Source: Bacteroidales bacterium (lineage in GTDB: Bacteria; Bacteroidota; Bacteroidia; Bacteroidales; P3). Taken from it: a stretch of DNA of 64,000 nucleotides. Below, one piece after another: positions 1 through 64,000 of the stretch. The position numbers and the translations under genes are program-made. The stretch spans positions 237,696-301,695 of the forward strand of contig JAFVBB010000004.1 of assembly GCA_017480225.1 (NCBI GenBank), given 5' to 3'. The notes under the pieces were generated by a model that was given only the letters and a program-made list of their open reading frames with translations, searched no databases and was not told the DNA's origin. Numbering within the stretch: the first letter of the stretch is position 1; each line of letters begins with the position of its first letter.

Positions 1-1
1 T

Positions 2-313
2 ACAGCAGGCTGGGTGATATTCCGCGCCACTGGACTGCCCAGCTGCAAGGCTTTCTTTGTGTCGATGCTGCACCCCGATGCTTTGGCCGGACTGCTGCGG
101 ATATTTACCAACAGCGACATTCGCCAGGCCTCGGTTGCCGTACTGGTAATGCTGGTGGTGGAGTGGTTGCAGCGTACACGCGAGCATGGGCTGCATGGTT
201 TGGACAGTCTGATCAAGCCTCTGTGGGCGCGTCTCCTGCTCTACGCCGTGGCCCTGCATGCCGTAGTGTTCTTCAGTGGCTTGAACAAGGCGTTTATTTA
301 CTTCCAGTTCTAA
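2..313 (+). CDS. MBOAT family O-acyltransferase, C-terminal part
   Basis: Only the last 103 codons are visible: the frame is open to the left edge and stops at 311-313, so the start lies outside. The segment WVIFRA followed by two hydrophobic helices and the ending FIYFQF is what MBOAT membrane O-acyltransferases (alginate/exopolysaccharide acetylation type) look like at their C-terminus. Such enzymes pass an acyl group, usually acetyl, across the cytoplasmic membrane to a surface polymer. The next gene, 11 bases downstream, encodes an SGNH-type protein, the usual partner. The acceptor glycan cannot be told from this fragment, and the catalytic His lies outside the window. Confidence 0.8.
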   Translation, partial: TAGWVIFRATGLPSCKAFFVSMLHPDALAGLLRIFTNSDIRQASVAVLVMLVVEWLQRTREHGLHGLDSLIKPLWARLLLYAVALHAVVFFSGLNKAFIYFQF

Positions 314-324
314 CATCCCTACCG

Positions 325-1173
325 ATGAAGCAATTTGTCCGCACAGCCGCAATCACCGCCCTGCTCTTTGCCGCCCTGGCAGCAGTGCTCACGTTGCTCA
401 TAGTCCGGAAAAACTGTGCCTATAGCTACAAGGCGGACTACATGCAACGCCATAAGGCTGACATCAAGACGCTTGTGGTGGGTCACAGCCACATGATGAA
501 TGGAGTCATCCCCGCACAATTGGCCGATAGCTGTTTCAATCTTGCCATACACGGCACGGCAATGTCCTATTCCTTGATGCTGCTCGAACACTTTGTGCCG
601 CAGATGCCTAAACTGCAGACGGTGATTATGCCGTTGTCGCACGATATGGAGTGGTTTTCATTTGATAAGCTGTCTGTTCGTGAGAAGAGGCTCTTGTATG
701 GCCATTACTTCAACCTGTGGTCAACCCGCCCCACGCTGGAAGACATGCTCCTTTTCCTCCACTCGCGCACCTTTCTGGAGTCTGCCACGGATATTGACAC
801 TGCTCTGCTTGGATTCGAGCCGCAGAGCATTCGATATGAGGGCAACTCTCCCTATTGGAGACAGTGCTCCCAAAACAACGAGTTGCTGCCAAGCCTCATA
901 AAAATAGGGCAGGTATGCCGCGACCATGGTGTCAGGCTCATTGTGGTGAGCGCGCCTTTTGCCCCGTCCTACCGCGTGTGGGTGACGCAGGCCGAGATGG
1001 ACCGTGTGGCGGGCATTATCGACAGCGCACACAGTCAGGTGCCTTTCGACTATCGCTCCTATTTGTCCGACCCCGACTTCGGCAGCGACACCATGTTCCG
1101 CGATGGCACGCACCTCAACAGCGACGGCGCCGTTGTCTTCACACGCCGGCTCAAGCAAGACTTCGGGCTGTAG
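325..1173 (+). CDS. SGNH/GDSL-like hydrolase, probable partner of the MBOAT acyltransferase
   Basis: 282 aa from ATG 325. The frame is open further upstream, but that would overlap the preceding gene deeply and would lose the signal anchor. Residues about 5-25 form one hydrophobic helix, so the body is periplasmic. GHSHMMNG near residue 50 sits where SGNH proteins carry block I, with Ser inside GHSH, and DGTHLNSDG near the C-terminus is the block V Asp-x-x-His. Family knowledge: MBOAT-linked SGNH proteins complete the acetyl transfer to the glycan or edit it. The gene follows the MBOAT gene by 11 bases and shares its terminator, so the two are surely cotranscribed. Catalytic competence is inferred from motifs only. 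Confidence 0.7.
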   Translation: MKQFVRTAAITALLFAALAAVLTLLIVRKNCAYSYKADYMQRHKADIKTLVVGHSHMMNGVIPAQLADSCFNLAIHGTAMSYSLMLLEHFVPQMPKLQTVIMPLSHDMEWFSFDKLSVREKRLLYGHYFNLWSTRPTLEDMLLFLHSRTFLESATDIDTALLGFEPQSIRYEGNSPYWRQCSQNNELLPSLIKIGQVCRDHGVRLIVVSAPFAPSYRVWVTQAEMDRVAGIIDSAHSQVPFDYRSYLSDPDFGSDTMFRDGTHLNSDGAVVFTRRLKQDFGL

Positions 1174-1189
1174 CGCAATTGTGAAAAAG

Positions 1190-1232
1190 GCAACCGGCGC
1201 ATCGCGGAAAGCCGATGCGCCGGTTGCTTGTT
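1190..1232. terminator. bidirectional rho-independent terminator
   Basis: A 15-bp perfect stem (1190-1204 with 1213-1227, GCAACCGGCGCATCG and its complement) has an 8-base loop. It is followed by TTGTTTGTT on the + side and by CTTTTTCAC on the - side. It lies between convergent genes ending at 1173 (+) and 1252 (-), so it can serve both. Confidence 0.85.
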
Positions 1233-1251
1233 TGTTACCAGGCTTTTGTGT

Positions 1252-1782
1252 TTACTTCTGCTTGAAGGCTATCGATCTTCCCTCGCCAATAAAGTAGATG
1301 TATTCTGGCGTTTCCTCCTCGCTGGTTACGTTCACTATGAGCTCCTTGCTGCTCTTGTCGTAGTCGATGTCCACCTTCTCGTCGGAGAAGTCGATGTTGC
1401 CGGAGTTGTCGCTGAAGGTGTAGGTGAACTCCTCGTCTTCCGACCAGTCGTACTCCCCGTTGAAGATTTCCTGCATCCACTCCGGCAGCTTGTCTATATT
1501 CTTGGGTCTCATGGCTGTGGTGAACACCCCCGTTGTGGCCGTCTTGAAGTCGAGGGTGAGGTTGGCGGCCACGATGAACTTGCCGCCCATCATGTCAATG
1601 ATCTCTTGGAGGTTGGCAATGTCTTCGGGGTCGCCTTCGGCCTCGGCGAGCAGCTCGGCCGAGATATCGATGTCCTTGGAGTAGCCCCACTGCGTCTTCT
1701 CAAGGTCAATCCCTTTGCTGCAGCTGGTGACGACCAGTGCCGCCATGGCCATTGCGGCCAGAAAAATGCGTCTCATTTTCAT
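1252..1782 (-). CDS. small exported lipoprotein, lipocalin-like size
   Basis: 176 aa. The N-terminus is a lipoprotein signal: basic start, hydrophobic stretch, lipobox VTSC with Cys near residue 21. The mature part is acidic, about 155 aa, and predicted mostly beta (alternating TYTFS, IDYD, LIVNV strands). I do not recognise a named family. It resembles in plan the lipoprotein at 34440-34976 (same size, Trp soon after the signal, acidic EEE before a final beta strand), and both may be lipocalin-like binding proteins. It follows the TonB-dependent receptor gene after 45 bases on the same strand with no terminator between, so it is probably in that operon. Confidence 0.7.
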   Translation of the reverse strand: MKMRRIFLAAMAMAALVVTSCSKGIDLEKTQWGYSKDIDISAELLAEAEGDPEDIANLQEIIDMMGGKFIVAANLTLDFKTATTGVFTTAMRPKNIDKLPEWMQEIFNGEYDWSEDEEFTYTFSDNSGNIDFSDEKVDIDYDKSSKELIVNVTSEEETPEYIYFIGEGRSIAFKQK

Positions 1783-1827
1783 AAGTGTGTGTTATTTGAG
1801 GTTTAACGTTTGTTTGCTGTCCTCTCG

Positions 1828-4362
1828 TCAGTATTCACCGCCCTCGCCGCCTTCGTCCATGTCCATCTGTGCCTGCGGGCGCTGGCGGAGGCCGTTGTTG
1901 ATCTTCCACGAGAAGCCCAGGGTCACCACGGGACTAATGCGTCGTGCGCGGAACTCGCGGTCAAGCTGGCTGTTGTGTGTGCTGTGCCCCCAGCCGCCGG
2001 TGCAGAAGACGTCGCTCACGCGCAGGCTCACAGTTCCTCGGTGGTCGAGCACATCCTTCTTCACCGCCAGGTCGGCCCAGTAGCTGGCGCGCATCTTGGT
2101 CTGAAGGTCCTCGAAGGGCGAGCGGTATTGCGCCGAGAGCTGCACGGTCCAGTCGTGTGGCAGAGTCATGTATGAGTTCAGCTTGGCGTCGACGCGGAAC
2201 ATGTGGCTCGACTCCTCGTCTATCAGCTCTGTGGGCTCAATGTAGCTGTCGAAGGCGTTGATGCTTACGTTTACCTTCCACCACCTGTTGATCTGCTGGT
2301 CAACGATGACCTCCACGCCGTAGTTGATGCCCTGGTTGAGGTTCTGCCACGTTGATGCCCAGTAGCCGTCATACTCGCTGTTGTAGATTATCCAGGGGGC
2401 GTAGTGGGCTGCCGTCGTGGCGTCCCACACGAAGCCGTAGCGGGTCATCATGTTGTTCGTCTGCCGGAAATAGGCCGAGCCGAAGATGTTAGTCTGTTTG
2501 AAGCCGTAGTTGTACGACAGTTCGAAGGCGTTGGTGAACTCCGGGTCGAGCCCCGGGTTGCCGAAGCCCATCTCCATGCCCTGGCGCACGTCGAGGTAAG
2601 GGTTGAGATCCCACATGTGCGGGCGGCGCACCCGGCGGCTGTAGCTCAGCTGCAGGCTCTGCTCCTGGTTGATCTGGTAGCTGGCGTGCAGGGTGGGGTA
2701 GACCTCCGGGCGGTCCTTGTCGATGGGCGCCTGGTTGGGGTGAAGGTGGTCCACGCCGTGCACCGTCCAGTATTCACCCCGCAGCCCGGCCTGTGCCGAC
2801 ATCTTCTCGTTCATCTTCCAGGCCAGTGTGGCGTAGACGGCGTGCGTCTGCTGGCGGTAGTCATACTGCATGTTCGAGTTCACGTCGGCCTCGCGCTGCA
2901 GCGTGCCGCCATACACGTAGCGCGTGTACCAGTAGTTGTACGTCTGGTCGCTCCAGCGCACGCGCCCCTCATAGCCCGTCTCCATCTTCAGCGCTTCGCT
3001 GAAGGGGTGTGTGTAGTTGAGCTGGATGTTGAGGTCCTGGCCGTTGTTCACGCGCTCCGTCTCGCGGATGTAGTAGCGCTCGTTGGCCGCGAAGGCGTCG
3101 GGGTACGACTGCTCCTGCCAGCCGCTGCCACCGCCGTTGCGCCAGCTGAACGACACGTCGGCCGAGAGGGCCTGCTCGGACTTCGCGAATCGCTTGTCGT
3201 AGCGCAGGTTGACCACCTGGTTGCGATGGTCGTTGTCGTTGCTGTCGCGCTGGGTGTAGTTGTAGTAGCCGTTGGTGAGGAGGTCGGTGCTGTTCACGGT
3301 GGCGCGGCGCGAGCGGATGCCGCCGCGCAGCTGGTAGCTCACAAGCACCGAGCTTGTGGAGTCGATGATGTACTCCACGCCCGCCTTCACGCTGCCCATG
3401 CGGTTGGGGTTGACGCTGCTCTCGCGCAGCGAGTCGTGCGAGTTGACATGGCCGTTCTGCTTGCGCGCTATGTCGCTCTCGCTGCGCGACGACCATTGGC
3501 GCAGCCCGGCGTCGGCGTTGAGGCTGAAGTTCCACCTCTTGGTGCTGTAGTTGAGGCTGATGTTGCCCATGGCGGTGGGTATGAACGAGGGCAGCTCGTC
3601 GGGTATGAGGAAGGGCAGCGGCGCCCCAACGTTGAGGTTGGCCACGCCGTTGAGCCCCAGGGCGCCCGCCGTGCGGTCCTTGAGCTTGATGTTGATGATG
3701 CCGCTCATGCCCTCGGGGTCGTACTTGGCCGAGGGGTTGGTGATCACCTCGATGTTCTCCACCGTCGAGGCCGGTATCTGCTCCAGCAGGGTGGCCAGGT
3801 CGCTGGCCAGCAGCTCGCTCGGGCGCCCGTTGACGAGCACCTTCACGTTGGTCGAGCCGCGCAGCGTCACGTTGCCGTCGTTGTCTACCGCCACGCTCGG
3901 CACCTGCTCCAGCACGTCGCTGGCGGTGCCGCCGCCCGCCACTATGTTCTTGTCCACATTCACCACGCGCTTGTCGAGCTGGTATTCCACCATCGAGCGC
4001 TCGGCCACCACCTCCACGGCCTCCATCACCGTGGCCTGCGGGCTGACGCTCACCTTGCCCAGGTTGGCTGTGGGGTGGTCGGCGTCGAGCACCACGGTGC
4101 GCGGCAGGTAGTAAGGCTCATATCCAATGAACGTTATCCTCACCAGATAGCGCCCATAGGGGGCGCGGAGGCTGAACGTGCCGTTGCTCTCGGTCAGCGT
4201 GCCGGACTTGATTGACGAGTCGGCCGGCGAGAGCAGCGCCACGGTGGCATACTCAATGTTGTCGCCGGTGCGGGCGTCGGCCACACGCCCCTTGACGGTG
4301 CCCTGCTGCGCCTGCGCCGCAAGTCCCAAAGTCATGATTACCAGTAGTAATGTGCGTTTCAT
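1828..4362 (-). CDS. TonB-dependent outer membrane receptor
   Basis: 844 aa from the Met that begins the signal peptide MKRTLLLVIMTLGLAAQAQ; an upstream in-frame start at 4410 would put 16 polar residues before the signal and is unlikely. Order: signal peptide, carboxypeptidase-regulatory-like domain (about 20-105, VKGRVADARTGDNIEYATV), plug domain (about 120-225, with VLVNGRPSELLASDL and VITNPSAKYDPEGMSGIINI), then a 22-strand-type barrel (outer-membrane-protein b-barrel family 3). It takes up an unknown ligand with TonB energy. This type is common beside small lipoproteins or sensors; it is not a SusC because the SusC-specific segments and a SusD partner are missing. The -7 box at 4381-4388 gives a short leader. 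Confidence 0.88.
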   Translation of the reverse strand: MKRTLLLVIMTLGLAAQAQQGTVKGRVADARTGDNIEYATVALLSPADSSIKSGTLTESNGTFSLRAPYGRYLVRITFIGYEPYYLPRTVVLDADHPTANLGKVSVSPQATVMEAVEVVAERSMVEYQLDKRVVNVDKNIVAGGGTASDVLEQVPSVAVDNDGNVTLRGSTNVKVLVNGRPSELLASDLATLLEQIPASTVENIEVITNPSAKYDPEGMSGIINIKLKDRTAGALGLNGVANLNVGAPLPFLIPDELPSFIPTAMGNISLNYSTKRWNFSLNADAGLRQWSSRSESDIARKQNGHVNSHDSLRESSVNPNRMGSVKAGVEYIIDSTSSVLVSYQLRGGIRSRRATVNSTDLLTNGYYNYTQRDSNDNDHRNQVVNLRYDKRFAKSEQALSADVSFSWRNGGGSGWQEQSYPDAFAANERYYIRETERVNNGQDLNIQLNYTHPFSEALKMETGYEGRVRWSDQTYNYWYTRYVYGGTLQREADVNSNMQYDYRQQTHAVYATLAWKMNEKMSAQAGLRGEYWTVHGVDHLHPNQAPIDKDRPEVYPTLHASYQINQEQSLQLSYSRRVRRPHMWDLNPYLDVRQGMEMGFGNPGLDPEFTNAFELSYNYGFKQTNIFGSAYFRQTNNMMTRYGFVWDATTAAHYAPWIIYNSEYDGYWASTWQNLNQGINYGVEVIVDQQINRWWKVNVSINAFDSYIEPTELIDEESSHMFRVDAKLNSYMTLPHDWTVQLSAQYRSPFEDLQTKMRASYWADLAVKKDVLDHRGTVSLRVSDVFCTGGWGHSTHNSQLDREFRARRISPVVTLGFSWKINNGLRQRPQAQMDMDEGGEGGEY

Positions 4363-4380
4363 TGCAGAATGTTGAAGCGG

Positions 4381-4411
4381 CAAATTTACAAAAAGTCCAT
4401 TAACTGGCAAA
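4381..4411 (-). promoter_or_regulatory. Bacteroidota promoter of the TonB-dependent receptor gene
   Basis: On the minus strand the -7 box TAAATTTG lies at 4388-4381, with TTTG at 4411-4408, 19 bases upstream. The start codon at 4362 follows within about 12 bases of the expected transcription start, so the leader is very short. Confidence 0.6.
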
Positions 4412-4560
4412 AAAAAAGTTGCACCGCCCGTCGTCCTCCATCCGCCGTGTCATGGCCACGGTGTTGTAACCTCTATGTTTTGATACACAGTCGCTTATGA
4501 TGATATTGTGCTGTATGTTACTGAAAACCAATTTGAAACGGCATCAAGTCCGTACCAACA

Positions 4561-4663
4561 CCGTCTGTTCTTCGATTGTTCTCCGATTGTTCTTCGATTG
4601 TTCTTCGATTTTGAATCGGAGAACAATCGAAGAACAATCGGACATCAATCGCAGAACAGGCGG
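4561..4663 (+). repeat. hairpin repeat element copy 1 (11-bp-unit palindrome)
   Basis: 103-bp core. The left arm is CCGTCTG plus four 11-bp units in the order A-B-A-A (A = TTCTTCGATTG, B = TTCTCCGATTG; the fourth lacks its last G). A 4-base loop TTGA follows, then a right arm of four complementary units, the third being AATCGGACATC, ending AGGCGG. A conserved leader runs upstream from about 4481 (ACACAGTCGCTTATG, then ACTGAAAACCA and CAAGTCCGTACCAACA), and CCCTG follows the core. The rest of the 451-base gap between the divergent TonB-receptor and holB genes holds only their two promoters. Confidence 0.97.
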
Positions 4664-4761
4664 CCCTGACGCCTCGATGGCGGAAGGATGGCGCCGTCGC
4701 GCCATGCGGAGGGTGCCTGGCTGGCTGCGCGTGGGCTGAAAACCAGTGCGCTTGCAAATTA

Positions 4762-4794
4762 TTTTCGCGGTTTCGGAAAAAGTGCGTATCTTTG
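4762..4794 (+). promoter_or_regulatory. holB: promoter of the holB operon
   Basis: A perfect -7 box TATCTTTG lies at 4787-4794 with a T-rich TTTTCG at 4762-4767 in the -33 position. The expected start of transcription is about 4801, 13 bases before the holB ATG at 4814. The hairpin element lies upstream of the promoter, so it is not in this transcript. Confidence 0.7.
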
Positions 4795-4813
4795 CAAGTT
4801 AAAATGTAGTTAA

Positions 4814-5857
4814 ATGAGGTTTCAAGACATTGAGGGACAGCGAGAAGTGATCAACCGGCTGACGGCCACGGTCGACAGCGGCAGGGTGAGCCACGCGCAG
4901 CGCATTGTGGGCGACGAGCGTGAGGGCAGCCTGCAGCTGGCGCTGGCCTACCTGCAGTACCTTTGCTGCACCGACCGGCGCCACCATGAGGGCGGCGACC
5001 TGCGCGCCGACTCGTGCGGACAGTGTCCGAGCTGCAGAAAGATAGCCTCGCTGCAGCATCCCGACCTGGGCTTTGTCTTCCCCAGCCCCGCCAACGGCTC
5101 GCCGTCGGTGAGCGCGGACGACTACCAGGCCGAGTTCCGCGACTTTGTGCTGGCCACCGGGGCGCGCGGCACCCTCGACGAGTTCAACCAAAGCCTCAAG
5201 GGCAGCGTCAGCACGTCGATGATACGTGCCACCGACTCGGCCAACATCGTGCGCCGCCTGGCCATGAAAAGCTACGAGGGCGGCTGGCGCATGATGCTCA
5301 TATGGCACGCCGCCCGCATGAACCCCACGGCGGCCAACGAGCTGCTGAAGACGCTGGAGGAGCCCCTGCCCGGCACCATCATCCTGATGGTCGACGGCGG
5401 CGACCGTCAGCTGCTGCCCACCATCGAGAGCCGTGTGCAGACCGTCAGGCTGGCACCGCGCGACACGGCTGCCGACATGCCCGGCCTGGCCGCGCAGTAT
5501 GCCCCGATGCTGGTCGACTGGCTGCGGCTGCTCTTCAAGCTGAAGATGAAGGAGCTCTCGGCGCAGGTCGACAAGATGGCGGCGCTCGACCGCCAGCAGC
5601 TGGCGCAGATGCTGGCCTATGCGCAGGAGGTGATGCGCGAGTGCTTCCTGCACACCGCGGCCGGGGTGCCCGTGACGATAGGCTCGGGCGACGACCGCTT
5701 CGACTCCCTCTTCCCCGGCATGATAACCGCCAACAACATAGAACTAGTGTGCGATGCCCTCAACGACGCGCAGCACGCCATCGAGCGCAACGCCTACGCC
5801 AAGCTGGCGCTGATGGAGCTGTCGTTCAGCATGAGCAAGGCACTGAAAAAACGATAA
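4814..5857 (+). CDS. holB: DNA polymerase III subunit delta' (clamp loader)
   Basis: 347 aa. AAA+ clamp-loader subunit that helps load the sliding clamp at the replication fork. The N-terminus FQDIEGQREVINRL and SHAQRIVGD are typical of HolB. A zinc-binding cluster with CGQCPSCRKI (about residues 73-82) follows, then NPTAANELLKTLEEP, the hallmark sensor region, and SRVQTVRL. A strict P-loop Lys is not obvious (GDEREGSLQ), as expected for delta', which does not need ATPase activity. First gene of a run holB-ricT-gldH-mrcA-rlmN-C69, with 9 bases to ricT; this holB-ricT-gldH-mrcA order is a known Bacteroidota arrangement. Confidence 0.9.
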   Translation: MRFQDIEGQREVINRLTATVDSGRVSHAQRIVGDEREGSLQLALAYLQYLCCTDRRHHEGGDLRADSCGQCPSCRKIASLQHPDLGFVFPSPANGSPSVSADDYQAEFRDFVLATGARGTLDEFNQSLKGSVSTSMIRATDSANIVRRLAMKSYEGGWRMMLIWHAARMNPTAANELLKTLEEPLPGTIILMVDGGDRQLLPTIESRVQTVRLAPRDTAADMPGLAAQYAPMLVDWLRLLFKLKMKELSAQVDKMAALDRQQLAQMLAYAQEVMRECFLHTAAGVPVTIGSGDDRFDSLFPGMITANNIELVCDALNDAQHAIERNAYAKLALMELSFSMSKALKKR

Positions 5858-5866
5858 CACAGCAAG

Positions 5867-7537
5867 ATGACAGACGAGAATAAGACCCCCAAGGCGCGTG
5901 CCGCCGCAGCAGACGGCGGCGAGAGGCTGCCGCAGCCGCCCGACACGCAGGCCGCCAGCCTGCCCGACGACGAGGAGATCGTGGCCAGCGCCGAGGATAT
6001 TGAGGCTTTCATGCTCGAGCGGCGCAAGGCCCGCGAGCAGAAGAAGCAGCGCGTGGAGCGCGAGAACCCGGAGGCAGAGGAGTTCCGCCCGGAGGAGACC
6101 GCCTCCGACCCATACCTCGACCCCGACCCCGACATTCCGTGGGAGCGCTACGAGGAGCCGCTCTTCCTGAGCCGCGGCTGCCGCCGTTGCCCGAAGTGCT
6201 ATGTGCCGGTGGCGCAGACCGAGCGGCAGTGCTGCTCGAAGGTGACCTCGACCAACTGGATGAACGGCATTCGCCGTGGCGGCGAGCGCCAGTTCGAGTG
6301 CGTCGAGGTGCGCTTCAAGAACAACCACAAGGACTTCTACCGCCTGCCCGACGGCCTTGAGCTGACCGAGGGCGACGTGGTGGCGGTCGAGGGGCAGCCC
6401 GGCCACGACATCGGCATTGTGTGCCTCACCGGCGAGCTGTGCCGCCTGCAGATGCGCAAGCACCGCATTAACCCCGACTCAGAGCAGATAAAGCGCGTCT
6501 TCCGCCGTGCTAAAGAGAATGACATAGAGCGTTGGGAGGGCGCACTCAAGCTTGAGCACGAGGCTCTTATACGCACCCGCCGCATTGTTGCCGACATGGG
6601 GCTGGAGATGAAGGTGAACGATGTCGAGTTCCAGGGCGACCAGTCGAAGGCCATATTCTACTACACCGCCGACGCGCGCGTCGACTTCCGCGAGCTCATC
6701 AAGGTGCTGGCCGAGGAGTTCCGTGTGAGGGTCGAAATGAAGCAGATTGGTGTGCGTCAGGAGGCTGGCAAGGTGGGCGGACTGGGCACGTGCGGGCGCG
6801 AGTTGTGCTGCTCCACCTGGCTCACCACCTTCAAGAGCGTCACCACCGGCGCCGCCAAGATGCAGCAGATCATGCCCAACCCTCAGAAACTGGCCGGGCA
6901 GTGTGGAAAACTCAAGTGCTGCCTCAACTTCGAGTATGAGGTCTATGCCGACGCCATGAAGAACTTCCCGCCGGCGGGCAAGGCCATACGCTTCAAGAAA
7001 GGCCTCGCGCTCTACAAGAAGACCGACGTTTTCCGTGGCGTGATGTGGTATGCCTACGAGGGCGAGAACGACCTCATCGCCCTGCGTGCTGAGAAGGTGA
7101 AGGAGCTGCTGGAGATGAACCAGCGGCAGGAATACCCCGAGACTATGGAGGAGTTCCAGGTGGAACTGATGTCGACCAGCGCGCTTGAGCAGGAGAGCAC
7201 CGGCGAGGAGGTGGAGCGTGAGATGCAGCGCCTAATGGAAGGCGGCAACGGTGTGGTGGGCGAGGAGCGTCCGCGCAAGCAGGCCGACGGCGACCGCCGA
7301 GGCCAGGACCGCCACCAGCGCCAGCGCAACGACCGGGCCGACCGCAGGCCCGACCGCAACCGCGCCGACCGTCAGGGGCGCCCCGAGCGCAAGCCGCAAG
7401 GCGAGCAGGCTGACCGAGCCCCGCGCCAGGACGGCGAGCAGGGCCGCCAGCGCCAGCCCCGCGCCGAGCGCAGGCAGAACCCGAACCGCCGCGAGGGCGA
7501 AGGCCGGCGCGGCAACAATCGCGACCGTAAGGAATGA
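5867..7537 (+). CDS. ricT: PSP1-domain protein (RicT/YaaT family)
   Basis: 556 aa. A central PSP1 C-terminal domain (about 110-390) carries the Cys-rich GTCGRELCCSTW and GQCGKLKCCLNFEYE motifs that bind iron-sulphur clusters in Bacillus RicT. The first 85 residues are low-complexity and charged. The last 110 are an Arg/Gln/Asp-rich tail (many DRR, RPDR, RQ repeats) that is disordered and suggests RNA binding. In Firmicutes RicT works with RicA/RicF in mRNA processing; in Bacteroidota its role is not settled. It lies directly behind holB and its stop overlaps the gldH start. The basic tail is longer than the Bacillus protein (about 275 aa), which is usual for Bacteroidota members. Confidence 0.85.
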   Translation: MTDENKTPKARAAAADGGERLPQPPDTQAASLPDDEEIVASAEDIEAFMLERRKAREQKKQRVERENPEAEEFRPEETASDPYLDPDPDIPWERYEEPLFLSRGCRRCPKCYVPVAQTERQCCSKVTSTNWMNGIRRGGERQFECVEVRFKNNHKDFYRLPDGLELTEGDVVAVEGQPGHDIGIVCLTGELCRLQMRKHRINPDSEQIKRVFRRAKENDIERWEGALKLEHEALIRTRRIVADMGLEMKVNDVEFQGDQSKAIFYYTADARVDFRELIKVLAEEFRVRVEMKQIGVRQEAGKVGGLGTCGRELCCSTWLTTFKSVTTGAAKMQQIMPNPQKLAGQCGKLKCCLNFEYEVYADAMKNFPPAGKAIRFKKGLALYKKTDVFRGVMWYAYEGENDLIALRAEKVKELLEMNQRQEYPETMEEFQVELMSTSALEQESTGEEVEREMQRLMEGGNGVVGEERPRKQADGDRRGQDRHQRQRNDRADRRPDRNRADRQGRPERKPQGEQADRAPRQDGEQGRQRQPRAERRQNPNRREGEGRRGNNRDRKE

Positions 7538-8028
7538 TGGCTCGAAGGACGGCACAACTGTTGGCATTGGTGGCGGCGCTCTGCATGGCCTCGTGTGACG
7601 GCGGCGTTTTCTACGACCGCCAGGCCGACATTGACGAGCACGGATGGCTGCCCGGCGACGGGGTGGATTTTGTGGTCGACGTGGACGACACCAACCAGGT
7701 GTACAATTTCCTGATAGGGGTCCGCAACACCATCAGCTATCCCTATTCCAACACCTTCTTCTTCCTCCACACCACCTTCCCCGACGGCACATGGTCGGCC
7801 GACACGCTGGAGTTCCCGCTCTTCGACCCTGCCGGCCGTCCGCTTGGCAGGCGCACGGGCCGCTACGTCGACGCCCGCTATTACTTCCGCCGCAACGCGC
7901 GGTTCCCGATGGAAGGCCGCTACACCTTCAGCCTGGCCAACGGAATGCGCGACAGCGCGATAACCGGCTTGCGCAACGTGGGTTTGCGCATAGAGTACAG
8001 CAATATGACACAACAGTATGGGCAATAG
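7534..8028 (+). CDS. gldH: gliding motility lipoprotein GldH
   Basis: 164 aa from ATG 7534, which overlaps the ricT stop (ATGA arrangement); a second ATG follows immediately at 7537. Lipoprotein signal with lipobox MASC (Cys 21). The mature part, with FLIGVRNTISYPYSNTFFFL and GRYTFSLANGMR, matches GldH, needed for gliding and type IX secretion-linked motility in Flavobacterium. No other gld/spr genes are in the window. Non-gliding gut Bacteroidales keep gldH next to mrcA, so motility should not be inferred; a cell-envelope role is more likely. It ends inside the start region of mrcA (11-base overlap). Confidence 0.85.
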   Translation: MMARRTAQLLALVAALCMASCDGGVFYDRQADIDEHGWLPGDGVDFVVDVDDTNQVYNFLIGVRNTISYPYSNTFFFLHTTFPDGTWSADTLEFPLFDPAGRPLGRRTGRYVDARYYFRRNARFPMEGRYTFSLANGMRDSAITGLRNVGLRIEYSNMTQQYGQ

Positions 8029-10267
8029 GAAAAAAACAAGGCAAGGCCGCCGTCCGGCACGGGTGGCGTGGCTTGTATTCGGTGGGCTTTGGGTGGCGGT
8101 GATACTTTTCTTCACCTTCCTCAGCATGGGCTGGCTGGGCTTCATGCCCTCGTTTGAGGAGCTTGAGAACCCGCGCTCGCTGCAAGCGTCGGAGGTCATC
8201 AGCGCTGACGGCGAGGTGCTGGGTTTCATCGGCCTGGAAAATCGCAGCAATGTAACCTACGACCAGATCTCGCCCAACCTCATCAATGCCCTGGTTGCCA
8301 CGGAGGATGCCCGCTTCTTCAAGCATTCGGGCATCGACAGCCGCAGCCTGGTGCGTGTGCTTTTCAAAACTGTAATAGGCCGCCACGGCTCGTCGGGCGG
8401 CGGAAGCACCATCACACAGCAGCTGGCCAAGAACCTCTTCCCTCGCGGCAACCGCTCGAAGATAGGCGTGGTATACGTGAAATTGAAGGAGTGGGTTGTC
8501 GCCGTGAAGCTGGAGCACAACTACTCGAAGGAGGAGATACTGGCAATGTATCTCAACACCGTTGATTTCGGCAGCAACGCCTATGGCATCAAGACAGCCG
8601 CAAAGACATTCTTCGACAAGTCGCCCTCGGAGCTCGATGTCGACGAGGCCGCGCTGCTGGTGGGTTTGCTCAAAGCCCCAACCACCTACAGCCCGGTGCT
8701 GCACCCCGACCGCTCATTGGCCAGACGCAACACCGTGCTTCAGCAGATGAACAAGTATGGGTACCTCAATGATGAGGACTATGTAATCTACCACGAGCGG
8801 CCAATCAACATGGCCCGCTATTCGCCACAGAGCCATAACGACGGCCTGGCCACCTATCTGCGCGAATACCTGCGCACCTATATGAAAGACTGGTGCAAGC
8901 ACCACCGCAAGAAAGACGGCGAATACTACGACGTGCACCGCGACGGACTCAAGATATACACCACCATCGACAGCCGGATGCAGCGCTATGCCGAACAGGC
9001 TGTGCACGAGCATTTCAGCAAGGAGATACAGCCTGCCTTCGAGCGTGAGCTGAAGAACCGCAAGGGCAATCCGTTCTGCGACATCAGCAAGGAGCAGCAG
9101 GACAAGTTCCTTATGCAGGCCATGAAGAACAGCGACCGCTATCGTGCTCTCAAGGCCGAGGGATTGAACCAAAAGGAGATACGTGCCCGTTTCGACGAGA
9201 AGGTGGCCATGCGAGTATTCACCTGGAAGGGCAACCGCGACACCGTGATGTCGCCGTGGGACTCGCTGCTCTACTACAAGAAGTTCCTCAACGCCGGCCT
9301 AATGAGCGTCGAGCCCGGCACTGGCCACGTCAAGGCGTATGTGGGAGGCATCAACTACCGCTACTTCAAGTACGACAATGTGCAGAGCCACCGGCAGGTG
9401 GGCTCCACCTTCAAGCCTTTTGTCTACACCATGGCACTGCAGGACCTTGGCATGTTCCCCTGCACCGAGGTGCCCAACTCACAGGTATGTTTCGAGGTGT
9501 GGGGACAGCCCGACTGGTGTCCGAAGAACAGCACCCACGAGCGCGAGGATGAGATGGTGACCCTCAAATGGGCTTTGGCGCATTCGGTCAACTGGGTATC
9601 GGCCTACCTTATGAAGCAGGGCTCGCCGGAGCAGGTCATAAACATAGCCCGCAAGATGGGTGTGCGCAGCCCCATCGACGCTGTGCCAGCCATCGCCGTC
9701 GGCACTCCGGAAATCACCGTGTATGAAATGGCCGGAGCCATGGCTACCTTCGCCAACAAGGGCGAGTATGTGGAGCCGATATTCGTCACCCGCATCGAGG
9801 ACAGCAAGGGCATGGTGCTCGAGAGGTTCACGCCTCAGCGCAACGAGGCCCTCGACGAGCAGACGGCCTACATGATGCTCGAACTGATGAAGGGCGTGGT
9901 GCAGAGCGGCACCGGCGTGAGGCTCAACTACAAATACAAGCTCAACCAGTACTCCACGGCCATTGCAGGCAAGACTGGCACCACGCAGAACAACTCCGAC
10001 TGCTGGTTTGTGGGCATCACCCCCAGGCTGGCCACGGCCGTGTGGACCGGCGGCGAGCTGCGCAGCATACATTTCCGCAACATGACCTATGGTCAGGGAG
10101 CTGCCATGGCTCTGCCGGTATTCGCGCTCTACATGCAGAAGATATATCAGGACCCCGCCATCAAGTTCTACCGTGGCGACTTCGAGCGCCCGTCGCAGCC
10201 TGTCGACATGGACTGCGCCAACTTCCAACAGGAGATAGAGAACGAAGGCTATGAGTGGGACTTCTGA
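8018..10267 (+). CDS. mrcA: penicillin-binding protein 1A (bifunctional peptidoglycan synthase)
   Basis: 749 aa. Cytoplasmic basic tail, one membrane helix (about 16-40), glycosyltransferase family 51 domain with ATEDARFFKHSG and GGGSTITQQLAKNL, then a transpeptidase domain with the SxxK motif STFK (Ser 463), SVN in HSVNWVSAYL, and KTG at 652 (AGKTGTTQNN). All catalytic motifs are present, so it should polymerise and cross-link glycan strands in the periplasm. About 110 residues between the two domains form the usual linker. It overlaps gldH upstream and rlmN downstream (17 bases), so it is translated as part of the holB operon. Confidence 0.95.
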   Translation: MGNRKKTRQGRRPARVAWLVFGGLWVAVILFFTFLSMGWLGFMPSFEELENPRSLQASEVISADGEVLGFIGLENRSNVTYDQISPNLINALVATEDARFFKHSGIDSRSLVRVLFKTVIGRHGSSGGGSTITQQLAKNLFPRGNRSKIGVVYVKLKEWVVAVKLEHNYSKEEILAMYLNTVDFGSNAYGIKTAAKTFFDKSPSELDVDEAALLVGLLKAPTTYSPVLHPDRSLARRNTVLQQMNKYGYLNDEDYVIYHERPINMARYSPQSHNDGLATYLREYLRTYMKDWCKHHRKKDGEYYDVHRDGLKIYTTIDSRMQRYAEQAVHEHFSKEIQPAFERELKNRKGNPFCDISKEQQDKFLMQAMKNSDRYRALKAEGLNQKEIRARFDEKVAMRVFTWKGNRDTVMSPWDSLLYYKKFLNAGLMSVEPGTGHVKAYVGGINYRYFKYDNVQSHRQVGSTFKPFVYTMALQDLGMFPCTEVPNSQVCFEVWGQPDWCPKNSTHEREDEMVTLKWALAHSVNWVSAYLMKQGSPEQVINIARKMGVRSPIDAVPAIAVGTPEITVYEMAGAMATFANKGEYVEPIFVTRIEDSKGMVLERFTPQRNEALDEQTAYMMLELMKGVVQSGTGVRLNYKYKLNQYSTAIAGKTGTTQNNSDCWFVGITPRLATAVWTGGELRSIHFRNMTYGQGAAMALPVFALYMQKIYQDPAIKFYRGDFERPSQPVDMDCANFQQEIENEGYEWDF

Positions 10268-11324
10268 CGGAAGCCGCAGGGTCGACCTGCTGGGCATGAG
10301 CCTCGACCAGCTGCGGCAGCTTTGCGCTGGCCTGGGAATGCCGCGCTTCACGGCGACGCAGGTCTGCGACTGGCTCTACAAGAAGCGTGTGGGCAGTATT
10401 GATGCCATGACCAACCTCAGCCTTGCCTCGCGGAGCCGCCTGGCCGAGGTGGCTTTCATCGGGCGCGGCGAGCCGCTGTCGGTGGCCTCATCGTCCGACG
10501 GCACGCGCAAGTACCTCTTCCGCACCACCGCAGGCCACTGCGTCGAGGCGGTATTCATCCCCGACGGCGACCGGGCAACGCTCTGCCTCTCGTCGCAGGC
10601 CGGCTGTCGTATGGGATGCCGTTTCTGCATGACCGGAACCATGGGCTTCCTCTGCTCGCTCACCGCGGGCGAGATCCTCAACCAGCTTCTCAGCCTGCCG
10701 GAATACGACCTCATCACCAATGTGGTCTTCATGGGCATGGGCGAGCCTATGGACAACCTCGACGCCGTGCTTGCCGCCACTGCCGCGCTCACCGCCGACT
10801 GGGGTCTTGGATGGAGCCCGAAGCGCATTACCGTCAGCACTGTGGGCGTGCTGCCCGCACTGCGCCGCTTTGTCGAGGAGAGCCGATGCCACCTGGCCGT
10901 AAGCCTGCACAACGCCGACCCGGAGGGCCGCGCCGCCATGATGCCCGTCGAGCGTGCCTGGCCGCTGGCCGAGGTGCTCGGGCTGTTGCGGGGCTACGAC
11001 TGGTCAGGCCAGCGAAGGCTCACCTTCGAATACACCATGATTGACGGCGTCAACGACACCCCGCGCCATGCCGCCCGGCTTGCCTCCGCCTTGAGGGGGC
11101 TGCCTTGCAGGGTGAACCTCATCCGCTTCCACGAGGGGGTGCGGCGCGACGACTACCTTCCCTCTTCTCCGCAGGCCATCGCGGCTTTCCAGCGCAGCCT
11201 TGAGCAGCATGGGGTGGTCTGCACGCTGCGCGCCTCGCGCGGGCAGGACATCGAGGCCGCCTGCGGCCTGCTGGCCGCCAAGGACAACCCCGCCAAGCAT
11301 TCCATCAACACCCAATCACAATGA
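10251..11324 (+). CDS. rlmN: 23S rRNA/tRNA adenine-C2 methyltransferase RlmN
   Basis: 357 aa. Radical-SAM methyltransferase that methylates A2503 of 23S rRNA and A37 of some tRNAs. The CxxxCxxC motif is CRMGCRFC, followed by MTGTMGF. GMGEPMDN and the C-terminal VCTLRASRGQDIEAACGLL, which carries the catalytic Cys of the ping-pong mechanism, are both present. The start at 10251 overlaps the mrcA end by 17 bases; an alternative start MSLDQLRQL 15 codons later would remove the overlap and keep the domain. It ends 4 bases into the next gene (ATGA). Confidence 0.95.
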   Translation: MSGTSDGSRRVDLLGMSLDQLRQLCAGLGMPRFTATQVCDWLYKKRVGSIDAMTNLSLASRSRLAEVAFIGRGEPLSVASSSDGTRKYLFRTTAGHCVEAVFIPDGDRATLCLSSQAGCRMGCRFCMTGTMGFLCSLTAGEILNQLLSLPEYDLITNVVFMGMGEPMDNLDAVLAATAALTADWGLGWSPKRITVSTVGVLPALRRFVEESRCHLAVSLHNADPEGRAAMMPVERAWPLAEVLGLLRGYDWSGQRRLTFEYTMIDGVNDTPRHAARLASALRGLPCRVNLIRFHEGVRRDDYLPSSPQAIAAFQRSLEQHGVVCTLRASRGQDIEAACGLLAAKDNPAKHSINTQSQ

Positions 11325-12874
11325 GAAGACTTCTTACCCTAATGGCAGCCCTGCTGCCGCTGCTGGCCTCGGCGCAGTTCAGCCAGCGCGAAAGCTGCAC
11401 CTCGATAATGGTGGGCAAATATGCTTCGACCGACGGCAGCGTCATCACCTCGCACACCTGCGACGGCCGCTACCGCACGTGGATGAGCGTCGAGCCCGCG
11501 CAGAAGGCCAGGAAAGGCCGCACCCACGAGGTGCGCAAGGGAACAATGCACACCACCCACCGCGACGACACCACCGGCGTGCGCACCGTGGGCTATATCG
11601 ACCTGCCCGAGGCCACCTTTGCCTACCTCAACACCGCCTATCCCTGCCTCAACGAGTGCCAGCTGGCCATCGGCGAGACCACCTTCGGCGGCCCCGACAC
11701 CCTGCGCAACCCCGAGGGGTGGTTCCTGATTGAGGAGCTTGAGCGATTGGCCTTGATGCGCTGCAGCACGGCACGCCAGGCCATCGACCTCATTGCTTCC
11801 CTCGTCGAGCGCTATGGCTACGGCGACGGTGGCGAGTGCATAACCATTGCCGACCGCCGCGAGGTGTGGCAGATGGAGATACTCGGCTGTGGCAAGGGCT
11901 GCATCGGCGGCATCTGGGCCGCGCAGCGTGTGCCCGACGACCACGTGGCCGTCAGCGCCAACATAGCCCGCATCGGCCAGTTGCGGAGGGGCGACGACAA
12001 CTGGTTCCGCTGCTCCGACAACATTGAGCAGGTGGCTCTGCGCAATGGCCTGTGGGACGGCGAGGGCGACTTCGTCTTCTGGCGGGCCTTCAACGACGAC
12101 TACGCGCAGGGCAAGAACTTCCGCGAGCGCGAGTGGTTCATCCTCAACAGCCTCGCCCCCTCGCTCCACCTCACCATGGACATGCCCGAGCTGCCCTTCA
12201 GCGTGAAGCCCGACGAGCATGTCGATGTGCGCGACGTGATGCGCCTGCTGCGCTCCACATACGAGGGCACCGAGCTCGACATGTGCCGGAACTTGAAGGT
12301 CGTGAACCGGCAGGGCGACACGGTGGCGAGCCCCGTGGCCAACCCCTGGCTCACGGGCGCTATGCAGCAGACCCTCAACTTCATTGCCCCAGGCACCGTC
12401 GACTTCCGGCGCACGGTCAGCGTGGCGTGGTGCAGTTACTCCTTTGTGGCGCAGTTGCGCGACTGGTTGCCCGACGCCGTCGGCGGTGTCTGCTGGATGG
12501 CGCTCGACAATCCCGGCCAGAGCCCCCGCATACCCATATTCTGCGGCACTACCACCCTCCCCGAGGCCTACAGCATGTGCGGGCAGAAGCGCTACAACGC
12601 CGACGCCGCCCTCTGGCAGTTCCGCCGCGCCAACAAGCTGGCCACCGTGCAGTGGCAGGCCACCAAGGAAGGGCACATGGCCGAGGTGCTGCGGCTCGAG
12701 TCCGACGCCATCCGTGGGCTTGAAGCGCTGGAAAGTGCCTGCATGAGAGAGAAAAAGGCCAGCCGCGTCAGCCGCAGGCTCGACAACTACACGCAGCACG
12801 TCTACGGCAACGCCGTCGGCGCTTGGCGCCAGCTCGAGGAGCGCTATTGGCAGCGCTTCGGCATGGGTTTCTGA
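11321..12874 (+). CDS. C69 family dipeptidase, secreted
   Basis: 517 aa. Signal peptide MRRLLTLMAALLPLLASAQ, then ESCTSIMVGKYASTDGS, the N-terminal-nucleophile start of peptidase family C69 (dipeptidase A/PepD); the Cys becomes the nucleophile after removal of the short propeptide. TYEGTELDM and LPDAVGGVCWMALDNP are further family blocks. It cleaves dipeptides in the periplasm, consistent with a peptide-fermenting life. Translationally coupled to rlmN (4-base overlap) and followed by a terminator at 12903, so it closes the holB operon. Confidence 0.88.
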   Translation: MRRLLTLMAALLPLLASAQFSQRESCTSIMVGKYASTDGSVITSHTCDGRYRTWMSVEPAQKARKGRTHEVRKGTMHTTHRDDTTGVRTVGYIDLPEATFAYLNTAYPCLNECQLAIGETTFGGPDTLRNPEGWFLIEELERLALMRCSTARQAIDLIASLVERYGYGDGGECITIADRREVWQMEILGCGKGCIGGIWAAQRVPDDHVAVSANIARIGQLRRGDDNWFRCSDNIEQVALRNGLWDGEGDFVFWRAFNDDYAQGKNFREREWFILNSLAPSLHLTMDMPELPFSVKPDEHVDVRDVMRLLRSTYEGTELDMCRNLKVVNRQGDTVASPVANPWLTGAMQQTLNFIAPGTVDFRRTVSVAWCSYSFVAQLRDWLPDAVGGVCWMALDNPGQSPRIPIFCGTTTLPEAYSMCGQKRYNADAALWQFRRANKLATVQWQATKEGHMAEVLRLESDAIRGLEALESACMREKKASRVSRRLDNYTQHVYGNAVGAWRQLEERYWQRFGMGF

Positions 12875-12902
12875 CCGCTTGGCGGATCCTCAGGCAAGCA
12901 AC

Positions 12903-12933
12903 GCCCAGCCACCCTATGGCCGGGCTTCTTTTT
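12903..12933 (+). terminator. terminator of the holB operon
   Basis: The stem GCCCAGCCA/TGGCCGGGC (12903-12911 with 12917-12925, one mismatch) is followed by TTCTTTTT. It lies 28 bases after the C69 peptidase stop. Confidence 0.75.
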
Positions 12934-12966
12934 AGGCCTGTGCGAACCATCAAGGCAATGTAAAGA

Positions 12967-13069
12967 CCGTCTGTTCTTCGATTGTTCTTCGATTGTTCTC
13001 CGATTGTTCTTCGATTATGCATCGAAGAACAATCGAAGAACAATCGGACATCAATCGCAAAACAGGCGG
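12967..13069 (+). repeat. hairpin repeat element copy 2
   Basis: 103-bp core, left-arm unit order A-A-B-A, loop ATGC, right arm ATCGAAGAAC, AATCGAAGAAC, AATCGGACATC, AATCGCAAAAC, then AGGCGG. This is the copy with the most degenerate leader: only ATCAAGGC and AGACCGTCTG remain recognisable, because the terminator of the previous operon occupies the space. It sits 34 bases after that terminator and about 190 bases before the acpP promoter. The remainder of the gap (13070-13260) shows nothing I can name. Confidence 0.97.
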
Positions 13070-13260
13070 CTTTTGTGCCCGCCTGGCGGCGCTGTGACGG
13101 CTCCCGCATGGGTGGGCGTGGGCGCGAAAAATGACCCGCGCGGGCTGCCGAAGTGCGGTTTGCGGTGCTGAAAATCATTCCTTAAGTTAAAAAATATTAA
13201 ATTATATGACACTGATTAATAGTCGAATATGTGGTCATGGTGTATTGCGAAGTGTTAAAA

Positions 13261-13294
13261 TTTGTTGTTATATGAGATATTTTTCGTTACTTTG
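13261..13294 (+). promoter_or_regulatory. acpP: promoter of acpP-fabF-rnc
   Basis: The -7 box TTACTTTG at 13287-13294 with TTTG at 13261-13264 gives 22 bases between them, close to the Bacteroidota consensus. The region is very AT-rich compared with the genome (13180-13330), as expected for a strong acpP promoter. Confidence 0.7.
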
Positions 13295-13326
13295 CAGCCA
13301 GTTTTTAACCTTAAAATCAGAGGAAA

Positions 13327-13569
13327 ATGAATGAAATTGCAACCAAAGTCGTCAGCATTATTACCGAGAAACTCAGTGTGGAAGAGAGTCAAGTCGTTCC
13401 CGAAGCCAGCTTCACCAACGACCTCGGCGCCGATTCGCTCGACACTGTTGAGCTGATCATGGAGCTTGAGAAGGAGTTCAACCTCACGATTCCCGACGAA
13501 GCTGCCGAGAAGATTGTCACCGTCGGCGACGCCATCGCATTCATCGAGGAGAGCAAGAAGCAGCAGTGA
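13327..13569 (+). CDS. acpP: acyl carrier protein
   Basis: 80 aa, strongly acidic, with [18 protein letters not shown]. Ser 37 is the attachment site for 4'-phosphopantetheine, which the Sfp-type transferase encoded at 49384 or an AcpS elsewhere would add. It carries the growing chain in type II fatty acid synthesis. It is followed by fabF and rnc, the standard Bacteroidota order, but a 162-base spacer with strong secondary structure separates it from fabF. Confidence 0.97.
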
Positions 13570-13588
13570 CCCTGCGCCGCTGCCCGCG

Positions 13589-13610
13589 CCGCGAGGCACC
13601 CCTTCGGGGG
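13589..13610 (+). other. UUCG-capped hairpin after acpP
   Basis: CACCCC-TTCG-GGGG closes with a stable C(UUCG)G tetraloop, about 30 bases after the acpP stop, and GC-rich flanks (CTGCCC upstream, GGGCAG downstream) can extend it. There is no U-tract, so it is more likely an mRNA 3'-end stabiliser or partial terminator than a full rho-independent terminator. Confidence 0.5.
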
Positions 13611-13625
13611 CAGGGCAGGGGGCGG

Positions 13626-13684
13626 TTAGTGATTGGCGGAAGACCGGCTGTGCCGTCGTGGCACGGTGGTGCGCCAATCACTAA
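13626..13684 (+). promoter_or_regulatory. long hairpin in the acpP-fabF spacer
   Basis: The 13-bp perfect arms TTAGTGATTGGCG (13626-13638) and CGCCAATCACTAA (13672-13684) enclose a second stem, GTGCC/GGCAC with loop GTCGT. In RNA most bases between the two stems can pair too, giving a stem of about 24-26 bp. It ends 47 bases before the fabF ATG. As rnc is the third gene of the operon, this is a plausible RNase III processing or autoregulation site (inference). Confidence 0.7.
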
Positions 13685-13731
13685 TTGTTTGTTGTTTCCA
13701 ACCAAGACTTCTACGACTACAGATACCTGCT

Positions 13732-14982
13732 ATGGCTCTTAAACGTGTTGTCGTGACCGGCGTGGGGGCACTCACGCCGATAGGCAATAATGTTGGCGAA
13801 TTGTGGAGCTCGCTTGTGGGTGGCGTGAGCGGCGGCGGCCCGATTACGAGGTTCGACGCGTCGCGGTTCCGTTGCCGCATTGCTGCCGAGTTGAAGGACT
13901 TCGACCCGCTGGATTACGTCGACCGCAAGGAGTTGCGCCTGCTCGACGGCTACACCGTCTACGGCATTGTGGCGGCGGATGAGGCTCTGCGCGATGCCGG
14001 TTTCGACCATGGAGGCTTCGACAAGGACCGCGTGGGAGTGGTGTGGGGTTCCGGCATGGGCGGCGTCACTTCAATGCAGGACGAGATTGCGGACTATGCA
14101 CTTGGCGGCAGGAACCCGCGCTTCAGCCCCTACTGGGTGCCGAAGGTGATTATCGACATCTGCGCCGGTCAGCTGGCAATCAGGCATGGGCTGCGCGGCC
14201 CCAACTACTGCACAGCGGCTGCCTGCGCCTCGTCGGCCGCCGCCATCAGCGACGCGTTCAACCTGATACGCCTCGGCAAGGCCGACGCCATGGTGGCCGG
14301 GGGCAGCGAATGTGCTGTCACCGAGGTGGGCATAGGCGGTTTTGGCAACATGAGGGCCTTGAGCACGCGCAACGACGACCCGGCCACAGCGTCGCGCCCT
14401 TTCGACCGCGACCGCGACGGTTTCCTGCTTGGCGAGGGCGCAGGTTGCCTGCTGCTGGAGGAGATGGGGCACGCCGTGGCGCGTGGGGCGCGGATATATG
14501 CCGAGATTACCGGCACCGGCCTCTCGGCCGACGCGTGGCACATCACAGCCTCGCACCCCGACGGCGCCGGTGTGATCATGGCTATGCGCGAGGCTGTACG
14601 CGAGTCGGGCATGGACCTGGCCGACGTTGACCACATCAACACCCACGGCACGTCGACGCCCATTGGCGACATCTCCGAGCCGAAAGCCATTGTCGGCCTT
14701 TTCGGTGAGCACGCCGGGAAGATTGCCATCAACTCCACCAAGTCGATGACCGGCCACCTGCTGGGTGCTGCCGGCGCGGTGGAGGCCATTGCCACAATCC
14801 TCACCATCGTCAACGGTGTGGTGCCTCCCACCATCAACCATTTCAACGACGACCCGGAGATACCCGCGCTTGACTATACCTTCAATCAAGCCCGCCGCCG
14901 CGAGGTGCGCTTTGCGTTGAGCAACGCCTTCGGCTTTGGCGGGCACAATGTGTGCCTGGCATTCAAGAAATGGGACTGCTGA
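13732..14982 (+). CDS. fabF: beta-ketoacyl-ACP synthase II
   Basis: 416 aa from the ATG of MALKRVVVTGVGALTPIG; a longer open frame upstream runs through the hairpin spacer and is not coding. The condensing-enzyme triad is complete: Cys 165 in YCTAAACASS, His in NTHGTSTPIGD, and His in SMTGHLLGAAGAVE. It extends acyl-ACP by two carbons from malonyl-ACP. It lies between acpP and rnc; its last codons overlap the rnc start by 13 bases. Confidence 0.96.
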   Translation: MALKRVVVTGVGALTPIGNNVGELWSSLVGGVSGGGPITRFDASRFRCRIAAELKDFDPLDYVDRKELRLLDGYTVYGIVAADEALRDAGFDHGGFDKDRVGVVWGSGMGGVTSMQDEIADYALGGRNPRFSPYWVPKVIIDICAGQLAIRHGLRGPNYCTAAACASSAAAISDAFNLIRLGKADAMVAGGSECAVTEVGIGGFGNMRALSTRNDDPATASRPFDRDRDGFLLGEGAGCLLLEEMGHAVARGARIYAEITGTGLSADAWHITASHPDGAGVIMAMREAVRESGMDLADVDHINTHGTSTPIGDISEPKAIVGLFGEHAGKIAINSTKSMTGHLLGAAGAVEAIATILTIVNGVVPPTINHFNDDPEIPALDYTFNQARRREVRFALSNAFGFGGHNVCLAFKKWDC

Positions 14983-15707
14983 GAAAAGACACTGAAAGCC
15001 CTGAGTTCTATGCTTTCTTCCGCAATGTGCTCGGCTACCGTCCGCGTCACACGGAGCTCTACCGCATTGCGTTGACCCACAGCTCGTCGTCAACGGTCGA
15101 CCATGGCCACCGCATCAACAACGAGCGGCTGGAGTACCTGGGCGACGCGGTGCTTGGCGCCGTGGTGGCGGAGTACCTTTACCGCAAATACCCCATGAAG
15201 GGCGAGGGCTTCCTCACCGAGATGCGGTCGAAGATAGTGAGCCGCAAAAGCCTGGGCAACCTGGCCAGGCGCATCGGCTTGGTCGACTTGATTGACCATC
15301 AGAAGGGGCAGAACGGCTCGTTCAAGAGCATGGGTGGCGACGCTTTCGAGGCTTTGATTGGTGCCATCTACCTTGAGAAAGGCCACCGCTTCACGCGGAG
15401 GCTTATCGTCGACCGCCTTCTGTGCACCTATATTGATGTCGATGAGCTGGCCGTGACCGACTGGAACTACAAGGGCAAACTCATTGACTGGGGGCAGAAG
15501 CAGCATCAGAAGGTGACCTTTGAGGTGCTGCGCACAATAAACCGCGACAGGGATGGGCGGCGCGAGTACGAGTGCCGCGTCAACATCGGCGGCAAACCGC
15601 AGCAGTCTGCCATGGGCTACACAATAAAGAGCGCCGAGCAGCTGGCGGCGGAGAAGACCTACAAGGCGCTGGTTGCCGCACAGCCAGCGCAGGCTGAGGA
15701 GGAGTAA
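14970..15707 (+). CDS. rnc: ribonuclease III
   Basis: 245 aa. Endonuclease for double-stranded RNA (rRNA and mRNA processing). Catalytic domain with signature ERLEYLGDAVLG (Glu 52 to Asp 59) and GDAFEALIGAIYLEKG, then a C-terminal dsRNA-binding domain ending AAEKTYKALVAA. I chose ATG 14970 (MGLLRKDTESPEF); an in-frame GTG at 14952 would overlap fabF more. The overlap with fabF points to translational coupling. A bidirectional terminator follows. Confidence 0.95.
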   Translation: MGLLRKDTESPEFYAFFRNVLGYRPRHTELYRIALTHSSSSTVDHGHRINNERLEYLGDAVLGAVVAEYLYRKYPMKGEGFLTEMRSKIVSRKSLGNLARRIGLVDLIDHQKGQNGSFKSMGGDAFEALIGAIYLEKGHRFTRRLIVDRLLCTYIDVDELAVTDWNYKGKLIDWGQKQHQKVTFEVLRTINRDRDGRREYECRVNIGGKPQQSAMGYTIKSAEQLAAEKTYKALVAAQPAQAEEE

Positions 15708-15708
15708 G

Positions 15709-15740
15709 AAGGGCGGGATGCCGAAGCGTCCCGCCCTTAC
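15709..15740. terminator. bidirectional terminator between rnc and rpsU
   Basis: AAGGGCGGGA (15709-15718) pairs perfectly with TCCCGCCCTT (15729-15738) with a 10-base loop. It lies between convergent genes, with short T-rich ends on both strands. Confidence 0.75.
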
Positions 15741-15759
15741 TGTCTATGCACGACAAGGC

Positions 15760-15957
15760 TTACTTGTCGAGCTCCTGCTGGCGCAGGTGCTGCACATAAA
15801 TGGCCTTGAGGCGTTTCTCACGGTTGATGACGCTGGGCTTGGTGAACTTCTGGCGGCTGCGGAGCTCTTTAACCACGCCGGTCTTGTCGAATTTACGCTT
15901 GAGTTTCTTCAGGGCTCTCTCAAGGTTCTCGCCTTCTTTGATCTGGACAATAATCAT
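15760..15957 (-). CDS. rpsU: 30S ribosomal protein S21
   Basis: 65 aa, very basic, with MIIVQIKEGENLERALKKLK at the N-terminus and a Lys/Arg-rich helix after it, the short Bacteroidota form of S21. It is a small-subunit protein that helps the 30S platform contact the mRNA leader; in Bacteroidota the anti-Shine-Dalgarno end of 16S rRNA is held by neighbouring proteins including bS21. It lies 37 bases behind rpmB on the same strand, so both are probably one transcript. Confidence 0.95.
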   Translation of the reverse strand: MIIVQIKEGENLERALKKLKRKFDKTGVVKELRSRQKFTKPSVINREKRLKAIYVQHLRQQELDK

Positions 15958-15994
15958 TGTGTAAACTGCTTTAATTGCTTTTATTCTTGTTTCG

Positions 15995-16234
15995 TTAGAA
16001 GACCAGATGGCCTTGCGCGGCGGCGTCGTTGAGGGCTGCTATGATGCCTTTCTTGTTGATGATGCGCATTCCTTTGGCCGACACCTTGAGGGTTATCCAC
16101 ATGTCCTCCTCGGGAATGTAGAACTTCTTGGTCTGCAGGTTGGGGGAGAAGGTGCGCTTGGTGTGGATGCGCGAGTGCGACACGTTGTTGCCCACAATCA
16201 CCTTCTTGCCTGTGATTTCACATTTCTTCGACAT
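15995..16234 (-). CDS. rpmB: 50S ribosomal protein L28
   Basis: 79 aa from the Met of MSKKCEITGKKVIVGNNVSH, the invariant L28 start; the frame upstream of it is leader sequence. The basic middle (SRIHTKRTF) and WITLKVSAKGMR are typical. The usual neighbour rpmG is not here; rpsU follows instead. The promoter -7 box lies 46 bases upstream at 16280-16287. Confidence 0.95.
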   Translation of the reverse strand: MSKKCEITGKKVIVGNNVSHSRIHTKRTFSPNLQTKKFYIPEEDMWITLKVSAKGMRIINKKGIIAALNDAAAQGHLVF

Positions 16235-16279
16235 TGCTGTATCCTTTGTTTTTGTTTGTTGTTCGTTGAAAAACGGCTG

Positions 16280-16287
16280 CAAAAGTA
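16280..16287 (-). promoter_or_regulatory. rpmB: promoter -7 box of rpmB-rpsU
   Basis: TACTTTTG on the minus strand matches TAnnTTTG. The 341-base gap to ssb otherwise holds a weak inverted repeat (GTGGTATA at 16372-16379 with TATGCCAC at 16385-16392, one mismatch), the ssb promoter, and nothing else I can support. It is the largest gap in the window without a hairpin element. Confidence 0.6.
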
Positions 16288-16516
16288 CTACCTTTCCTCG
16301 ACATGGCAAAGCCTGCGCTCTGTGTTTTATGTTTTTTTAACATTTGATTAACGGTGCCGTGCTGTAATTCAGTGGTATACGTAATATGCCACAAGGTGAT
16401 TTAACATTATTTTACCAGACAGTTAGCGGCGCAAAAACAGTGGCTGGCCATGCCTGGCGGCAGTATTTTGAGGGTGGATGTGGATAATTTTTTTCATGCA
16501 GATAGTTTTTCTTTTG

Positions 16517-16524
16517 TATCTTTG
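16517..16524 (+). promoter_or_regulatory. ssb: promoter -7 box of ssb
   Basis: A perfect TATCTTTG box in a T-rich stretch. The expected transcription start is near 16531, about 45 bases before the ATG at 16576. Confidence 0.65.
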
Positions 16525-16575
16525 CGCCTGTTTTTGGTGACGGACGAGCAACAACAAACATAAAAGTACACAGTA

Positions 16576-16998
16576 ATGATTGGAGTAAACAAAGTTATTC
16601 TGGTTGGCAACGTGGGTAAAAATCCCGATGTAGTGACGTTTCCGAGCGAGGGTGCGTTGCCTGTGAAGAAGGCATCGTTCCCGTTGGCGACAACCGAGGC
16701 ACGCCGTTTGCGCGACGGTGAGCGCGAGGAAGTGACCGAGTGGCACAACGTGGTGTGCTGGCGCGGCCTGGCCGACGTGGCCGAGCGCATACTCACCAAA
16801 GGTGCGCAGGTCTACATCGAGGGTCGCCTGCAAAGCCGCACCTGGGAGGACAAGGAGGGCAACAAGCGCCATGTCACCGAGGTGGTGGCCGACAGCCTGC
16901 TGCTGCTCTCGAAGAGGCAGAACGAGGAGCGCCGCACCAACCCCCTCATGGACATACTCAACGCCGACACCGAGCCGCTGGGCGACCTGCCGTTCTGA
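16576..16998 (+). CDS. ssb: single-stranded DNA-binding protein
   Basis: 140 aa. OB-fold domain (1-110) with NKVILVGNVGKNPDV, EWHNVVCWRGLADVAERIL and KGAQVYIEGRLQSRTWED. A short linker follows, then an acidic C-terminal tip ending LGDLPF, the site that recruits other replication and repair proteins. It coats single-stranded DNA during replication and repair. Single-gene transcript with its own promoter and a strong terminator. Confidence 0.95.
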   Translation: MIGVNKVILVGNVGKNPDVVTFPSEGALPVKKASFPLATTEARRLRDGEREEVTEWHNVVCWRGLADVAERILTKGAQVYIEGRLQSRTWEDKEGNKRHVTEVVADSLLLLSKRQNEERRTNPLMDILNADTEPLGDLPF

Positions 16999-17020
16999 CG
17001 GCCTGTGTCCACGGCATGGA

Positions 17021-17064
17021 AAGGGCGGCCACGCAGCATGTTGCGTGGCCGCCCTTCTTCTTTT
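17021..17064. terminator. terminator of ssb (also usable by hpf)
   Basis: The 13-bp stem GGGCGGCCACGCA (17023-17035) with TGCGTGGCCGCCC (17042-17054) is followed by TTCTTCTTTT. It lies between convergent genes ending at 16998 (+) and 17079 (-). Confidence 0.88.
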
Positions 17065-17078
17065 GCCGGTCTGCGCCG

Positions 17079-17366
17079 TCAGGCGTTCTTGTACTTCTCT
17101 ATCTGCACCTTGATGGCGTCGAGGCACTCGCTCACCGCCTCCTCGAAGCTGTCGGCCTTCTTGGTGACGAAAAGGTCGTCGCCGGGCATGAAGAGCCTCA
17201 CCTCGGCAATCTTGTTGCAGACCCCTTCGGGCTTGTCTATCTTGAGGAACACCTCGCAGCGCGTGGCGCGGTCGGTCATGCGGTCGAGCTTGGCCACCTT
17301 CTCGTTGATGAACCTCTCCAGTTTCTCGTCGGCCTTGAACTTGGCTGTGTTGATGATTGTGTTCAT
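17079..17366 (-). CDS. hpf: ribosome hibernation promoting factor, short form
   Basis: 95 aa. The whole protein is the HPF/RaiA N-terminal domain: NTAKFKADEKLERFINEKVAKLD, then beta strands with CEVFLKID and AEVRLFMPGDDLFV, and a helix FEEAVSECLDAIKVQIEKYK. It binds the 30S decoding region during slow growth. The C-terminal dimerisation domain of long HPF is absent, as usual for Bacteroidota. 29 bases downstream of xerC, so one operon. Confidence 0.9.
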   Translation of the reverse strand: MNTIINTAKFKADEKLERFINEKVAKLDRMTDRATRCEVFLKIDKPEGVCNKIAEVRLFMPGDDLFVTKKADSFEEAVSECLDAIKVQIEKYKNA

Positions 17367-17395
17367 GTTGCGGTTGGTTTATTGGGTTAGACTGT

Positions 17396-18292
17396 TCACT
17401 TTCTCCTGCTTCGGGGGTGCGACTCGTCGTACACGTTCTTCAGCCGCTCGCGGCTAACGTGGGTGTAGAGCTCGGTGGTCTGCAGGCTCTCGTGCCCCAG
17501 CAGCTCCTGTATGGCCCGCAGGTTGCCGCCCGCCTCAAGCAAATCGGTGGCGAAGCTGTGGCGGAACACATGCGGCGACACCCTCTCGGCTGTCGACAAA
17601 GGCACCATGTACTTGCGCACTATGTGGTAGACGCTGTTGTCGCCCAGCCTCTTGCCGTGGCTGTTGAGGAAGAGCCACTCGCGGTCGTCCCACGTCTGAT
17701 GCTTCAACGCAAGGTAGTCGGAAATATTGCGCGCCAGCTCGGCCTCGATGGGCACTATGCGCTCCTTGTCGCGCTTGCCCAGCATCTTGACGGTGAGCTT
17801 TGCCATGTCGACGCTCGACTCGCGCAGCGTGGCCAGCTCGGAGCGGCGCATCCCCGTCTCGTAGAGCATACGCAGCAGCAGCGCGTCGCGCCGCCCGGCG
17901 TAGTCGTTGGCAAAGAGGCTGTCGTCGTAAATCAGCTCCGACTCCTTCTGCCTGAAGAAGACCGGCAGCCGCCTGGGCTGCGGCGGCGTGGAGAGCAGCG
18001 TGCGCAGGTCCTTGTCGAAGAGGCCGTTTTTGCGCAGGAACTTCAGCCAGCTGCCAAGCGTGGCCAGGCGCCGCTTCACGGTGGCCGGAGCCTCGCCCCG
18101 GCGCACGTGCTCCATCTCCCACGAGCGGAGGTCGGGCGCGTTGAGGTCGGCCAGCTCCTCCACCCGCAGCGTGCGCAGGTAGGCCGCCAGCTCGGCCAGC
18201 GTCGTGGTGTAGCCACGCACGGTGTGGGCCGACATGCGCCGCTCGTTGGCCATGTAGTCTTTGAACAACTCTATCGACTGCTCTATCGTCAT
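17396..18292 (-). CDS. xerC: tyrosine recombinase XerC-like
   Basis: 298 aa from ATG 18292 (MTIEQSIELFKDYMANERR). Core-binding SAM-like domain (about 1-90) and catalytic domain with the tyrosine-recombinase residues: Arg in ETGMRRSELATL, HxxR in SPHVFRHSFATDLLE, His in LLGHESLQTTELYTHV and the nucleophilic Tyr in that last block. It resolves chromosome dimers at dif with its partner. The frame stays open upstream through hairpin copy 3, so an automatic call could wrongly add about 89 residues; the chosen start gives the family length. The pairing with hpf is common in Bacteroidota. Confidence 0.9.
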   Translation of the reverse strand: MTIEQSIELFKDYMANERRMSAHTVRGYTTTLAELAAYLRTLRVEELADLNAPDLRSWEMEHVRRGEAPATVKRRLATLGSWLKFLRKNGLFDKDLRTLLSTPPQPRRLPVFFRQKESELIYDDSLFANDYAGRRDALLLRMLYETGMRRSELATLRESSVDMAKLTVKMLGKRDKERIVPIEAELARNISDYLALKHQTWDDREWLFLNSHGKRLGDNSVYHIVRKYMVPLSTAERVSPHVFRHSFATDLLEAGGNLRAIQELLGHESLQTTELYTHVSRERLKNVYDESHPRSRRK

Positions 18293-18482
18293 TTCCCGCT
18301 TGCGCTGTATGCTTTTGCTGATACAACGCGAAATAGGCCGAAAAGTTGTGCCGCCGGTGAGAAAAAGCGCCTTTGGGTGATAATTGTGCATGTGTGAATT
18401 GTTGACATACAGTAACTTATGGCAGGCGATTGTTGTATTGGCCTGAAAACCAGGCTGGCAAGGCGTCAAGTCCGTATCAACA

Positions 18483-18585
18483 CCGTCTGTTCTTCGATTG
18501 TTCTTCGATTGTTCTCCGATTGTTCTTCGATTTTGTATCGGAGAACAATCGAAGAACAATCGGACATCAATCGAAGAACAGGCGG
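18483..18585 (+). repeat. hairpin repeat element copy 3
   Basis: 103-bp core, left-arm order A-A-B-A, loop TTGT, right arm ATCGGAGAAC, AATCGAAGAAC, AATCGGACATC, AATCGAAGAAC, AGGCGG. The leader is well preserved from 18401 (GACATACAGTAACTTATGG, then CCTGAAAACCAGGC and GGCGTCAAGTCCGTATCAACA), and CCCTG follows. It lies in the 446-base gap between the divergent genes xerC and the M16 protease. Downstream of the element only the M16 promoter is recognisable; I see no clear promoter for xerC in the gap. Confidence 0.97.
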
Positions 18586-18646
18586 CCCTGGGGCTGCGGT
18601 GACGTGGGCGCGGAGGGGCTCGTGAGGCTGCGAGGTTGAAAAAAAG

Positions 18647-18679
18647 TTTGCCCCCTTTGAGGATTATTTATTATATTTG
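18647..18679 (+). promoter_or_regulatory. promoter of the M16 protease operon
   Basis: TATATTTG at 18672-18679 and TTTG at 18647-18650 with 21 bases between. The leader would be about 50 bases to ATG 18739. Confidence 0.7.
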
Positions 18680-18738
18680 CACATTGCGCTCGTGTGCGCA
18701 ATGGAAGACAAAATGTTAACAAACAATACAGTAACGCG

Positions 18739-21645
18739 ATGAAAAGATTTTTTTTAGGCCTGTGTTTCGTGGCATTGGCCTTGCTTGGCGCCAACGCGCA
18801 GAAGTATGAGTACAAGACCTACGACAACGACCCGCTGGGTGTGCGCGAATATACGCTCGGCAACGGGCTGAAAGTGTTCCTGTCGGTCTACAAGGACGCT
18901 CCGCGCATACAGACCTACGTGGCTGTGCGCGCAGGCTCGAAGAACGACCCGGGCGAGACCACCGGCCTGGCCCACTACCTGGAGCACATGCTCTTCAAGG
19001 GCAGCCACCAGATGGGCACCACCGACTGGGAGCGCGAGCAGGTGGAGCTGAAGAAGATTGAGGACCTCTATGAGGTCTACCGCCAGACCACCAACCCCGC
19101 CGCCCGTGCCGCCATCTACCATCAAATTGACTCGATCAGCTATGTGGCCTCCACCCTGGCCATCGCCAACGAGTATGACAAAAGCATGACCGCCATCGGC
19201 AGTGAGGGCACCAACGCCTTCACCAGCAACGACTACACGATGTATGTCGAGAATATCCCTGCCAACCAGGTAGAGGCCTGGGCCAAGGTGCAGGGCGACC
19301 GCTTCCCCAACCTGGTGCTGCGCCTGTTCCACACCGAGCTGGAGGCCGTCTATGAGGAGAAGAACATCGGCATGGCGCAGGACAACCGCCGCGTGAACGA
19401 GACGATGATGGCCGCCCTCTTCCCCCACCACCCCTACGGCACGCAGACCACCATCGGCACCATCGACCACCTGAAGAACCCCTCGATGAAGAACATCCGC
19501 GAGTATCACGCCAAGTACTATGTGCCGAACAACATGTGCGTGGCCATGGCCGGCGACTTCAACCCCGACGAGGTGATAAAGATTATCGACAAGTACATGG
19601 GCCAGTGGAAGCCCGGCGTGGTGCCCGCCTTCACCAAGGTGAAAGAGGAGCCCATCACCCAGCCCATAGTGCGCCTCGTCAACGGGCAGGACCCCGAGAA
19701 CCTCACCATAGCCTTCCGCATCGAGGAGGGCAACGGCAGCCGCGACGCCCTGCTGGCCGACGCTATGGAGATGGTGATGAACAATGGCTCGTGTGGCCTC
19801 ATTGACCTTAACCTCAATCAGAAGCAGCTCTGCCTCGGTGCCTACGCCGGCACCTACACCCTCAACGACTACGCAGCCTTCATGCTTGGTGGCCGTCCCA
19901 CGCAGGGGCAGACCCTCGGCCAGCTGCGCGACCTGCTGCTCGAGCAGCTCGATCTGGTCAAGAAGGGCGAGTTTGACGAGAGCCTGCTCGAAGCCAGCAT
20001 CAACCAGATGAAGCTCCGCATCATGAAGCAGGCCGAGAGCAACAACAGCCGCGCCAGCCAGATGGCCTATGCCTTCGTGGAGCACCGTAACTGGGGCGAT
20101 GTCTGCAACGAGATCAACGAGTTGGCGAAGATAACCAAGCAGGACATCGTCGACTTTGCCAACCGCATATGCAAGGACAACAACTACGTCATCGTCTACA
20201 AGCACCAGGATACCCCCGACCCCGTGCAGAAGGTGCAGAAACCCGCCATCACCCCCATCTATGTGAGCCGCGACAACGAGAGCCCCTTCCTGGCCTCGGT
20301 GAAAGACATGGCCGCCAAGGCAAAACCCATACAGCCGCAGTTCGTCAACTTCAAGAAAGACCTGCAGAAGGGCAAGACCGCCAATGGCAGCGAGGTGCTC
20401 TATGTCAAAAACACCGAAAACGGCACCTTCAACCTGCAATACCGCTTTGAGTTCGGTAGTACCGCCAACAAGACCATCGACCTGGCCGCCGACCTGGTGG
20501 ACTACCTGAACACCGACAAGCACACTGCCGAACAGCTGCAGGAAGAGTTCTACAAGTTGGCCTGCTCGTGGGGCATCAGCGTTGGAGGACGCACCGTCAC
20601 CGTCAGCATCAACGGCCTGGCCGAGAACATGGAGAAAGCCATGACACTGGTGGAGGAGGTCATGTCCACATGCCAGCCCAACGACGAGGCTCTCTCCTCG
20701 CTTGTGGAACGCCTTATCAAAAGCCGCACCGACAACAAGACCAACCAGCGCGCCGCCTTCCGTGCATTGAACGCCTACGGCATCTACGGAGAAGAGTACA
20801 TCAAGGAGCAAGAAGAAAGCGACGCCAAACTGCGTTCCTACACCGCGCAGCAACTTACCGATGCTATCCACAACCTCTTCAACTACAAGCATCGCGTACT
20901 CTACTACGGCCCTCTGAGTCTGAAAGAAGCCACAGCCGCCGTCAACCGCATCCACACCGTGAAGCCCTCCAAGGATGTGCCAGCCAACAAGGTATACCAG
21001 CCTCAGGCTGTAAACGAGAACCAGATTCTCTTTGTCAACTACGATGCAAAGAACACCTATGTCACCGAGTACTTCCGTGGCGAACACTTCAACACCGCCA
21101 TGGTACCCGGAATGAACCTCTTCAATGAATACTTCGGCGGCTCGATGAACGCCATAGTCTTCCAGGAGATGCGCGAAAAACGCAGCCTGGCATACAGCGC
21201 CAGCAGCCACTACACCTATGGCACCGACAAGGACGGCTACTTCTACAACAGTGCCAACGTCATCACGCAGAATGACAAACTGCTCGATGCCCTGAACGCC
21301 TACGAGGAACTCTTCGACGACATGCCGCAGGCCGACGCCAACTTCCGCCTGGCCAAGGATGCCCTGCTCGCCGGCAGCCGCACTGCCCGCACCACCAAGT
21401 TCGGCATCATCAGTGCCTACCTCAATTGCGAGCAGATGGGTTGGAAAGAACCCCTGCGCAAACAGAACTTCCAGGCCTACCAGAAGATGACGATGCAGGA
21501 CCTTGTCCGCTTCCAGCAACAGTATATCAAAGGACAGAAGAAAGCCTATCTCATCCTTGGAAAGGAGAGCGAGATGGACTTCGACGCCCTGGCTAAGTTC
21601 GGCAAGGTGAAGAAGCTCACGCTTGATGAGATTTTCGGCTATTAA
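18739..21645 (+). CDS. M16 family zinc metalloprotease (insulinase/pitrilysin type), exported
   Basis: 968 aa from the Met before the signal peptide (MKRFFLGLCFVALALLGANAQ); the extra upstream residues in frame are not a signal. The inverted zinc motif HxxEH is H79YLEH83 with the downstream Glu expected near AVYEEKNIGMAQD. Two M16 halves of about 450 residues follow, the second (from about 540) without the zinc motif, as usual for pitrilysin-like enzymes. It degrades peptides in the periplasm or at the outer membrane. Odd context: its last 20 bases overlap a membrane glycosyltransferase gene, so proteolysis and glycan genes share one transcript. Confidence 0.92.
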   Translation: MKRFFLGLCFVALALLGANAQKYEYKTYDNDPLGVREYTLGNGLKVFLSVYKDAPRIQTYVAVRAGSKNDPGETTGLAHYLEHMLFKGSHQMGTTDWEREQVELKKIEDLYEVYRQTTNPAARAAIYHQIDSISYVASTLAIANEYDKSMTAIGSEGTNAFTSNDYTMYVENIPANQVEAWAKVQGDRFPNLVLRLFHTELEAVYEEKNIGMAQDNRRVNETMMAALFPHHPYGTQTTIGTIDHLKNPSMKNIREYHAKYYVPNNMCVAMAGDFNPDEVIKIIDKYMGQWKPGVVPAFTKVKEEPITQPIVRLVNGQDPENLTIAFRIEEGNGSRDALLADAMEMVMNNGSCGLIDLNLNQKQLCLGAYAGTYTLNDYAAFMLGGRPTQGQTLGQLRDLLLEQLDLVKKGEFDESLLEASINQMKLRIMKQAESNNSRASQMAYAFVEHRNWGDVCNEINELAKITKQDIVDFANRICKDNNYVIVYKHQDTPDPVQKVQKPAITPIYVSRDNESPFLASVKDMAAKAKPIQPQFVNFKKDLQKGKTANGSEVLYVKNTENGTFNLQYRFEFGSTANKTIDLAADLVDYLNTDKHTAEQLQEEFYKLACSWGISVGGRTVTVSINGLAENMEKAMTLVEEVMSTCQPNDEALSSLVERLIKSRTDNKTNQRAAFRALNAYGIYGEEYIKEQEESDAKLRSYTAQQLTDAIHNLFNYKHRVLYYGPLSLKEATAAVNRIHTVKPSKDVPANKVYQPQAVNENQILFVNYDAKNTYVTEYFRGEHFNTAMVPGMNLFNEYFGGSMNAIVFQEMREKRSLAYSASSHYTYGTDKDGYFYNSANVITQNDKLLDALNAYEELFDDMPQADANFRLAKDALLAGSRTARTTKFGIISAYLNCEQMGWKEPLRKQNFQAYQKMTMQDLVRFQQQYIKGQKKAYLILGKESEMDFDALAKFGKVKKLTLDEIFGY

Positions 21646-23200
21646 GGCCTTTGGGTGCCGCATCAACGACAAGGGTCGCCTGGTTGCGGCCCTTGTCGTG
21701 TTGCTGATTGGCTTGTGCCTCGGCCTCGGCGGCATCAACCAAAGACCGGCCTTCGTCCACGCCTGGGCGCAGGCCGACCGCTATGCGCTGGCACTGGGCT
21801 TCGTTGACAACGGCCATGACCTGCTGCACCCGCAGACGGCAGTGCGCAACAAGCAGTTCCCCGGCACATGGATGATTGACTACGGCAATACCGTCACGGC
21901 TGTCGACCTGCCGCTGCACGAATATGTGGTCAGCCTGCTGATGAGCCTCTTCGGCACCACGGCGCCGTGGGTCTTCCGCCTGCTCACGCTGTTGGTGAGC
22001 ATGGTCGGCATGTGGCTGCTCTGCCTGCTTGCCTGGCGACTTACGGGCGATGCCGCCAAGTCGCTGCTGGTGGTGGTGGTCGGGATGACATCACCGCTAT
22101 ATGCCTACTACTTTGCCAACTACCTTCCCTCGGCTCCGGCACTTGCCATGGCCATGGGCGGGCTGTGTGCCTATGCGGCTTATCGCGACAATGGACGCCT
22201 GGCTTGCTGGAACGCGGCAGTGCTGCTGGTGGCACTGGCATCCATGGTGCGCACCTCGCAGGCTGTGCTGCTGGTCGCCATGTGCCTGTTTGAGGGTGCG
22301 AGGGTGGTGAGGCGCGAGAGCACGCTTCGCGGCAGGTGGCCTGTGGTGGTTGTGGCTGCGGTGGCCATGATTGTTTGCTCGCTGTGGAATATGCACCTAC
22401 GCAGTCGCTACGGCTCACTTTTCCTCAATTACCTCACACCGCCGCGCAGCCTCGGCGACGTTGCCGGAGTGCTGCGCTATGTCCGAGTGCATTGGATATT
22501 CGACTACTTCTCGCTGGTGCAGTATTGGATTATGGCAGCTGCTCTGGTGGGGGCGGTGGTTGCGTGGTTTGCTCGACGCAAGCGAGGCGTGGGCGTGCGG
22601 TTGTCGCTGTGGTGGCTGGCTGCGGTGTGGTGGCTTGGCGAGCTGTGCTTCTTTGTGGCCATGATGATGCAGTACCGCAACCACGACTACTATTTCCTCG
22701 ACAGTTTCTTCCTGCCTGCGCTCTTTGTGTTCTCCCTTGCTCTCAAGGCTTTGCCCTCGCCCCGGCTCCGACTGTGGCCTGCCGTGTCGCTCGCTTTGGT
22801 GGCAGCGCTCGCCGTTCCTATGATTGTCGGCTGCCAGCGCAGTCTCCACTTGCGTTGTTGGGATGGCGACCGCGCGTATGTCACGGCACAGCGCTTCGAA
22901 GGGTCGGCTCAATGGCTCGATGAGGTCGGCGTGCCTCGCGACGCCACGATATTGGCATTCATGGCCTATCCTCAGAATGGCCCTTTGGTTCAGATGGGGC
23001 GGCAGGGCTACTCTGTGTTCGAGTATGACGACAATATCCTCAACGCTGTGATGCAATTCCCGTTTGACTACGTAGTCATGGAAGATGCCGCCTATGCCGA
23101 GGCAGTTGGCTTGCGCCCGGACCTGGCGCGGTGCATGGTGAGACTTGCTGGCAATGGCTCCATTTCACTCTACGACTACAACCCACAAGATAAAGATTGA
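21626..23200 (+). CDS. GT-C type membrane glycosyltransferase (family 39-like)
   Basis: 524 aa. It starts inside the end of the M16 gene (ATG 21626, with a TTG one codon earlier). About 10-12 membrane helices. The first periplasmic loop (after about residue 45) carries HAWAQADRYALALGF, with the Asp expected of GT-C catalytic loops, then a region resembling ArnT/PMT-type enzymes (YAYYFANYLPSAPALAMA). The C-terminal periplasmic part is about 100 residues. Such enzymes use lipid-linked sugars to modify proteins or lipids. The GT2 gene that follows after 4 bases could make the polyprenyl-linked sugar donor (inference). Confidence 0.68.
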   Translation: MRFSAIKAFGCRINDKGRLVAALVVLLIGLCLGLGGINQRPAFVHAWAQADRYALALGFVDNGHDLLHPQTAVRNKQFPGTWMIDYGNTVTAVDLPLHEYVVSLLMSLFGTTAPWVFRLLTLLVSMVGMWLLCLLAWRLTGDAAKSLLVVVVGMTSPLYAYYFANYLPSAPALAMAMGGLCAYAAYRDNGRLACWNAAVLLVALASMVRTSQAVLLVAMCLFEGARVVRRESTLRGRWPVVVVAAVAMIVCSLWNMHLRSRYGSLFLNYLTPPRSLGDVAGVLRYVRVHWIFDYFSLVQYWIMAAALVGAVVAWFARRKRGVGVRLSLWWLAAVWWLGELCFFVAMMMQYRNHDYYFLDSFFLPALFVFSLALKALPSPRLRLWPAVSLALVAALAVPMIVGCQRSLHLRCWDGDRAYVTAQRFEGSAQWLDEVGVPRDATILAFMAYPQNGPLVQMGRQGYSVFEYDDNILNAVMQFPFDYVVMEDAAYAEAVGLRPDLARCMVRLAGNGSISLYDYNPQDKD

Positions 23201-23204
23201 TGCC

Positions 23205-24149
23205 ATGTACAAGCAAATGAAAGTCGCCGTAGCCATCCCCTGCTACCGGGTGCAGGACAGCATAGAGAGCGTCGTGGCTGGCATTCCGCCATTCGTGGAC
23301 CTCGTTGTCCTTGTCGATGACTGCTCGCCCGATGACACCGGGGCGCTGGTCGACCGCCTTGCCGACGGCAACCGTGTGCTGGCAATGCACCATGAGCACA
23401 ACATGGGAGTGGGGGGCGCAATGAAGAGCGCTTTCCGCAAGGCACTGGAGCAAGGGTGCGACGTGGTGGTGAAGCTTGACGGTGACGGTCAGATGGACAG
23501 TGCCTATATTGAGCCTTTGGTCGAGGCACTTGTCGAGGCCGACTTCGCAAAGGGCAACCGTCTGTTCGACCGTGCCATGCTGCGCCGTATGCCTGCCGTA
23601 CGGCGTATGGGCAATCTTGGCTTGGGTTTTATGGTGAAGGCTGCGTCGGGCTATTGGAACGTCAGCGACCCTGTGAATGGCTTCATTGCGCTGCGTGCCG
23701 ACTTGCTGCGAGCGCTTGATTTCCGCAGGCTCGACGATCGCTTCTTCTTCGAAAGCAGCCTGCTCATTGAGGCGCATTATGCCGGGGCGTCAGTCCGCGA
23801 GGTATCCATGCCTGCCATCTATGCCGACGAGCGGTCTAACTTGTCGGTATGGAAAACATTGTTTGCTTTCCCGCCAAAGCTCATGGCCGCATGGCTTCGA
23901 AGGCTGCACCTGAGCTATTTCGTCTACGACTTCAACCATTGCTCGCTCTGCATATGCGTGGGTTTGCCCTCATTCCTCTTTGGTCTGGTGTTCGGTATCT
24001 GCGAGTGGGTGCACTATGCCAGCATCAACAGCCCGTCGCCAACCGGCACCATTATGGTGGCCGTGCTCACTTTTGTGCTGGGCTTCCAGTTGTTGTTGGC
24101 TGCGGTGCAGTATGACATCAGTGCTCCAAACCCATTCTCAAAACGATGA
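23205..24149 (+). CDS. glycosyltransferase family 2, dolichyl-phosphate-mannose-synthase-like
   Basis: 314 aa from ATG 23205, four bases after the previous stop. GT-A fold with VAVAIPCYRVQDSIESV, the nucleotide site VLVDDCSPDDTG, and KLDGDGQMD with the metal-binding DxD. YWNVSDPVNGF and FFFESSLLIEAHYAG follow. The C-terminus has two membrane helices (about 245-305). The enzyme type makes polyprenyl-phosphate sugars. It fits as the donor supplier for the GT-C proteins on both sides. It overlaps the next gene by 4 bases. Confidence 0.82.
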   Translation: MYKQMKVAVAIPCYRVQDSIESVVAGIPPFVDLVVLVDDCSPDDTGALVDRLADGNRVLAMHHEHNMGVGGAMKSAFRKALEQGCDVVVKLDGDGQMDSAYIEPLVEALVEADFAKGNRLFDRAMLRRMPAVRRMGNLGLGFMVKAASGYWNVSDPVNGFIALRADLLRALDFRRLDDRFFFESSLLIEAHYAGASVREVSMPAIYADERSNLSVWKTLFAFPPKLMAAWLRRLHLSYFVYDFNHCSLCICVGLPSFLFGLVFGICEWVHYASINSPSPTGTIMVAVLTFVLGFQLLLAAVQYDISAPNPFSKR

Positions 24150-25507
24150 AGCGAGCCTGCGGGAAAATAAGTGTCAGTGCTGTCGCCATTGTGCTGGTGG
24201 GGGTGTTCTGCCTGGGTAAAATGGTTGGCAACCACCGCTATTCACAGCCTGACAGGGTGATTGCCTGGGATGTATTGTCGTACTACGCTTACCTTCCAGC
24301 AGCCATTATCGAGCACGACCTCTCCCTTTCGTTCCTCTATCGGGAACACGCTGGGACTTACTGGCCGGAAACCCTGCCCGACGGTCGTCTAGTCGTGAAG
24401 ACTTCCATGGGTGTAGCTCTCATGTACGCGCCGTTCTTCCTTGTTGCCCACACCCTCGCGCCAATGCTTGGCTATGCAGCCGACGGTTTCAGCCAACCGT
24501 ACGCCTTTGCGCTCATGTTTGCCGGGCTGTTCTATATGCTGCTGGGGCTGGTCTTGTTGCGAAGGCTGCTATTGATGCTCTATGACGAGTGGGTCGTTGC
24601 GGCTGCGCTTGTTATCGTGGCGCTGTGCACCAACCTTTACATCTACAGCGTTCACGATGCCCCTATGTCACATGCCTTCAGCTTCTGCCTCTTTGCCCTT
24701 TTTGCCTTGCTCACCGAGCGTTGGCACCACTCGCCCGGAGTGATGCGCTCTGCGGCTTTGGGCCTGACCCTGGGCTTGATCAGTCTTGTGCGTCCCAGCA
24801 ATGTGCTGGTGGGGCTTTACTTTCTCTTCTACGGCATCGACAGCAGGAAGGCACTCCTGGCAAAGGCAGCCACTTTGAGGGCGACGCTGCCCGGCTTGCT
24901 GGTGGCCGCCGCGTGCGCGGTGGCGGTGTGGGTGCCGCAGATGGTCTATTGGCGTGCCAACACGGGGCACTTTCTCTTCTATTCCTATGGTGGGCGGGAA
25001 CGGTTCTTTTTTGGCGACCCAAAGCTGCTGCAGGGGCTCTTCGGATGGCGCAAGGGATGGCTGGTCTACACTCCTTCCATGCTGCTGGCGGTGGCAGGCA
25101 TGGTGCCCTTGTACCGCAGCCACCGCGGACACTTCTGGGCTTTGGCGGTCTTCATGGCGGCCAATCTCTATGTGGTCTTCTCCTGGTGGTGCTGGTGGTA
25201 TGGCGGCGGGTTTGGCCTCCGTGCATTGATTGAGAGCTATGCCCTGTTGGCCATACCGCTGGCCGAGTGGCTGCGGTGGATGTGGTCGCGCAGGGCGGGT
25301 CTGCGTGTGCCGCTCATGGTGGTCAGCGTCGCCCTTTGCGGGCTGTCGGCTTTCCACAGCGTGCAGTACATTGGCGGTGCCATACACTGGGACTCCATGA
25401 CCCGCGCGGCCTATGCCGACTCGTTCCTGCACAAGCATCCCTCGCCCCTCTTCCAGTCGCTGCTTGAGGAGCCCGACTATGAGGCAGCGCGCCAGGGGCG
25501 CCGGTAA
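24146..25507 (+). CDS. polytopic membrane protein, probable GT-C glycosyltransferase
   Basis: 453 aa with about 11 predicted membrane helices. After the first helix comes VIAWDVLSYYAYLPAAI, with Asp in the first periplasmic loop as in GT-C enzymes. SVHDAPMSHAFSFCLFALFALL and GLISLVRPSNVLVGLYFL also look like the helix/loop pattern of this class. No enzyme name can be given. The 4-base overlap with the GT2 gene suggests that the three genes act on one glycan. The gene ends only 4 bases from the end of the convergent GreA-like gene, and no terminator is visible between them. Confidence 0.6.
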   Translation: MKRACGKISVSAVAIVLVGVFCLGKMVGNHRYSQPDRVIAWDVLSYYAYLPAAIIEHDLSLSFLYREHAGTYWPETLPDGRLVVKTSMGVALMYAPFFLVAHTLAPMLGYAADGFSQPYAFALMFAGLFYMLLGLVLLRRLLLMLYDEWVVAAALVIVALCTNLYIYSVHDAPMSHAFSFCLFALFALLTERWHHSPGVMRSAALGLTLGLISLVRPSNVLVGLYFLFYGIDSRKALLAKAATLRATLPGLLVAAACAVAVWVPQMVYWRANTGHFLFYSYGGRERFFFGDPKLLQGLFGWRKGWLVYTPSMLLAVAGMVPLYRSHRGHFWALAVFMAANLYVVFSWWCWWYGGGFGLRALIESYALLAIPLAEWLRWMWSRRAGLRVPLMVVSVALCGLSAFHSVQYIGGAIHWDSMTRAAYADSFLHKHPSPLFQSLLEEPDYEAARQGRR

Positions 25508-25511
25508 ATGA

Positions 25512-25964
25512 TCAGAATATTGCTGTGATGGTTTGCTGCTGGCCGTTGAAGACCAGGCTGTCGCCCGCCTTCTTGCCTTTCAGGGCCATGTAAATGGGCG
25601 TCTGCGCCGAGATGGCAAACCACACCTCGTTGCCTACCATGAATTTGCCTGCGCCCACCGACAGCAGGAACCGCTGCCGGTCGGTCACCACGCAGGCTCC
25701 GTGTTCCACCATTGTGGGGGACTTCATGCGCAGAAGGTCCTGCAGGCAGCGCACGCTGGCCATGGCGTTGCTCAGCTGGCGGGCATACATGTCGCGGCTG
25801 CGCATCATTTTCGTACGGTAGCTGTCGTAGCGGTCCACATTGGCCCCGTAGTCATTGCTCTGCTGCTGCGCCGAGTCCATCTCCTGCCGCGCAATATTAG
25901 CAATCTGCTCCTGCTGTTGTATGCAGGAGCAGATTACCTTTTCCCTATGTTCTTCCGGCGTCAT
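25512..25964 (-). CDS. GreA/GreB-like transcription elongation factor homologue
   Basis: 150 aa. Residues 1-85 are helical and charged, compatible with an antiparallel coiled coil. The C-terminal domain with FAISAQTPIYMALKGKKAGD and a final beta strand resembles the FKBP-like domain of GreA/GreB (pattern SPLGRALLGKKVGD). The acidic pair at the coiled-coil tip that GreA needs for RNA cleavage is not clear, so it may act as a Gfh/Rnk-like binder of the RNA polymerase secondary channel. The start codon shares one base with the stop of the aminotransferase gene (TGATG). Confidence 0.6.
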   Translation of the reverse strand: MTPEEHREKVICSCIQQQEQIANIARQEMDSAQQQSNDYGANVDRYDSYRTKMMRSRDMYARQLSNAMASVRCLQDLLRMKSPTMVEHGACVVTDRQRFLLSVGAGKFMVGNEVWFAISAQTPIYMALKGKKAGDSLVFNGQQQTITAIF

Positions 25965-27160
25965 CAGATGCGGCCGGGATAAACCTTCAGAGCCTCTTCC
26001 AGGCACTTGATGGCGGCCTTCAGGTCGTCGATGCAGAGGCAGTAGGTGATGCGGGCCTGGTGACGTCCGCGCTCGGGGTCGACGTAGAAGCCTGTGGCCG
26101 GTGCCAGCATGACGGTGGCCCCGTTGTAGCTGAAGTCGGTGAGCAGCCACTGGCAGAAGCGGTCGCTGTCGTCGACAGGCAGGTCAATCACCGTGTAGAA
26201 CGCGCCCTTGGGCATCGGGCAGAAGCATCCGGGTATCTTGTTGATGCCCTCCACCACTACATTGCGGCGCGCCACGTACTCCGCGCTCACCTTGTCGAAG
26301 TATTCCTTCGGGGTGTCGACGGCGGCCTCGGCGAAAATCTGGCCGAAGCTGGGGGGCGAGAGGCGAGCCTGCGCCAGGCGCATGGCTATGCTGTACACCT
26401 CCTCATTGCGCGTCACCATGCAGCCCACGCGTGCGCCGCAGGCCGAGTAGCGCTTCGACACCGAGTCGAACAGCACCACGTTCTGCTCCAGCCCCTCGAG
26501 CTGCATCACGCTGAAGTGCTTGTGACCGTCGTAGCAGAACTCGCGGTACACCTCGTCGGCAAACAGGTAGAGGTCGTACTTCTTCACCAACTCCGCCACC
26601 TTCATCAGTTCCTCCTTGGTGTAGAGGTAGCCTGTGGGGTTGTTGGGGTTGCATATCATGATGGCGCGGGTGCGCGGGGTGATGGCCTTCTCAAAGTCGG
26701 CGATGGGGGGCAGTGCGAAGCCGCTCTTGATGTCGCTCGGAATGGTCACTATCTTGGCGTCGCAGAGCTTGGCGAAGGTGTTGTAGTTGGTGTAATAAGG
26801 CTCGGGGATGATGATTTCGTCGCCCGGGTTGAGGCACACGGTGAAGGCCATCTGCAGGGCCTCGCTGCCGCCGGTGGTGACGATAATCTGGTTGGGGGTC
26901 ACCTCGATGCCGTAGCGCGAATAGTACTCGCACAGCTTCTTGCGGTAGCTCATGATGCCGGCCGAATGGCTGTACTCCAGCACCTTTATCGGTGTCTCGG
27001 CAAGTGCCTTGAGGGCGCCCTGCGGGGTCTCGATGTCGGGCTGGCCGATATTGAGGTGGTATACGTGCGTGCCGCGTGCCTTGGCAGCGTCGGCAAAGGG
27101 CACCAGTTTGCGGATGGCCGACTGTGGAAGCTCGGCTCCTTTTTTCGAAATGGTTGGCAT
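25964..27160 (-). CDS. PLP-dependent aminotransferase, class I/II (aspartate type)
   Basis: 398 aa, the full length of fold-type I aminotransferases. NIGQPDIETP and TTGGSEALQMAF (phosphate loop) lie in the N-terminal half. NPNNPTGYLYTKEEL and LFADEVYREFCY carry the Asn and Asp that hold PLP, and SVSKRYSACGARVG carries the Schiff-base Lys. It probably interconverts aspartate/glutamate-type amino acids and their 2-oxoacids. Middle gene of DUF1573-aminotransferase-GreA-like; 39 bases separate it from the DUF1573 gene. Confidence 0.9.
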   Translation of the reverse strand: MPTISKKGAELPQSAIRKLVPFADAAKARGTHVYHLNIGQPDIETPQGALKALAETPIKVLEYSHSAGIMSYRKKLCEYYSRYGIEVTPNQIIVTTGGSEALQMAFTVCLNPGDEIIIPEPYYTNYNTFAKLCDAKIVTIPSDIKSGFALPPIADFEKAITPRTRAIMICNPNNPTGYLYTKEELMKVAELVKKYDLYLFADEVYREFCYDGHKHFSVMQLEGLEQNVVLFDSVSKRYSACGARVGCMVTRNEEVYSIAMRLAQARLSPPSFGQIFAEAAVDTPKEYFDKVSAEYVARRNVVVEGINKIPGCFCPMPKGAFYTVIDLPVDDSDRFCQWLLTDFSYNGATVMLAPATGFYVDPERGRHQARITYCLCIDDLKAAIKCLEEALKVYPGRI

Positions 27161-27199
27161 TTCCTTTGTGGTATGGATAGTGTGTGTTACTGTGTGTTC

Positions 27200-27694
27200 T
27201 TATCGGTTGTTGCCTTCAGCGGCCTGCTTGGGGGTGAGGCGGTTGCCGTGTGCGGGCTGCTGCTTGGCGGGCTGCGCCTGATTCTGCCCGGCGGGGTCTA
27301 CCACCTCGCCGTGGATGCGCAGCGACACGCGCTGTTTGTTCACAGCGTTGCTCTCCACGTTGACGTACTTGGTGAAGATGCCCTTGATGCCCGTGTTGTA
27401 GTGCACGTCGATCACGCCCTTCTGTCCGGGCATGACGGGCTGCTCGGTGTGGTGGGGGGTGGTGCAGCCGCATGTGGCGGTGACCTTCGAGAGGATCAGG
27501 GGCTCGTCGCCGTCGTTCCAGAAGACGAACTGGCAGTCGCCGTTGCCGTTGCGCTCCACCGTGCCGTACTCGTGCACCTCGCTCTCGAAGCGGATCTTCG
27601 CACCGTGGGCAGGTTCGCTTTCACTCTTGCCGGTCTGTGCGCCAGCCACCATGGCCATGGCGGCAAAGAGGCAAATCATCGCAATCTTTTTCAT
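27200..27694 (-). CDS. DUF1573 exported protein
   Basis: 164 aa from the Met that opens the signal peptide (MKKIAMICLFAAMAMVAGAQ). It holds one Ig-like DUF1573 domain with FVFWNDGDEPLILSKVTATCGCTTP, the diagnostic block including CGC, and VIDVHYNTGIKGIF. The last 35 residues are Gln/Pro-rich and disordered. These proteins are abundant in Bacteroidota; their role is unknown, probably periplasmic. The promoter region has a striking palindrome (see 27781-27802). Confidence 0.85.
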   Translation of the reverse strand: MKKIAMICLFAAMAMVAGAQTGKSESEPAHGAKIRFESEVHEYGTVERNGNGDCQFVFWNDGDEPLILSKVTATCGCTTPHHTEQPVMPGQKGVIDVHYNTGIKGIFTKYVNVESNAVNKQRVSLRIHGEVVDPAGQNQAQPAKQQPAHGNRLTPKQAAEGNNR

Positions 27695-27777
27695 AGCGTT
27701 ATTCCTTTTCTTTGTTGTTTGTTTTTCAGTTCTTTGTATGGCATGGCGACACATGTGCGCCAACCTCTGCCAACCTG

Positions 27778-27802
27778 CAAAAGTACTAAATGTTTAGTAC
27801 TT
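27778..27802 (-). promoter_or_regulatory. promoter -7 box overlapped by a 22-bp palindrome, upstream of the DUF1573 gene
   Basis: On the minus strand TACTTTTG occupies 27785-27778. A perfect inverted repeat with 10-bp arms, AAGTACTAAA (27781-27790) and TTTAGTACTT (27793-27802) and a 2-base spacer, begins inside that box and covers the spacer toward -33. Position and symmetry are those of an operator for a dimeric repressor (inference). Confidence 0.55.
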
Positions 27803-27860
27803 GGCTTCTTTTTTTTCTTGCAACAAATGTTAAATGTGTGACAACGGCGTGTGGCACAGT

Positions 27861-29162
27861 CTATTGTACGAACACCACGGCCATGTCAGGGTCGGCCATG
27901 CGGGCGCGTAGCCATTCCTCCAGGCGCTGCCGCTCGGCGTTTGAGGCAGGCTTGCCGCCGCCCTTCACCAGTGCCAGTCGCGAGCCTCCGGCCACGCCGA
28001 GGCCAACCTGCCACTGCTGGGGGAAGATGGCCGCAGCCTCGTTGTTGAGCTGCGCGGCGAGCGAGTCGAGGCCGTTGTAGGCCGCCAGCTGCCTCCGCAG
28101 CGAGTCGACCTGTCCCGTCAGGCGGGCGTTCTCGGCGTCGGCGGTTGTCATGCGGCGGCTGATCTGCGCCGCCACCCCGGCATAGTCGGTGCCCTGGATG
28201 ACGCTCAGCTCCAGCCCGCGCAGCTTGTAGCCGCCCATGCGGCGGCGCGCCTCGTCGAGTTCCTCGTCGCTGATGGTGCGCCCCACGGCCACCACGCGCA
28301 GTGTGTCGTGCTCCACCTGCTGCGACAGTATCTGTGTGCCGCTCTGCTGCAGCTCGTGGCTCACAAACGACTGCACGTTGCGCTGGAAGATGTTGTCGCG
28401 CACTATGTTCCACGTCATCACCGCCGCAGGCAGCATAGTCACCACCAGCACCACCGTCATCACCCGGCGGCCGTAGCGCATACGCTCCGGCGAGGTCTGC
28501 CCCACGCGGTGGAAGCGCAGCAGCTTCACGCCGAGGAACGTGGCCACGGCTATGAACACCGTGTTGATGAAGAAGAGGTAGAACGCGCCGAGGAAGTAGC
28601 TCCACTGCGCCGTGGCCAGGCCGTAGCCTGCGGTGCAGAGCGGGGGCATGAGGGCCGTGGCTATGGCCACGCCGGGAATGACCTGACCCTTGCTCTTGGT
28701 GGTCAGCGCCAGCACCCCGGCCGCGCCGCCGCAGAAGGCTATCAGCACGTCGTAGAGGGTGGGCGAGGTGCGCGCCAGCAGCTCGCTCCGCGCCTCGCCC
28801 AGCGGCGAGATGAGGAAATAGACCGTGGCCGTGACGATGGAGATGAGCGTGGCCACGGCGTAGTTCTTCAGCGCGCGCCGCAGCAGGTCGAAGTCGCCTA
28901 TGCCCACCGAGAGCCCCATGCCGATGATGGGCCCCATGAGCGGCGACACCAGCATGGCGCCTATGATCACCGCCGTCGAGTTCACGTTCAGACCCAGCGA
29001 CGCAATGAGGATGGCGAAGATGAGAATCCACAGGTTGGTGCCGCGAAACACCACCCCCGCGCTCACCTGCTCCACCACCTCGCGCTCGTCCTCCTTGTCG
29101 GCCATGAGGTTGAAGTACTGCTTGATGTTGCGTAGAGAGTTGCGAATGTCTGCCATAAGCAT
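27861..29162 (-). CDS. DUF389 membrane protein
   Basis: 433 aa from ATG 29162 (MLMADIRN); an ATG two codons later is equally possible. An N-terminal cytoplasmic segment is followed by six to eight membrane helices with the DUF389 blocks LGLNVNSTAVIIGAMLVSPLMGP, ALKNYAVATLISI and VIPGVAIATALMPPLCTAGYG. A long soluble C-terminal part (about 285-433) contains a coiled coil and a C-terminal OmpA/BON-like segment with VDSLRRQLAAYN. Function unknown. It is transcribed divergently from the phosphohexomutase gene with hairpin copy 4 between. 166 bases separate its end from the DUF1573 gene. Confidence 0.8.
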   Translation of the reverse strand: MLMADIRNSLRNIKQYFNLMADKEDEREVVEQVSAGVVFRGTNLWILIFAILIASLGLNVNSTAVIIGAMLVSPLMGPIIGMGLSVGIGDFDLLRRALKNYAVATLISIVTATVYFLISPLGEARSELLARTSPTLYDVLIAFCGGAAGVLALTTKSKGQVIPGVAIATALMPPLCTAGYGLATAQWSYFLGAFYLFFINTVFIAVATFLGVKLLRFHRVGQTSPERMRYGRRVMTVVLVVTMLPAAVMTWNIVRDNIFQRNVQSFVSHELQQSGTQILSQQVEHDTLRVVAVGRTISDEELDEARRRMGGYKLRGLELSVIQGTDYAGVAAQISRRMTTADAENARLTGQVDSLRRQLAAYNGLDSLAAQLNNEAAAIFPQQWQVGLGVAGGSRLALVKGGGKPASNAERQRLEEWLRARMADPDMAVVFVQ

Positions 29163-29198
29163 GTTTGTTGTCAGACAGCAATAACGCCGCCGCCGCCC

Positions 29199-29208
29199 TT
29201 TTATTGTG
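29199..29208 (-). promoter_or_regulatory. CACAATAAAA motif upstream of the DUF389 gene
   Basis: On the minus strand CACAATAAAA (29208-29199) is followed by GGGCGGCGGCGGCGTT, 37 bases before the start codon. The same arrangement occurs before the genes at 29552 and 45544, and the CACAATAAAA part before 50195. All four flank hairpin elements. It may be a promoter element of a second type. Confidence 0.4.
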
Positions 29209-29332
29209 TGGCAACCCTCGCCACAGCGCAATGTCGCATGGCGCAGGTTGTTAATTGACAGGTGGTTATGGATAGATGTGTTCTGCATGTCGCTGAAAAC
29301 CAGCCGGACAGGGCGTCAAGTCCGTGTCAACA

Positions 29333-29435
29333 CCGTCTGTTCTTCGATTGTTCTCCGATTGTTCTTCGATTGTTCTTCGATTTTGAATCGGAGAACAATC
29401 GAAGAACAATCGGAGAACAATCGCAGAACAGGCGG
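29333..29435 (+). repeat. hairpin repeat element copy 4
   Basis: 103-bp core, left-arm order A-B-A-A, loop TTGA, right arm ATCGGAGAAC, AATCGAAGAAC, AATCGGAGAAC, AATCGCAGAAC, AGGCGG. This is the only copy without the GACATC unit. The leader from about 29252 (TTGACAGGTGGTTATGG, GCTGAAAACCAGCC, GGGCGTCAAGTCCGTGTCAACA) is well preserved, and TCCTG follows. It lies in the 389-base gap between the divergent DUF389 and phosphohexomutase genes. Confidence 0.97.
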
Positions 29436-29485
29436 TCCTGGGGCGCGGAGGGGCAGGGCCTGCGGCGTGAATAGTTGTGCGAGCG

Positions 29486-29495
29486 CGCAATAAAA
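29486..29495 (+). promoter_or_regulatory. CGCAATAAAA motif upstream of the phosphohexomutase gene
   Basis: CGCAATAAAA (CAATAAAA at 29488-29495) is followed by ACGCCAGGGCGGCGTT, about 56 bases before the ATG at 29552. No TAnnTTTG box is recognisable in this leader. See the matching motifs at 29199, 45509 and 50248. Confidence 0.4.
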
Positions 29496-29551
29496 ACGCC
29501 AGGGCGGCGTTGTGGGTCAAAACAAACAGCATTAACCAACATTACGGCACG

Positions 29552-31303
29552 ATGGACATAAAGACACTCAATATCGACGAAAGCGCCAAGGCCAACGCGC
29601 AGGCGTGGCTTGACGGCGACTACGACGAGGCCACGAAGCAGGCCATTCGCGACATGGCGGAGCGCGACCCGCAGGAGCTCAACGAGAGCTTCTACCGCCA
29701 CCTGGAGTTCGGCACCGGCGGCCTGCGCGGCATCATGGGCGCCGGCACCAACCGCATGAACCGCTACACGGTGGCCATGGCCACGCAGGGTTTGGCCAAC
29801 TACGTGCGCCGCCAGTGCGCCGCCGAGCCCGAGCTGCGCGCCGCCGTGAGCCACGACAGCCGCAACCACAGCCGCGAGTTTGCCGAGATCACAGCCTCGG
29901 TGCTGGCGGCCAACGGCTTCACTGTCTACCTCTTCGACGGTATGCGGCCCACGCCCGAGCTGAGTTTTGCCGTGCGCCACTTCCGCTGCCACACGGGCGT
30001 GATGGTCACCGCGTCGCACAACCCCAAGGAGTACAACGGCTACAAGGCCTACTGGAGCGACGGCTGCCAGCTGACCGCGCCGCACGACACCGCCGTCATC
30101 GACGAGGTGCTGAAGATTAAGGGCATGGCCGACGTGAGGAGCCAGGGCGGCGAGGGGCGCGTGGTGACCATTGGCGAGGAGGTGGACCGCCTCTTCATGG
30201 ACCGCGTGGAGCAGAACTCGCTCAACCCGGAGCTGATACGCAGGCACCACGACGTCAAGATCGTGTACACCCCGCTGCACGGCACGGGCATTACCCTCAT
30301 CCCCCGTATGCTCGAGCGGCTGGGCTTCACCAATGTCAACGTGGTGAAGGAGCAGGCGGTGCCCGACGGCAACTTCCCCACCACGCCCAGCCCCAACCCC
30401 GAGGAGCAGGCCGCCATGAAGATGGCCGTGGACCTGGCGCGCGAGATTGACGCCGACATCGTCTTCGCCAGCGACCCCGACGCCGACCGCGTGGGCGTGG
30501 CCGTGAAGCGCCCCGACGGCGAGTGGATGCTGCTCAACGGCAACCAGACGATGAGCCTGCTGTACTACTACATCGTCGGCCAGTGGCAGGCGAAGGGTCT
30601 GCTGCGCGGCGACGAGTATGTGGTGAAGACCATTGTGACCAGCGAGCTTCCCGGCGACATAGCGCGCCGCGCGGGCATTCGCGTCTACGACGTGCTCACC
30701 GGCTTCAAGTTCATCGGCGGCATCATACGCGACCTTGAGCCCGCCCAGCGTTTCATCGCCGGCGGAGAGGAGAGCTACGGCTACATGATCGGCGACTTCG
30801 TGCGCGACAAGGATGCCGTGGGCGCCTGCTCGATGATTGCCGAGATTGCCGCCTGGGCGGCAAGCCAGGGCAAGACCTGCTTCGACGTGCTGGCCGACAT
30901 CTACAAGCAGTTCGGCTTCTACAAGGAGGGGCTGCTCAGCATCGTGCGCAAGGGCAAGAGCGGCGCCGAGGAGATACAGGCCATGATGCGCGGCTACCGC
31001 TCCAACCCGCCGCAGGCGATTGACGGCGACGAGGTGGTGATGGTCAAGGACTACCAGCTGCACCAAAGCCGCGACCTGCGCACCGGCAGCGTCGAGCCGA
31101 TTGACCTCCCGACCAGCAATGTGCTGCAGTTCTTCACGGCCTCTGGCAACAAGGTCACCGTCCGCCCCAGCGGCACCGAGCCGAAGATAAAGTTCTACTT
31201 CTCCGTGAAGGGCGAGCTCGCGGAGGACGGCATGTTCGACGCCGTCAACAGCCAGCTCGACGGCAAGATTGCCGCCATAAAGCGCAGCCTCGGCCTGGAG
31301 TAG
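29552..31303 (+). CDS. phospho-sugar mutase (alpha-D-phosphohexomutase family, PgcA/PGM2-like)
   Basis: 583 aa from ATG 29552; an in-frame GTG at 29477 would prepend 25 low-quality residues. Four-domain phosphohexomutase: GTGGLRGIMGAGTNRMN, the phosphoserine loop VMVTASHNPKEYNGYK (Ser phosphorylated in the active enzyme), the metal loop SDPDADRVG, the sugar-binding GGEESYGYM and the phosphate loop TVRPSGTEPKIK. It interconverts hexose 1- and 6-phosphates in glycolysis and glycan precursor supply. The length and the N-terminal extension match the phosphoglucomutase/phosphopentomutase branch. Single transcript ended by the hairpin at 31331. Confidence 0.93.
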   Translation: MDIKTLNIDESAKANAQAWLDGDYDEATKQAIRDMAERDPQELNESFYRHLEFGTGGLRGIMGAGTNRMNRYTVAMATQGLANYVRRQCAAEPELRAAVSHDSRNHSREFAEITASVLAANGFTVYLFDGMRPTPELSFAVRHFRCHTGVMVTASHNPKEYNGYKAYWSDGCQLTAPHDTAVIDEVLKIKGMADVRSQGGEGRVVTIGEEVDRLFMDRVEQNSLNPELIRRHHDVKIVYTPLHGTGITLIPRMLERLGFTNVNVVKEQAVPDGNFPTTPSPNPEEQAAMKMAVDLAREIDADIVFASDPDADRVGVAVKRPDGEWMLLNGNQTMSLLYYYIVGQWQAKGLLRGDEYVVKTIVTSELPGDIARRAGIRVYDVLTGFKFIGGIIRDLEPAQRFIAGGEESYGYMIGDFVRDKDAVGACSMIAEIAAWAASQGKTCFDVLADIYKQFGFYKEGLLSIVRKGKSGAEEIQAMMRGYRSNPPQAIDGDEVVMVKDYQLHQSRDLRTGSVEPIDLPTSNVLQFFTASGNKVTVRPSGTEPKIKFYFSVKGELAEDGMFDAVNSQLDGKIAAIKRSLGLE

Positions 31304-31330
31304 GGTGCAGGGGCCTGGCTGTGTGCCGGA

Positions 31331-31366
31331 GGGGCTGCCGCGGTGACCGCCGTGGCAGCCCCTTGT
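31331..31366 (+). terminator. terminator-like hairpin after the phosphohexomutase gene
   Basis: The 9-bp perfect stem GGGGCTGCC (31331-31339) with GGCAGCCCC (31354-31362) has a partly paired loop and is followed by TTGTCC. The U-tract is weak. Confidence 0.55.
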
Positions 31367-31407
31367 CCATGTAGCCGGCAGGGGCGCGCGGCAACAAAAA
31401 ATAATTC

Positions 31408-31449
31408 TCACCAAAAATGGTGATATTCCGTTTTTTTTGTGTATCTTTG
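31408..31449 (+). promoter_or_regulatory. promoter of the 2-oxoacid:ferredoxin oxidoreductase operon with operator-like repeat
   Basis: A perfect -7 box TATCTTTG lies at 31442-31449. An inverted repeat TCACC (31408-31412) and GGTGA (31419-31423) with a 6-base A/T spacer lies just upstream of the -33 region, where an activator or repressor could bind. The leader is about 48 bases to ATG 31505. Confidence 0.6.
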
Positions 31450-31504
31450 CCGATTATTACACCTAACGGTCGAAGATAAATATTAATTCTATAACACTAA
31501 TATT

Positions 31505-31723
31505 ATGGCAATTAAAGGACAAATCATTATCGATACCGAGCATTGCAAAGGCTGCGGAGTGTGTGTACCCGTGTGCCCGATGAAGTGCATCGAGCTGTCG
31601 AAGGAAGTGAACGGCAAGGGCTATAACTTCACCCATACCGTCAACGACAAGTGCATCGGTTGCGCAAGCTGCGCCATGGTGTGCCCGGACGGCGTCATCT
31701 CCGTCTACAAGAAAAAGATTTAA
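31505..31723 (+). CDS. ferredoxin-like delta subunit of 2-oxoacid:ferredoxin oxidoreductase
   Basis: 72 aa with two CxxCxxCxxxCP clusters: CKGCGVCVPVCPMKC and CIGCASCAMVCPDG. Each set can bind a [4Fe-4S] cluster, so the protein passes electrons from the TPP centre to ferredoxin. It is the first gene of the four-subunit operon delta-alpha-beta-gamma (31505-34270), with 25 bases to the next gene. Confidence 0.9.
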   Translation: MAIKGQIIIDTEHCKGCGVCVPVCPMKCIELSKEVNGKGYNFTHTVNDKCIGCASCAMVCPDGVISVYKKKI

Positions 31724-31748
31724 GAACAAGAAAAAGAGGAAATACACT

Positions 31749-32831
31749 ATGGCAAGAGAACTTCAACTGATGAAGGGCAATGAGGCAATTGCCCGCGCTA
31801 TGATTGCCAGCGGGTGCGACGGATACTTCGGCTATCCCATCACCCCGCAGAGCGAAGTAATGGAGACCCTTATGGCCGAGAAGCCGTGGGAGACCACCGG
31901 CATGGTGGTGCTGCAGGCCGAGAGCGAGGTGGCTTCGATCAACATGGTCTACGGCGGCGCTGCAACCGGCAAGAAGGTTGCCACTTCGTCGTCGAGCCCC
32001 GGAATATCGCTCATGCAGGAAGGCTTGACCTATCTGGCTGGTGCCGAGATTCCCTGCCTCATCGTCAACGTCATGCGCGGCGGCCCCGGCCTGGGCACCA
32101 TCCAGCCCTCGCAGAGCGACTACTTCCAGAGCGTGAAGGGCGGCGGTCATGGCGACTACCAGCTCTACACCCTCGCCCCCGCCTCGGTGCAGGAGATGTA
32201 CGACTTCGTGTTCGACGCTTGGGACATTGCCTTCAAGTACCGCAACCCGGTGCTCATCCTCTCCGACGGTGCCATCGGCCAGTGCATGGAGAAGCTCTAT
32301 ACCCGCGACAACGTGGCTCGCTGGAGCGAGGAGGAGCGCCGCGCCAACGCGCCGTGGGGCACCTGGGGCAAGCCTGCCGGCCGTGGCCACAATATCATCA
32401 CCAGCCTTGAGCTCGACAGCGCGCGCCAGGAGGTGTTCAACCACAAGCTGCAGGCCAAGTATGCCGAGATGAAAGAGAAAGAGGTGCGCTTCGAAGCTCT
32501 GAACTGCGAGGACGCCGACTACATCATCGTGGCCTACGGTTCGAGCAGCCGTATCGCAATGAAGGCCATGCAGATGGCACGTGAGAAGGGCATCAAGGTG
32601 GGTCTCTTCCGCCTCATCACCCTCTTCCCCTTCCCCACCAAGCAGCTTGCAGAGGTGGCCAAGCGCGTGAAAGGTATCCTCTGCGTCGAGATGAGCGCCG
32701 GTCAGATGATTGAGGACGTGAGGCTCGCCACCCAGTGCGGTGTCAAGACCGAGCACTTTGGCCGCTTCGGAGGCATCATCCCCACCCCCGGCGAGGTGCT
32801 GGAGGCTCTCGAGAACAAGATTATCAAATAA
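31749..32831 (+). CDS. vorB: 2-oxoacid:ferredoxin oxidoreductase alpha subunit (VorB-type)
   Basis: 360 aa. Pyrimidine-binding domain of a pyruvate:ferredoxin oxidoreductase-like enzyme: GCDGYFGYPITPQSEVMETL, GGAATGKKVATSSSSPG, MRGGPGLGTIQPSQSDYFQ, and domain II with VAYGSSSRIAMKA. By size and sequence style it matches the branched-chain 2-oxoacid (3-methyl-2-oxobutanoate) or 2-oxoglutarate type rather than the large single-chain pyruvate enzyme. It oxidatively decarboxylates a 2-oxoacid to acyl-CoA, reducing ferredoxin. Substrate identity is not decided by sequence alone. Confidence 0.9.
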   Translation: MARELQLMKGNEAIARAMIASGCDGYFGYPITPQSEVMETLMAEKPWETTGMVVLQAESEVASINMVYGGAATGKKVATSSSSPGISLMQEGLTYLAGAEIPCLIVNVMRGGPGLGTIQPSQSDYFQSVKGGGHGDYQLYTLAPASVQEMYDFVFDAWDIAFKYRNPVLILSDGAIGQCMEKLYTRDNVARWSEEERRANAPWGTWGKPAGRGHNIITSLELDSARQEVFNHKLQAKYAEMKEKEVRFEALNCEDADYIIVAYGSSSRIAMKAMQMAREKGIKVGLFRLITLFPFPTKQLAEVAKRVKGILCVEMSAGQMIEDVRLATQCGVKTEHFGRFGGIIPTPGEVLEALENKIIK

Positions 32832-32846
32832 GAAAGGAACACAGCA

Positions 32847-33695
32847 ATGAACAAAGATATAGAAGCCCGCAAACAAGAGCTGCTCAACGACGGTTACGAA
32901 GAGGTCTACACCCGCACCAAGGTGCTCACCGACGCCGTGATGCACTACTGCCCCGGCTGCGGCCACGGCACCACCCACCGTCTTGTGGCCGAGGTCATCG
33001 ACGAGATGGGCATTCAGGACCAGGTGGTCGGCGTGAGCCCCGTAGGTTGCTCGGTGCTTGCCTACAACTACTTTGATGTCGACTTCCAGGAGGCCGCCCA
33101 CGGCCGCGCCCCTGCAGTAGCCACTGCAATCAAGCGCCTCAACCCCGACACCTTCGTGTTCACCTACCAGGGCGACGGCGACCTGGCCGCTATCGGCACC
33201 GCCGAGACCATCCACGCCGCAAACCGTGGCGAGAACATCACCATGATTTTCGTCAACAACGGCATCTACGGCATGACCGGCGGCCAGATGGCACCCACCA
33301 CGCTGGTCGGTATGCGCAGCGCCACCACCCCCTATGGCCGCCGAGTGGATCTCAACGGCTACCCCCTCCGCATGACTGAACTGCTCTCCACCCTGCCCGG
33401 CACCTACTACGTGACCCGCCAGAGCGTGCAGAACCCCGCCGCAGTGCGCAAGGCAAAAGCCGCCATTCGCAAGGCTTTCGAGAACCAGAAACAGAAGAAA
33501 GGCCTCTCCTTCGTCGAGATACTCTCCAACTGCAACAGTGGCTGGAAGATGACCCCGGTGGCTGCCAACAAGTGGATGGAGGACAACATGATGCCCAACT
33601 ACCCCATAGGCGATATCAAGGTCGACGGCAAGATATGCGAAGGCATCGACGCCAACCGCCTCGTGCTCGACCACGCGCTCACCGTGATGCAATAA
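32847..33695 (+). CDS. 2-oxoacid:ferredoxin oxidoreductase beta subunit (TPP-binding)
   Basis: 282 aa. CPGCGHGTTHRL near the N-terminus and the thiamine diphosphate motif GDGDLAAIG followed about 30 residues later by NNGIYGMTGGQMAPTT are diagnostic. TPP and Mg bind here, facing the alpha subunit. The subunit lacks its own ferredoxin domain, supplied by the 72-aa protein at the head of the operon. 15 bases after the alpha gene and 23 bases before the gamma gene. Confidence 0.93.
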   Translation: MNKDIEARKQELLNDGYEEVYTRTKVLTDAVMHYCPGCGHGTTHRLVAEVIDEMGIQDQVVGVSPVGCSVLAYNYFDVDFQEAAHGRAPAVATAIKRLNPDTFVFTYQGDGDLAAIGTAETIHAANRGENITMIFVNNGIYGMTGGQMAPTTLVGMRSATTPYGRRVDLNGYPLRMTELLSTLPGTYYVTRQSVQNPAAVRKAKAAIRKAFENQKQKKGLSFVEILSNCNSGWKMTPVAANKWMEDNMMPNYPIGDIKVDGKICEGIDANRLVLDHALTVMQ

Positions 33696-33718
33696 CAACC
33701 CTCAATACAGAAATCACA

Positions 33719-34270
33719 ATGACTGAAGAAATAATCATAGCCGGATTCGGAGGACAGGGTGTCCTCTCGATGGGCAAAATCCTGGCCTACTCCGGAGTAA
33801 TGCAGGACAAAGAGGTCAGCTGGATGCCCAGCTACGGCCCCGAGATGCGCGGTGGCACGGCCAACGTCAGCGTCATCATCAGCGACGAGCGCATCAGCTC
33901 GCCCATCATCAACCAGTTCGACACGGCCATCATCCTCAACCAGCAGTCGCTGGACAAGTTTGAGGCCAGCGTGAAGCCCGGCGGCCTGCTCATATTCGAC
34001 CCCAACGGCATCACCCACGAGCCAACCCGCAAGGACATCAACATCTACAAGATTGCCGCCACGGCCAAGGCCCAGGAACTCGGCATCTCGAAGGTGTTCA
34101 ACATGGTGGTTCTCGGCGGCTTCCTCAAGCTGAAGCCCATTGTCGACAAGCAGTACATCCACGAAGGCCTTGAGCACTCGCTGCCCCAGCGCCACTGGAA
34201 CCTCATTCCGCAAAACGAGGAAGCCATCGAGATCGGCAAGAACCTCATCGAGCCGGTGCAGGTGCTGTAA
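33719..34270 (+). CDS. 2-oxoacid:ferredoxin oxidoreductase gamma subunit
   Basis: 183 aa from ATG 33719. IIAGFGGQGVLSMGKILAY is the glycine-rich start of the gamma domain, which binds CoA. SWMPSYGPEMRGGTANVSVIIS is the other signature. It closes the operon, followed by a strong terminator. With delta, alpha and beta it completes a heterotetramer able to generate low-potential ferredoxin for the hydrogenase encoded nearby. Confidence 0.93.
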   Translation: MTEEIIIAGFGGQGVLSMGKILAYSGVMQDKEVSWMPSYGPEMRGGTANVSVIISDERISSPIINQFDTAIILNQQSLDKFEASVKPGGLLIFDPNGITHEPTRKDINIYKIAATAKAQELGISKVFNMVVLGGFLKLKPIVDKQYIHEGLEHSLPQRHWNLIPQNEEAIEIGKNLIEPVQVL

Positions 34271-34294
34271 GCGCTGCAGCCAGCATCAAGCAGA

Positions 34295-34326
34295 AGAGCC
34301 CCCGGCAATGGGGGCTCTTTTTTTTG
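34295..34326 (+). terminator. terminator of the oxidoreductase operon
   Basis: AGAGCCCCC (34295-34303) pairs with GGGGGCTCT (34309-34318) and is followed by an uninterrupted run of T. A textbook rho-independent terminator. Confidence 0.92.
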
Positions 34327-34364
34327 TTCCGCACGCGTCGCCGGCGCTTGCCGGCTTATATAAA

Positions 34365-34402
34365 GGCGGAGGAGCCGCCCCTTTGGGGGGAGGCTCCTGC
34401 CG
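34365..34402 (-). terminator. hairpin after the lipoprotein gene (minus strand)
   Basis: AGGAGCC (34370-34376) pairs with GGCTCCT (34392-34398) around an inner CCCC-TTTG-GGGG stem, 38-75 bases past the stop of the minus-strand gene at 34440. TTTATATAAG follows on that strand. Confidence 0.55.
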
Positions 34403-34439
34403 CGACACTACGGATGTTTTCTTGGATAAGCCTGCGTGC

Positions 34440-34976
34440 TTACTTGCGGTTGAAGACAAGCTGCATGTAGACCGGCTCTTCCTCGTCGCCATAGTCGAGG
34501 CCGAGGTTGATGTTGATGGCGTCGGTGGCCTCGTTGTAGGTGAAGGGGATGGTGAGGTCGATGGTCTCGCCGGTGATGTCGTTGTCGGTAGCCGTCAGCG
34601 TGCCGCTGGTGGTGGCAGCCTCGTAGGTGTAGGCGAAGCCCATGCCCTCAAGCTCCTCGAGGGTGTAGTCTTCGTTGAGCGAGAGCATCACCATGTTCTC
34701 CGGGAAGGAAAGGTGAGCCACGTCGGTGCCGAACTCGAGGCCGAACACGAGGTCGTCCATCGGGATGGTCACCGTGTTGCCGAAGCCGTCGTCGAAGGTC
34801 ATGTCGTCCATGGTGTAGGTCCACTCGGTGCCCACCAGGTCGGCCACGCTCTTGACGCGAACGCCGGCTACCACTTCGCTGCCGCCCTCAATCTCGGGGA
34901 TGATGGGTTCGTCGGTGCAGGATGCAAAGCCCAGTGCAAGGGCTGCCGCGGCCAGGATAAAGGTGCTCTTTTTCAT
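34440..34976 (-). CDS. small exported lipoprotein, lipocalin-like
   Basis: 178 aa. Lipoprotein signal with lipobox FASC (Cys 20), then a short acidic linker. A beta-rich acidic domain follows with LVGTEWTYTMDDMTF near its start, where lipocalin-like proteins carry GxW, and it ends in a strand VYMQLVFNRK. The ligand is unknown. Similar in plan to the protein at 1252-1782. Monocistronic; the 526-base region upstream contains hairpin copy 5 and no clear TAnnTTTG box. Confidence 0.65.
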   Translation of the reverse strand: MKKSTFILAAAALALGFASCTDEPIIPEIEGGSEVVAGVRVKSVADLVGTEWTYTMDDMTFDDGFGNTVTIPMDDLVFGLEFGTDVAHLSFPENMVMLSLNEDYTLEELEGMGFAYTYEAATTSGTLTATDNDITGETIDLTIPFTYNEATDAININLGLDYGDEEEPVYMQLVFNRK

Positions 34977-35203
34977 AGTGTGTTTGTTTTTGGTTGTTGT
35001 GTTGTTGTTTATTGACTTGTTACCGTAGCTTTCTTTGAAAGCGTCTTCACCCCTATAAACGGAGCCCGTCGCCGAAAAACTACAACAACCCCGAATTTTA
35101 TTTTTAGGTCATGCCTTTTGTGCTGATTTATAGAAGATTATGGCAGTGTATTTTTGTAAGCGACTGTAAGCCAGTCTGAAGTGGTGCCAAGTCCATATCA
35201 ACA

Positions 35204-35317
35204 CCGTCTGTTCTTCGATTGTTCTCCGATTGTTCTTCGATTGTTCTTCGATTTTGTATCGGAGAACAATCGGAGAACAATCGAAGAACAATCGGACATC
35301 AATCGGAGAACAATCGG
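35204..35317 (+). repeat. hairpin repeat element copy 5 (114 bp, one extra unit)
   Basis: Left-arm order A-B-A-A, loop TTGT, but the right arm has five units instead of four (ATCGGAGAAC, AATCGGAGAAC, AATCGAAGAAC, AATCGGACATC, AATCGGAGAAC) and then AATCGG, so the outer AGGCGG is replaced. The core is 11 bp longer than the others. Leader GATTATGGCAG, CCAAGTCCATATCAACA from about 35130; CCCTG follows. It lies in the 526-base gap between two minus-strand genes (lipoprotein 34440, hydrogenase 35503). Confidence 0.97.
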
Positions 35318-35424
35318 CCCTGATGCGGCCCGGCCGGGGACTATACAATTGATTATTGGCGCCGGAAGGCAGGCCTGCCTCACCGGTTGCGTACATCCTG
35401 CGCCGGTTGTGGCCATATAAACAG

Positions 35425-35469
35425 GGTGGCGGCAGCCGGGTGCTGTTCGCAACCGTGGCTGCCGCCACC
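35425..35469 (-). terminator. strong hairpin downstream of the hydrogenase gene
   Basis: The 13-bp perfect stem GGTGGCGGCAGCC (35425-35437) with GGCTGCCGCCACC (35457-35469) has a 19-base loop. On the minus strand it lies 34 bases after the hydrogenase stop and is followed by CTGTTTATATGG. Confidence 0.6.
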
Positions 35470-35479
35470 GTGTAATATG

Positions 35480-35502
35480 CCGTCCGCCAGTGTGGCGGGC
35501 GG
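35480..35502 (-). terminator. hairpin directly behind the hydrogenase stop codon
   Basis: CCGTCCGCCA (35480-35489) pairs with TGGCGGGCGG (35493-35502) with a 3-base loop and one T-G pair. It starts at the base after the stop codon on the minus strand. Together with the hairpin at 35425 it may form a tandem terminator or mRNA 3'-end shield. Confidence 0.55.
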
Positions 35503-36996
35503 TCAGAGGGTCTGCTTGTAAAGTTCCACCGAGTTGTCGATGTCCTGCTCCTTGGCGGTCTTGCCGTACTGGTCGACGTCGAAGACGTTCTTCGGCGAGT
35601 GGGTGATGCAAAGGGGGCCGCCCACGCAGCCTCCGTCGCAGGCCATGCCTTCGAAGAAGTTGGCCGTCTGCTTCTTTGCGCGGAGCAGTGCCAGCTGCGT
35701 GCGGCACTGGTCAATGCCGTTCATCACGCACGGCTTCACGCCCTCGATGCCCATCTTGCCGGCCACGTAGGCCACGCCCTGCGCCACGCCGCCGCTGCGG
35801 GCAAAGATGCGCCCGTAGAACGAGGCGTTGTCGAGCTCGGTGTCCTCGCACTGCGTGGTGTCGATGCCGCGGGCATCGACGAAGGCCTGCAGCTCCTCGA
35901 AGCTCATCACGCTGTCAATCATGCCACCGGTCTTTTCAAGGGTGTATTCGCCCTTTTTGGCTGCGCAGGGGCCAATGAAGACCACCTTTGCCGTGGGGTC
36001 GTGGTGCTTGATGATCCGCGCGGCCATCACCATTGGCGACACCGACGACGATATTGCACTCTTGAGCTCGGGGAAGTTCTTCTCGACGAAGCTTACGAAG
36101 GCGGGGCAGCACGAGGTGGTCATCACCGGGTCGTCGCTGTGCTCGCTCTTCTCCTTGAACTCCAGGGCTTCGTTGTAGAGTGTGATGTCGGCGCCGAGGG
36201 CGGCCTCGACCACCTTGTGGAAGCCCAGCCTGCGTATGGCGGTGACCACCTGCGTGATGCGCCCGAAGCGGCACTGGCTGACGATGGCCGGAGCCACGAC
36301 GGCGTAGACCTTGTAGCGTGTGTTGTTTTCCGACTGCTTGAGGATGTCGATGATGTCGAGCACGAAACTTTTGTCGCTGATGGCTCCGAATGGGCATCGC
36401 AGTATGCACGCGCCGCAGGCAATGCACTTGCTGTTGTCAATCTCAGCCTTGTCCTCGTCGTTGATGCTGATGGCCTTCACCTTGCAGCTAACAATGCAGG
36501 GGCGGTGCAGCGCTATGACGGCGCCGTAGGGGCAGGCCTTGGTGCAGCGCCCGCACTCGATGCACTTCTGCTTGTCGATGACGGCGCGGTGGTTGCCGGT
36601 GGTGATGGCGTCCTTGGGGCAGGCGTCCTTGCACGAGTGCATTAGGCAGCCGCGGCAGGCGTCGGTGACCATCATGCCTCCTGCCGGGCACTCGTCGCAG
36701 GCTTCGTAGAGCACCTCGATGACGTTGGGGTTGTACTTGTTGCCGCCCATGGCCACCTTGACGCGGTCCATCAGCACGGCGCGTTCTTTGTGAATGCAGC
36801 AGCGCATGTCGGGCTTGGGCCCTGGGGCAATGGTGCGGGGTATGGTGTAGGCGTTGTCCAGCCCGCCCTCATAGGCGCGGCGGATTACCTCTTTCAGTAC
36901 GCGGTATTTGATCCACTGTACGTTGGTATCGAAGAGCTTTTGTTCCATTTCGATAGTGGTTGGTTCTGCTGGGTGTAGCTCAATTTGTTGTGCCAC
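35503..36996 (-). CDS. monomeric [FeFe] hydrogenase with 4Fe-4S domains
   Basis: 497 aa. The N-terminal half has ferredoxin-type clusters: ACDECPAGGMMVTDACRGC, CKDACPKDAI, CIECGRCTKACPYGA and CIACGACILRCPFGA. The H-cluster domain has L1 TSCCPAFV, L2 GPCAAKKGEY and L3 GMACDGGCVGGP. Compared with group A enzymes (TSCCPMW, MPCxxK) the Met residues are replaced by Ala and Gly, as I recall for the group B type, whose role (H2 evolution or oxidation) is less clear. No maturase genes hydE/F/G are in the window. Start 36996 fits the promoter at 37035-37042; a Met 16 codons later is an alternative. Confidence 0.88.
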   Translation of the reverse strand: MAQQIELHPAEPTTIEMEQKLFDTNVQWIKYRVLKEVIRRAYEGGLDNAYTIPRTIAPGPKPDMRCCIHKERAVLMDRVKVAMGGNKYNPNVIEVLYEACDECPAGGMMVTDACRGCLMHSCKDACPKDAITTGNHRAVIDKQKCIECGRCTKACPYGAVIALHRPCIVSCKVKAISINDEDKAEIDNSKCIACGACILRCPFGAISDKSFVLDIIDILKQSENNTRYKVYAVVAPAIVSQCRFGRITQVVTAIRRLGFHKVVEAALGADITLYNEALEFKEKSEHSDDPVMTTSCCPAFVSFVEKNFPELKSAISSSVSPMVMAARIIKHHDPTAKVVFIGPCAAKKGEYTLEKTGGMIDSVMSFEELQAFVDARGIDTTQCEDTELDNASFYGRIFARSGGVAQGVAYVAGKMGIEGVKPCVMNGIDQCRTQLALLRAKKQTANFFEGMACDGGCVGGPLCITHSPKNVFDVDQYGKTAKEQDIDNSVELYKQTL

Positions 36997-37034
36997 ACGG
37001 CGTTGTCGCGCCGTGCGCTTGCAGTTTGCAGTTG

Positions 37035-37042
37035 CAAATATA
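37035..37042 (-). promoter_or_regulatory. promoter -7 box of the [FeFe] hydrogenase gene
   Basis: TATATTTG on the minus strand, about 39 bases before the start codon at 36996. The hydrogenase gene thus has its own promoter, separated from the upstream FMN-binding gene by a terminator. Confidence 0.65.
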
Positions 37043-37082
37043 CGACTTTTTCCTCAATGGGACTGCATGTTGCGCAAAATGG

Positions 37083-37117
37083 AAAGCCGCCGCAGGCTGG
37101 TTTGCCTGCGGCGGCTT
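37083..37117 (-). terminator. terminator of the FMN-binding protein gene
   Basis: The 12-bp perfect stem GCCGCCGCAGGC (37086-37097) with GCCTGCGGCGGC (37104-37115) has a 6-base loop. On the minus strand it is followed by TTTCCATTTTG, 20 bases after the stop at 37135. Confidence 0.8.
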
Positions 37118-37134
37118 GCGGTGGGCCGGTGCGG

Positions 37135-37788
37135 TCACTGCACCCTTTGCAGTGCGGCCCGGACGGTGGCTATGACCGATGTTGAGGTGAGGGTGGCGCC
37201 GCTCACAGTGTCGACCTCCTTCTTGAGGGCTTTCTTGGCTTTCATGCCGTTCCAGCTGGAGTAGAGGTTGGCCTCGGCCACCCTTTGCGCGAAGCGTGGG
37301 GTCTCAAGGCTGGGCAGTGCATAGACGCCGATGATGCGCTTCTTGGTGTCGAAGGCTATCATTACCGGCGTGGGGCCGCCCCAGCCCTTGATGGTGTCGG
37401 CTGCCGGGCTGCTGTAGAGTGCGTAGCCAAGCAGTTTTCCTTTCTCGTCGAGCACGCGGTTCCATTCACCGTCGGGCTGCACCTTGGCTGCAGCCTTGAA
37501 TGCGCGCGCCACGCTGGCCTCGATGCCGTTGAAGGTGTACTCCATTGGCGGCATCGCCCTCTTGTCGCGGTCGCCATGTGGATGGTGGTGGTGACCGGGA
37601 TGCTCGCCAGGCTTCTGGTCGTGAGGCCTTTGCGGATGATGGCGCATGTGGTTGTTGCGCATGGTGCTGTCGCGCAGCATGGGGCGTTCAGACCTGGTGT
37701 GGCTTGGATGCTCTTTTGGCTGCTGGGCCATGGCCGTTCCCAGTGCGACGGTGGCCGCCAGGATCAGTGCGATTGCTTGCTTTGTCAT
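37135..37788 (-). CDS. exported His-rich FMN-binding domain protein
   Basis: 217 aa from the Met of the signal peptide (MTKQAIALILAATVALGTAMA). After it comes a 60-residue His/Pro/Arg-rich stretch (HTRSERP, HMRHHPQRPHD, HPGHHHHPHGD) that could bind metal. Then an FMN-binding domain follows (about 95-217) with DTVSGATLTST, the motif in which ApbE links FMN to the Thr. Such extracytoplasmic flavoproteins shuttle electrons (RnfG/NqrC, extracellular reductases). The substrate is unknown. It precedes the [FeFe] hydrogenase gene but is separated from it by a terminator. Confidence 0.8.
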   Translation of the reverse strand: MTKQAIALILAATVALGTAMAQQPKEHPSHTRSERPMLRDSTMRNNHMRHHPQRPHDQKPGEHPGHHHHPHGDRDKRAMPPMEYTFNGIEASVARAFKAAAKVQPDGEWNRVLDEKGKLLGYALYSSPAADTIKGWGGPTPVMIAFDTKKRIIGVYALPSLETPRFAQRVAEANLYSSWNGMKAKKALKKEVDTVSGATLTSTSVIATVRAALQRVQ

Positions 37789-37870
37789 ATCGGCGTTGTA
37801 TTTGGTTTGTTTGCTGGTTAAGTGCGCCGAGGGACTTGTTTCTTGCACCGGTGGGGGCATTTTTCTGCCG

Positions 37871-38557
37871 CTATATGGCAATGCAGAGCGTGGCGATGCT
37901 GATGGTTATTCCTGGAATTGTGGACAGTGCGTCGACGCAGGCTGCCAGGGTCGAGCCTGTGGTCACCACGTCGTCGACAAGCAGTACGTGCCGTCCTTCA
38001 AGCCGTCGGGCGTGGCGCACCGTGAAGGCTGCGGTCACGTTTGCCTCGCGTTGGCTGCCGCTGCGCAGGCTCTGCTGGGCTGTGGCCCTTGCGCGGCGCA
38101 GCACACTGTCCTCGATTGTACGAGGCATCACCTGCGCAATTCCCTGGCATAGCAGCAGGCTTTGGTTGTAGCCACGGCGCAAGCGGCGCGTCCAGTGCAG
38201 CGGCACTGGCACCAGTGCCTCCACCGTGTCGAAGCGTCCGCTGGCCAGCAGGGTGCCCCCCAGGTCGCGTCCCATGGCCACGCACAGTTCGGCGCTGCCG
38301 TGAAACTTCATGGCGTGCACCACGCGCTGCACTGTCGATTGTTGCGTGAAGCGCATGGCCGAGGCGGCTGCCTTGCATCCTGTGCGGCCGTACATAAGCA
38401 GTTCGGTGGGGTTGCCCCCGGCTGCGGGCATTGGGCTTCCGGCCAGTGCCAGCTGGCAGTCGAGGCAAAGCAGGCGCTCGTTGCCAACCAGGACGCTGCC
38501 GCAGGCGTGGCATGTGGCGGGCAGCAGCAGGTGTAGCAGCGATTGCGCGGCGTTCAT
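37871..38557 (-). CDS. ComF-like phosphoribosyltransferase-domain protein
   Basis: 228 aa from the Met of MNAAQSLLHLLLPATC. N-terminal zinc-ribbon-like Cys pairs (CHACGS and CLDCQ), LVPVPLHWTRRLRRGYNQS, and the PRPP-binding loop VLLVDDVVTTGSTLAAC near the C-terminus are those of the ComF family, which takes part in DNA uptake in naturally competent bacteria. In this phylum its role is unproven. It lies 2 bases downstream of queA and is cotranscribed with it. Confidence 0.85.
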   Translation of the reverse strand: MNAAQSLLHLLLPATCHACGSVLVGNERLLCLDCQLALAGSPMPAAGGNPTELLMYGRTGCKAAASAMRFTQQSTVQRVVHAMKFHGSAELCVAMGRDLGGTLLASGRFDTVEALVPVPLHWTRRLRRGYNQSLLLCQGIAQVMPRTIEDSVLRRARATAQQSLRSGSQREANVTAAFTVRHARRLEGRHVLLVDDVVTTGSTLAACVDALSTIPGITISIATLCIAI

Positions 38558-38559
38558 TT

Positions 38560-39774
38560 TCAAGGAAGGAAGAGGCAGCTGTCGCCGTAGCTCAGGAAGC
38601 GGAAGCCGTGGTCGAGGGCATAGCGGTAGCAGTCGCGCCAACGGTCGCCCACAAGTGCGGAGACAAGCAGCAGCAGGGTGCTTTTGGGTTGGTGGAAGTT
38701 GGTGACGAGGCCTTGCGCCACACGGTAGCGGTAGCCCGGGGCAATCATGAGCCTGGTCTCTCCGTCGAGGCGGTCGCGGTCGTGTCGGCCGAGCCATTGC
38801 TCCACAAGGGTGTAAGCCTCGCTTGCTGTGGGCAGGCTGTCGTCGTGGTCTGTGTATGGCTCCCATTGCCCTATGCCCATCTTTTCCAGATTTGGGTTCG
38901 TGGCCAATTGCACGCCGAACCAGTAGACGCTCTCCAGTGTGCGCACGCTCGTTGTGCCGACTGCCACGACTGGGCCTTTGTGCGAGGCTATTCGGCGCAG
39001 GTTGTCGGCCGTGATCTGCACCTGTTCCACGTGCATGTCGTGCTCGCCGATGGTGGTTGTGCTCACGGGCTTGAATGTGCCTGCCCCCACGTGCAGGGTG
39101 ACGTATTCGGTGCCGATGCCGTTGCGGTGCAGGCTTTCAATCACAGCAGGGGTGAAGTGCAGGCCTGCCGTGGGTGCGGCCACCGAGCCGTCGTGGCGGG
39201 CGTATACGGTCTGGTAGCGGGTGTTGTCGTCGTTCTCCGCCTCGCGCCCCAGGTAGGGAGGCAGGGGTATCTGTCCGGCATTTTCAATGACTTCGGCAAA
39301 GCTGAAGCCTCCTGTCCAGTCGAAGTCTATCACCCAAGTGTTTCCGTCGGCCTGGCGACGTGTGGCGGTGATGGTGCAGGACTGTCCGCACACCGTACAT
39401 TGTCCGCTGATTACTCCATCGCGCCATCGCTTGTTGTTGCCGACGAGGCAGTTCCAGCGGCAGTGGCTGCGCTCCTCAAATGCTTGGCTGATGGCCGTCA
39501 GGTGAGGCTCGAGGCAGAAAATCTCAATGACCGCGCCTGTTGGTTTGCTGAATCGCAGGCGGGCGTGGATGACGCGTGTATCGTTGAATACCAGGAGGCT
39601 GTCTTTGGGCAGCAGTGCGGGCAGGTCGCTGAAGCGATGCTCGCTGATGTCAGCCCCACGCAGGCAGAGCAGTTTCGATTGGTCTCGTTGCGGGGCAGGG
39701 TAGCGGGCTATTCGTCCGTCGGGCAGGGGGTAGTCGTAATCCTCTATGCGGATGGCCTTGAGGTCGCTAAGCAT
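38560..39774 (-). CDS. queA: S-adenosylmethionine:tRNA ribosyltransferase-isomerase
   Basis: 404 aa. Makes epoxyqueuosine in tRNA from preQ1-tRNA and SAM. The N-terminus with IEDYDYPLPDGRIARYPAPQRDQSKLL, then FNDTRVIHARL, and later PTAGLHFTPAVIESL with VTLHVGAGTFKPV and TTSVRTLES are the family's conserved blocks. It is about 50 residues longer than E. coli QueA, with an extra Cys-bearing stretch around residues 108-135 (GNNKRW, CTVCGQSC) that could bind zinc. The start overlaps the end of pssA by 8 bases. Confidence 0.93.
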   Translation of the reverse strand: MLSDLKAIRIEDYDYPLPDGRIARYPAPQRDQSKLLCLRGADISEHRFSDLPALLPKDSLLVFNDTRVIHARLRFSKPTGAVIEIFCLEPHLTAISQAFEERSHCRWNCLVGNNKRWRDGVISGQCTVCGQSCTITATRRQADGNTWVIDFDWTGGFSFAEVIENAGQIPLPPYLGREAENDDNTRYQTVYARHDGSVAAPTAGLHFTPAVIESLHRNGIGTEYVTLHVGAGTFKPVSTTTIGEHDMHVEQVQITADNLRRIASHKGPVVAVGTTSVRTLESVYWFGVQLATNPNLEKMGIGQWEPYTDHDDSLPTASEAYTLVEQWLGRHDRDRLDGETRLMIAPGYRYRVAQGLVTNFHQPKSTLLLLVSALVGDRWRDCYRYALDHGFRFLSYGDSCLFLP

Positions 39775-40483
39775 TCTGCTTTGGTTGGGTGAACAGTGAC
39801 AGTGCTATGTAGAACAGTATTATTGCCGAGAGGGCTATCCAGTTGCGCAACAGGGCAATAATAGCGGCGCAGCATATCAGAAAGATGTATTGCAGGCGGT
39901 TGCTTCTCCATGCCATGTCCTTGAAATTGAATTTTAGCGAGAACAACGGCAGTTCGCTGACCATAAGTATGTCGCCCATAATGCCGACCACGGCTATGAC
40001 CACTGCCACCGGCACGCTTGTCACCGTCAGGCCGCTCAATGCAAAGCCCACCCATACAAGGGCGTTTGACGGCACAGGCAGGCCAAGGAATGAATGCGAC
40101 TGGCGTGTGTCGATGTTGAATTTTGCCAGCCGGTAGGCTGCGAAAGCTGGCATCAGCAGGAATGGCATCATGCACAGCATCAGTGCCCACCGTGGCATTA
40201 GGCCGCTGGCAGGCAGTTCCATGATTGTGTACATCAGGAAGGCTGGTGCCACTCCTGATGTGACCACATCTGCCAGCGAGTCGAGTTGTTTGCCCAGTTC
40301 TGAAGGCACTTTGAGGAGGCGCGCCGAGAGCCCGTCGAAGAAGTCAAGGAATATGCCTGCGCATATCCACAGTGCAGCTGCCTTTGTGTTGCCAAGTGCC
40401 AGTGACGAGAACACCGACTCTACGCCGCACATCAAGTTGCCCAGCGTGATTGCATTGGGTATGAACTGCTTTATCTTAGTCAT
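39767..40483 (-). CDS. pssA: CDP-diacylglycerol-serine O-phosphatidyltransferase
   Basis: 238 aa from the Met of MTKIKQFIPNAITLGNLMCG. The CDP-alcohol phosphotransferase motif D-G-x2-A-R-x8-G-x3-D-x3-D is present in FDGLSARLL followed by GKQLDSLAD. About 6-7 membrane helices. It makes phosphatidylserine, the precursor of phosphatidylethanolamine. It overlaps the upstream TPR lipoprotein gene and the downstream queA by 8 bases each, so these genes are coupled. Confidence 0.92.
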   Translation of the reverse strand: MTKIKQFIPNAITLGNLMCGVESVFSSLALGNTKAAALWICAGIFLDFFDGLSARLLKVPSELGKQLDSLADVVTSGVAPAFLMYTIMELPASGLMPRWALMLCMMPFLLMPAFAAYRLAKFNIDTRQSHSFLGLPVPSNALVWVGFALSGLTVTSVPVAVVIAVVGIMGDILMVSELPLFSLKFNFKDMAWRSNRLQYIFLICCAAIIALLRNWIALSAIILFYIALSLFTQPKQNA

Positions 40484-42302
40484 TGTAGAGTTTGACGATG
40501 TACTTGAACTGGTCGTCGTCCCAGTACTCACGGAACTCCACGTCGACAGCAGCCTTGCGCTTGTACTCGTAGTCGTCGTCTATGGATGCCTGCAGGTTCT
40601 TCAGGCAATTGGTCTTGTCGCCAAGGCGGGCGTAGCAGATGGCGCGCAGATAGTTGACATCCTTGTTCTGGTCAAGGCAGCAGTCGAGGGTGCGGATGGC
40701 GGTGCCGACCTCGTCGGCCATCAGCTGTGCGAAGGCGAGGTTGTAGGTGCAAGGGCTGTCCTTGAGGGCTTTCTGCCCTTCCTCGTAGTTGCCGCGCTTC
40801 AGGTTGAGAATTGGGATGTTGGCTGCGGCATCGGTGCTGCCTTGCCGCTGCGCCTCCTCAAAGTAGTGCTTTGCCAATGTGTAGTCCTTGCGGCCCAGCA
40901 GCAGCAGTCCGGTGTTGTTCAGCACGTCGGGGTTGTGGGGGTTGAGGTCGCGGGCCACTTTGAGGTAACGCTCGGCCTCGTCGTAATCGTCAAGGTAGAA
41001 GGCCACGGCGCCGGCGTTGTTCCATGCTGCCCACTCTTGCGGGTGGTTCTCGGTGGCCCATTTGTAGTACTTCATCTTTGTGTCGTAGTTGTAGTTGATG
41101 TAGGCGGTGTACATCAGCTCGTCGAAGCTCAGGCGCGCGGGGTTGATGGAGGCCTGTTTGGCCAACTCGGCGTCGGTTTTGCGGGCTTCGCTGTAGTAGA
41201 GCGCAATCTGGGCGCGGCGCAGGTTGGGGAATATCTCGTCGTTCAACTCGCTGTACACCTCGGCCATGTTGCGTATCATTTGCTCACGCTTGACAAGGTT
41301 TTGCTGAGTCTCCACAATGTTTACGATGGCGTGGCGGTCCTGTATGTCGCTCTGCTCCACCATGACTACGAAGTGAACCCAGTCTTCGCCCGAGGCGCGT
41401 GTGGTGATGATGAGTTGTTTGCGCTGTTCGTACTTGTAGTATTCCACATCCTTGGCTTTGGCGCGGCGTGCCATGACGGTGAGCACCTCGTCCAGTATGC
41501 GGTTAAGCTGCGCGGTGGCCACGTCGGCGCGGTTCTTCGACACGCCCACGTTGCCGCTCTCCTCGCCTTCGGGCGACGCCCACCCGGTGATGCTGATCTG
41601 TTTTGGCAGTCCCTGCTCAAGCATAACCCTTTTCAGATGCTGCAGTTGCTCTGCCGCGCCGAAGGTCTGGTTCATGGAGAAGTTCCAGTCGAGTACCGAC
41701 GTGCCTCCCTCAAAGTATATGTCGGCTGTCTCCACGATGCCCTGCGTCTTGTTGTAGTTGATGGGCGATATGGAGATGTTGCCCTTGATGTCGACCCACG
41801 ACGAGGTGTTGTTCACACCGTCGGAGAGCAGCACCGTGCCGAACTCCAGTCCACGGTTGTCGCGCACCACCTCGTCGGCGAAGCGGGCATCCTCGTTGGT
41901 GGCCGGCGCGCTGTAGCCCACCGGGTTGAGTGTCAACCGGCCGGTTTCCATACCAGGCTTGAAGTCGAACATGTCGCTGTACGTGAAGCGGCCGCCGTTG
42001 CTGTAGTTCACTGTAGTGCCGTCGCCGCTCACGTTCTCGCCCTTCAGGGTCAGCGGCTCAAGCGCGATGTCGCCCCCTTCCCAGTGGAAGACCGGCTGCA
42101 GGAACATGGCGCAGTTCTTGGCGAAGTACTTCTCCGGCACCGAGCCGGTGAACTTCACCACCACCTTCTCGTCCATTGTCTCAATGGGGTTGGGGTTCGC
42201 CGCATAGCGCACCTTGCCCGCGTTGGATTGCATTTTTTTCAGTCCATTGCAGCTTGTCAATGCCATGCTGGCGGCGAGCAACAGCAAAACTATTCGCTTC
42301 AT
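40476..42302 (-). CDS. large lipoprotein with OmpA-like and TPR regions
   Basis: 608 aa. Lipoprotein signal with lipobox LTSC (Cys 18). Residues about 40-200 are beta-rich. A middle region resembles OmpA C-terminal domains (ISITGWASPEGEESGNVGVSKNRADVATAQL, about 230-262), which would grip peptidoglycan. From about 395 there are tetratricopeptide repeats (WAAWNNAGAVAFYLDDYDEAERYL, NPDVLNNTGLLLLGRKDYTLAKHY). I read it as an outer-membrane-anchored scaffold that binds the cell wall and partner proteins. It has its own promoter at 42390 and is cotranscribed with pssA, queA and the comF-like gene. Confidence 0.75.
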   Translation of the reverse strand: MKRIVLLLLAASMALTSCNGLKKMQSNAGKVRYAANPNPIETMDEKVVVKFTGSVPEKYFAKNCAMFLQPVFHWEGGDIALEPLTLKGENVSGDGTTVNYSNGGRFTYSDMFDFKPGMETGRLTLNPVGYSAPATNEDARFADEVVRDNRGLEFGTVLLSDGVNNTSSWVDIKGNISISPINYNKTQGIVETADIYFEGGTSVLDWNFSMNQTFGAAEQLQHLKRVMLEQGLPKQISITGWASPEGEESGNVGVSKNRADVATAQLNRILDEVLTVMARRAKAKDVEYYKYEQRKQLIITTRASGEDWVHFVVMVEQSDIQDRHAIVNIVETQQNLVKREQMIRNMAEVYSELNDEIFPNLRRAQIALYYSEARKTDAELAKQASINPARLSFDELMYTAYINYNYDTKMKYYKWATENHPQEWAAWNNAGAVAFYLDDYDEAERYLKVARDLNPHNPDVLNNTGLLLLGRKDYTLAKHYFEEAQRQGSTDAAANIPILNLKRGNYEEGQKALKDSPCTYNLAFAQLMADEVGTAIRTLDCCLDQNKDVNYLRAICYARLGDKTNCLKNLQASIDDDYEYKRKAAVDVEFREYWDDDQFKYIVKLYND

Positions 42303-42389
42303 AGTATACTACATTCAGTTGTTTATACACTTGCATACCACACGTTTGCAACGGCGCGTGGGCACCGGCGCGACGTGTCTGTCCGACTG

Positions 42390-42397
42390 CAAATATA
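42390..42397 (-). promoter_or_regulatory. promoter -7 box of the TPR lipoprotein-pssA-queA operon
   Basis: TATATTTG on the minus strand, with the T-rich complement of ACGACTTTTTTTTG upstream. The leader to the ATG at 42302 is about 80 bases. Confidence 0.6.
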
Positions 42398-42434
42398 CGA
42401 CTTTTTTTTGATTGCGCCGAAAAAAGGGCAACCG

Positions 42435-44384
42435 CTACTTCTTGTCGAGCACGTCGTACTGCGAGTTGTTCGACTTGTACTCAGGCACAATCCGCTTCAT
42501 CATGCGCACGGTCTCCATGTTGTCGAATTGGCGGCTTGTGTCTATCAGTTTGTCAACCCACCATGTCACCTGTTCGAAGTCGTATTCCCTCACCTGGGCT
42601 ATCCTTATCTTCTCGTGGAACGACGGCTTGGTGTTCTCCTTCTCGTTGAGAACCTCCTCGTAGAGCTTCTCACCTGCGCGGAGGCCGGTGTAGCTCACCT
42701 CCACGCCGCTTGCCCCGGCCAGCCGTATCATCCTGTGCGCCAAGTCGGCAATCTTCACCGGTTGCCCCATGTCGAAGACGAATATCTCGCCGCCGTTGCC
42801 GTTGGTGCCCGCCTCGAGCACCAGCTGGCAGGCTTCGGGTATGAGCATGAAGAAGCGCACTATGTCGGGGTGCGTCACCGTGACCGGGCCTCCATTCCTT
42901 ATCTGCTCGCGGAAGAGGGGTATGACCGAGCCATTGCTGCCCAGCACATTGCCGAAGCGCGTGGTGACAAACTGGGTGGACTGGCTCTTCTTGTTGAGCG
43001 ACTGCACGTAGATTTCGCAGATGCGCTTCGAGCACCCCATCACATTGGTGGGGTTCACGGCTTTGTCGGTGGAGACCATCACGAACTTGGCCACGCCGTA
43101 TTTCACGCTCAGGTCGGCCAGTATCTTGGTGCCCTCCACGTTGTTCATCACGGCCTCGCTGGGGTTGTCCTCCATCATCGGCACATGCTTGTAGGCTGCC
43201 GCGTGGAACACATACTCCGGCCGGAACAGGCTGAATATCTCCTCCATGCGGTCTTTGCGGCATATTGAGGTCACCACCGTCTCGGCGGGCACGCCGGGCC
43301 AGCGCTTGGCCATCATCAGGCGTATGTCGTGCTGCGGTGTCTCGGCCTGGTCGATGAGCATCATGGCCGAGGGGCCGCACGAGGCTATCTGCCTCACCAG
43401 CTCGGAGCCTATCGAGCCTGCCGAGCCGGTCACCAGCACGCGCCTGCCTTTCAGCTTCTCGGCCACGCGCTCCATGTCGACCTTTATCTCGTCGCGCGGC
43501 AGCAGATCCTCGAGCTGCACCTCCTTCAGTCTCACTGGCGACGCCGTGTCGTCGAAGTTCCATTCCTTGGCGTTCTCCACCATGTATATCTTCACCCCTT
43601 CGCCGATGAGTAGGTCCTGCAGCTCGGTGTTGCGGCGGAAGTCGCGGTTGCGCAGCGGCGACACCAGCACCGCGTCGATGCCGTGCTTGTGCACGGCGCC
43701 TCGCACCTCGTCGAGCGTCAGGTACACGTCCACGCCCATGAGCTGGTGCTTCCCGGCAGTGGCGTCGTGGGCGATGAAACCTTTCAACTGGAAGCGCTGC
43801 GGCTTCTCGGTGCGGATGTTCTTGGCAAGCCCCACTCCGCCCCCGCCCGAGCCGTAGATGAGGGTCTTGTGGGTGCGTTTGCTGGTGTAGGTGAGCTCGT
43901 AGAGGTTCTTTACCAGCACTCTCACGCAGAACATGATGACCGTGGTCACGGCGTAGATGCCCACTATCTCGCGCCCGGTCAGGTGGGCGAAGGCGCGCTC
44001 AGGCCATCGGTAGACCCAGTAGTGCAGCAGCAGCACGACCACCATGGCCGACAGGTTGGCGGCGGCCACGCGCGAAAGGTCGACAAACGACGAGTAGCGT
44101 ATTATCCCGGCATAGGTGTGGAACGTCTTGTAGAAAGCCACGCTCACAACGAGGTATATCAGCAGTATGTGCACCAGCGACCAGAAGTGCGTCAGGGTCT
44201 GCATTCCGTTGTGGAACAGGTAGTATACCATCAATCCCGACAGCATGAACACCACGCAGTCGAGTGCCAGTATGCACCAGTATGGCCACGCCGACCGTTT
44301 GAAGAACCAACGGAAGATTCTGTTCAGCATCCTTTTCATCCTAAATCCGAGTTTTTTGCGTTGGGGGGGGGTATTTGGTCTCAT
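42435..44384 (-). CDS. FlaA1/CapD-type nucleotide-sugar 4,6-dehydratase, membrane-bound
   Basis: 649 aa from ATG 44384, or 634 aa from ATG 44339; a run of nine C lies between these two starts. Four membrane helices (about 30-150), a CoA-binding-like domain (about 165-290, LIYGSGGGGVGLAKNI), then an extended SDR domain with VLVTGSAGSIGSELVRQI and VSTDKAVNPTNVMGCSKR, in which Met takes the place of the usual catalytic Tyr, as in WbpM. It makes 4-keto-6-deoxy UDP-sugars for capsule or O-antigen. It follows the UpxY-like antiterminator gene by 27 bases; no other surface-polysaccharide gene follows. Confidence 0.9.
   Translation of the reverse strand: MRPNTPPQRKKLGFRMKRMLNRIFRWFFKRSAWPYWCILALDCVVFMLSGLMVYYLFHNGMQTLTHFWSLVHILLIYLVVSVAFYKTFHTYAGIIRYSSFVDLSRVAAANLSAMVVVLLLHYWVYRWPERAFAHLTGREIVGIYAVTTVIMFCVRVLVKNLYELTYTSKRTHKTLIYGSGGGGVGLAKNIRTEKPQRFQLKGFIAHDATAGKHQLMGVDVYLTLDEVRGAVHKHGIDAVLVSPLRNRDFRRNTELQDLLIGEGVKIYMVENAKEWNFDDTASPVRLKEVQLEDLLPRDEIKVDMERVAEKLKGRRVLVTGSAGSIGSELVRQIASCGPSAMMLIDQAETPQHDIRLMMAKRWPGVPAETVVTSICRKDRMEEIFSLFRPEYVFHAAAYKHVPMMEDNPSEAVMNNVEGTKILADLSVKYGVAKFVMVSTDKAVNPTNVMGCSKRICEIYVQSLNKKSQSTQFVTTRFGNVLGSNGSVIPLFREQIRNGGPVTVTHPDIVRFFMLIPEACQLVLEAGTNGNGGEIFVFDMGQPVKIADLAHRMIRLAGASGVEVSYTGLRAGEKLYEEVLNEKENTKPSFHEKIRIAQVREYDFEQVTWWVDKLIDTSRQFDNMETVRMMKRIVPEYKSNNSQYDVLDKK
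44363..44371 (-). repeat. homopolymer tract C9 at the start of the dehydratase gene
   Basis: Nine C on the coding (minus) strand, five codons after the first possible ATG (44384) and before the second (44339). A change of one base would put the first start out of frame while leaving the second intact. Confidence 0.9.
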
Positions 44385-44411
44385 TGTTCTCGTGTTTTGT
44401 CGGTTGGAGGG

Positions 44412-45023
44412 TCATTCGATTGGTTGCACGTCCTCTGTGGGCAGCTCGGTGTAGACGTAGTGGCTGCTGCCCATCTCCACCTTGATGATGATGCACGACG
44501 ACTGCCCCACCTTCTCGAACCAGCCCTCCAGGCCTGCCAGCAGCCCGCGCAGCACGCGCACCCGCTGGTTCACCTTCAACTGCTCGGCCGTGAAGTGCAC
44601 AGGGTTGGGGGCGTGGCCCAGCATGTACTTCAGCTGCTCCATCTGTGGCTCGGGCACGTAGGCGAATGGCATCAGGCCGTTGGCGTCGAGGGCTGCGGCG
44701 CGGTTCTTCTGGAAGCGGTACACCCCCGAGAAGTTGAGCATGATGTCCATCAGCCGGGTCTCCTCGGTGTGGACGAACAGTTTGCCCGGCAGTATTATCC
44801 TCTCCACGACGCGGGTGTTGCGACTCTTGTAGCGGTGGGTCTCCGTCTGGCTGCACACAAACGTCTCGTAACCGAAGCGCGTCAGCGCTTGCCTCAGTGT
44901 GCGCTCGCGGGTGGGTTTGCACTCGGCAATGAACCACCTGGCGTCGCCTGTGGCGATGCCGGCCGCGCTTTTTGCGGCCTCCCCGGTGCCTGCCGGCATG
45001 ATTATCTCACTCTTTTTCAACAT
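44412..45023 (-). CDS. UpxY-like transcription antiterminator (NusG family)
   Basis: 203 aa. After about 28 residues the NGN domain begins with RWFIAECKPTRERTLRQAL, followed by ERIILPGKLFVHT and SGVYRFQKNR. The C-terminal region with QRVRVLRGLLAGLEGWFEKVG matches the KOW-like end. In Bacteroides, such proteins let RNA polymerase read through capsule operons by acting on their 5' leader. Here it is followed only by the dehydratase gene. A G9 tract ends nine bases before the ATG; the promoter box lies at 45140-45147, giving a leader of about 110 bases. Confidence 0.85.
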   Translation of the reverse strand: MLKKSEIIMPAGTGEAAKSAAGIATGDARWFIAECKPTRERTLRQALTRFGYETFVCSQTETHRYKSRNTRVVERIILPGKLFVHTEETRLMDIMLNFSGVYRFQKNRAAALDANGLMPFAYVPEPQMEQLKYMLGHAPNPVHFTAEQLKVNQRVRVLRGLLAGLEGWFEKVGQSSCIIIKVEMGSSHYVYTELPTEDVQPIE

Positions 45024-45032
45024 AATTGTTTA

Positions 45033-45041
45033 CCCCCCCCC
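45033..45041 (-). repeat. homopolymer tract G9 before the antiterminator start codon
   Basis: Nine G on the coding (minus) strand, ending nine bases before the ATG at 45023, where a Shine-Dalgarno sequence would lie. Slippage here would alter leader structure and spacing, not the protein. Confidence 0.9.
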
Positions 45042-45139
45042 GCCACGATATAACACTAATTCACTGGCGTTTGCAACATATCCAGACGCGACGTGCGCGC
45101 GCCCGGTATGCCGCTGCGGCAGTGAAGTAAAACATGATG

Positions 45140-45147
45140 CAAAGATA
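45140..45147 (-). promoter_or_regulatory. promoter -7 box of the antiterminator gene
   Basis: A perfect TATCTTTG on the minus strand in an AT-rich patch. Hairpin copy 6 lies about 100 bases upstream of it, in the same orientation, so it is not in this transcript unless a further promoter exists. Confidence 0.65.
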
Positions 45148-45248
45148 CAAACTTTTTCTGAACTGTGCGCCCGGCCGCAAACTTTTTTTTCGAGCGCGCC
45201 TTCCGGCTGCCGCGAGGTGTGGTGCCGCGCGCGAAAAACGCTCCAAGG

Positions 45249-45351
45249 CCACTTGTTTTTCGATTGATGTCCGATTGTTCTTCGATTGTTCTCCGATGCT
45301 AAATCGAAGAACAATCGAAGAACAATCGGAGAACAATCGAAGAACAGACGG
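45249..45351 (-). repeat. hairpin repeat element copy 6 (inverted orientation)
   Basis: Read on the minus strand: 103-bp core, left-arm order A-B-A-A, loop TAGC, right arm ATCGGAGAAC, AATCGAAGAAC, AATCGGACATC, AATCGAAAAAC, then AAGTGG in place of AGGCGG. The leader extends to about 45437 (GACATACAATAACTTAC, CACTGAAAACCAGCC, CCGTATCAACA). It lies in the 520-base gap between the divergent antiterminator and lipoprotein genes. The rest of the gap holds the antiterminator promoter, the G9 tract and the CACAATAAAA motif. Confidence 0.97.
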
Positions 45352-45508
45352 TGTTGATACGGTCCTGATGCTTTGCGGGGCTGGTTTTCAGTGTATTATG
45401 ATGGTTGGTTGATGTAAGTTATTGTATGTCAGTGCGAATAGTTGGCTGAATGTTGCCGCTTTCGCGCCGCGTTGTCCCGCGCCGTTTTCGAGCCGGAGGA
45501 GGGTGGCG

Positions 45509-45518
45509 CACAATAAAA
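45509..45518 (+). promoter_or_regulatory. CACAATAAAA motif upstream of the radical-SAM-linked lipoprotein gene
   Basis: CACAATAAAA is followed by GCGGGCGGCGTGCGTT, 25 bases before the ATG at 45544. It is nearly the same string as upstream of the DUF389 gene (minus strand, 29208-29199). No TAnnTTTG box is visible here. Confidence 0.4.
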
Positions 45519-45543
45519 GCGGGCGGCGTGCGTTGTATGTGGC

Positions 45544-46095
45544 ATGAAGATTAGATTTCTGAAGTTCAGACAATGGCTGCTGGTCACCCTCATGGGCGCC
45601 CTTGGGGTGTCGGGGTGCCACAGCGGAAAGAAGCTGGCCGAGCCGCAGCATGACGACACCCCGGTGGCTGTGCCCGACGACGAGCCCGCACGGCTGATGT
45701 ATGGTGTGCCGACGATGCAGTTCCGTGTGAGCGGACGCGTCACCGGCGAGGGCGGGCGCCCGGTGGGCGACATCAAGGTGAACCTGCTTGAGCGCGACAT
45801 GCCGCTTGACGACGCCAGCCTCGGCGACTACCCCGACGCCCTCGGGCGCTGGCTCGACGAGAACCAGGTGAGCACCGACGACGACGGGCGCTTCGAGCTG
45901 CGCGTCAGCGGCCGGCCTCAGCGCGAGGTGACCCTGCTGGTGCGCGACGCCGACGGCGAGCTCAACGGCAACTATGCCGACCAGCTGCTGCGCATGGAGG
46001 TGGCCGAGGGCGACATGGACCGCTCGCAGGCCGTCGGCATGTTCCAGGGCACGTTCCAAAAGGAGGTCAGCGTCAAGTTGAAGAAGAAGCAATGA
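45544..46095 (+). CDS. radical-SAM-associated lipoprotein
   Basis: 183 aa. Lipoprotein signal with lipobox VSGC (Cys 25). The mature part has an Ig-like/carboxypeptidase-regulatory fold pattern: FRVSGRVTGEGGRPVGDIKV, then STDDDGRFELRVSG and VTLLVRDADGELNGNY, ending in a basic strand VSVKLKKK. The stop overlaps the start of the radical-SAM gene by 4 bases. I recall this as the lipoprotein member of the rSAM/lipoprotein pair defined in NCBIfam (TIGR04133/TIGR04134). Whether the lipoprotein is the substrate or only a partner is unknown; apart from the lipobox Cys it has no cysteine. Confidence 0.75.
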   Translation: MKIRFLKFRQWLLVTLMGALGVSGCHSGKKLAEPQHDDTPVAVPDDEPARLMYGVPTMQFRVSGRVTGEGGRPVGDIKVNLLERDMPLDDASLGDYPDALGRWLDENQVSTDDDGRFELRVSGRPQREVTLLVRDADGELNGNYADQLLRMEVAEGDMDRSQAVGMFQGTFQKEVSVKLKKKQ

Positions 46096-47171
46096 GCCTG
46101 TCGCTCAAGCAACGGGCAGGACTCGAGCTGCAGCGGCGGCTGCGCCACACCGAGGCCCGCCTGCATCCGCTGCGCACGCTCTTTTGGGAGTGCACGCTGC
46201 GGTGCAACATGAGCTGCCGCCACTGCGGCAGCGACTGCCGTGTGCAACCCTCGGTGCCCGACATGCCTGCGGGCGACTTCCTGCGTGTGGTCGACAGCCT
46301 GTCGCCCCACGTGGATCCCCACCGCCTGTTCATCATCGTCACCGGCGGCGAGGCGCTGCTGCGCGACGACCTGGAGCAGGTGGGGCGGGAGCTCTATCGC
46401 CGCGAGTTTCCATGGGGCGTGGTGACAAACGGTTTCCTGCTCGACGAGAGGCGGCTCGACAGCCTGCTTGCCTCCGGTATGCACAGCATCACGGTGAGCC
46501 TCGACGGCATGGAGGCTGAGCACAACTGGATGCGCGGACATCCGCAGTCGTTTGCCCGCGCCGAGCGCGCCATCAGGCTGCTGGCGAGGCAGGGCGACGC
46601 GCTGTGGGACGTGGTCACCTGCGTCAACCCGCGCAACTACCCCCTGCTTCCGCAGCTGCGCGGGTGGCTCGAGGAGGCCGGAGTGCCGGCGTGGCGGCTG
46701 TTCAGCATCTTCCCCATGGGCCGCGCCGCCGCCGACCCGGGGCTGCAGCTCGACGACAGCAGCCTGCGCGGCCTGATGGACTTCATCGAGGGCTGCCGTC
46801 AGGACAGTGGCGAGGGCGGCATGGCCGTGAGCTACGCCTGCGAGGGGTTCCTCGGGCGCTACGAGGGGCGCGTGCGCAACCATCTCTTCCACTGCCGCAG
46901 CGGCGTCGACGTGGCCAGCCTGCGCTGCAACGGCGCCATCAGCGGCTGCACCTCGGTGCGCGGCAACATGGACCAGGGCAACATCTACGACGGCGACGAC
47001 TTGTGGCAGGTGTGGAACACACGTTTCGGCTCGATGCGCGACCGCTCTTGGGCGCGCAAGGGCGCGTGCGCCGGTTGCGAGGTGTGGCGCTACTGCGAGG
47101 GGTCGGGTCTGCACCTCTACGACGACGGCGGCAACCTGCTGACGTGCCATTACCGGCGCATAAACGGCTGA
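46092..47171 (+). CDS. radical SAM/SPASM protein of the rSAM/lipoprotein pair
   Basis: 359 aa. CX3CX2C motif at Cys 38, 42 and 45 (CNMSCRHC), with two further Cys close by (34 and 49). TGGEALLRDDLEQVG is the GGE segment that holds SAM, and TVSLDGMEAEHNWMRG follows. The C-terminal SPASM region has Cys in FHCRSG, LRCNGAISGC, CAGCEVWRYCEG and LTCHY, enough for two auxiliary clusters. SPASM enzymes typically modify peptides or proteins. Translationally coupled to the lipoprotein gene. No small precursor peptide gene is visible nearby. Confidence 0.85.
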   Translation: MSLSLKQRAGLELQRRLRHTEARLHPLRTLFWECTLRCNMSCRHCGSDCRVQPSVPDMPAGDFLRVVDSLSPHVDPHRLFIIVTGGEALLRDDLEQVGRELYRREFPWGVVTNGFLLDERRLDSLLASGMHSITVSLDGMEAEHNWMRGHPQSFARAERAIRLLARQGDALWDVVTCVNPRNYPLLPQLRGWLEEAGVPAWRLFSIFPMGRAAADPGLQLDDSSLRGLMDFIEGCRQDSGEGGMAVSYACEGFLGRYEGRVRNHLFHCRSGVDVASLRCNGAISGCTSVRGNMDQGNIYDGDDLWQVWNTRFGSMRDRSWARKGACAGCEVWRYCEGSGLHLYDDGGNLLTCHYRRING

Positions 47172-47194
47172 CTGTTGCCCTGTTAAATATTATG

Positions 47195-47226
47195 TTTGGC
47201 CGTTTGGCCTTTTTTTTGTACATTTG
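47195..47226 (+). promoter_or_regulatory. promoter of the CoA transferase gene
   Basis: TACATTTG at 47219-47226 and TTTG at 47195-47198 with 20 bases between. The leader to ATG 47259 is about 25 bases, so this gene is transcribed independently of the radical-SAM pair. Confidence 0.65.
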
Positions 47227-47258
47227 CGCCTCATAAAAGTACATAAAAACATCAACCT

Positions 47259-48563
47259 ATGGATTGGAAAGACGAATACAAGCGCAGGGTCACGACGCCC
47301 GAGGTGGCAATACGCGACATTCACGACGGCGACTGCATAGTGCTGGGGCACGCGGCGGCTGTGCCCAAGGCCATCCCCCACGCGCTGGCCGAGCATTGCG
47401 AGGAATACAGCGACGTGCTCGTGTTCCACATGACCACGCTGGGCGAGAACGAGCTGCTTCAGCCGCGCTGCTACGGCCACTTCCGCCACGTGAGTAACTT
47501 CTTGAGCGGCAATTCGCGCGATGTTGTCAACCATCAGCATGGCGACTTCTTCCCGGGCTACTTCCACGATGTGCCGCAGATGCTCGGCAACGAGATACGC
47601 TGCGACGTGGCGGTGTTCCAGGCCACCCGCCCCAACGCCGAGGGCTACTGCTCGCTCGGCGTGAGCTGCGACTATGCGCCCGCGGCCATTGAGCGTGCCC
47701 GCAAGGTAATCATCGAGGTGAACGACAAGATGCCCTTCACCTACGGCGCCACCACGGTGCATGTGTCGAAGATTGACCACATTGTGGAGTGCTCCTACGA
47801 CCTGCCTGAACTCCACTCCGCGGCTCCTACCGCCATCGAGGCGGCAATAGGCAAGCATTGTGCCTCACTAATCAGCGATGGCAGCACCCTTCAGCTCGGC
47901 ATCGGCGGCATACCCAACGCCGTGCTGTCTGAGCTGGGTGACAAGAACGACCTCGGCGTGCACAGCGAGATGTTCTCCGACGGCGTGGCTGAGCTGATGA
48001 AGAAGGGCATAATAAACGGCCAGCGCAAGTCGATGCACAAGGGCAAGGTCGTCACCACCTTCATCATGGGCAGCCGCGAGCTTTACGACTTCTGCGACGG
48101 CAACAAGGACATAGAGCTCTACCCGGTGGACTACACCAACGACCCGGTGGTCATCGCCAAGCAGTACCGCATGGTGAGCATCAACTCGTGCCTTGAGGTC
48201 GACCTGATGGGCCAGGTGTCGAGCGAGAGCATCGGTATGCGACAGTACAGCGGCATTGGCGGACAGGTTGACTTTGTGCGCGGCGCTTCGATGTCGCCCG
48301 AAGGCAAGAGCATCATCGCCATGCCCAGCACGGCGGCCAAGGGCACCATCTCGCGCATCAAGCCGTTCCTCACCCCCGGCTCTGCCGTGAGCACCACACG
48401 CAACGACGTGAACTACCTCGTCACCGAGTACGGCATAGCGCGTCTCAAGGGCTGCACCCTCCAGCACCGCGCCGAGCAGCTGATTGGAATTGCGCACCCC
48501 GACTTCCGTCCGATGCTCATTGAGGAATACGAGAAGCGTTTCCTCTGCAAATACGAGGGCTGA
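47259..48563 (+). CDS. acetyl-CoA hydrolase/CoA transferase family protein
   Basis: 434 aa, the length of the 4-hydroxybutyrate/butyryl-CoA:acetate CoA transferase branch. LQLGIGGIPNAVLSEL, the active-site block LGVHSEMFSDGV with the catalytic Glu 237, and YSGIGGQVDFVRGAS are diagnostic. It moves CoA between acyl-CoA and acetate, saving the thioester bond at the end of fermentation. It fits with the ferredoxin-dependent oxidoreductase, which makes acyl-CoA. Exact acyl group is not known. Confidence 0.88.
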   Translation: MDWKDEYKRRVTTPEVAIRDIHDGDCIVLGHAAAVPKAIPHALAEHCEEYSDVLVFHMTTLGENELLQPRCYGHFRHVSNFLSGNSRDVVNHQHGDFFPGYFHDVPQMLGNEIRCDVAVFQATRPNAEGYCSLGVSCDYAPAAIERARKVIIEVNDKMPFTYGATTVHVSKIDHIVECSYDLPELHSAAPTAIEAAIGKHCASLISDGSTLQLGIGGIPNAVLSELGDKNDLGVHSEMFSDGVAELMKKGIINGQRKSMHKGKVVTTFIMGSRELYDFCDGNKDIELYPVDYTNDPVVIAKQYRMVSINSCLEVDLMGQVSSESIGMRQYSGIGGQVDFVRGASMSPEGKSIIAMPSTAAKGTISRIKPFLTPGSAVSTTRNDVNYLVTEYGIARLKGCTLQHRAEQLIGIAHPDFRPMLIEEYEKRFLCKYEG

Positions 48564-48586
48564 CGAACATTAGAATATTAAAAAAC

Positions 48587-48626
48587 GTGTGCGCCTGGCT
48601 GCATGAGCTGGGCGCACACTTTTTTT
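48587..48626. terminator. terminator after the CoA transferase gene (convergent, shared)
   Basis: GTGTGCGCC (48587-48595) pairs with GGCGCACAC (48611-48619) and is followed by seven T; on the opposite strand the stem is followed by TTTTTTAATATTC. It lies between genes ending at 48563 (+) and 48640 (-). Confidence 0.85.
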
Positions 48627-48639
48627 ATAGTCCGGGCAA

Positions 48640-49362
48640 CTAACGTCTGGTGGCTGTCGAAGCGCCGGAGGTGGACACCCTCTCTGTGGGGTTGCAGTCG
48701 GGGCTTGTGGTGCTGTAGATGAGCGAGCTGGCACCGCTCACTTCGGCCTCTATGCTTTGGCAGCATGTCACGTTGGCCGAGGAGGCTCCCGACACCTCAA
48801 TCTCAACCGTCGAGGCCTCGAGCATCTGCGCCTTGAGGCCGCTCGCTCCCGAAACATCGGCGTCGAGTTTCGCCACACTGCCCGCCAGCGTGGCGGTGGA
48901 AGCTCCGCTCAGGTCAACCTCGAGGGACGCAGACTCGACAGTAATGTCAATGTTCGACGCGCCGGAGCAGTCGATATCAGTGGCCGCAAGCGTGACGTCG
49001 GACGTGAACGCCGATGCGCCCGAGAGGTCGATGTCGCGGAGCGCGGTGTTGACGGGAATCGTGACGCGCGAGATGGAGTTCACATTTCGCGTGCCGGACT
49101 TGAATCCAATTGTCAGCTCGCCGTCCTTCACGGCAAAGACCAGGCGGTCGACCAGCGAGCTGTCGAGCGTGACGGTTGCCCTGGTTGCGGTGTCGCTCAT
49201 TGTCACCTCGAAGGCGTGGCTCACCTCCAGCGACCGGTAGGGCGCGGTGATGGCGTACTCTCGGGTGACCGGGTGCTTGGGTTCGGCTATGTTCTCAGCG
49301 GTGCAGCCTGCCATGGCCACCACCGAGGCCAGCATGGCCAGTGTCGCTATCTTTCTTTTCAT
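48640..49362 (-). CDS. GIN-domain (DUF2807) lipoprotein
   Basis: 240 aa. Lipoprotein signal with lipobox MAGC (Cys 20). The mature part is a right-handed beta-helix of the GIN/DUF2807 type: EYAITAPYRSLEVSHAFEV, then repeated turns ending in SGAS (IDLSGASAF, IDCSGASNI, VDLSGASTA, ADVSGASGL, IEVSGASSA, AEVSGASSL, STSGASTA) at intervals of about 18-22 residues. Common in Bacteroidota; the role is unknown and probably concerns adhesion or scaffolding at the envelope. Gap of 21 bases from the upstream Sfp-type gene's end, so possibly cotranscribed with it. Confidence 0.85.
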   Translation of the reverse strand: MKRKIATLAMLASVVAMAGCTAENIAEPKHPVTREYAITAPYRSLEVSHAFEVTMSDTATRATVTLDSSLVDRLVFAVKDGELTIGFKSGTRNVNSISRVTIPVNTALRDIDLSGASAFTSDVTLAATDIDCSGASNIDITVESASLEVDLSGASTATLAGSVAKLDADVSGASGLKAQMLEASTVEIEVSGASSANVTCCQSIEAEVSGASSLIYSTTSPDCNPTERVSTSGASTATRR

Positions 49363-49383
49363 TGATTGGTGTTGTTTGGTTTG

Positions 49384-49884
49384 TCATTTTATTACGGCCA
49401 GCGAGGCCACTGTGTGGGGCGCGGGGCATTCCAGATCCTGCAGTTGGACCGCGCTGTCGGCAAGGGCTGTGATCAGGCTTCCGAAGCCTTGTATGCCGGT
49501 GCGTCGCAACTTCAGCACGGCCTCTTTCCATGTCCAGAGCCGCAGGAAAGCCATTGTGCGGTCGGGCGAGGCCTCAATCTCACGCAACTCGGCCTCGCTG
49601 CACACCCGGCCTGCCAGCGAAGGGTTGATGGCAGGCCGGCATTCCACGTCGATGCCCACAGCGGCTGTTCCTACGGCCACGGCCACGGCGGAGCGGCAGT
49701 GGCTGATGCTCACCCACAGGCCTGGATGAGTCGGCAGGAAAGGTGCCCCCGTGCTGTCGTGGGCCACCTCCACCGTGCAGCCGAGCATCCTCTGCAGCAT
49801 GAGCAGAGCCTGGCCGTGTCCGTCGCCGCCCACAGCGGCTTCGACCATCCATCGGGCTCCCCTATGGCAGCCTCCGCTCGTCAA
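49384..49884 (-). CDS. 4'-phosphopantetheinyl transferase, Sfp-like
   Basis: 166 aa, short for an Sfp protein (usually about 200-230) but with the core motifs: GIDVECRP, with the Mg-binding Asp and Glu, and LWTWKEAVLKLRRTG, with WxxKEA. WVSISHCRSAVAVAVG is the strand before. It transfers phosphopantetheine from CoA to a carrier protein such as AcpP Ser 37. The first 12 residues may not be translated (a second Met is at residue 13). The start overlaps the end of the DUF3467 gene by 4 bases. Confidence 0.82.
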   Translation of the reverse strand: MTSGGCHRGARWMVEAAVGGDGHGQALLMLQRMLGCTVEVAHDSTGAPFLPTHPGLWVSISHCRSAVAVAVGTAAVGIDVECRPAINPSLAGRVCSEAELREIEASPDRTMAFLRLWTWKEAVLKLRRTGIQGFGSLITALADSAVQLQDLECPAPHTVASLAVIK

Positions 49885-50195
49885 GCCTTGCCCAGTATGT
49901 CGTAGGGCACGGTGTCGCCCGAGGGTTGCATTTTGGGCTCCTCGATAGGGCCAAACTGCTGCTCGTACTTGCGCAGGTTGTCGGCCAGGGCGGCGGCCAT
50001 GCGCTTGGCGTGCACGGGGCTCATCAGAACGCGCTCGCGCACCGCCGCGCCGTCGATGCCGGGCAGCAGCTGCGCAAAGTCAATCACTATCTCGGTCGGG
50101 CCGTGGCTCACAACGACAAAGTTGGAGTAGACTCCCTTTGACACTTCGGGGCTGATGTTGATTTTCAGGTTTTGCTGTTCGGGTTTGTTGGGCAT
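49881..50195 (-). CDS. DUF3467 family protein
   Basis: 104 aa, no signal or membrane helix. The block KGVYSNFVVVSHGPTEIVIDFAQLLPG, followed by VRERVLMSPVHAKRMAAALADNLRKYE, is the DUF3467 pattern. In many Bacteroidota this gene follows rpoB-rpoC; here it heads a small operon with the Sfp-type gene. Function unknown. The CACAATAAAA motif (50257-50248 on the minus strand) lies 53 bases before its start. Confidence 0.85.
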   Translation of the reverse strand: MPNKPEQQNLKINISPEVSKGVYSNFVVVSHGPTEIVIDFAQLLPGIDGAAVRERVLMSPVHAKRMAAALADNLRKYEQQFGPIEEPKMQPSGDTVPYDILGKA

Positions 50196-50247
50196 GGGTA
50201 TGTGTGTTGTTTTGTTTGGTATGGCTGGATAACTGCGAAATGGCGAG

Positions 50248-50257
50248 TTTTATTGTG
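50248..50257 (-). promoter_or_regulatory. CACAATAAAA motif upstream of the DUF3467 gene
   Basis: CACAATAAAA on the minus strand, preceded by the GC-rich GGCGG and followed by CTCGCC. The GGCGGCG part seen downstream of the motif in the other three cases is here on its upstream side. It stands about 53 bases before the start codon and 108 bases downstream of hairpin copy 7 on the same strand. Confidence 0.35.
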
Positions 50258-50364
50258 CCGCCGCGGCGGAATAAATGCCGTGTGCCCGCCATACTTGGAG
50301 GCGGCTTGAGGCCTCCGTGTTGGCGTGGGGATGCGTCGCAGAGCGCCTCTTCGATGCTGCAGGA

Positions 50365-50467
50365 CCGCCTGTTTTTCGATTGTTCTTCGATTGATGTCCG
50401 ATTGTTCTCCGATAATAAATCGAAGAACAATCGAAGAACAATCGGAGAACAATCGAAGAACAGACGG
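50365..50467 (-). repeat. hairpin repeat element copy 7 (inverted orientation)
   Basis: Read on the minus strand: 103-bp core, left-arm order A-B-A-A, loop TATT, right arm ATCGGAGAAC, AATCGGACATC, AATCGAAGAAC, AATCGAAAAAC, AGGCGG. The GACATC unit is one place nearer the loop than in the other copies. TCCTG follows. The leader is degenerate (AGCTTATCAC, CACTAATAACCAGCC, ATATCAAGGCCGTCTG, up to about 50540). It lies in the 395-base gap between two minus-strand genes, upstream of DUF3467 and behind lptG. Confidence 0.97.
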
Positions 50468-50590
50468 CCTTGATATTGCCTTGGTGTTGCTACTGGCTGG
50501 TTATTAGTGTGTTATGGCGTAGGCTTGTGATAAGCTCTTGTGAACCAGGCGCTAATGGTGCCGCTGCGTGCCTGTTTTGGGCGGTTTGGG

Positions 50591-51988
50591 TCACCTGCCC
50601 TGCAGGCGGGCGAGAAGCGCGCGGAACATGCGCCGCCAGGTCGAGGGGTCGAGCAACGACGAGTCGGAGGTGGCCTGCACCGTGAGCAGCAATCCTATCG
50701 GCAGCAGCACCAGCGAGCTGACCCACATGCCTTCGGGACCGACCACGCCGCTGCGCACCGACTTCTCGTCAATCATGTCGACCACATAGTAGAGCACGAA
50801 GAAGAGCACCGAGGCCACCAGCGGAAGCCCCAGGCCTCCCTTGCGCACTATGCTGCCGAATGGGGCGCCGACAAGGAAGAGCAGCAGGCAGGCCAGCGAC
50901 ATGGTGTATTTGCGCTGCCACACCACGTGGTGGCGGCTGATGTACTCGCGGTCGGCGTGCAGCTTGTCAATGCCGAGTTTGATGTCTTTCTGCGTCGACG
51001 AGGCCATGTTGTGCACCAGGGCGCCCCGTCGTGTCTCCTGCTCGGGACTGATGGACAGCTCGGCCGGCCGGGGCACGCTGTCGGCAATGTAGAACATCCA
51101 CGCGTGGAGGCTGCCCTTGATTTCGTTGCAGGTGTTTGTGCGGTGGGTGGCGTACTGCTCCTCCAGCCGCCGCACAGTGGTGTCGAGCTGGGCTATGTTC
51201 ATCATCTGGTAGCTGCCGCTGAAGAGGTCTTCGGCGCTGCGGTTGAAGGCGAAGGAGCTGATGTCGAAGGTGATGGTCTGCTCGTCGAACTGTATGGAGG
51301 TGAGCGGGCGCTTGTTGAAGTCCTCCCCGGTGTTCGACTCGCTGTAGGTGTATCCGTTGTGCAGGGTGAAGAAGAGGTAGTTGTTGTCGGGCGAGCTGCG
51401 CATGAAGCCGCTGGCGGCCACGGTGACGGTGGTCTCGTCGATGCCGTTTGAGTGGTCGTAGACGACGATGTCGTTCAGCGCGCCGGTGTTGTTGTCTTTG
51501 CTGCCCACGCGTATCACGTAGCCGTCAATGTCCTTGTAGTATTCTCCCGGACGGATGTTGACGGCGGGTTTTTTGCGGGTCACGTCGTAGAGTGTCATGC
51601 GGTAGCGCAGCATGGCGGTGGGCATCACGTTGTTGGCGAAGTAGAAGGCCACGCCGGTGAGCATTAGCACTACCACGGCCATGGGCGCCATGACCCGGCC
51701 TATGGACACGCCGCCGGCCTTCATGGCCACCAGCTCGTAGCGCTCGCCGAAGTTGCCCATGGTCATTATTGACGCGAAAAGGATGGCTATGGGCAGCGCC
51801 ATCGGCACGAAGGTGGCCGAGGCGTAGAGCATGAGCTCGGCGATGATGGAGAAGTCAAGCCCCTTGCCGACCAGGTCGTCGATGTACTTCCACAGGAACT
51901 GCATGAGCAGCACGAAGATGGCCACCGCGAAGGTGAGCACCAGCGGGCCGAGGAAAGAGCGCAGAATGAGTCGGTCGAGCTTCTTCAT
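50591..51988 (-). CDS. lptG: LPS export permease LptF/LptG family
   Basis: 465 aa. Three N-terminal membrane helices with LDRLILRSFLGPLVLTFAVAIF and FVPMALPIAILFASIMTMGNFGERYELVAMKAGG (coupling segment to the ATPase LptB), a periplasmic domain (about 125-345), and three C-terminal helices. It extracts LPS from the inner membrane together with LptB and a second permease. The periplasmic domain is about 100 residues larger than in E. coli, as typical for this phylum. 9 bases behind rseP in a run of envelope genes. Confidence 0.88.
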   Translation of the reverse strand: MKKLDRLILRSFLGPLVLTFAVAIFVLLMQFLWKYIDDLVGKGLDFSIIAELMLYASATFVPMALPIAILFASIMTMGNFGERYELVAMKAGGVSIGRVMAPMAVVVLMLTGVAFYFANNVMPTAMLRYRMTLYDVTRKKPAVNIRPGEYYKDIDGYVIRVGSKDNNTGALNDIVVYDHSNGIDETTVTVAASGFMRSSPDNNYLFFTLHNGYTYSESNTGEDFNKRPLTSIQFDEQTITFDISSFAFNRSAEDLFSGSYQMMNIAQLDTTVRRLEEQYATHRTNTCNEIKGSLHAWMFYIADSVPRPAELSISPEQETRRGALVHNMASSTQKDIKLGIDKLHADREYISRHHVVWQRKYTMSLACLLLFLVGAPFGSIVRKGGLGLPLVASVLFFVLYYVVDMIDEKSVRSGVVGPEGMWVSSLVLLPIGLLLTVQATSDSSLLDPSTWRRMFRALLARLQGR

Positions 51989-51997
51989 TGCAGGTGT

Positions 51998-53401
51998 TTA
52001 GAACTTTCCCGAGAGCCAGCGCCACAGGTCGTTGCCATTGGCCAGCACCATCAGGGCCAGCAGAAGCAACATGCCGATGCTTTGCGCCACGTCGAGGAAC
52101 CTGTCGCCAGGTTTTTTGCCGGTGACAATCTCCCACAGGGTGAAGACAATGTGGCCGCCGTCGAGGCCAGGTATGGGAATGATGTTCATGAAGGCCAGAA
52201 TGAGGGCAAGCATGGCCGTGATGCTCCAGAACGACTGCCAGTCGAAGTGGTTGGGGAAGATGCTGCTCATGGTGCCGAAGCCTCCGAGAGCCTGCAGGCC
52301 GCCCGGCGCGAAGACGGCGCGGAGCGAGCTTACGTATTCTACCAGTGTCTTCCAGCCAAACTTGATGCCTGCAGGCAGGGCCTGGAAGAAAGAGTAGGAG
52401 GTGTGTTCCACGGTGAACAGGCGGGCGATGTCGGTTTCCAGCATCACCCCGAGTTTGCCTGTCTGTGGCAGGTGGAGCATCACCGAGTCGAGGCGTCCCT
52501 GCCGGTAGAAGCCGATCACAATGTCGCTGTCGGCAGCGGCGGCCAGCGCGGGCGCGATGTCAGAGTAGGCTGCCATCGGCTTGCCGCCGACCGACACCAC
52601 GCTGTCGCCGGGCATCATGCCGGCACGCTCGGCGGGTGAGCCTGCCGCGAGGCTTTTCACCACAAACGGCATACGGGGCGACATCAGCCTGTCGGCGCGC
52701 TTGCGGTTCACCTTCTCCAGCAGGCGGCCGCTCATGTTGAGGTCGACCAGCGCGCCGTCGCGCATGACGGTGACGGTGGAGGGATTGTCGAGTAGCAGCG
52801 ACATGCCCGCGTCAGCGTAGTCGTACTGCTGGCGTCCGTCGATGGCGTAGATTATGTCGCCGTCCGCAAAGCCCTCCTCGTGCATGGGCTCGATATAGTT
52901 GTAGCCCAGAGTGGCGTTGCGCAGAGGCAGCTCGTCCTTGCCCCAGTGGCAGAAGATCATAGAGAAGATGAGCAGCGCTGAAACGAAGTTCACCACCACG
53001 CCTGCTGACACAATGCAGAGGCGTTGCCATGCTGGTTTGCTCCGGTATTCCCAGGGTTGCGGCTCGGAAGGCAGGTCGCCTGAGCTTTTCGACTCGTCAA
53101 TCATTCCCGCGATGTCGCAGTAACCTCCCAGTGGCACCCAGCCCAGTCCCCAAAGGGTGTTGTTTTGGTCGGAGGGCAAGAGGTTCTCGTCCTTCCAACT
53201 GTTGGGCTCTTCGCGGTTGAAGAACAGGAAGTGCCATTTGCCGTTGAACTTGCGGGCCTTGAAGATGGAGAAGCCCCAGTTGAAGAAAATATAGAAGCGG
53301 CGTACGCGGGTGCGGAACAACTTGGCAACCAGCAGGTGGCCAAGCTCGTGGGTCATCACGAGCAGTGTGAGGCTGAGCAGCAGGAGTATCCAGCGTGTCA
53401 T
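51998..53401 (-). CDS. rseP: RIP metalloprotease RseP (site-2 protease)
   Basis: 467 aa. The zinc motif HELGH (residues 18-22) lies in the first membrane helix. PDZ-like region with VVSVGGKPMAAYSDI (about 255-300), and the C-terminal NIIPIPGLDGGH supplies the third zinc ligand. It cuts anti-sigma factors or signal peptides inside the membrane. The start overlaps the end of dxr by 4 bases. dxr-rseP is the usual order in Bacteroidota. Confidence 0.93.
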   Translation of the reverse strand: MTRWILLLLSLTLLVMTHELGHLLVAKLFRTRVRRFYIFFNWGFSIFKARKFNGKWHFLFFNREEPNSWKDENLLPSDQNNTLWGLGWVPLGGYCDIAGMIDESKSSGDLPSEPQPWEYRSKPAWQRLCIVSAGVVVNFVSALLIFSMIFCHWGKDELPLRNATLGYNYIEPMHEEGFADGDIIYAIDGRQQYDYADAGMSLLLDNPSTVTVMRDGALVDLNMSGRLLEKVNRKRADRLMSPRMPFVVKSLAAGSPAERAGMMPGDSVVSVGGKPMAAYSDIAPALAAAADSDIVIGFYRQGRLDSVMLHLPQTGKLGVMLETDIARLFTVEHTSYSFFQALPAGIKFGWKTLVEYVSSLRAVFAPGGLQALGGFGTMSSIFPNHFDWQSFWSITAMLALILAFMNIIPIPGLDGGHIVFTLWEIVTGKKPGDRFLDVAQSIGMLLLLALMVLANGNDLWRWLSGKF

Positions 53402-54525
53402 AGCAGGCGTGTTGTTTGGTCGGTAAGCAAAAGGTCGTCGATTGTGGGGTTTTCAATGAAGTGGGTGCGTTGCAAGGCCGACTCCACATGGTCGGCGATG
53501 CCGAGGAATCCAATCTTGCCCTCGATGAAGCGCTGTACGGCCACCTCGCCGGCCGCATTGAGGGCGCAGGGCATGTTGCCGCCGCGGGCAATGGCCTCGT
53601 AGGCCAGGCCGAGGCAGCGGAAAGTGTCGGTGTCGGGGCGCTCGAAGGTGAGGCTTGGGTGGGCGGCAAAATCGAAGCGGGGGGTGTGGCTCTCGATGCG
53701 CTCCGGGAATGTGAAGGCATATTGTATGGGGGTCTCCATAGTGGGCACACCCAGTTGGGCCTTGATGCTGCCGTCGGCAAACTGCACCATGGAGTGCACC
53801 ACCGACTGCGGATGAACCAGCACCTCGATGTCGCTTGCGTCGACGCCGAACAGCCATTTTGCCTCAATCACTTCCAGCCCTTTGTTCATCAGTGTGGCGC
53901 TGTCAATAGTCACTTTGCGCCCCATGCTCCAGTTCGGGTGGTGCAGGGCCTGCTCGAGGGTGGCGTTGCGAAGCTCGTCGCGGCTGCGTCCACGGAAGGG
54001 GCCTCCGCTGGCAGTGAGCAAAATCTTGTCGACTCGACTGGCTTCACCCACCAGACACTGGAAGATGGCCGAGTGCTCGCTGTCGACCGGCAGGATGGGG
54101 GCATGGTTGCGTTCGGCAGTGGCGGTCACGATGGCTCCGCCCACGACCATAGTCTCCTTGTTGGCCAGAGCCACAGCCTTGCCGTTTTCAAGCGCACGCA
54201 GTGTCGGCAGCAGCCCGGCCACGCCGACGATGGCGGAAAGAACCATGTCGATGGTGCTCATCTCCATTACGTCGGCCACGGCCCTGTCGCCTGCGAAAAC
54301 CTTGATGTCGGTGTCGGCCAGCGCGTCGCGGACTTGGGTGTATTTCGACTCGTCGGCTATAACTACCGTGTTTGGGTCGAACTCGAGAGCCTGCTCCACA
54401 AGCAGCTGGGCATTGCTTCCTGCACATAGCACCTCGGCGCAGAAGAGGTCTCGGTGGCGGCGTATGACGTTCAAGGCTTGTGTGCCGATTGACCCGGTGG
54501 AGCCCAGTATGGCTATTCGTTTCAT
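53398..54525 (-). CDS. dxr: 1-deoxy-D-xylulose 5-phosphate reductoisomerase
   Basis: 375 aa. Second step of the MEP isoprenoid pathway, DXP to MEP with NADPH. RIAILGSTGSIGTQAL is the NADPH site. ALANKETMVVGG and LPVDSEHSAIFQ carry the Lys and metal-binding Asp/Glu, and TASGGPFRGRSRDEL and MGRKVTIDSATLMNKGLEVIEA are catalytic blocks. Full length. 6 bases behind the M23 gene. Confidence 0.96.
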   Translation of the reverse strand: MKRIAILGSTGSIGTQALNVIRRHRDLFCAEVLCAGSNAQLLVEQALEFDPNTVVIADESKYTQVRDALADTDIKVFAGDRAVADVMEMSTIDMVLSAIVGVAGLLPTLRALENGKAVALANKETMVVGGAIVTATAERNHAPILPVDSEHSAIFQCLVGEASRVDKILLTASGGPFRGRSRDELRNATLEQALHHPNWSMGRKVTIDSATLMNKGLEVIEAKWLFGVDASDIEVLVHPQSVVHSMVQFADGSIKAQLGVPTMETPIQYAFTFPERIESHTPRFDFAAHPSLTFERPDTDTFRCLGLAYEAIARGGNMPCALNAAGEVAVQRFIEGKIGFLGIADHVESALQRTHFIENPTIDDLLLTDQTTRLL

Positions 54526-54531
54526 AGAGAG

Positions 54532-55422
54532 TCAGAAAGAGATGTATTCTTCGGGGTTGACCGCTGTCCCGCCAACCCACAGTTCGAAGTGAAGATAGTG
54601 CCCAAGCTCTTTGCGACTACCGGAGCCGACGTAGGCCACTGGTTCGCCTGCACGCACCACGTCGCCTTGCCGTTTGAGGAGGGACGAGCAGTTGCGATAG
54701 ACAGACACCACGTTGCCGGGATGCTGCACAGTGAGTACCTGTCCCGCCTCGGCAGTGAAATTGGCCGATATTACTGTGCCGCTGTAGGCCGCGCAAACTG
54801 CGCGCGAGCCGTCACCGCCGATGTCGACACCTGGATGGCTGTTGCTGTAGCCTGTCAGCACGTCGCCTTTCAGCGGTGTGAAGAAAAGGTGTGTGATGGT
54901 GGGTTTGGAATCGGACAGATTGGAGGAGGCGTCTTTTACCTGGTATCGGTTGTCTTCGCGCTCGACCTCGGCACGAAGGATGCTGTCCTCCATAGAGCGG
55001 CGGTATTCGGCTGCCTGCTGGCGAAGAGTTGTTGTTGCCGCACTGTCGTCAGCGGTTGCCTCGGACGGCAACTCGCCGCGCATCAGCGCCTGCATGGTTG
55101 CGATTAGCCACTCCTGGTTTTCAAGTTGTGTCTGTAGCGAGTCGATTCTCTTCGCATTTGCATAGGTCTGCTCCACAGCGCGGTTGTCGGTGTAGCCGGG
55201 TATCCATTCGCGCATGGGGGTGAATGCTATCAGCACCGTGGTGAGAAGAATAAGGACAATGATTGTGGCACCGACGGCAACAAACAGATTCACGCCCGAC
55301 AGTTGGAAGGAGAGTTTCTCCTTGAATGTGTCGGTGTCCATCACCACAAACCGGTGCTTGTGTTTTATTACATCGGTTATTGGGCTGTTCTTCAGTTTGA
55401 ACCACTTGTTCTTAATCCCCAT
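54532..55422 (-). CDS. M23 (LytM) domain protein, probably catalytically inactive
   Basis: 296 aa. Type II membrane protein: one helix (about 43-68), then a coiled coil (about 82-165), then a LytM domain. Zinc ligands are kept: His 196 and Asp 200 in HPGVD, His 278 in YLHFE. Both catalytic histidines are changed: the His of the YxH motif is Asn 244 (YRN) and the first His of HxH is Tyr 276. Family knowledge: such degenerate LytM proteins (EnvC, NlpD) activate amidases rather than cut. It lies between ppiD-like and dxr genes. Confidence 0.85.
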   Translation of the reverse strand: MGIKNKWFKLKNSPITDVIKHKHRFVVMDTDTFKEKLSFQLSGVNLFVAVGATIIVLILLTTVLIAFTPMREWIPGYTDNRAVEQTYANAKRIDSLQTQLENQEWLIATMQALMRGELPSEATADDSAATTTLRQQAAEYRRSMEDSILRAEVEREDNRYQVKDASSNLSDSKPTITHLFFTPLKGDVLTGYSNSHPGVDIGGDGSRAVCAAYSGTVISANFTAEAGQVLTVQHPGNVVSVYRNCSSLLKRQGDVVRAGEPVAYVGSGSRKELGHYLHFELWVGGTAVNPEEYISF

Positions 55423-55505
55423 CGGTCGAAAACAGAAAACAACGAATGATGAATGTTGCGCAGTGCCAGCTATTCACCATTCGTTGTTTTGAGTTATTAA
55501 GTCTG

Positions 55506-57632
55506 TTAGAAGAACTTGTTGCGTTGGTCTTTTATCTTTGCGGCGTCGCGAAGCACCTGTGCTATGGTCCAGTTCCCACGGGCATCGCGATTCGCTTTGT
55601 ATTGGTACATCTGGGTCATGCGCGATATTTCGTTTCCTGCAGGAGTGGTGGCACCCTTCTGTCCGACCTGCACAACGTAGACACCATTGGCTCCCTGCAC
55701 GGGGCCGACAAGGCCGGCGCTCTTGGCTGATGCTGCGGCAATGACTTTGGGCTCCATGCCGAACTTGCCAAGGTTGTAGCTGCTGAATGTCACGCTGTCA
55801 ATGGTGTCGACCTGGCTGTTGAGTGCCAATGCAACGGAGGCAATGTCCTTGCCGCCCTTGACGGCTGTTTCTGCCTTCTCTGCCAGCTGGCGGCCCATCA
55901 CGTCAATGCGCACCTGCTGCTCTATCATTTGTCGTGTTTGGTCGAAGGTTGCATAGCCTTTTCTGTACACGTCTTTGAGTGCCACGACCACAAACATGCC
56001 GTCACACTCGAACACTTGGTCGGCTACTGCTCCGGTTTTTGTGTCGTCATTGAACGCCCACTGCACAATGGATCGTGCATTGCTTACACCAGCCATGCGG
56101 TCGTCCATCACGAATACACTTGCGTTGCGCACTTGCATGTTCTGCTCACGGGCTGCGCTTTCCATTGCCTCGGCGGTGCGGTTGTGTCCTGCAAAAAGGT
56201 TGGCCTCATTGTATACCGCGCGGTTGGTGGCGTTGGATGGTATGATTTCACGTGTTATTGTCGCCACGCGATATTTCTTCACCATCGGGGTCTTGTCGGT
56301 CACTTTTACAACAAAGTAACCAACCCCTTGCGGGTGTTCGAAGACGAAACTTGTGCCAACCGGCGTGTTGACCAACTGCTCGTTTAGGAATCCGTAACCA
56401 CCGTCAAGTTGCCACTGCATGTCACCCATGGTCTCGCCCTTTTGAGGGTCGTCGCTGTACTGCTGCACAGCATCCTCGAAACTGATTTTTTTGCTGTTTA
56501 CAAGCGTCAGTACACTGTCGGCAAGGCTCTTGGCTGCATTGTTGCTGCGGGTGATTCCACCGCCGGCATTGCTGTTGAGTATATAGATGACACTGGCGCG
56601 GAGGCTGTCGGGACGCATGGCTGTGGCCATCACTTTGGCCATTACCCAGTTGTTGCCCACTCTTTCGGGTTCGATGAGTGTGCCTGCCTGTGCGTTTGCC
56701 ACCTTCTCATCGATTGGCGAGCGAAATTCGCTGGCACGCCTGTAGGTTGAGTCGTAACTACGGTCACTCTCGGCGTTGACGAAGAATGCCATCTCATCGT
56801 CTGGTGTCGTCTGCATGTCGGCCCACACCTTCTGAACCTCCTCCTCAATGGCCTTGAGGTCGTCCTGTGTGGGGTTTACCGGGAAGGTAATGAATTCGAG
56901 CAGGCGGCTTTCCTCGCGAATGCGGAACTCGGCAAGGTGCTCGTCATAGTAGCGCTTGAACTCTGATTCGGAGGGCTGTTCTGCATTGTCGGCCACAGTG
57001 TTGTAGGGGAGTGCCACGACCTGCATGTTGGTGGCGACAGATGACAATTCCGTCACTTTATCAGCAATGGCCTTGGGCATGTAGAAGCCCGCAGTGAGCA
57101 GGGTGGCGTATTTCTGCTGTTCGCGGTCTGTGCGCACGGCTTTCTCAAGCTCGACCCACTGCTGGCGTCGCATAGTGTCTATGTCGTTGAAATTCTCAAT
57201 CCAGTAGTTTACTTGCTGCACATCGAAGCGACCGGTCTTGGGGTCGGTGAACGACTGGCGTACAAACGGATGGATAAAGTTGCCGACATACATGTCGTTC
57301 AACTCTGCAGCTGTCACTTGGAGGCCGATTTTTTGCGTCTCCGCGTCGATGAGTGTCTGCTCTACCCACTGTTGCCATACTTGGTTGCGCAGCTGGTTCT
57401 CCACTTCGGACGGCACTTGTGCTGTCTGGTACTGCATCTTGTAGTTGTTCTCGGCTTCGGCCACCAACTCGTTGAAGCGTTGCGAGGTCATGGTGTTGCC
57501 GTTCACCTTGCCCACGTCGGGTATTCCTCCGCGGTTTTTGGTGAGGTCACCAAGGATGAATGCCAAGATGGCAATACCGACAATGGCCACCGCCCAAACG
57601 GAATTCTTTCTGATGCTGCCAATGATTCCCAT
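55506..57632 (-). CDS. PpiD-like periplasmic peptidyl-prolyl isomerase/chaperone
   Basis: 708 aa. One N-terminal membrane helix (NSVWAVAIVGIAILAFILGDL), a SurA-N-like chaperone domain (about 40-215), a parvulin-like domain (about 345-460, with ISFEDAVQQYSDDPQKGETMGDMQW and FVFEHPQGVGYFVVKVTD), and a C-terminal half with a second, divergent parvulin-like segment. It helps outer-membrane proteins fold after translocation. Anchored in the inner membrane like E. coli PpiD. First gene of the ppiD-M23-dxr-rseP-lptG run; its -7 box lies at 57689. Confidence 0.88.
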   Translation of the reverse strand: MGIIGSIRKNSVWAVAIVGIAILAFILGDLTKNRGGIPDVGKVNGNTMTSQRFNELVAEAENNYKMQYQTAQVPSEVENQLRNQVWQQWVEQTLIDAETQKIGLQVTAAELNDMYVGNFIHPFVRQSFTDPKTGRFDVQQVNYWIENFNDIDTMRRQQWVELEKAVRTDREQQKYATLLTAGFYMPKAIADKVTELSSVATNMQVVALPYNTVADNAEQPSESEFKRYYDEHLAEFRIREESRLLEFITFPVNPTQDDLKAIEEEVQKVWADMQTTPDDEMAFFVNAESDRSYDSTYRRASEFRSPIDEKVANAQAGTLIEPERVGNNWVMAKVMATAMRPDSLRASVIYILNSNAGGGITRSNNAAKSLADSVLTLVNSKKISFEDAVQQYSDDPQKGETMGDMQWQLDGGYGFLNEQLVNTPVGTSFVFEHPQGVGYFVVKVTDKTPMVKKYRVATITREIIPSNATNRAVYNEANLFAGHNRTAEAMESAAREQNMQVRNASVFVMDDRMAGVSNARSIVQWAFNDDTKTGAVADQVFECDGMFVVVALKDVYRKGYATFDQTRQMIEQQVRIDVMGRQLAEKAETAVKGGKDIASVALALNSQVDTIDSVTFSSYNLGKFGMEPKVIAAASAKSAGLVGPVQGANGVYVVQVGQKGATTPAGNEISRMTQMYQYKANRDARGNWTIAQVLRDAAKIKDQRNKFF

Positions 57633-57688
57633 GTCTGTTTTGTGTTGTTTGTTATTTTACTTGTTCTTGTTCGCGCTTTTTAAGTGTG

Positions 57689-57696
57689 CAAAAATA
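57689..57696 (-). promoter_or_regulatory. promoter -7 box of the ppiD-dxr-rseP-lptG operon
   Basis: TATTTTTG on the minus strand, about 57 bases before the start at 57632. The rest of the 217-base gap to cdd shows nothing further. Confidence 0.55.
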
Positions 57697-57849
57697 CAAA
57701 TAAAAACGAGTGCGTCGAAATTTTTTTTAGTCCGCAGTTATGAACGCCCTGTTAAATACCATAGAACCAGCGTATAGGTGCCGGGTAAAAATTATTGTCT
57801 GTTAGTGTGTGTCCGCCATGCAACAAGGTGATGCGGAACTGTGTCGATG

Positions 57850-58323
57850 CTAAAATCGAAATGCGAATGGCAGCAGGTCACCCACGCTTCCAAATTCGCG
57901 AATGCAGTTCTTGTTCACATAGCATAGCACGCGCATAGGGTGTCCTTGCGCTGCTTCGTACTCGGCAAGCACCTGGCGGCAAGCGCCGCACGGTGATGCT
58001 TCGCAAAGTTCGCCGTTCTGGTTCCTTCCTGCAATGGCAAGTGCCTTGTAATCGCGCATTTGTGGCATCTGGGCTGCTGCTGCGAATATGGCGGTACGCT
58101 CGGCACAAAGTCCTGATGGGTAGGCTGCGTTTTCTTGGTTGTTGCCAATGTGCAGACTGCCGTCTGCCAACCGGAGCGCCGCGCCGACGTGAAAGTGCGA
58201 GTATGGCGCATAGGCTCCGTCGGCAGCGTCGATTGCGGCTTCCATCAGCAGACGGTCGCTGTCATTCAATTCTTCCATGCCGCGATACTCATGGCATTTG
58301 ATGGTCAGTGATTGCTCTTTCAT
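57850..58323 (-). CDS. cdd: cytidine deaminase
   Basis: 157 aa from ATG 58323. Zinc-dependent deaminase: CAERTAIFAAAAQ, with the first zinc Cys and the catalytic Glu, and PCGACRQVLAEY, with the other two Cys, are intact. AYAPYSHFHVGAALRLADG is the substrate pocket. It deaminates cytidine and deoxycytidine in pyrimidine salvage. The start overlaps the end of the WbqC-like gene by 4 bases; last gene of a six-gene run. Confidence 0.93.
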   Translation of the reverse strand: MKEQSLTIKCHEYRGMEELNDSDRLLMEAAIDAADGAYAPYSHFHVGAALRLADGSLHIGNNQENAAYPSGLCAERTAIFAAAAQMPQMRDYKALAIAGRNQNGELCEASPCGACRQVLAEYEAAQGHPMRVLCYVNKNCIREFGSVGDLLPFAFRF

Positions 58324-58934
58324 GTTGTTTCCAAGTTGGTTATGTAGGTATTGGCCTCTGGCCCAAGGTTCATGAGCAGATCTATGGCACTCAAGTCCCA
58401 AAGGAATGGCATTCGATCTGCAAATACCTGATAGTATGGCTTTGGAGTGAATATTTGCTGCTGTTTCTTGGGAGAAAATGCTGTGCGGTAGTCGGCGGGC
58501 GTGTCCTTTGGCGGTGCAAATTCCACTGTCTGTGATGTTGATGTGTTGATTCCAAGGTGTTTGAGCAGCCACGACAGTAAGGCTTGGTTGAGATCAATCA
58601 GCAGTTTGTGGTTTGTATTGAGTATGTCGGCCAGTCCGTCAGCATAGTAGAGGTAGTATGGCGATGCGGCGTAGGCAGCCTGTATGGTGCGCAGGTGCTG
58701 CACGTTCCACCTTGTGCTGTAGTCAATGGCGACCTCATCGGTGCGACTATGGTTGTGTCGCAAAGTTGGAACAGTAAGAGTCCTCGCTCCTTCGGCGGTG
58801 GCTATTACAGTCCTGTTCCGGCAGGTCTGTTTTGGGAATGTCTCCTTGACCTCAATCATTACGGCATTGTGCCTTGCCATTGTGGCAACATATTGGATTG
58901 GTGGTAAATAGGCTGTGGAGAATATGGGGGTCAT
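58320..58934 (-). CDS. WbqC-like family protein
   Basis: 204 aa. FSTAYLPPIQYVATMARHNAVMIEV at the N-terminus (the P-Q-Y segment) and TVPTLRHNHSRTDEVAID with WNVQHLRTIQAAYAASPYYLYY are the WbqC family blocks. The family is often found near polysaccharide genes but its activity is not known. It sits in an operon with rsmA and cdd; 4-base overlaps on both sides. Confidence 0.8.
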   Translation of the reverse strand: MTPIFSTAYLPPIQYVATMARHNAVMIEVKETFPKQTCRNRTVIATAEGARTLTVPTLRHNHSRTDEVAIDYSTRWNVQHLRTIQAAYAASPYYLYYADGLADILNTNHKLLIDLNQALLSWLLKHLGINTSTSQTVEFAPPKDTPADYRTAFSPKKQQQIFTPKPYYQVFADRMPFLWDLSAIDLLMNLGPEANTYITNLETT

Positions 58935-59386
58935 CTTGAGGAGATCATTATCGATGTCAGATTCTCTTTCTCGAAGTATAGCTCAATCCCGGCGTCGATA
59001 GAGTACATGACTTTTTCCACAGGGTCTTCCAGATACTCTAATTCTATATCGTTGAAACCCATGTTGTTCATGAGTTTTCTTGCTTGTTTCAGATTCAGGG
59101 AGAACAGTTTTGATCCATTCAATGTGCAGGCGGTGTTTGTAGTGTCTATGCAATCCAGCGCCCTCGCTTCTCCGTTGAAAAAGAGGCTGGTCTGTATCTC
59201 TTCGTATGTCAGAATAGTGAATGGATTGTCGAAGCAGTCTATCTTCTCCTCCATTTCCGTTGGTGTTCCAAGCAGAGAGGTGGCATCTGCAATGCTCATG
59301 CCGAACTCTATCGGCCCAAGCCCTTGGTGAGGCTTCACTTCAAACTTGATGTCTTTTGCGGTCATGACTACAATTCGCTTCTTCAT
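58931..59386 (-). CDS. hypothetical protein with GPIEFGMS segment
   Basis: 151 aa, no signal peptide or membrane helix, AT-richer than neighbours. GLGPIEFGMSIADATSLLG near the N-terminus resembles the segment by which SmpA/BamE-like and some nuclease-immunity-like small proteins begin, but the rest is not recognised. It may have two repeated halves (LEYLEDPVEKVMYSIDAGIELYFEKE resembles FDNPFTILTYEEIQTSLFFNGE), suggesting a two-lobed alpha/beta fold. It overlaps the genes on both sides by 4 bases, so it is translated in the operon. Confidence 0.6.
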   Translation of the reverse strand: MKKRIVVMTAKDIKFEVKPHQGLGPIEFGMSIADATSLLGTPTEMEEKIDCFDNPFTILTYEEIQTSLFFNGEARALDCIDTTNTACTLNGSKLFSLNLKQARKLMNNMGFNDIELEYLEDPVEKVMYSIDAGIELYFEKENLTSIMISSR

Positions 59387-59964
59387 GCGGCGTTGACTGC
59401 CGTTGCTGCTATTGCCGCCACTATCATTAGCGACGACAGTGCTATCCAGCGTTTTTGGCGTAGATTAGTGTGTTGGCGACCCATCATCGCGCCAAAGTGG
59501 CCAAGCAGTATGGTCAGCCCCAGCAGTGGCCACACCACAATGTGCAGACTGTGACGGTTCCCGTCGGCACAGCCAACACCCAAGCCGAGCAGCAGTATGT
59601 TTATTCCTGTCGCCATAGCCATCATTATCACCGGATGGTTCACTGCCGGGTCGATTGCCGTCTTGTTCTTTTTTCTCCGCAAGTACGGCCTCAACTGGCG
59701 TAGGGCGACGAATGCTCCGAGCACCGCCAGCAGCAGTGCGTTCTCTTTTGCGTACAGGTCGGCGCCATTAGCGGAGCTGAATCTTACCAGTTGCCCCACA
59801 ATAACTCCCAGCAGGTACAAGCCAGTGTGTATCACCGCCACTGTCAGTGTGGCCAGCAGCGACTGGCTTGGCCGCATGTCTGCCGTCTTGTTGTGTCTGT
59901 AAAGCAGAAGCATGTCGGCAATGCCGATGGCGAGTGCCATGGCGAGCATTGATATCACTGACAT
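59383..59964 (-). CDS. small integral membrane protein, MntP-like
   Basis: 193 aa from ATG 59964 with six predicted membrane helices. The paired segments MALAIGIADMLLLYRHN and MMAMATGINILLLGLGVG stand where MntP manganese exporters carry their two acidic-residue helices (LAMDAFAVS and LATSIDALAVG). Here the first Asp is displaced and the second is Asn, so transport of manganese is doubtful. It overlaps the rsmA end by 10 bases. Confidence 0.5.
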   Translation of the reverse strand: MSVISMLAMALAIGIADMLLLYRHNKTADMRPSQSLLATLTVAVIHTGLYLLGVIVGQLVRFSSANGADLYAKENALLLAVLGAFVALRQLRPYLRRKKNKTAIDPAVNHPVIMMAMATGINILLLGLGVGCADGNRHSLHIVVWPLLGLTILLGHFGAMMGRQHTNLRQKRWIALSSLMIVAAIAATAVNAA

Positions 59965-60722
59965 TGTTCTATTGTTTGTGTGAGTGTGATGAATTGCTCT
60001 ACCGACAGCTGCTCTGCCCGTTTGGCGAGTGTCTCGTCGGGAACCGTGTCGATTGGAAGCGCTGCCGCCCGCAGGGCGTTGCGCAGCGTTTTGCGGCGCA
60101 GGTTGAACCCGGCCTTTACTGTCCTGACAAACATCTTCTCGTCGCACGGCAGCTGCTCCACGCTGTTGCGGGTAAGCCTTATCACTGCCGATTTCACCTT
60201 TGGCGGCGGGTTGAACACAGTCTCGCTGACGGTGAAAAGGTACTCTATGTCGTAGAATGCCCCCAGCAGTACGCTCAAGATGCCGTAGGTTTTGCTGCCG
60301 GGGGCAGCGGCCACGCGTTCTGCCACCTCTTTCTGGAACATGCCAACCACCTCGTCCACGTTTGCCCTGTGGTCGAACACGCGGAAGAGTATCTGCGACG
60401 AAATGTTGTAGGGGAAGTTGCCGATTATTGCCAGCCTGCTGTCAGGGTGGGGCAACAGGTCCAGTTTAAGGAAGTCACCCTCGATGACGTCGAGCTGTGG
60501 GAACTCGTCGTGCAGATAGTCGACGCTTTCCCGGTCAATCTCCACCGCGTGGAAGTCGGGCAGGCCGTCGGACAGTAGATACTTGGTCAGCACGCCCATG
60601 CCCGGCCCAATCTCCAGCACACGGCAGTCCGTGCGTCGCAGGCTTGAGGCTATGCGGCGCGCAATGCTTTCATCGGTCAGAAAGTGCTGTCCCAGGTGTT
60701 TCTTTGCTTTTACTTGGTTCAT
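59955..60722 (-). CDS. rsmA: 16S rRNA dimethyladenosine transferase
   Basis: 255 aa from the Met of MNQVKAKKHLGQHFLTDESI. Dimethylates A1518 and A1519 of 16S rRNA. KHLGQHFL, the SAM loop VLEIGPGMGVLTKYLL, AVEIDRES, and NFPYNISSQILFR (catalytic NxPY, here NFPY) are intact. The C-terminal helical domain ends EQFITLTQTIEQ. 4-base overlap with the upstream TPR protein gene. Confidence 0.95.
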   Translation of the reverse strand: MNQVKAKKHLGQHFLTDESIARRIASSLRRTDCRVLEIGPGMGVLTKYLLSDGLPDFHAVEIDRESVDYLHDEFPQLDVIEGDFLKLDLLPHPDSRLAIIGNFPYNISSQILFRVFDHRANVDEVVGMFQKEVAERVAAAPGSKTYGILSVLLGAFYDIEYLFTVSETVFNPPPKVKSAVIRLTRNSVEQLPCDEKMFVRTVKAGFNLRRKTLRNALRAAALPIDTVPDETLAKRAEQLSVEQFITLTQTIEQCQ

Positions 60723-62536
60723 CTTTTTTTGAGGGCATTGTAGCGTTGTCGCGCACGTTCGGTGTACAGGCTTGTGGGGTAGTCCAGCAGCAGCCTCTCG
60801 TAGCATTGCATGGCTGTGTCCGGGTCGCCGAGGAACTGCTCGTTTATCTCAGCCCGCATGAAAATGGCGTCGTCGGCCGTGATGTCATCCGGGTAATGGT
60901 CGGCCAGCCTGGCCAGTATCGAGTCTGCCTCCGTGTACCGCTGCTGCCTGGCTCGTATCTGCGCCTTGCGAAGCATCGTCTCGTCGTGCAGCGGATGGAA
61001 CAGTGACGACCGTTCCACGGCGTCGAATTTCTCCCACGCCTGGTCGAGCATCCCCCTGTACAGCAGCAGGTCGGCGTCGGCGAAGGGTTCGAGCGTGTTG
61101 TAGGTGCTGTCGTCGTCCATGTTGTCCGAAATCAGTAACGACAGCTCCATGGCGTCGTTGGCGATGAGTTTGCTGGTCGACGAGCGCAGCACGTTGAGCT
61201 GTGATGCCGCCCAGGTGAAGTCGTGGGTGAAGTACGACAGCCTTGCGTTGCGGAATTTTGCTGCCGAGCCAAGAAGATCCTCACGGTTGCTCTTCTCCAC
61301 TTGCGAGTAGAGGAGCGATGCGTCCCACGGTTCGCCTGCGAAAAGCAGCAGGTCGGCCAGCTCCAGTTTCACCGAGTCGCGCACCTTTGCTGGCAGCCGC
61401 TTCATGTCCAGCAGGTCGTCAAGCAGATCCACGGCCTGCTGTTGTTCTGTGCCGTGGTAGGCCAGCAGGTCTGCGTAGTGCCTCATCAGTGTGGCGCTCT
61501 TCTCGTTGCGCCCCAGTTCTTCGAGCGTTGACTGGTACTTCGCCTTCATCTCCTTGTAGGCCTGCGGCGTCAGCTGGTGCCCGCCCTGCAGCCTGGCGTG
61601 CTCCACCTCGAGCTCGCCCGTCCTGGCGGCAAAGTAGTGGTCGTCGCCACGCCCCTTGGCCTGCACTGTCTTGTAGGCCTCGGCGGCCACGTCGAGGCTG
61701 CCGTTTTTCAGCGCTATCGAGGCCACGCGCATCAGCTGCTCCGTGCCCTGTCCTGGATAGCGTGCGTCGATGGCGCGCGCCTGTTCCAGGGCGAACATGA
61801 AGTCGCTTTCCTGCAGCGCGAACCACAGCAGCATGTCCTGGTAGGTGCGATTTTCGGGATGGCTGCGCACGCGGTCCACCAGCGCGGCGCGCACACCGTC
61901 GGCCAGCCTCTGGTCCGGGGCTTCTTGCAGCGCGCGTCCCAGTGAGGCCTGCACGCTTTGCATCATGCCTGGCTGCCCGTCGATGAGGTCGAAGTATTGT
62001 GCCGTCATGGCGCCGTAGTCGCCTTGCTTCTGGTAGAGGCTGGTGAGCTCGTTGAAGTAGAGCGAGGGGTTCTGCGTCTTGGCGCGTGCCGCCAGGTAGG
62101 TCGCTATGGCGCGGTCGGTGTGGCCTGTCCTTACGAAGGCCTGCGCCAGGTCGGGCACAGGCTGCTGGTCGGCGGTGACTTGGCCAATGGCCTTGTCGAA
62201 GCAGGCCTCCGCTTTCTTGCGGTTGTGCTGCTGCTCGTGTATATGGCCCTGGTCCACCAGCAACGACAGGTCGGCGCGGTGCTCTTTCATTCGCCGTTCC
62301 ACCAGCCGCATGGCGTCGCGGTATTCGCCCATGCGCATGTAAGTGTCAAGCAAGCGGCTGTAGTGGTACTTGTTCTGTCCGCGCGAGTAGAGGCTCTCAT
62401 ACAGCTGGGCGGCCTGCGCCAGCTCGCCGTTGTCGTAGTGGTATGCGGCCAGCTGCTCGTCGGTCTGTTGGCCGACGGCGGCGTTGCAGGCCAGCAGCAG
62501 CGCAAGGCACACTATGATTGGCAGGCGGGTTTCCAT
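60719..62536 (-). CDS. exported tetratricopeptide repeat protein
   Basis: 605 aa from the Met of the signal peptide (METRLPIIVCLALLLACNAAVG); an open frame upstream crosses the tRNA and is not coding. About 12-14 TPR-like helical pairs fill the protein (for example YDNGELAQAAQLYESLYS, RAIATYLAARAKTQNPSLYF, DPDTAMQCYERLLLDYPTSLYTERAR at the end), the last part resembling YfgC/BamD-style outer-membrane biogenesis TPRs. It is a periplasmic adaptor of unknown partner. First gene of the operon; it could also receive read-through from tRNA-Lys. Confidence 0.8.
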   Translation of the reverse strand: METRLPIIVCLALLLACNAAVGQQTDEQLAAYHYDNGELAQAAQLYESLYSRGQNKYHYSRLLDTYMRMGEYRDAMRLVERRMKEHRADLSLLVDQGHIHEQQHNRKKAEACFDKAIGQVTADQQPVPDLAQAFVRTGHTDRAIATYLAARAKTQNPSLYFNELTSLYQKQGDYGAMTAQYFDLIDGQPGMMQSVQASLGRALQEAPDQRLADGVRAALVDRVRSHPENRTYQDMLLWFALQESDFMFALEQARAIDARYPGQGTEQLMRVASIALKNGSLDVAAEAYKTVQAKGRGDDHYFAARTGELEVEHARLQGGHQLTPQAYKEMKAKYQSTLEELGRNEKSATLMRHYADLLAYHGTEQQQAVDLLDDLLDMKRLPAKVRDSVKLELADLLLFAGEPWDASLLYSQVEKSNREDLLGSAAKFRNARLSYFTHDFTWAASQLNVLRSSTSKLIANDAMELSLLISDNMDDDSTYNTLEPFADADLLLYRGMLDQAWEKFDAVERSSLFHPLHDETMLRKAQIRARQQRYTEADSILARLADHYPDDITADDAIFMRAEINEQFLGDPDTAMQCYERLLLDYPTSLYTERARQRYNALKKR

Positions 62537-62543
62537 CACTGTA

Positions 62544-62577
62544 AAAAAGCCGGAAAAAACGATTTTTCTTCCGGCTT
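62544..62577 (-). terminator. terminator of tRNA-Lys
   Basis: On the minus strand the stem AAGCCGGAA (62577-62569) with TTCCGGCTT (62554-62546) starts at the base after the tRNA CCA end and is followed by TTTT. The loop is A/T-rich. Confidence 0.8.
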
Positions 62578-62653
62578 TGGTGACCCAGCTGGGGCTCGAA
62601 CCCAGGACCCCAACATTAAAAGTGTTGTGCTCTACCTGCTGAGCTACTGAGTC
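62578..62653 (-). tRNA. tRNA-Lys (UUU)
   Basis: 76 bases including an encoded CCA. Acceptor GACTCAG pairs with CTGGGTC (one G-U), discriminator A. D arm AGCTCAGCAGGTAGAGC, anticodon stem CAACA/TGTTG with loop CTTTTAA (anticodon UUU), variable loop GGGTC, T arm CTGGG-TTCGAGC-CCCAG. The cloverleaf is complete. A terminator follows directly. Confidence 0.96.
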
Positions 62654-62683
62654 AACGCTCACTTGTGTTTCAAAAACAGGCTG

Positions 62684-62691
62684 CAAAATTA
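62684..62691 (-). promoter_or_regulatory. promoter -7 box of tRNA-Lys
   Basis: TAATTTTG on the minus strand, 31 bases upstream of the mature 5' end, with TTTTTCC-type T-rich sequence further upstream. Confidence 0.55.
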
Positions 62692-62860
62692 CAACTTTTT
62701 CCACATATGGCCAAATCTTTTTACTCCGCAATGTTGGAAATATTTTGTATCTTGCTGGTTGTTTGGAGTGTATCGGTGTGTCTGTTTGTGTGTGCGGCGT
62801 GGTGGCTTTTGCCGATAAAGTGGAGGTGCGGGCTTCGGTTGCCGAGTTTTGGAGTGTCTG

Positions 62861-63352
62861 TCACAGCAGTTTTATCGCTATCGCGGCACACGCCTCGGCA
62901 TCGGCCAGGGCGTGGTGGTGGTTCTCCAGGCAGTAGCCGCACGCCTCGCTGACCGTGTGCAGCTGGTGGTTGGGCAGCCCTTTCAGCTTCCGTCGCGAGG
63001 CTTGCAGCGTGTCGAGGAAAGTGTAGTCAGGCCAGTCCATGCGGTATACCCCCATCACCGAGCGCAGGCACCCGGCGTCGAAGCGGGCGTTGTGCGCCAC
63101 CAGCGGCAGCCCCTCTATCAGCGGCTCCACCTTGCGCCACACGTCAGGGAACAGCTCCGCCCCGTCGGTGTCGTCACGGCTCAGCCCGTGCACCCTGCGG
63201 CAGAACCAGGCGTAGTAGTTCGGCTCAGGCTGTATGAGGCTGTAGAAGCGGTCGGCCACCTCGCCGCCGCGCACCACCACCACCCCCACGCTGCACACAC
63301 TGCAGCTGTGCTCGTTGGCTGTCTCGAAGTCTATTGCCGCAAAGTCGAGCAT
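62861..63352 (-). CDS. DEDDh 3'-5' exonuclease (DnaQ-like)
   Basis: 163 aa. Exo I DFAAIDFETAN (Asp 8, Glu 10), Exo II LVAHNARFDAGCL, Exo III HHALADAEACA with the catalytic His. The whole protein is the exonuclease domain, so it is a stand-alone DnaQ/oligoribonuclease-like enzyme rather than a polymerase fusion. It trims DNA or RNA 3' ends. It starts 18 bases after the aspartokinase gene end, so both may share a transcript. Confidence 0.88.
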   Translation of the reverse strand: MLDFAAIDFETANEHSCSVCSVGVVVVRGGEVADRFYSLIQPEPNYYAWFCRRVHGLSRDDTDGAELFPDVWRKVEPLIEGLPLVAHNARFDAGCLRSVMGVYRMDWPDYTFLDTLQASRRKLKGLPNHQLHTVSEACGYCLENHHHALADAEACAAIAIKLL

Positions 63353-63370
63353 GTGTCGTGGCTTTGTGGA

Positions 63371-64000
63371 TTATTGCATGGACGGCACGATGAACTGCGC
63401 CGTGAGCCTCGACCTCTGCTCGAGCAGTATCCGCCTTCCGGCCACTATGCGCTCCACCACGCTGGGGGTGTAGTAGCGTATGGTGACCAACTGCAGGTTC
63501 TCGTTGTAGCGCACGCGGAACATCGCCCCCAGCCGCTCTGTCAGCCTCGGCGCCAGCTGCCGGTTGTTGTCGATGCATATCGAGAAGCTCAAGGCCGAGT
63601 TCTGCATCATGTTGACCCTCACGCCCACCTCGTTCAGTATGCCGAAGATCACTTGCAGGTTGTCCTCGGCAATGAAGGAGTAGTCGCGAGGATAGATGGA
63701 AATCAGCATTTGGTTGTTGCGGAAGATGTAGAGCGGTGTCTGGGGGCTGATAGTATGATAGTTGCCGATGACGGAGCCTTCGCTTTCGGGCTTTAGGAAT
63801 GATCGGATGTAGAGGGGTATGCCCATGTTCTGCAGCGGCTTGACGGTTTTGGGGTGGATGACGGAGGCTCCATAGTAGGCCAACTCGATGGCTTCGTCGT
63901 AGGGTATTTCGCTGATTTTTACCGTGTCGGGGAAGAACTTGGGGTCGGCGTTGAGGAAGCCCGGCACATCTTTCCAGATGGTTACGCTCTCGGCCCCCAG
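63371..64000 (-). CDS. aspartate kinase, C-terminal part
   Basis: The frame is open to the right window edge (209 codons visible), so the start lies outside. WKDVPGFLNADPKFFPDT and ISEIPYDEAIELAYYGASVIHPKTVKPL are the conserved end of the kinase domain. Two ACT domains follow (about the last 130 residues, IYPRDYSFIAEDNLQVIFGIL and ALSFSICIDNN), which sense lysine or threonine. It ends with a stop at 63371, so it is a monofunctional aspartokinase, not fused to homoserine dehydrogenase at this end. First step of lysine, threonine and methionine synthesis. Confidence 0.9.
   Translation of the reverse strand: MGAESVTIWKDVPGFLNADPKFFPDTVKISEIPYDEAIELAYYGASVIHPKTVKPLQNMGIPLYIRSFLKPESEGSVIGNYHTISPQTPLYIFRNNQMLISIYPRDYSFIAEDNLQVIFGILNEVGVRVNMMQNSALSFSICIDNNRQLAPRLTERLGAMFRVRYNENLQLVTIRYYTPSVVERIVAGRRILLEQRSRLTAQFIVPSMQ

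Follow-up and report, generated by a model that had tools for sequence, protein, structure and literature searches.

What kind of sequence is an intergenic hairpin, built from 11-bp units, that recurs seven times in one stretch of a Bacteroidales chromosome, and how did it come to be there? The window (the whole stretch of DNA that was analysed, 64,000 nucleotides) had previously been interpreted from its letters, and this sequence-only reading placed in it seven hairpin cores. All seven were verified in the sequence, with the coordinates and strands claimed, at 4561-4663, 12967-13069, 18483-18585, 29333-29435 and 35204-35317 on the forward strand and at 45249-45351 and 50365-50467 on the reverse strand. 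The modal core comprises 4+4 eleven-bp units and spans 103 bp, a length found, as reported, in six of the seven copies; the copy at 35204 is 114 bp long, with one more unit in its right arm. Five of the seven cores have the right end CAGGCGG, in line with the AGGCGG reported for most of them. The long stem was likewise recovered, as the first copy folds into 46 base pairs closed by a 3-base loop, at -72.8 kcal/mol as RNA (z -14.1; 0 of 200 shuffles as good) and at -45.8 as DNA (z -13.3; again 0 of 200). An Rfam scan of the 64-kb window gave a single tRNA as its sole match and none for the element at the gathering score; the hairpin thus matched no named ncRNA family, as had been supposed.

The repeated unit exceeds this core. 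Alignment of the copies on their cores revealed a left domain before one arm and a tail of ~13 bp after the other, so that the earlier description of an intergenic, high-copy hairpin of 11-bp units was right as to its nature and incomplete as to its extent. Two left-domain consensuses were made, one from all 129 copies read and the other from the 60 copies best matching the domain. The consensus is strong over the last ~20 bases, GGCATCAAGGCCATGTCAACA (129 copies), weaker out to ~45 bp, where a CTGAAAACCAG-like motif is found, and leaves traces to ~80 bp. On the forward strand of the window, the first element therefore extends from 4481 to 4676 (left domain ~4481-4560, tail ~4664-4676), the second from 12887 to 13082 (with its tail and a weak left domain, recognisable only in its last ~20 bases), the third from 18403 to 18598 (left domain ~18403-18482, then core and tail), the fourth from 29253 to 29448 (left domain ~29253-29332, likewise with a tail) and the fifth from 35124 to 35330 (left domain ~35124-35203, tail after the longer core). 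On the reverse strand, the sixth occupies 45236-45431 (left domain ~45352-45431, tail 45236-45248) and the seventh 50352-50547 (left domain ~50468-50547, tail 50352-50364). The two arms also differ, the one adjoining the left domain being almost invariant and the opposite one variable, with an ACATC variant of this far arm in 57 of the 129 copies.

The left domain was further considered as an independent element. A 52-bp profile of it scored above 12 bits beside 23 of the 27 hairpins of contig C14 and nowhere else on that contig, ten shuffles giving no match. When the profile was built without the C14 copies, the same proportion (23 of 27) was recovered together with one marginal copy-free place, and ten shuffles gave one match. 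At this place, C14 27550-27612, two overlapping matches of 12.3-12.5 bits may represent a remnant or chance. An independent left domain was rejected, since on C14 it was found beside hairpins only, save for this marginal site.

The family is dispersed well beyond the seven places of the window, as the genome search that had been proposed made clear. A 27-base two-unit pattern, with at most three mismatches, matched the genome 333 times on the forward strand and 315 times on the reverse, and never when written backwards; given this control, the matches are not chance. A covariance model of 23 copies was run against both strands, and merging its best 150 matches with the pattern lists yielded 138 places. 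Among 79 exact matches to one centre type over all contigs, 78 were already within the 138 and one was new (C19:28), indicating that the resulting figure of 139 is near complete, at least for that centre type. The 2.05-Mb genome of this gut bacterium (G000) thus carries at least 139 copies, 27 of them on the 302-kb contig C14, and the hundreds that had been extrapolated from the window come down to ~140. The build is constant: in the 129 copies read with their flanks, the distance from first to last unit is 89 bp (4+4 units) in 105, 78 bp in 12 and 100 bp in 8, and four longer arrays are single copies with chance unit matches alongside.

Related Bacteroidales of rumen and gut carry the same hairpin build with unit sequences of their own, as pattern searches established in agreement with the sequence-only reading. 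The species' own sequence matched 5 of 61 genomes, namely its own and four of the same genus, and the unit pattern, with three mismatches allowed, matched 12 of 59 genus genomes with its own far ahead; 47 of the 59 gave no match and five of the other 12 gave 1-4, a diverged unit being one that such a pattern would miss. The units are GTTCTACGGTT with GTTTAACGGTT in G083 and in RUG649 (G019, the genome with the next most unit-pattern matches after its own), GTTCTTCGATT with GTTCTTCGATC in G084, and GTTCTTCGATT in G085 and G086. Among arrays of at least three units, palindromes account for 22 of 23 in G083, 14 of 15 in G084, 10 of 10 in RUG649, 15 of 17 in G085 and 7 of 7 in G086; in G001, 19 of 20 such arrays are one-sided. 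Among the 100 stretches listed by a wider scan of 257 Gb, uncultured Bacteroidales or Bacteroidetes account for 93, many of them bearing the names of ruminants, and Chloroflexi together with Verrucomicrobia or Limisphaerales for 7. These last are one-sided arrays of an almost identical 11-mer, and our guess is that they reflect chance convergence in a scan of that size.

The repetition extends past the recognisable arrays. In all seven groups an 11-base period persists in the 66 bp outside them (z 4.7 to 10.4), fades by ~88 bp and is gone further out (z -1.0 to -0.2), while the share of C and of CG at fixed unit positions drops stepwise over five units outward. Because period and base composition fade together in this direction, the outermost units resemble inner units that have decayed. 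With such decay found outside the recognisable array, a tandem series that folded back on itself is the most likely origin of the 11-base units.

The spacing of the copies is the strongest new result of the analysis. Among 119 spacings, none was below 3 kb, one was below 4 kb and five were below 5 kb, compared with means of 26 below 4 kb and 32 below 5 kb (minima 12 and 18) in 5000 runs of uniform placement with 118 spacings. After subtraction of 4.2 kb, the 118 spacings above this value fit an exponential distribution (KS p 0.38, with the offset picked from the data), and an unshifted exponential was rejected over all 119 (p 2e-7). On C14 the shortest spacing is 5.1 kb; random draws of intergenic gaps on that contig gave 7.6 to 8.7 spacings below 5 kb, draws matched for gap length gave 7.3, and a value of 0 never occurred in 20,000. 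These data indicate that the copies are random apart from mutual exclusion over ~4 kb and are not periodic, one stretch of ~65 kb on contig C1 having no listed copy. Of nine spacings in G083, the shortest is 7.9 kb. In G084, seven same-contig pairs occur among the 50 listed copies, the shortest ~3 kb apart, and this pair closer than 4 kb counts slightly against a strict exclusion zone in that genome. The near-absence of spacings below 4,000 bases is suggestive of a mobile repeat that keeps clear of sites close to its own copies. In phage Mu, whose cis-immunity offers a parallel in scale alone, insertions climb sharply around 5 kb and reach their bulk level near 7 kb (PMC7350765). Right about the family, its units and its relatives, the earlier interpretation missed the exclusion zone and the leader avoidance described below, neither of which was visible to it.

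Sites of insertion are mostly not common to G000 and G083. A first test of orthologous placement, a weak one, gave 10 of 32 flank matches compared with 22.6% of genes, and a wider one found a G083 element at 9 of 80 single-flank sides. For the element-side orthologues of C14, a G083 element lay on the same side in 3 of 19 cases, and for element-free sides in 5 of 61. Where both flanks had orthologues in the examined part of G083, these were adjacent for 1 of 13 element gaps and for 13 of 23 element-free gaps (Fisher p 0.005), a result on which we do not rely, the numbers being small and the controls being gaps of at least 100 bp from C14 only. Misassembly at the repeats could account for this loss of synteny, as could rearrangement at the copies or insertion at unstable sites. 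The sole element gap whose flanks are still adjacent in G083 has no element there but measures 2.1 kb, and no clean empty site was found among the element gaps compared.

We then considered the position of the copies relative to genes and promoters, using our own codon-usage gene calls and an assumed promoter motif. Of 129 copies, 127 are clear of called genes. Within 300 bp of the copies of G000, 100 promoter motifs point away and 18 toward them, and around the pooled palindromic arrays of G083, G084, RUG649, G085 and G086 the corresponding figures are 69 and 9. Leaders are avoided: the element-bearing gaps contain 102 gene starts that have a promoter motif, and a copy stands between promoter and gene in 3 of these, against 24.8 (sd 3.9) expected under uniform placement. 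The motifs around the one-sided arrays of G001 mostly point toward the array (17 on one flank and 1 on the opposite one, with 11 pointing away), so that these arrays appear as if inside leaders.

Promoters that face away, as 100 to 18 do in G000, could mean that the elements are functional chromosomal sites, the eight helix-phased units forming a binding platform (nucleoid, supercoil or insulator) whose spacing is kept by selection. The 4+4 geometry retained in 105 of 129 copies, the presence of 45 of 126 copies in divergent gaps and the similar length of the G083 arrays despite their other units (90 bp in 15 of 23) all agree with this. However, positions are mostly unshared with G083, 47 of 59 genus genomes lack a unit-pattern match (with the proviso made above for diverged units), and spacing is random beyond the exclusion zone, up to the copy-free ~65 kb of C1. 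A structural role is possible but awkward to reconcile with sites that differ between genomes, a patchy occurrence and long spacings that are random, and we consider it unlikely.

A role in RNA, in which the hairpin would serve within transcripts as a terminator, a 3' stabiliser or an RNase III site, has in its favour the very stable RNA fold and the position of the copies in tandem gaps, a median of 91 bp downstream of the preceding gene; ERIC hairpins of Yersinia, for their part, are described as affecting adjacent genes at the RNA level (PMC2267715). But of 126 copies 66 lie in tandem gaps, 15 in convergent and 45 in divergent ones, and between divergent genes neither neighbour's message should cross the element. 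Nor do the stem mismatches carry a wobble signature by position, G-T occurring at 11 positions and A-C at 12; the raw counts of 144 G-T and 56 A-C owe their excess to a few amplified variants. With more than a third of the copies between divergent genes and no positional wobble signature, an RNA role becomes very improbable. It is also highly unlikely that assembly of this genome from a metagenome produced the spacings and the synteny breaks: the repeat does break assemblies, as 8 of the 50 listed G084 copies fall in the first 60 bases of a contig, and copies of G000 lie near the ends of C8, C14 and C19, but an assembler would not drop solely the pairs less than 4 kb apart, and the contigs of G000 run through most copies with unique flanks, 27 of them on one contig.

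A dispersed repeat raises the question of its enzyme. The REP-type (Y1) transposase that the earlier interpretation proposed to look for (PF01797) was found neither in G000 (97.6% complete) nor in G019 (81%), although 40 of the 59 genus genomes have one, and a relation to REP/RAYT systems is therefore not supported. Nor did the genome yield a member of the rve transposase family. DDE_Tnp_1, the third transposase family searched, is represented by two genes, both on contig C20, and one of these loci (L333) is bounded by a perfect 19-bp terminal repeat pair whose sequence is unlike the element. Comparison of 40 copies with both loci gave shared matches of just 11-16 bases (best E 0.021), and neither locus was taken as the cognate insertion sequence. 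The claim that the window contains no transposase holds for the 24 genes scanned of the 56 called. A tyrosine recombinase gene at 17396-18292, adjoining a ribosome-hibernation gene (PF02482), is taken as a housekeeping Xer. No target-site duplication was detected in 129 copies, the boundary of the element being fuzzy; the strongest direct match is 4 bases long, was seen in 11 copies where 0.7 would be expected, and lies at offsets inside conserved motifs. A search of viral contigs with two exact patterns found no copy.

Taken together, these results indicate that the family is probably a dispersed, non-autonomous repeat specific to its lineage and amplified independently in each species, whose copies either exclude one another or are purged as close pairs. 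A polar unit of ~160-195 bp, consisting of the left domain, a palindrome of modally 4+4 units and a short tail, would have been multiplied entire, reaching at least 139 places, through a trans-acting enzyme that has been lost or now escapes recognition. Insertions into genes and leaders would presumably have been eliminated. New copies may be blocked near a resident one, by analogy with transposition target immunity; alternatively, close pairs may be lost by recombination. A bolder proposal, that of a new element class whose body is renewed in 11-base steps, with species-own units in the same fold-back geometry, a target immunity of ~4 kb and a putative enzyme outside the recognised families, strikes us as tentative and rather doubtful.

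We know of no account of how ERIC elements spread. The spread of high-copy repeats such as PINSR is likewise presented as not understood in the excerpt available (PMC4755523). The present family, with its sharply bounded exclusion zone, its conserved domain on one side and its species-specific unit, offers a handle on this process, and the zone itself is suggestive of copies that detect or repress one another across ~4 kb. Should target immunity be the cause, it would indicate a transposase system outside Y1, rve and DDE_Tnp_1 that includes an immunity function; should it be selection, the zone gauges what palindromes close together cost a bacterial chromosome.

REP/BIME elements and MITEs had been named as the nearest analogues, but nearer ones exist, namely PINSR, ERIC/YPAL and the tandem-unit MITE BrickBuilt. 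To our knowledge, REP, BIME and REPIN elements have no iterated units. With their RAYTs they share with the present family the character of high-copy extragenic palindromes, and differ, in the excerpted description, in palindromes of 20-40 bp compared with a modal core of 103 bp (PMC3733652). The family resembles MITEs in its dispersed intergenic copies (127 of 129 clear of called genes) and departs from them in target-site duplication, as only 4-base matches inside conserved motifs were seen (129 copies, fuzzy boundary). BrickBuilt of Porphyromonas gingivalis, according to the part of its description used here, is also intergenic, found in the Bacteroidales and made of short tandem units with a leader and a tail, but its units are direct, 23 nt long and not folded back, and it has 19 copies and IS5-type terminal repeats (PMC4596501); the units of the present element are 11 bp long and inverted.

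PINSR of Prevotella intermedia, compared by description only, comes nearest in host order (Bacteroidales), in copy number and in the absence of an enzyme. In the excerpted report it is a lineage-specific repeat of 188 bp with 177-184 intergenic copies per genome and no known enzyme, is regarded as non-coding and seems to have contributed to genome rearrangement, and two strains have about three quarters of its sites in common (PMC4755523). It differs in lacking terminal inverted repeats, and the same excerpt mentions no 11-bp units (PMC4755523). ERIC (127 bp) and YPAL (168 bp) of the enterobacteria are, in the passages available, intergenic and in high copy in some genomes (PMC2759123; PMC2267715). 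They are nearest in build, and by build only: as described there, ERIC is one long stem-loop of similar size, and the element too is a single long intergenic stem-loop. Their hosts belong to another phylum, and neither is known to us to have a one-sided left domain, a zone of exclusion or iterated units of 11 bp. The excerpts on PINSR, ERIC, YPAL and BrickBuilt report neither fold-back 11-bp units nor an exclusion zone, and a search of the open-access literature, which is not proof of absence, recognised no paper describing this 11-bp-unit hairpin repeat. The best reading is that the family belongs to a known kind, that of ERIC, MITEs and PINSR, as a variant not previously described.

Comparison of gene order between contig C14 of the source genome (G000) and G083, another genome with 11-base unit arrays, revealed that synteny loss is commoner at element-bearing gaps than elsewhere: the flanks are adjacent in G083 for one of 13 element-bearing gaps, whereas they are adjacent for 13 of the 23 other gaps. 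This loss could reflect either repeat-mediated rearrangement or misassembly. On contig C20 of G000, about 48 kb (41 kb-89 kb) are devoid of any copy among those listed; this stretch, within which both DDE_Tnp_1 transposase genes are located (44.1 and 59.8 kb), may be a recent island. Element 6 (window 45236..45431, minus strand) neighbours a NusG-like gene (PF02357) adjoining a polysaccharide synthesis gene (PF02719), the two together spanning window 42435-45023, a pairing found in capsule loci.

The left domain of the element (for instance at window 18403-18482) carries two recurrent YTG-N5-CAG dyads, exemplified by CTGAAAACCAG and TTGACATACAG, which look like binding sites. Outside the window, a marginal left-domain match with CAGACGG and GTCAAGGCAATATC was detected at G000:C14:27550-27612, where the hairpin is absent, and this site is a possible remnant of a lost element copy.

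Among the matches listed, an almost identical 11-mer (TTGTTCTTCGA) is also arrayed in unrelated phyla, namely Chloroflexi (L075, L130, L131), Limisphaerales (L096) and Verrucomicrobia (L133, L142, L157). All six arrays read are one-sided, a count that leaves out L157. Given the very large scan, these arrays are perhaps due to chance convergence.

One-sided arrays of an 11-base unit are likewise present in the genomes G001 (L033, L043, L078, L093, L098) and G004 (L034, L042), where they seem to lie in mRNA leaders, directly 3' of a promoter motif. Translation may be their target. These arrays seem to have a single orientation and differ from the palindromic copies of other genomes.
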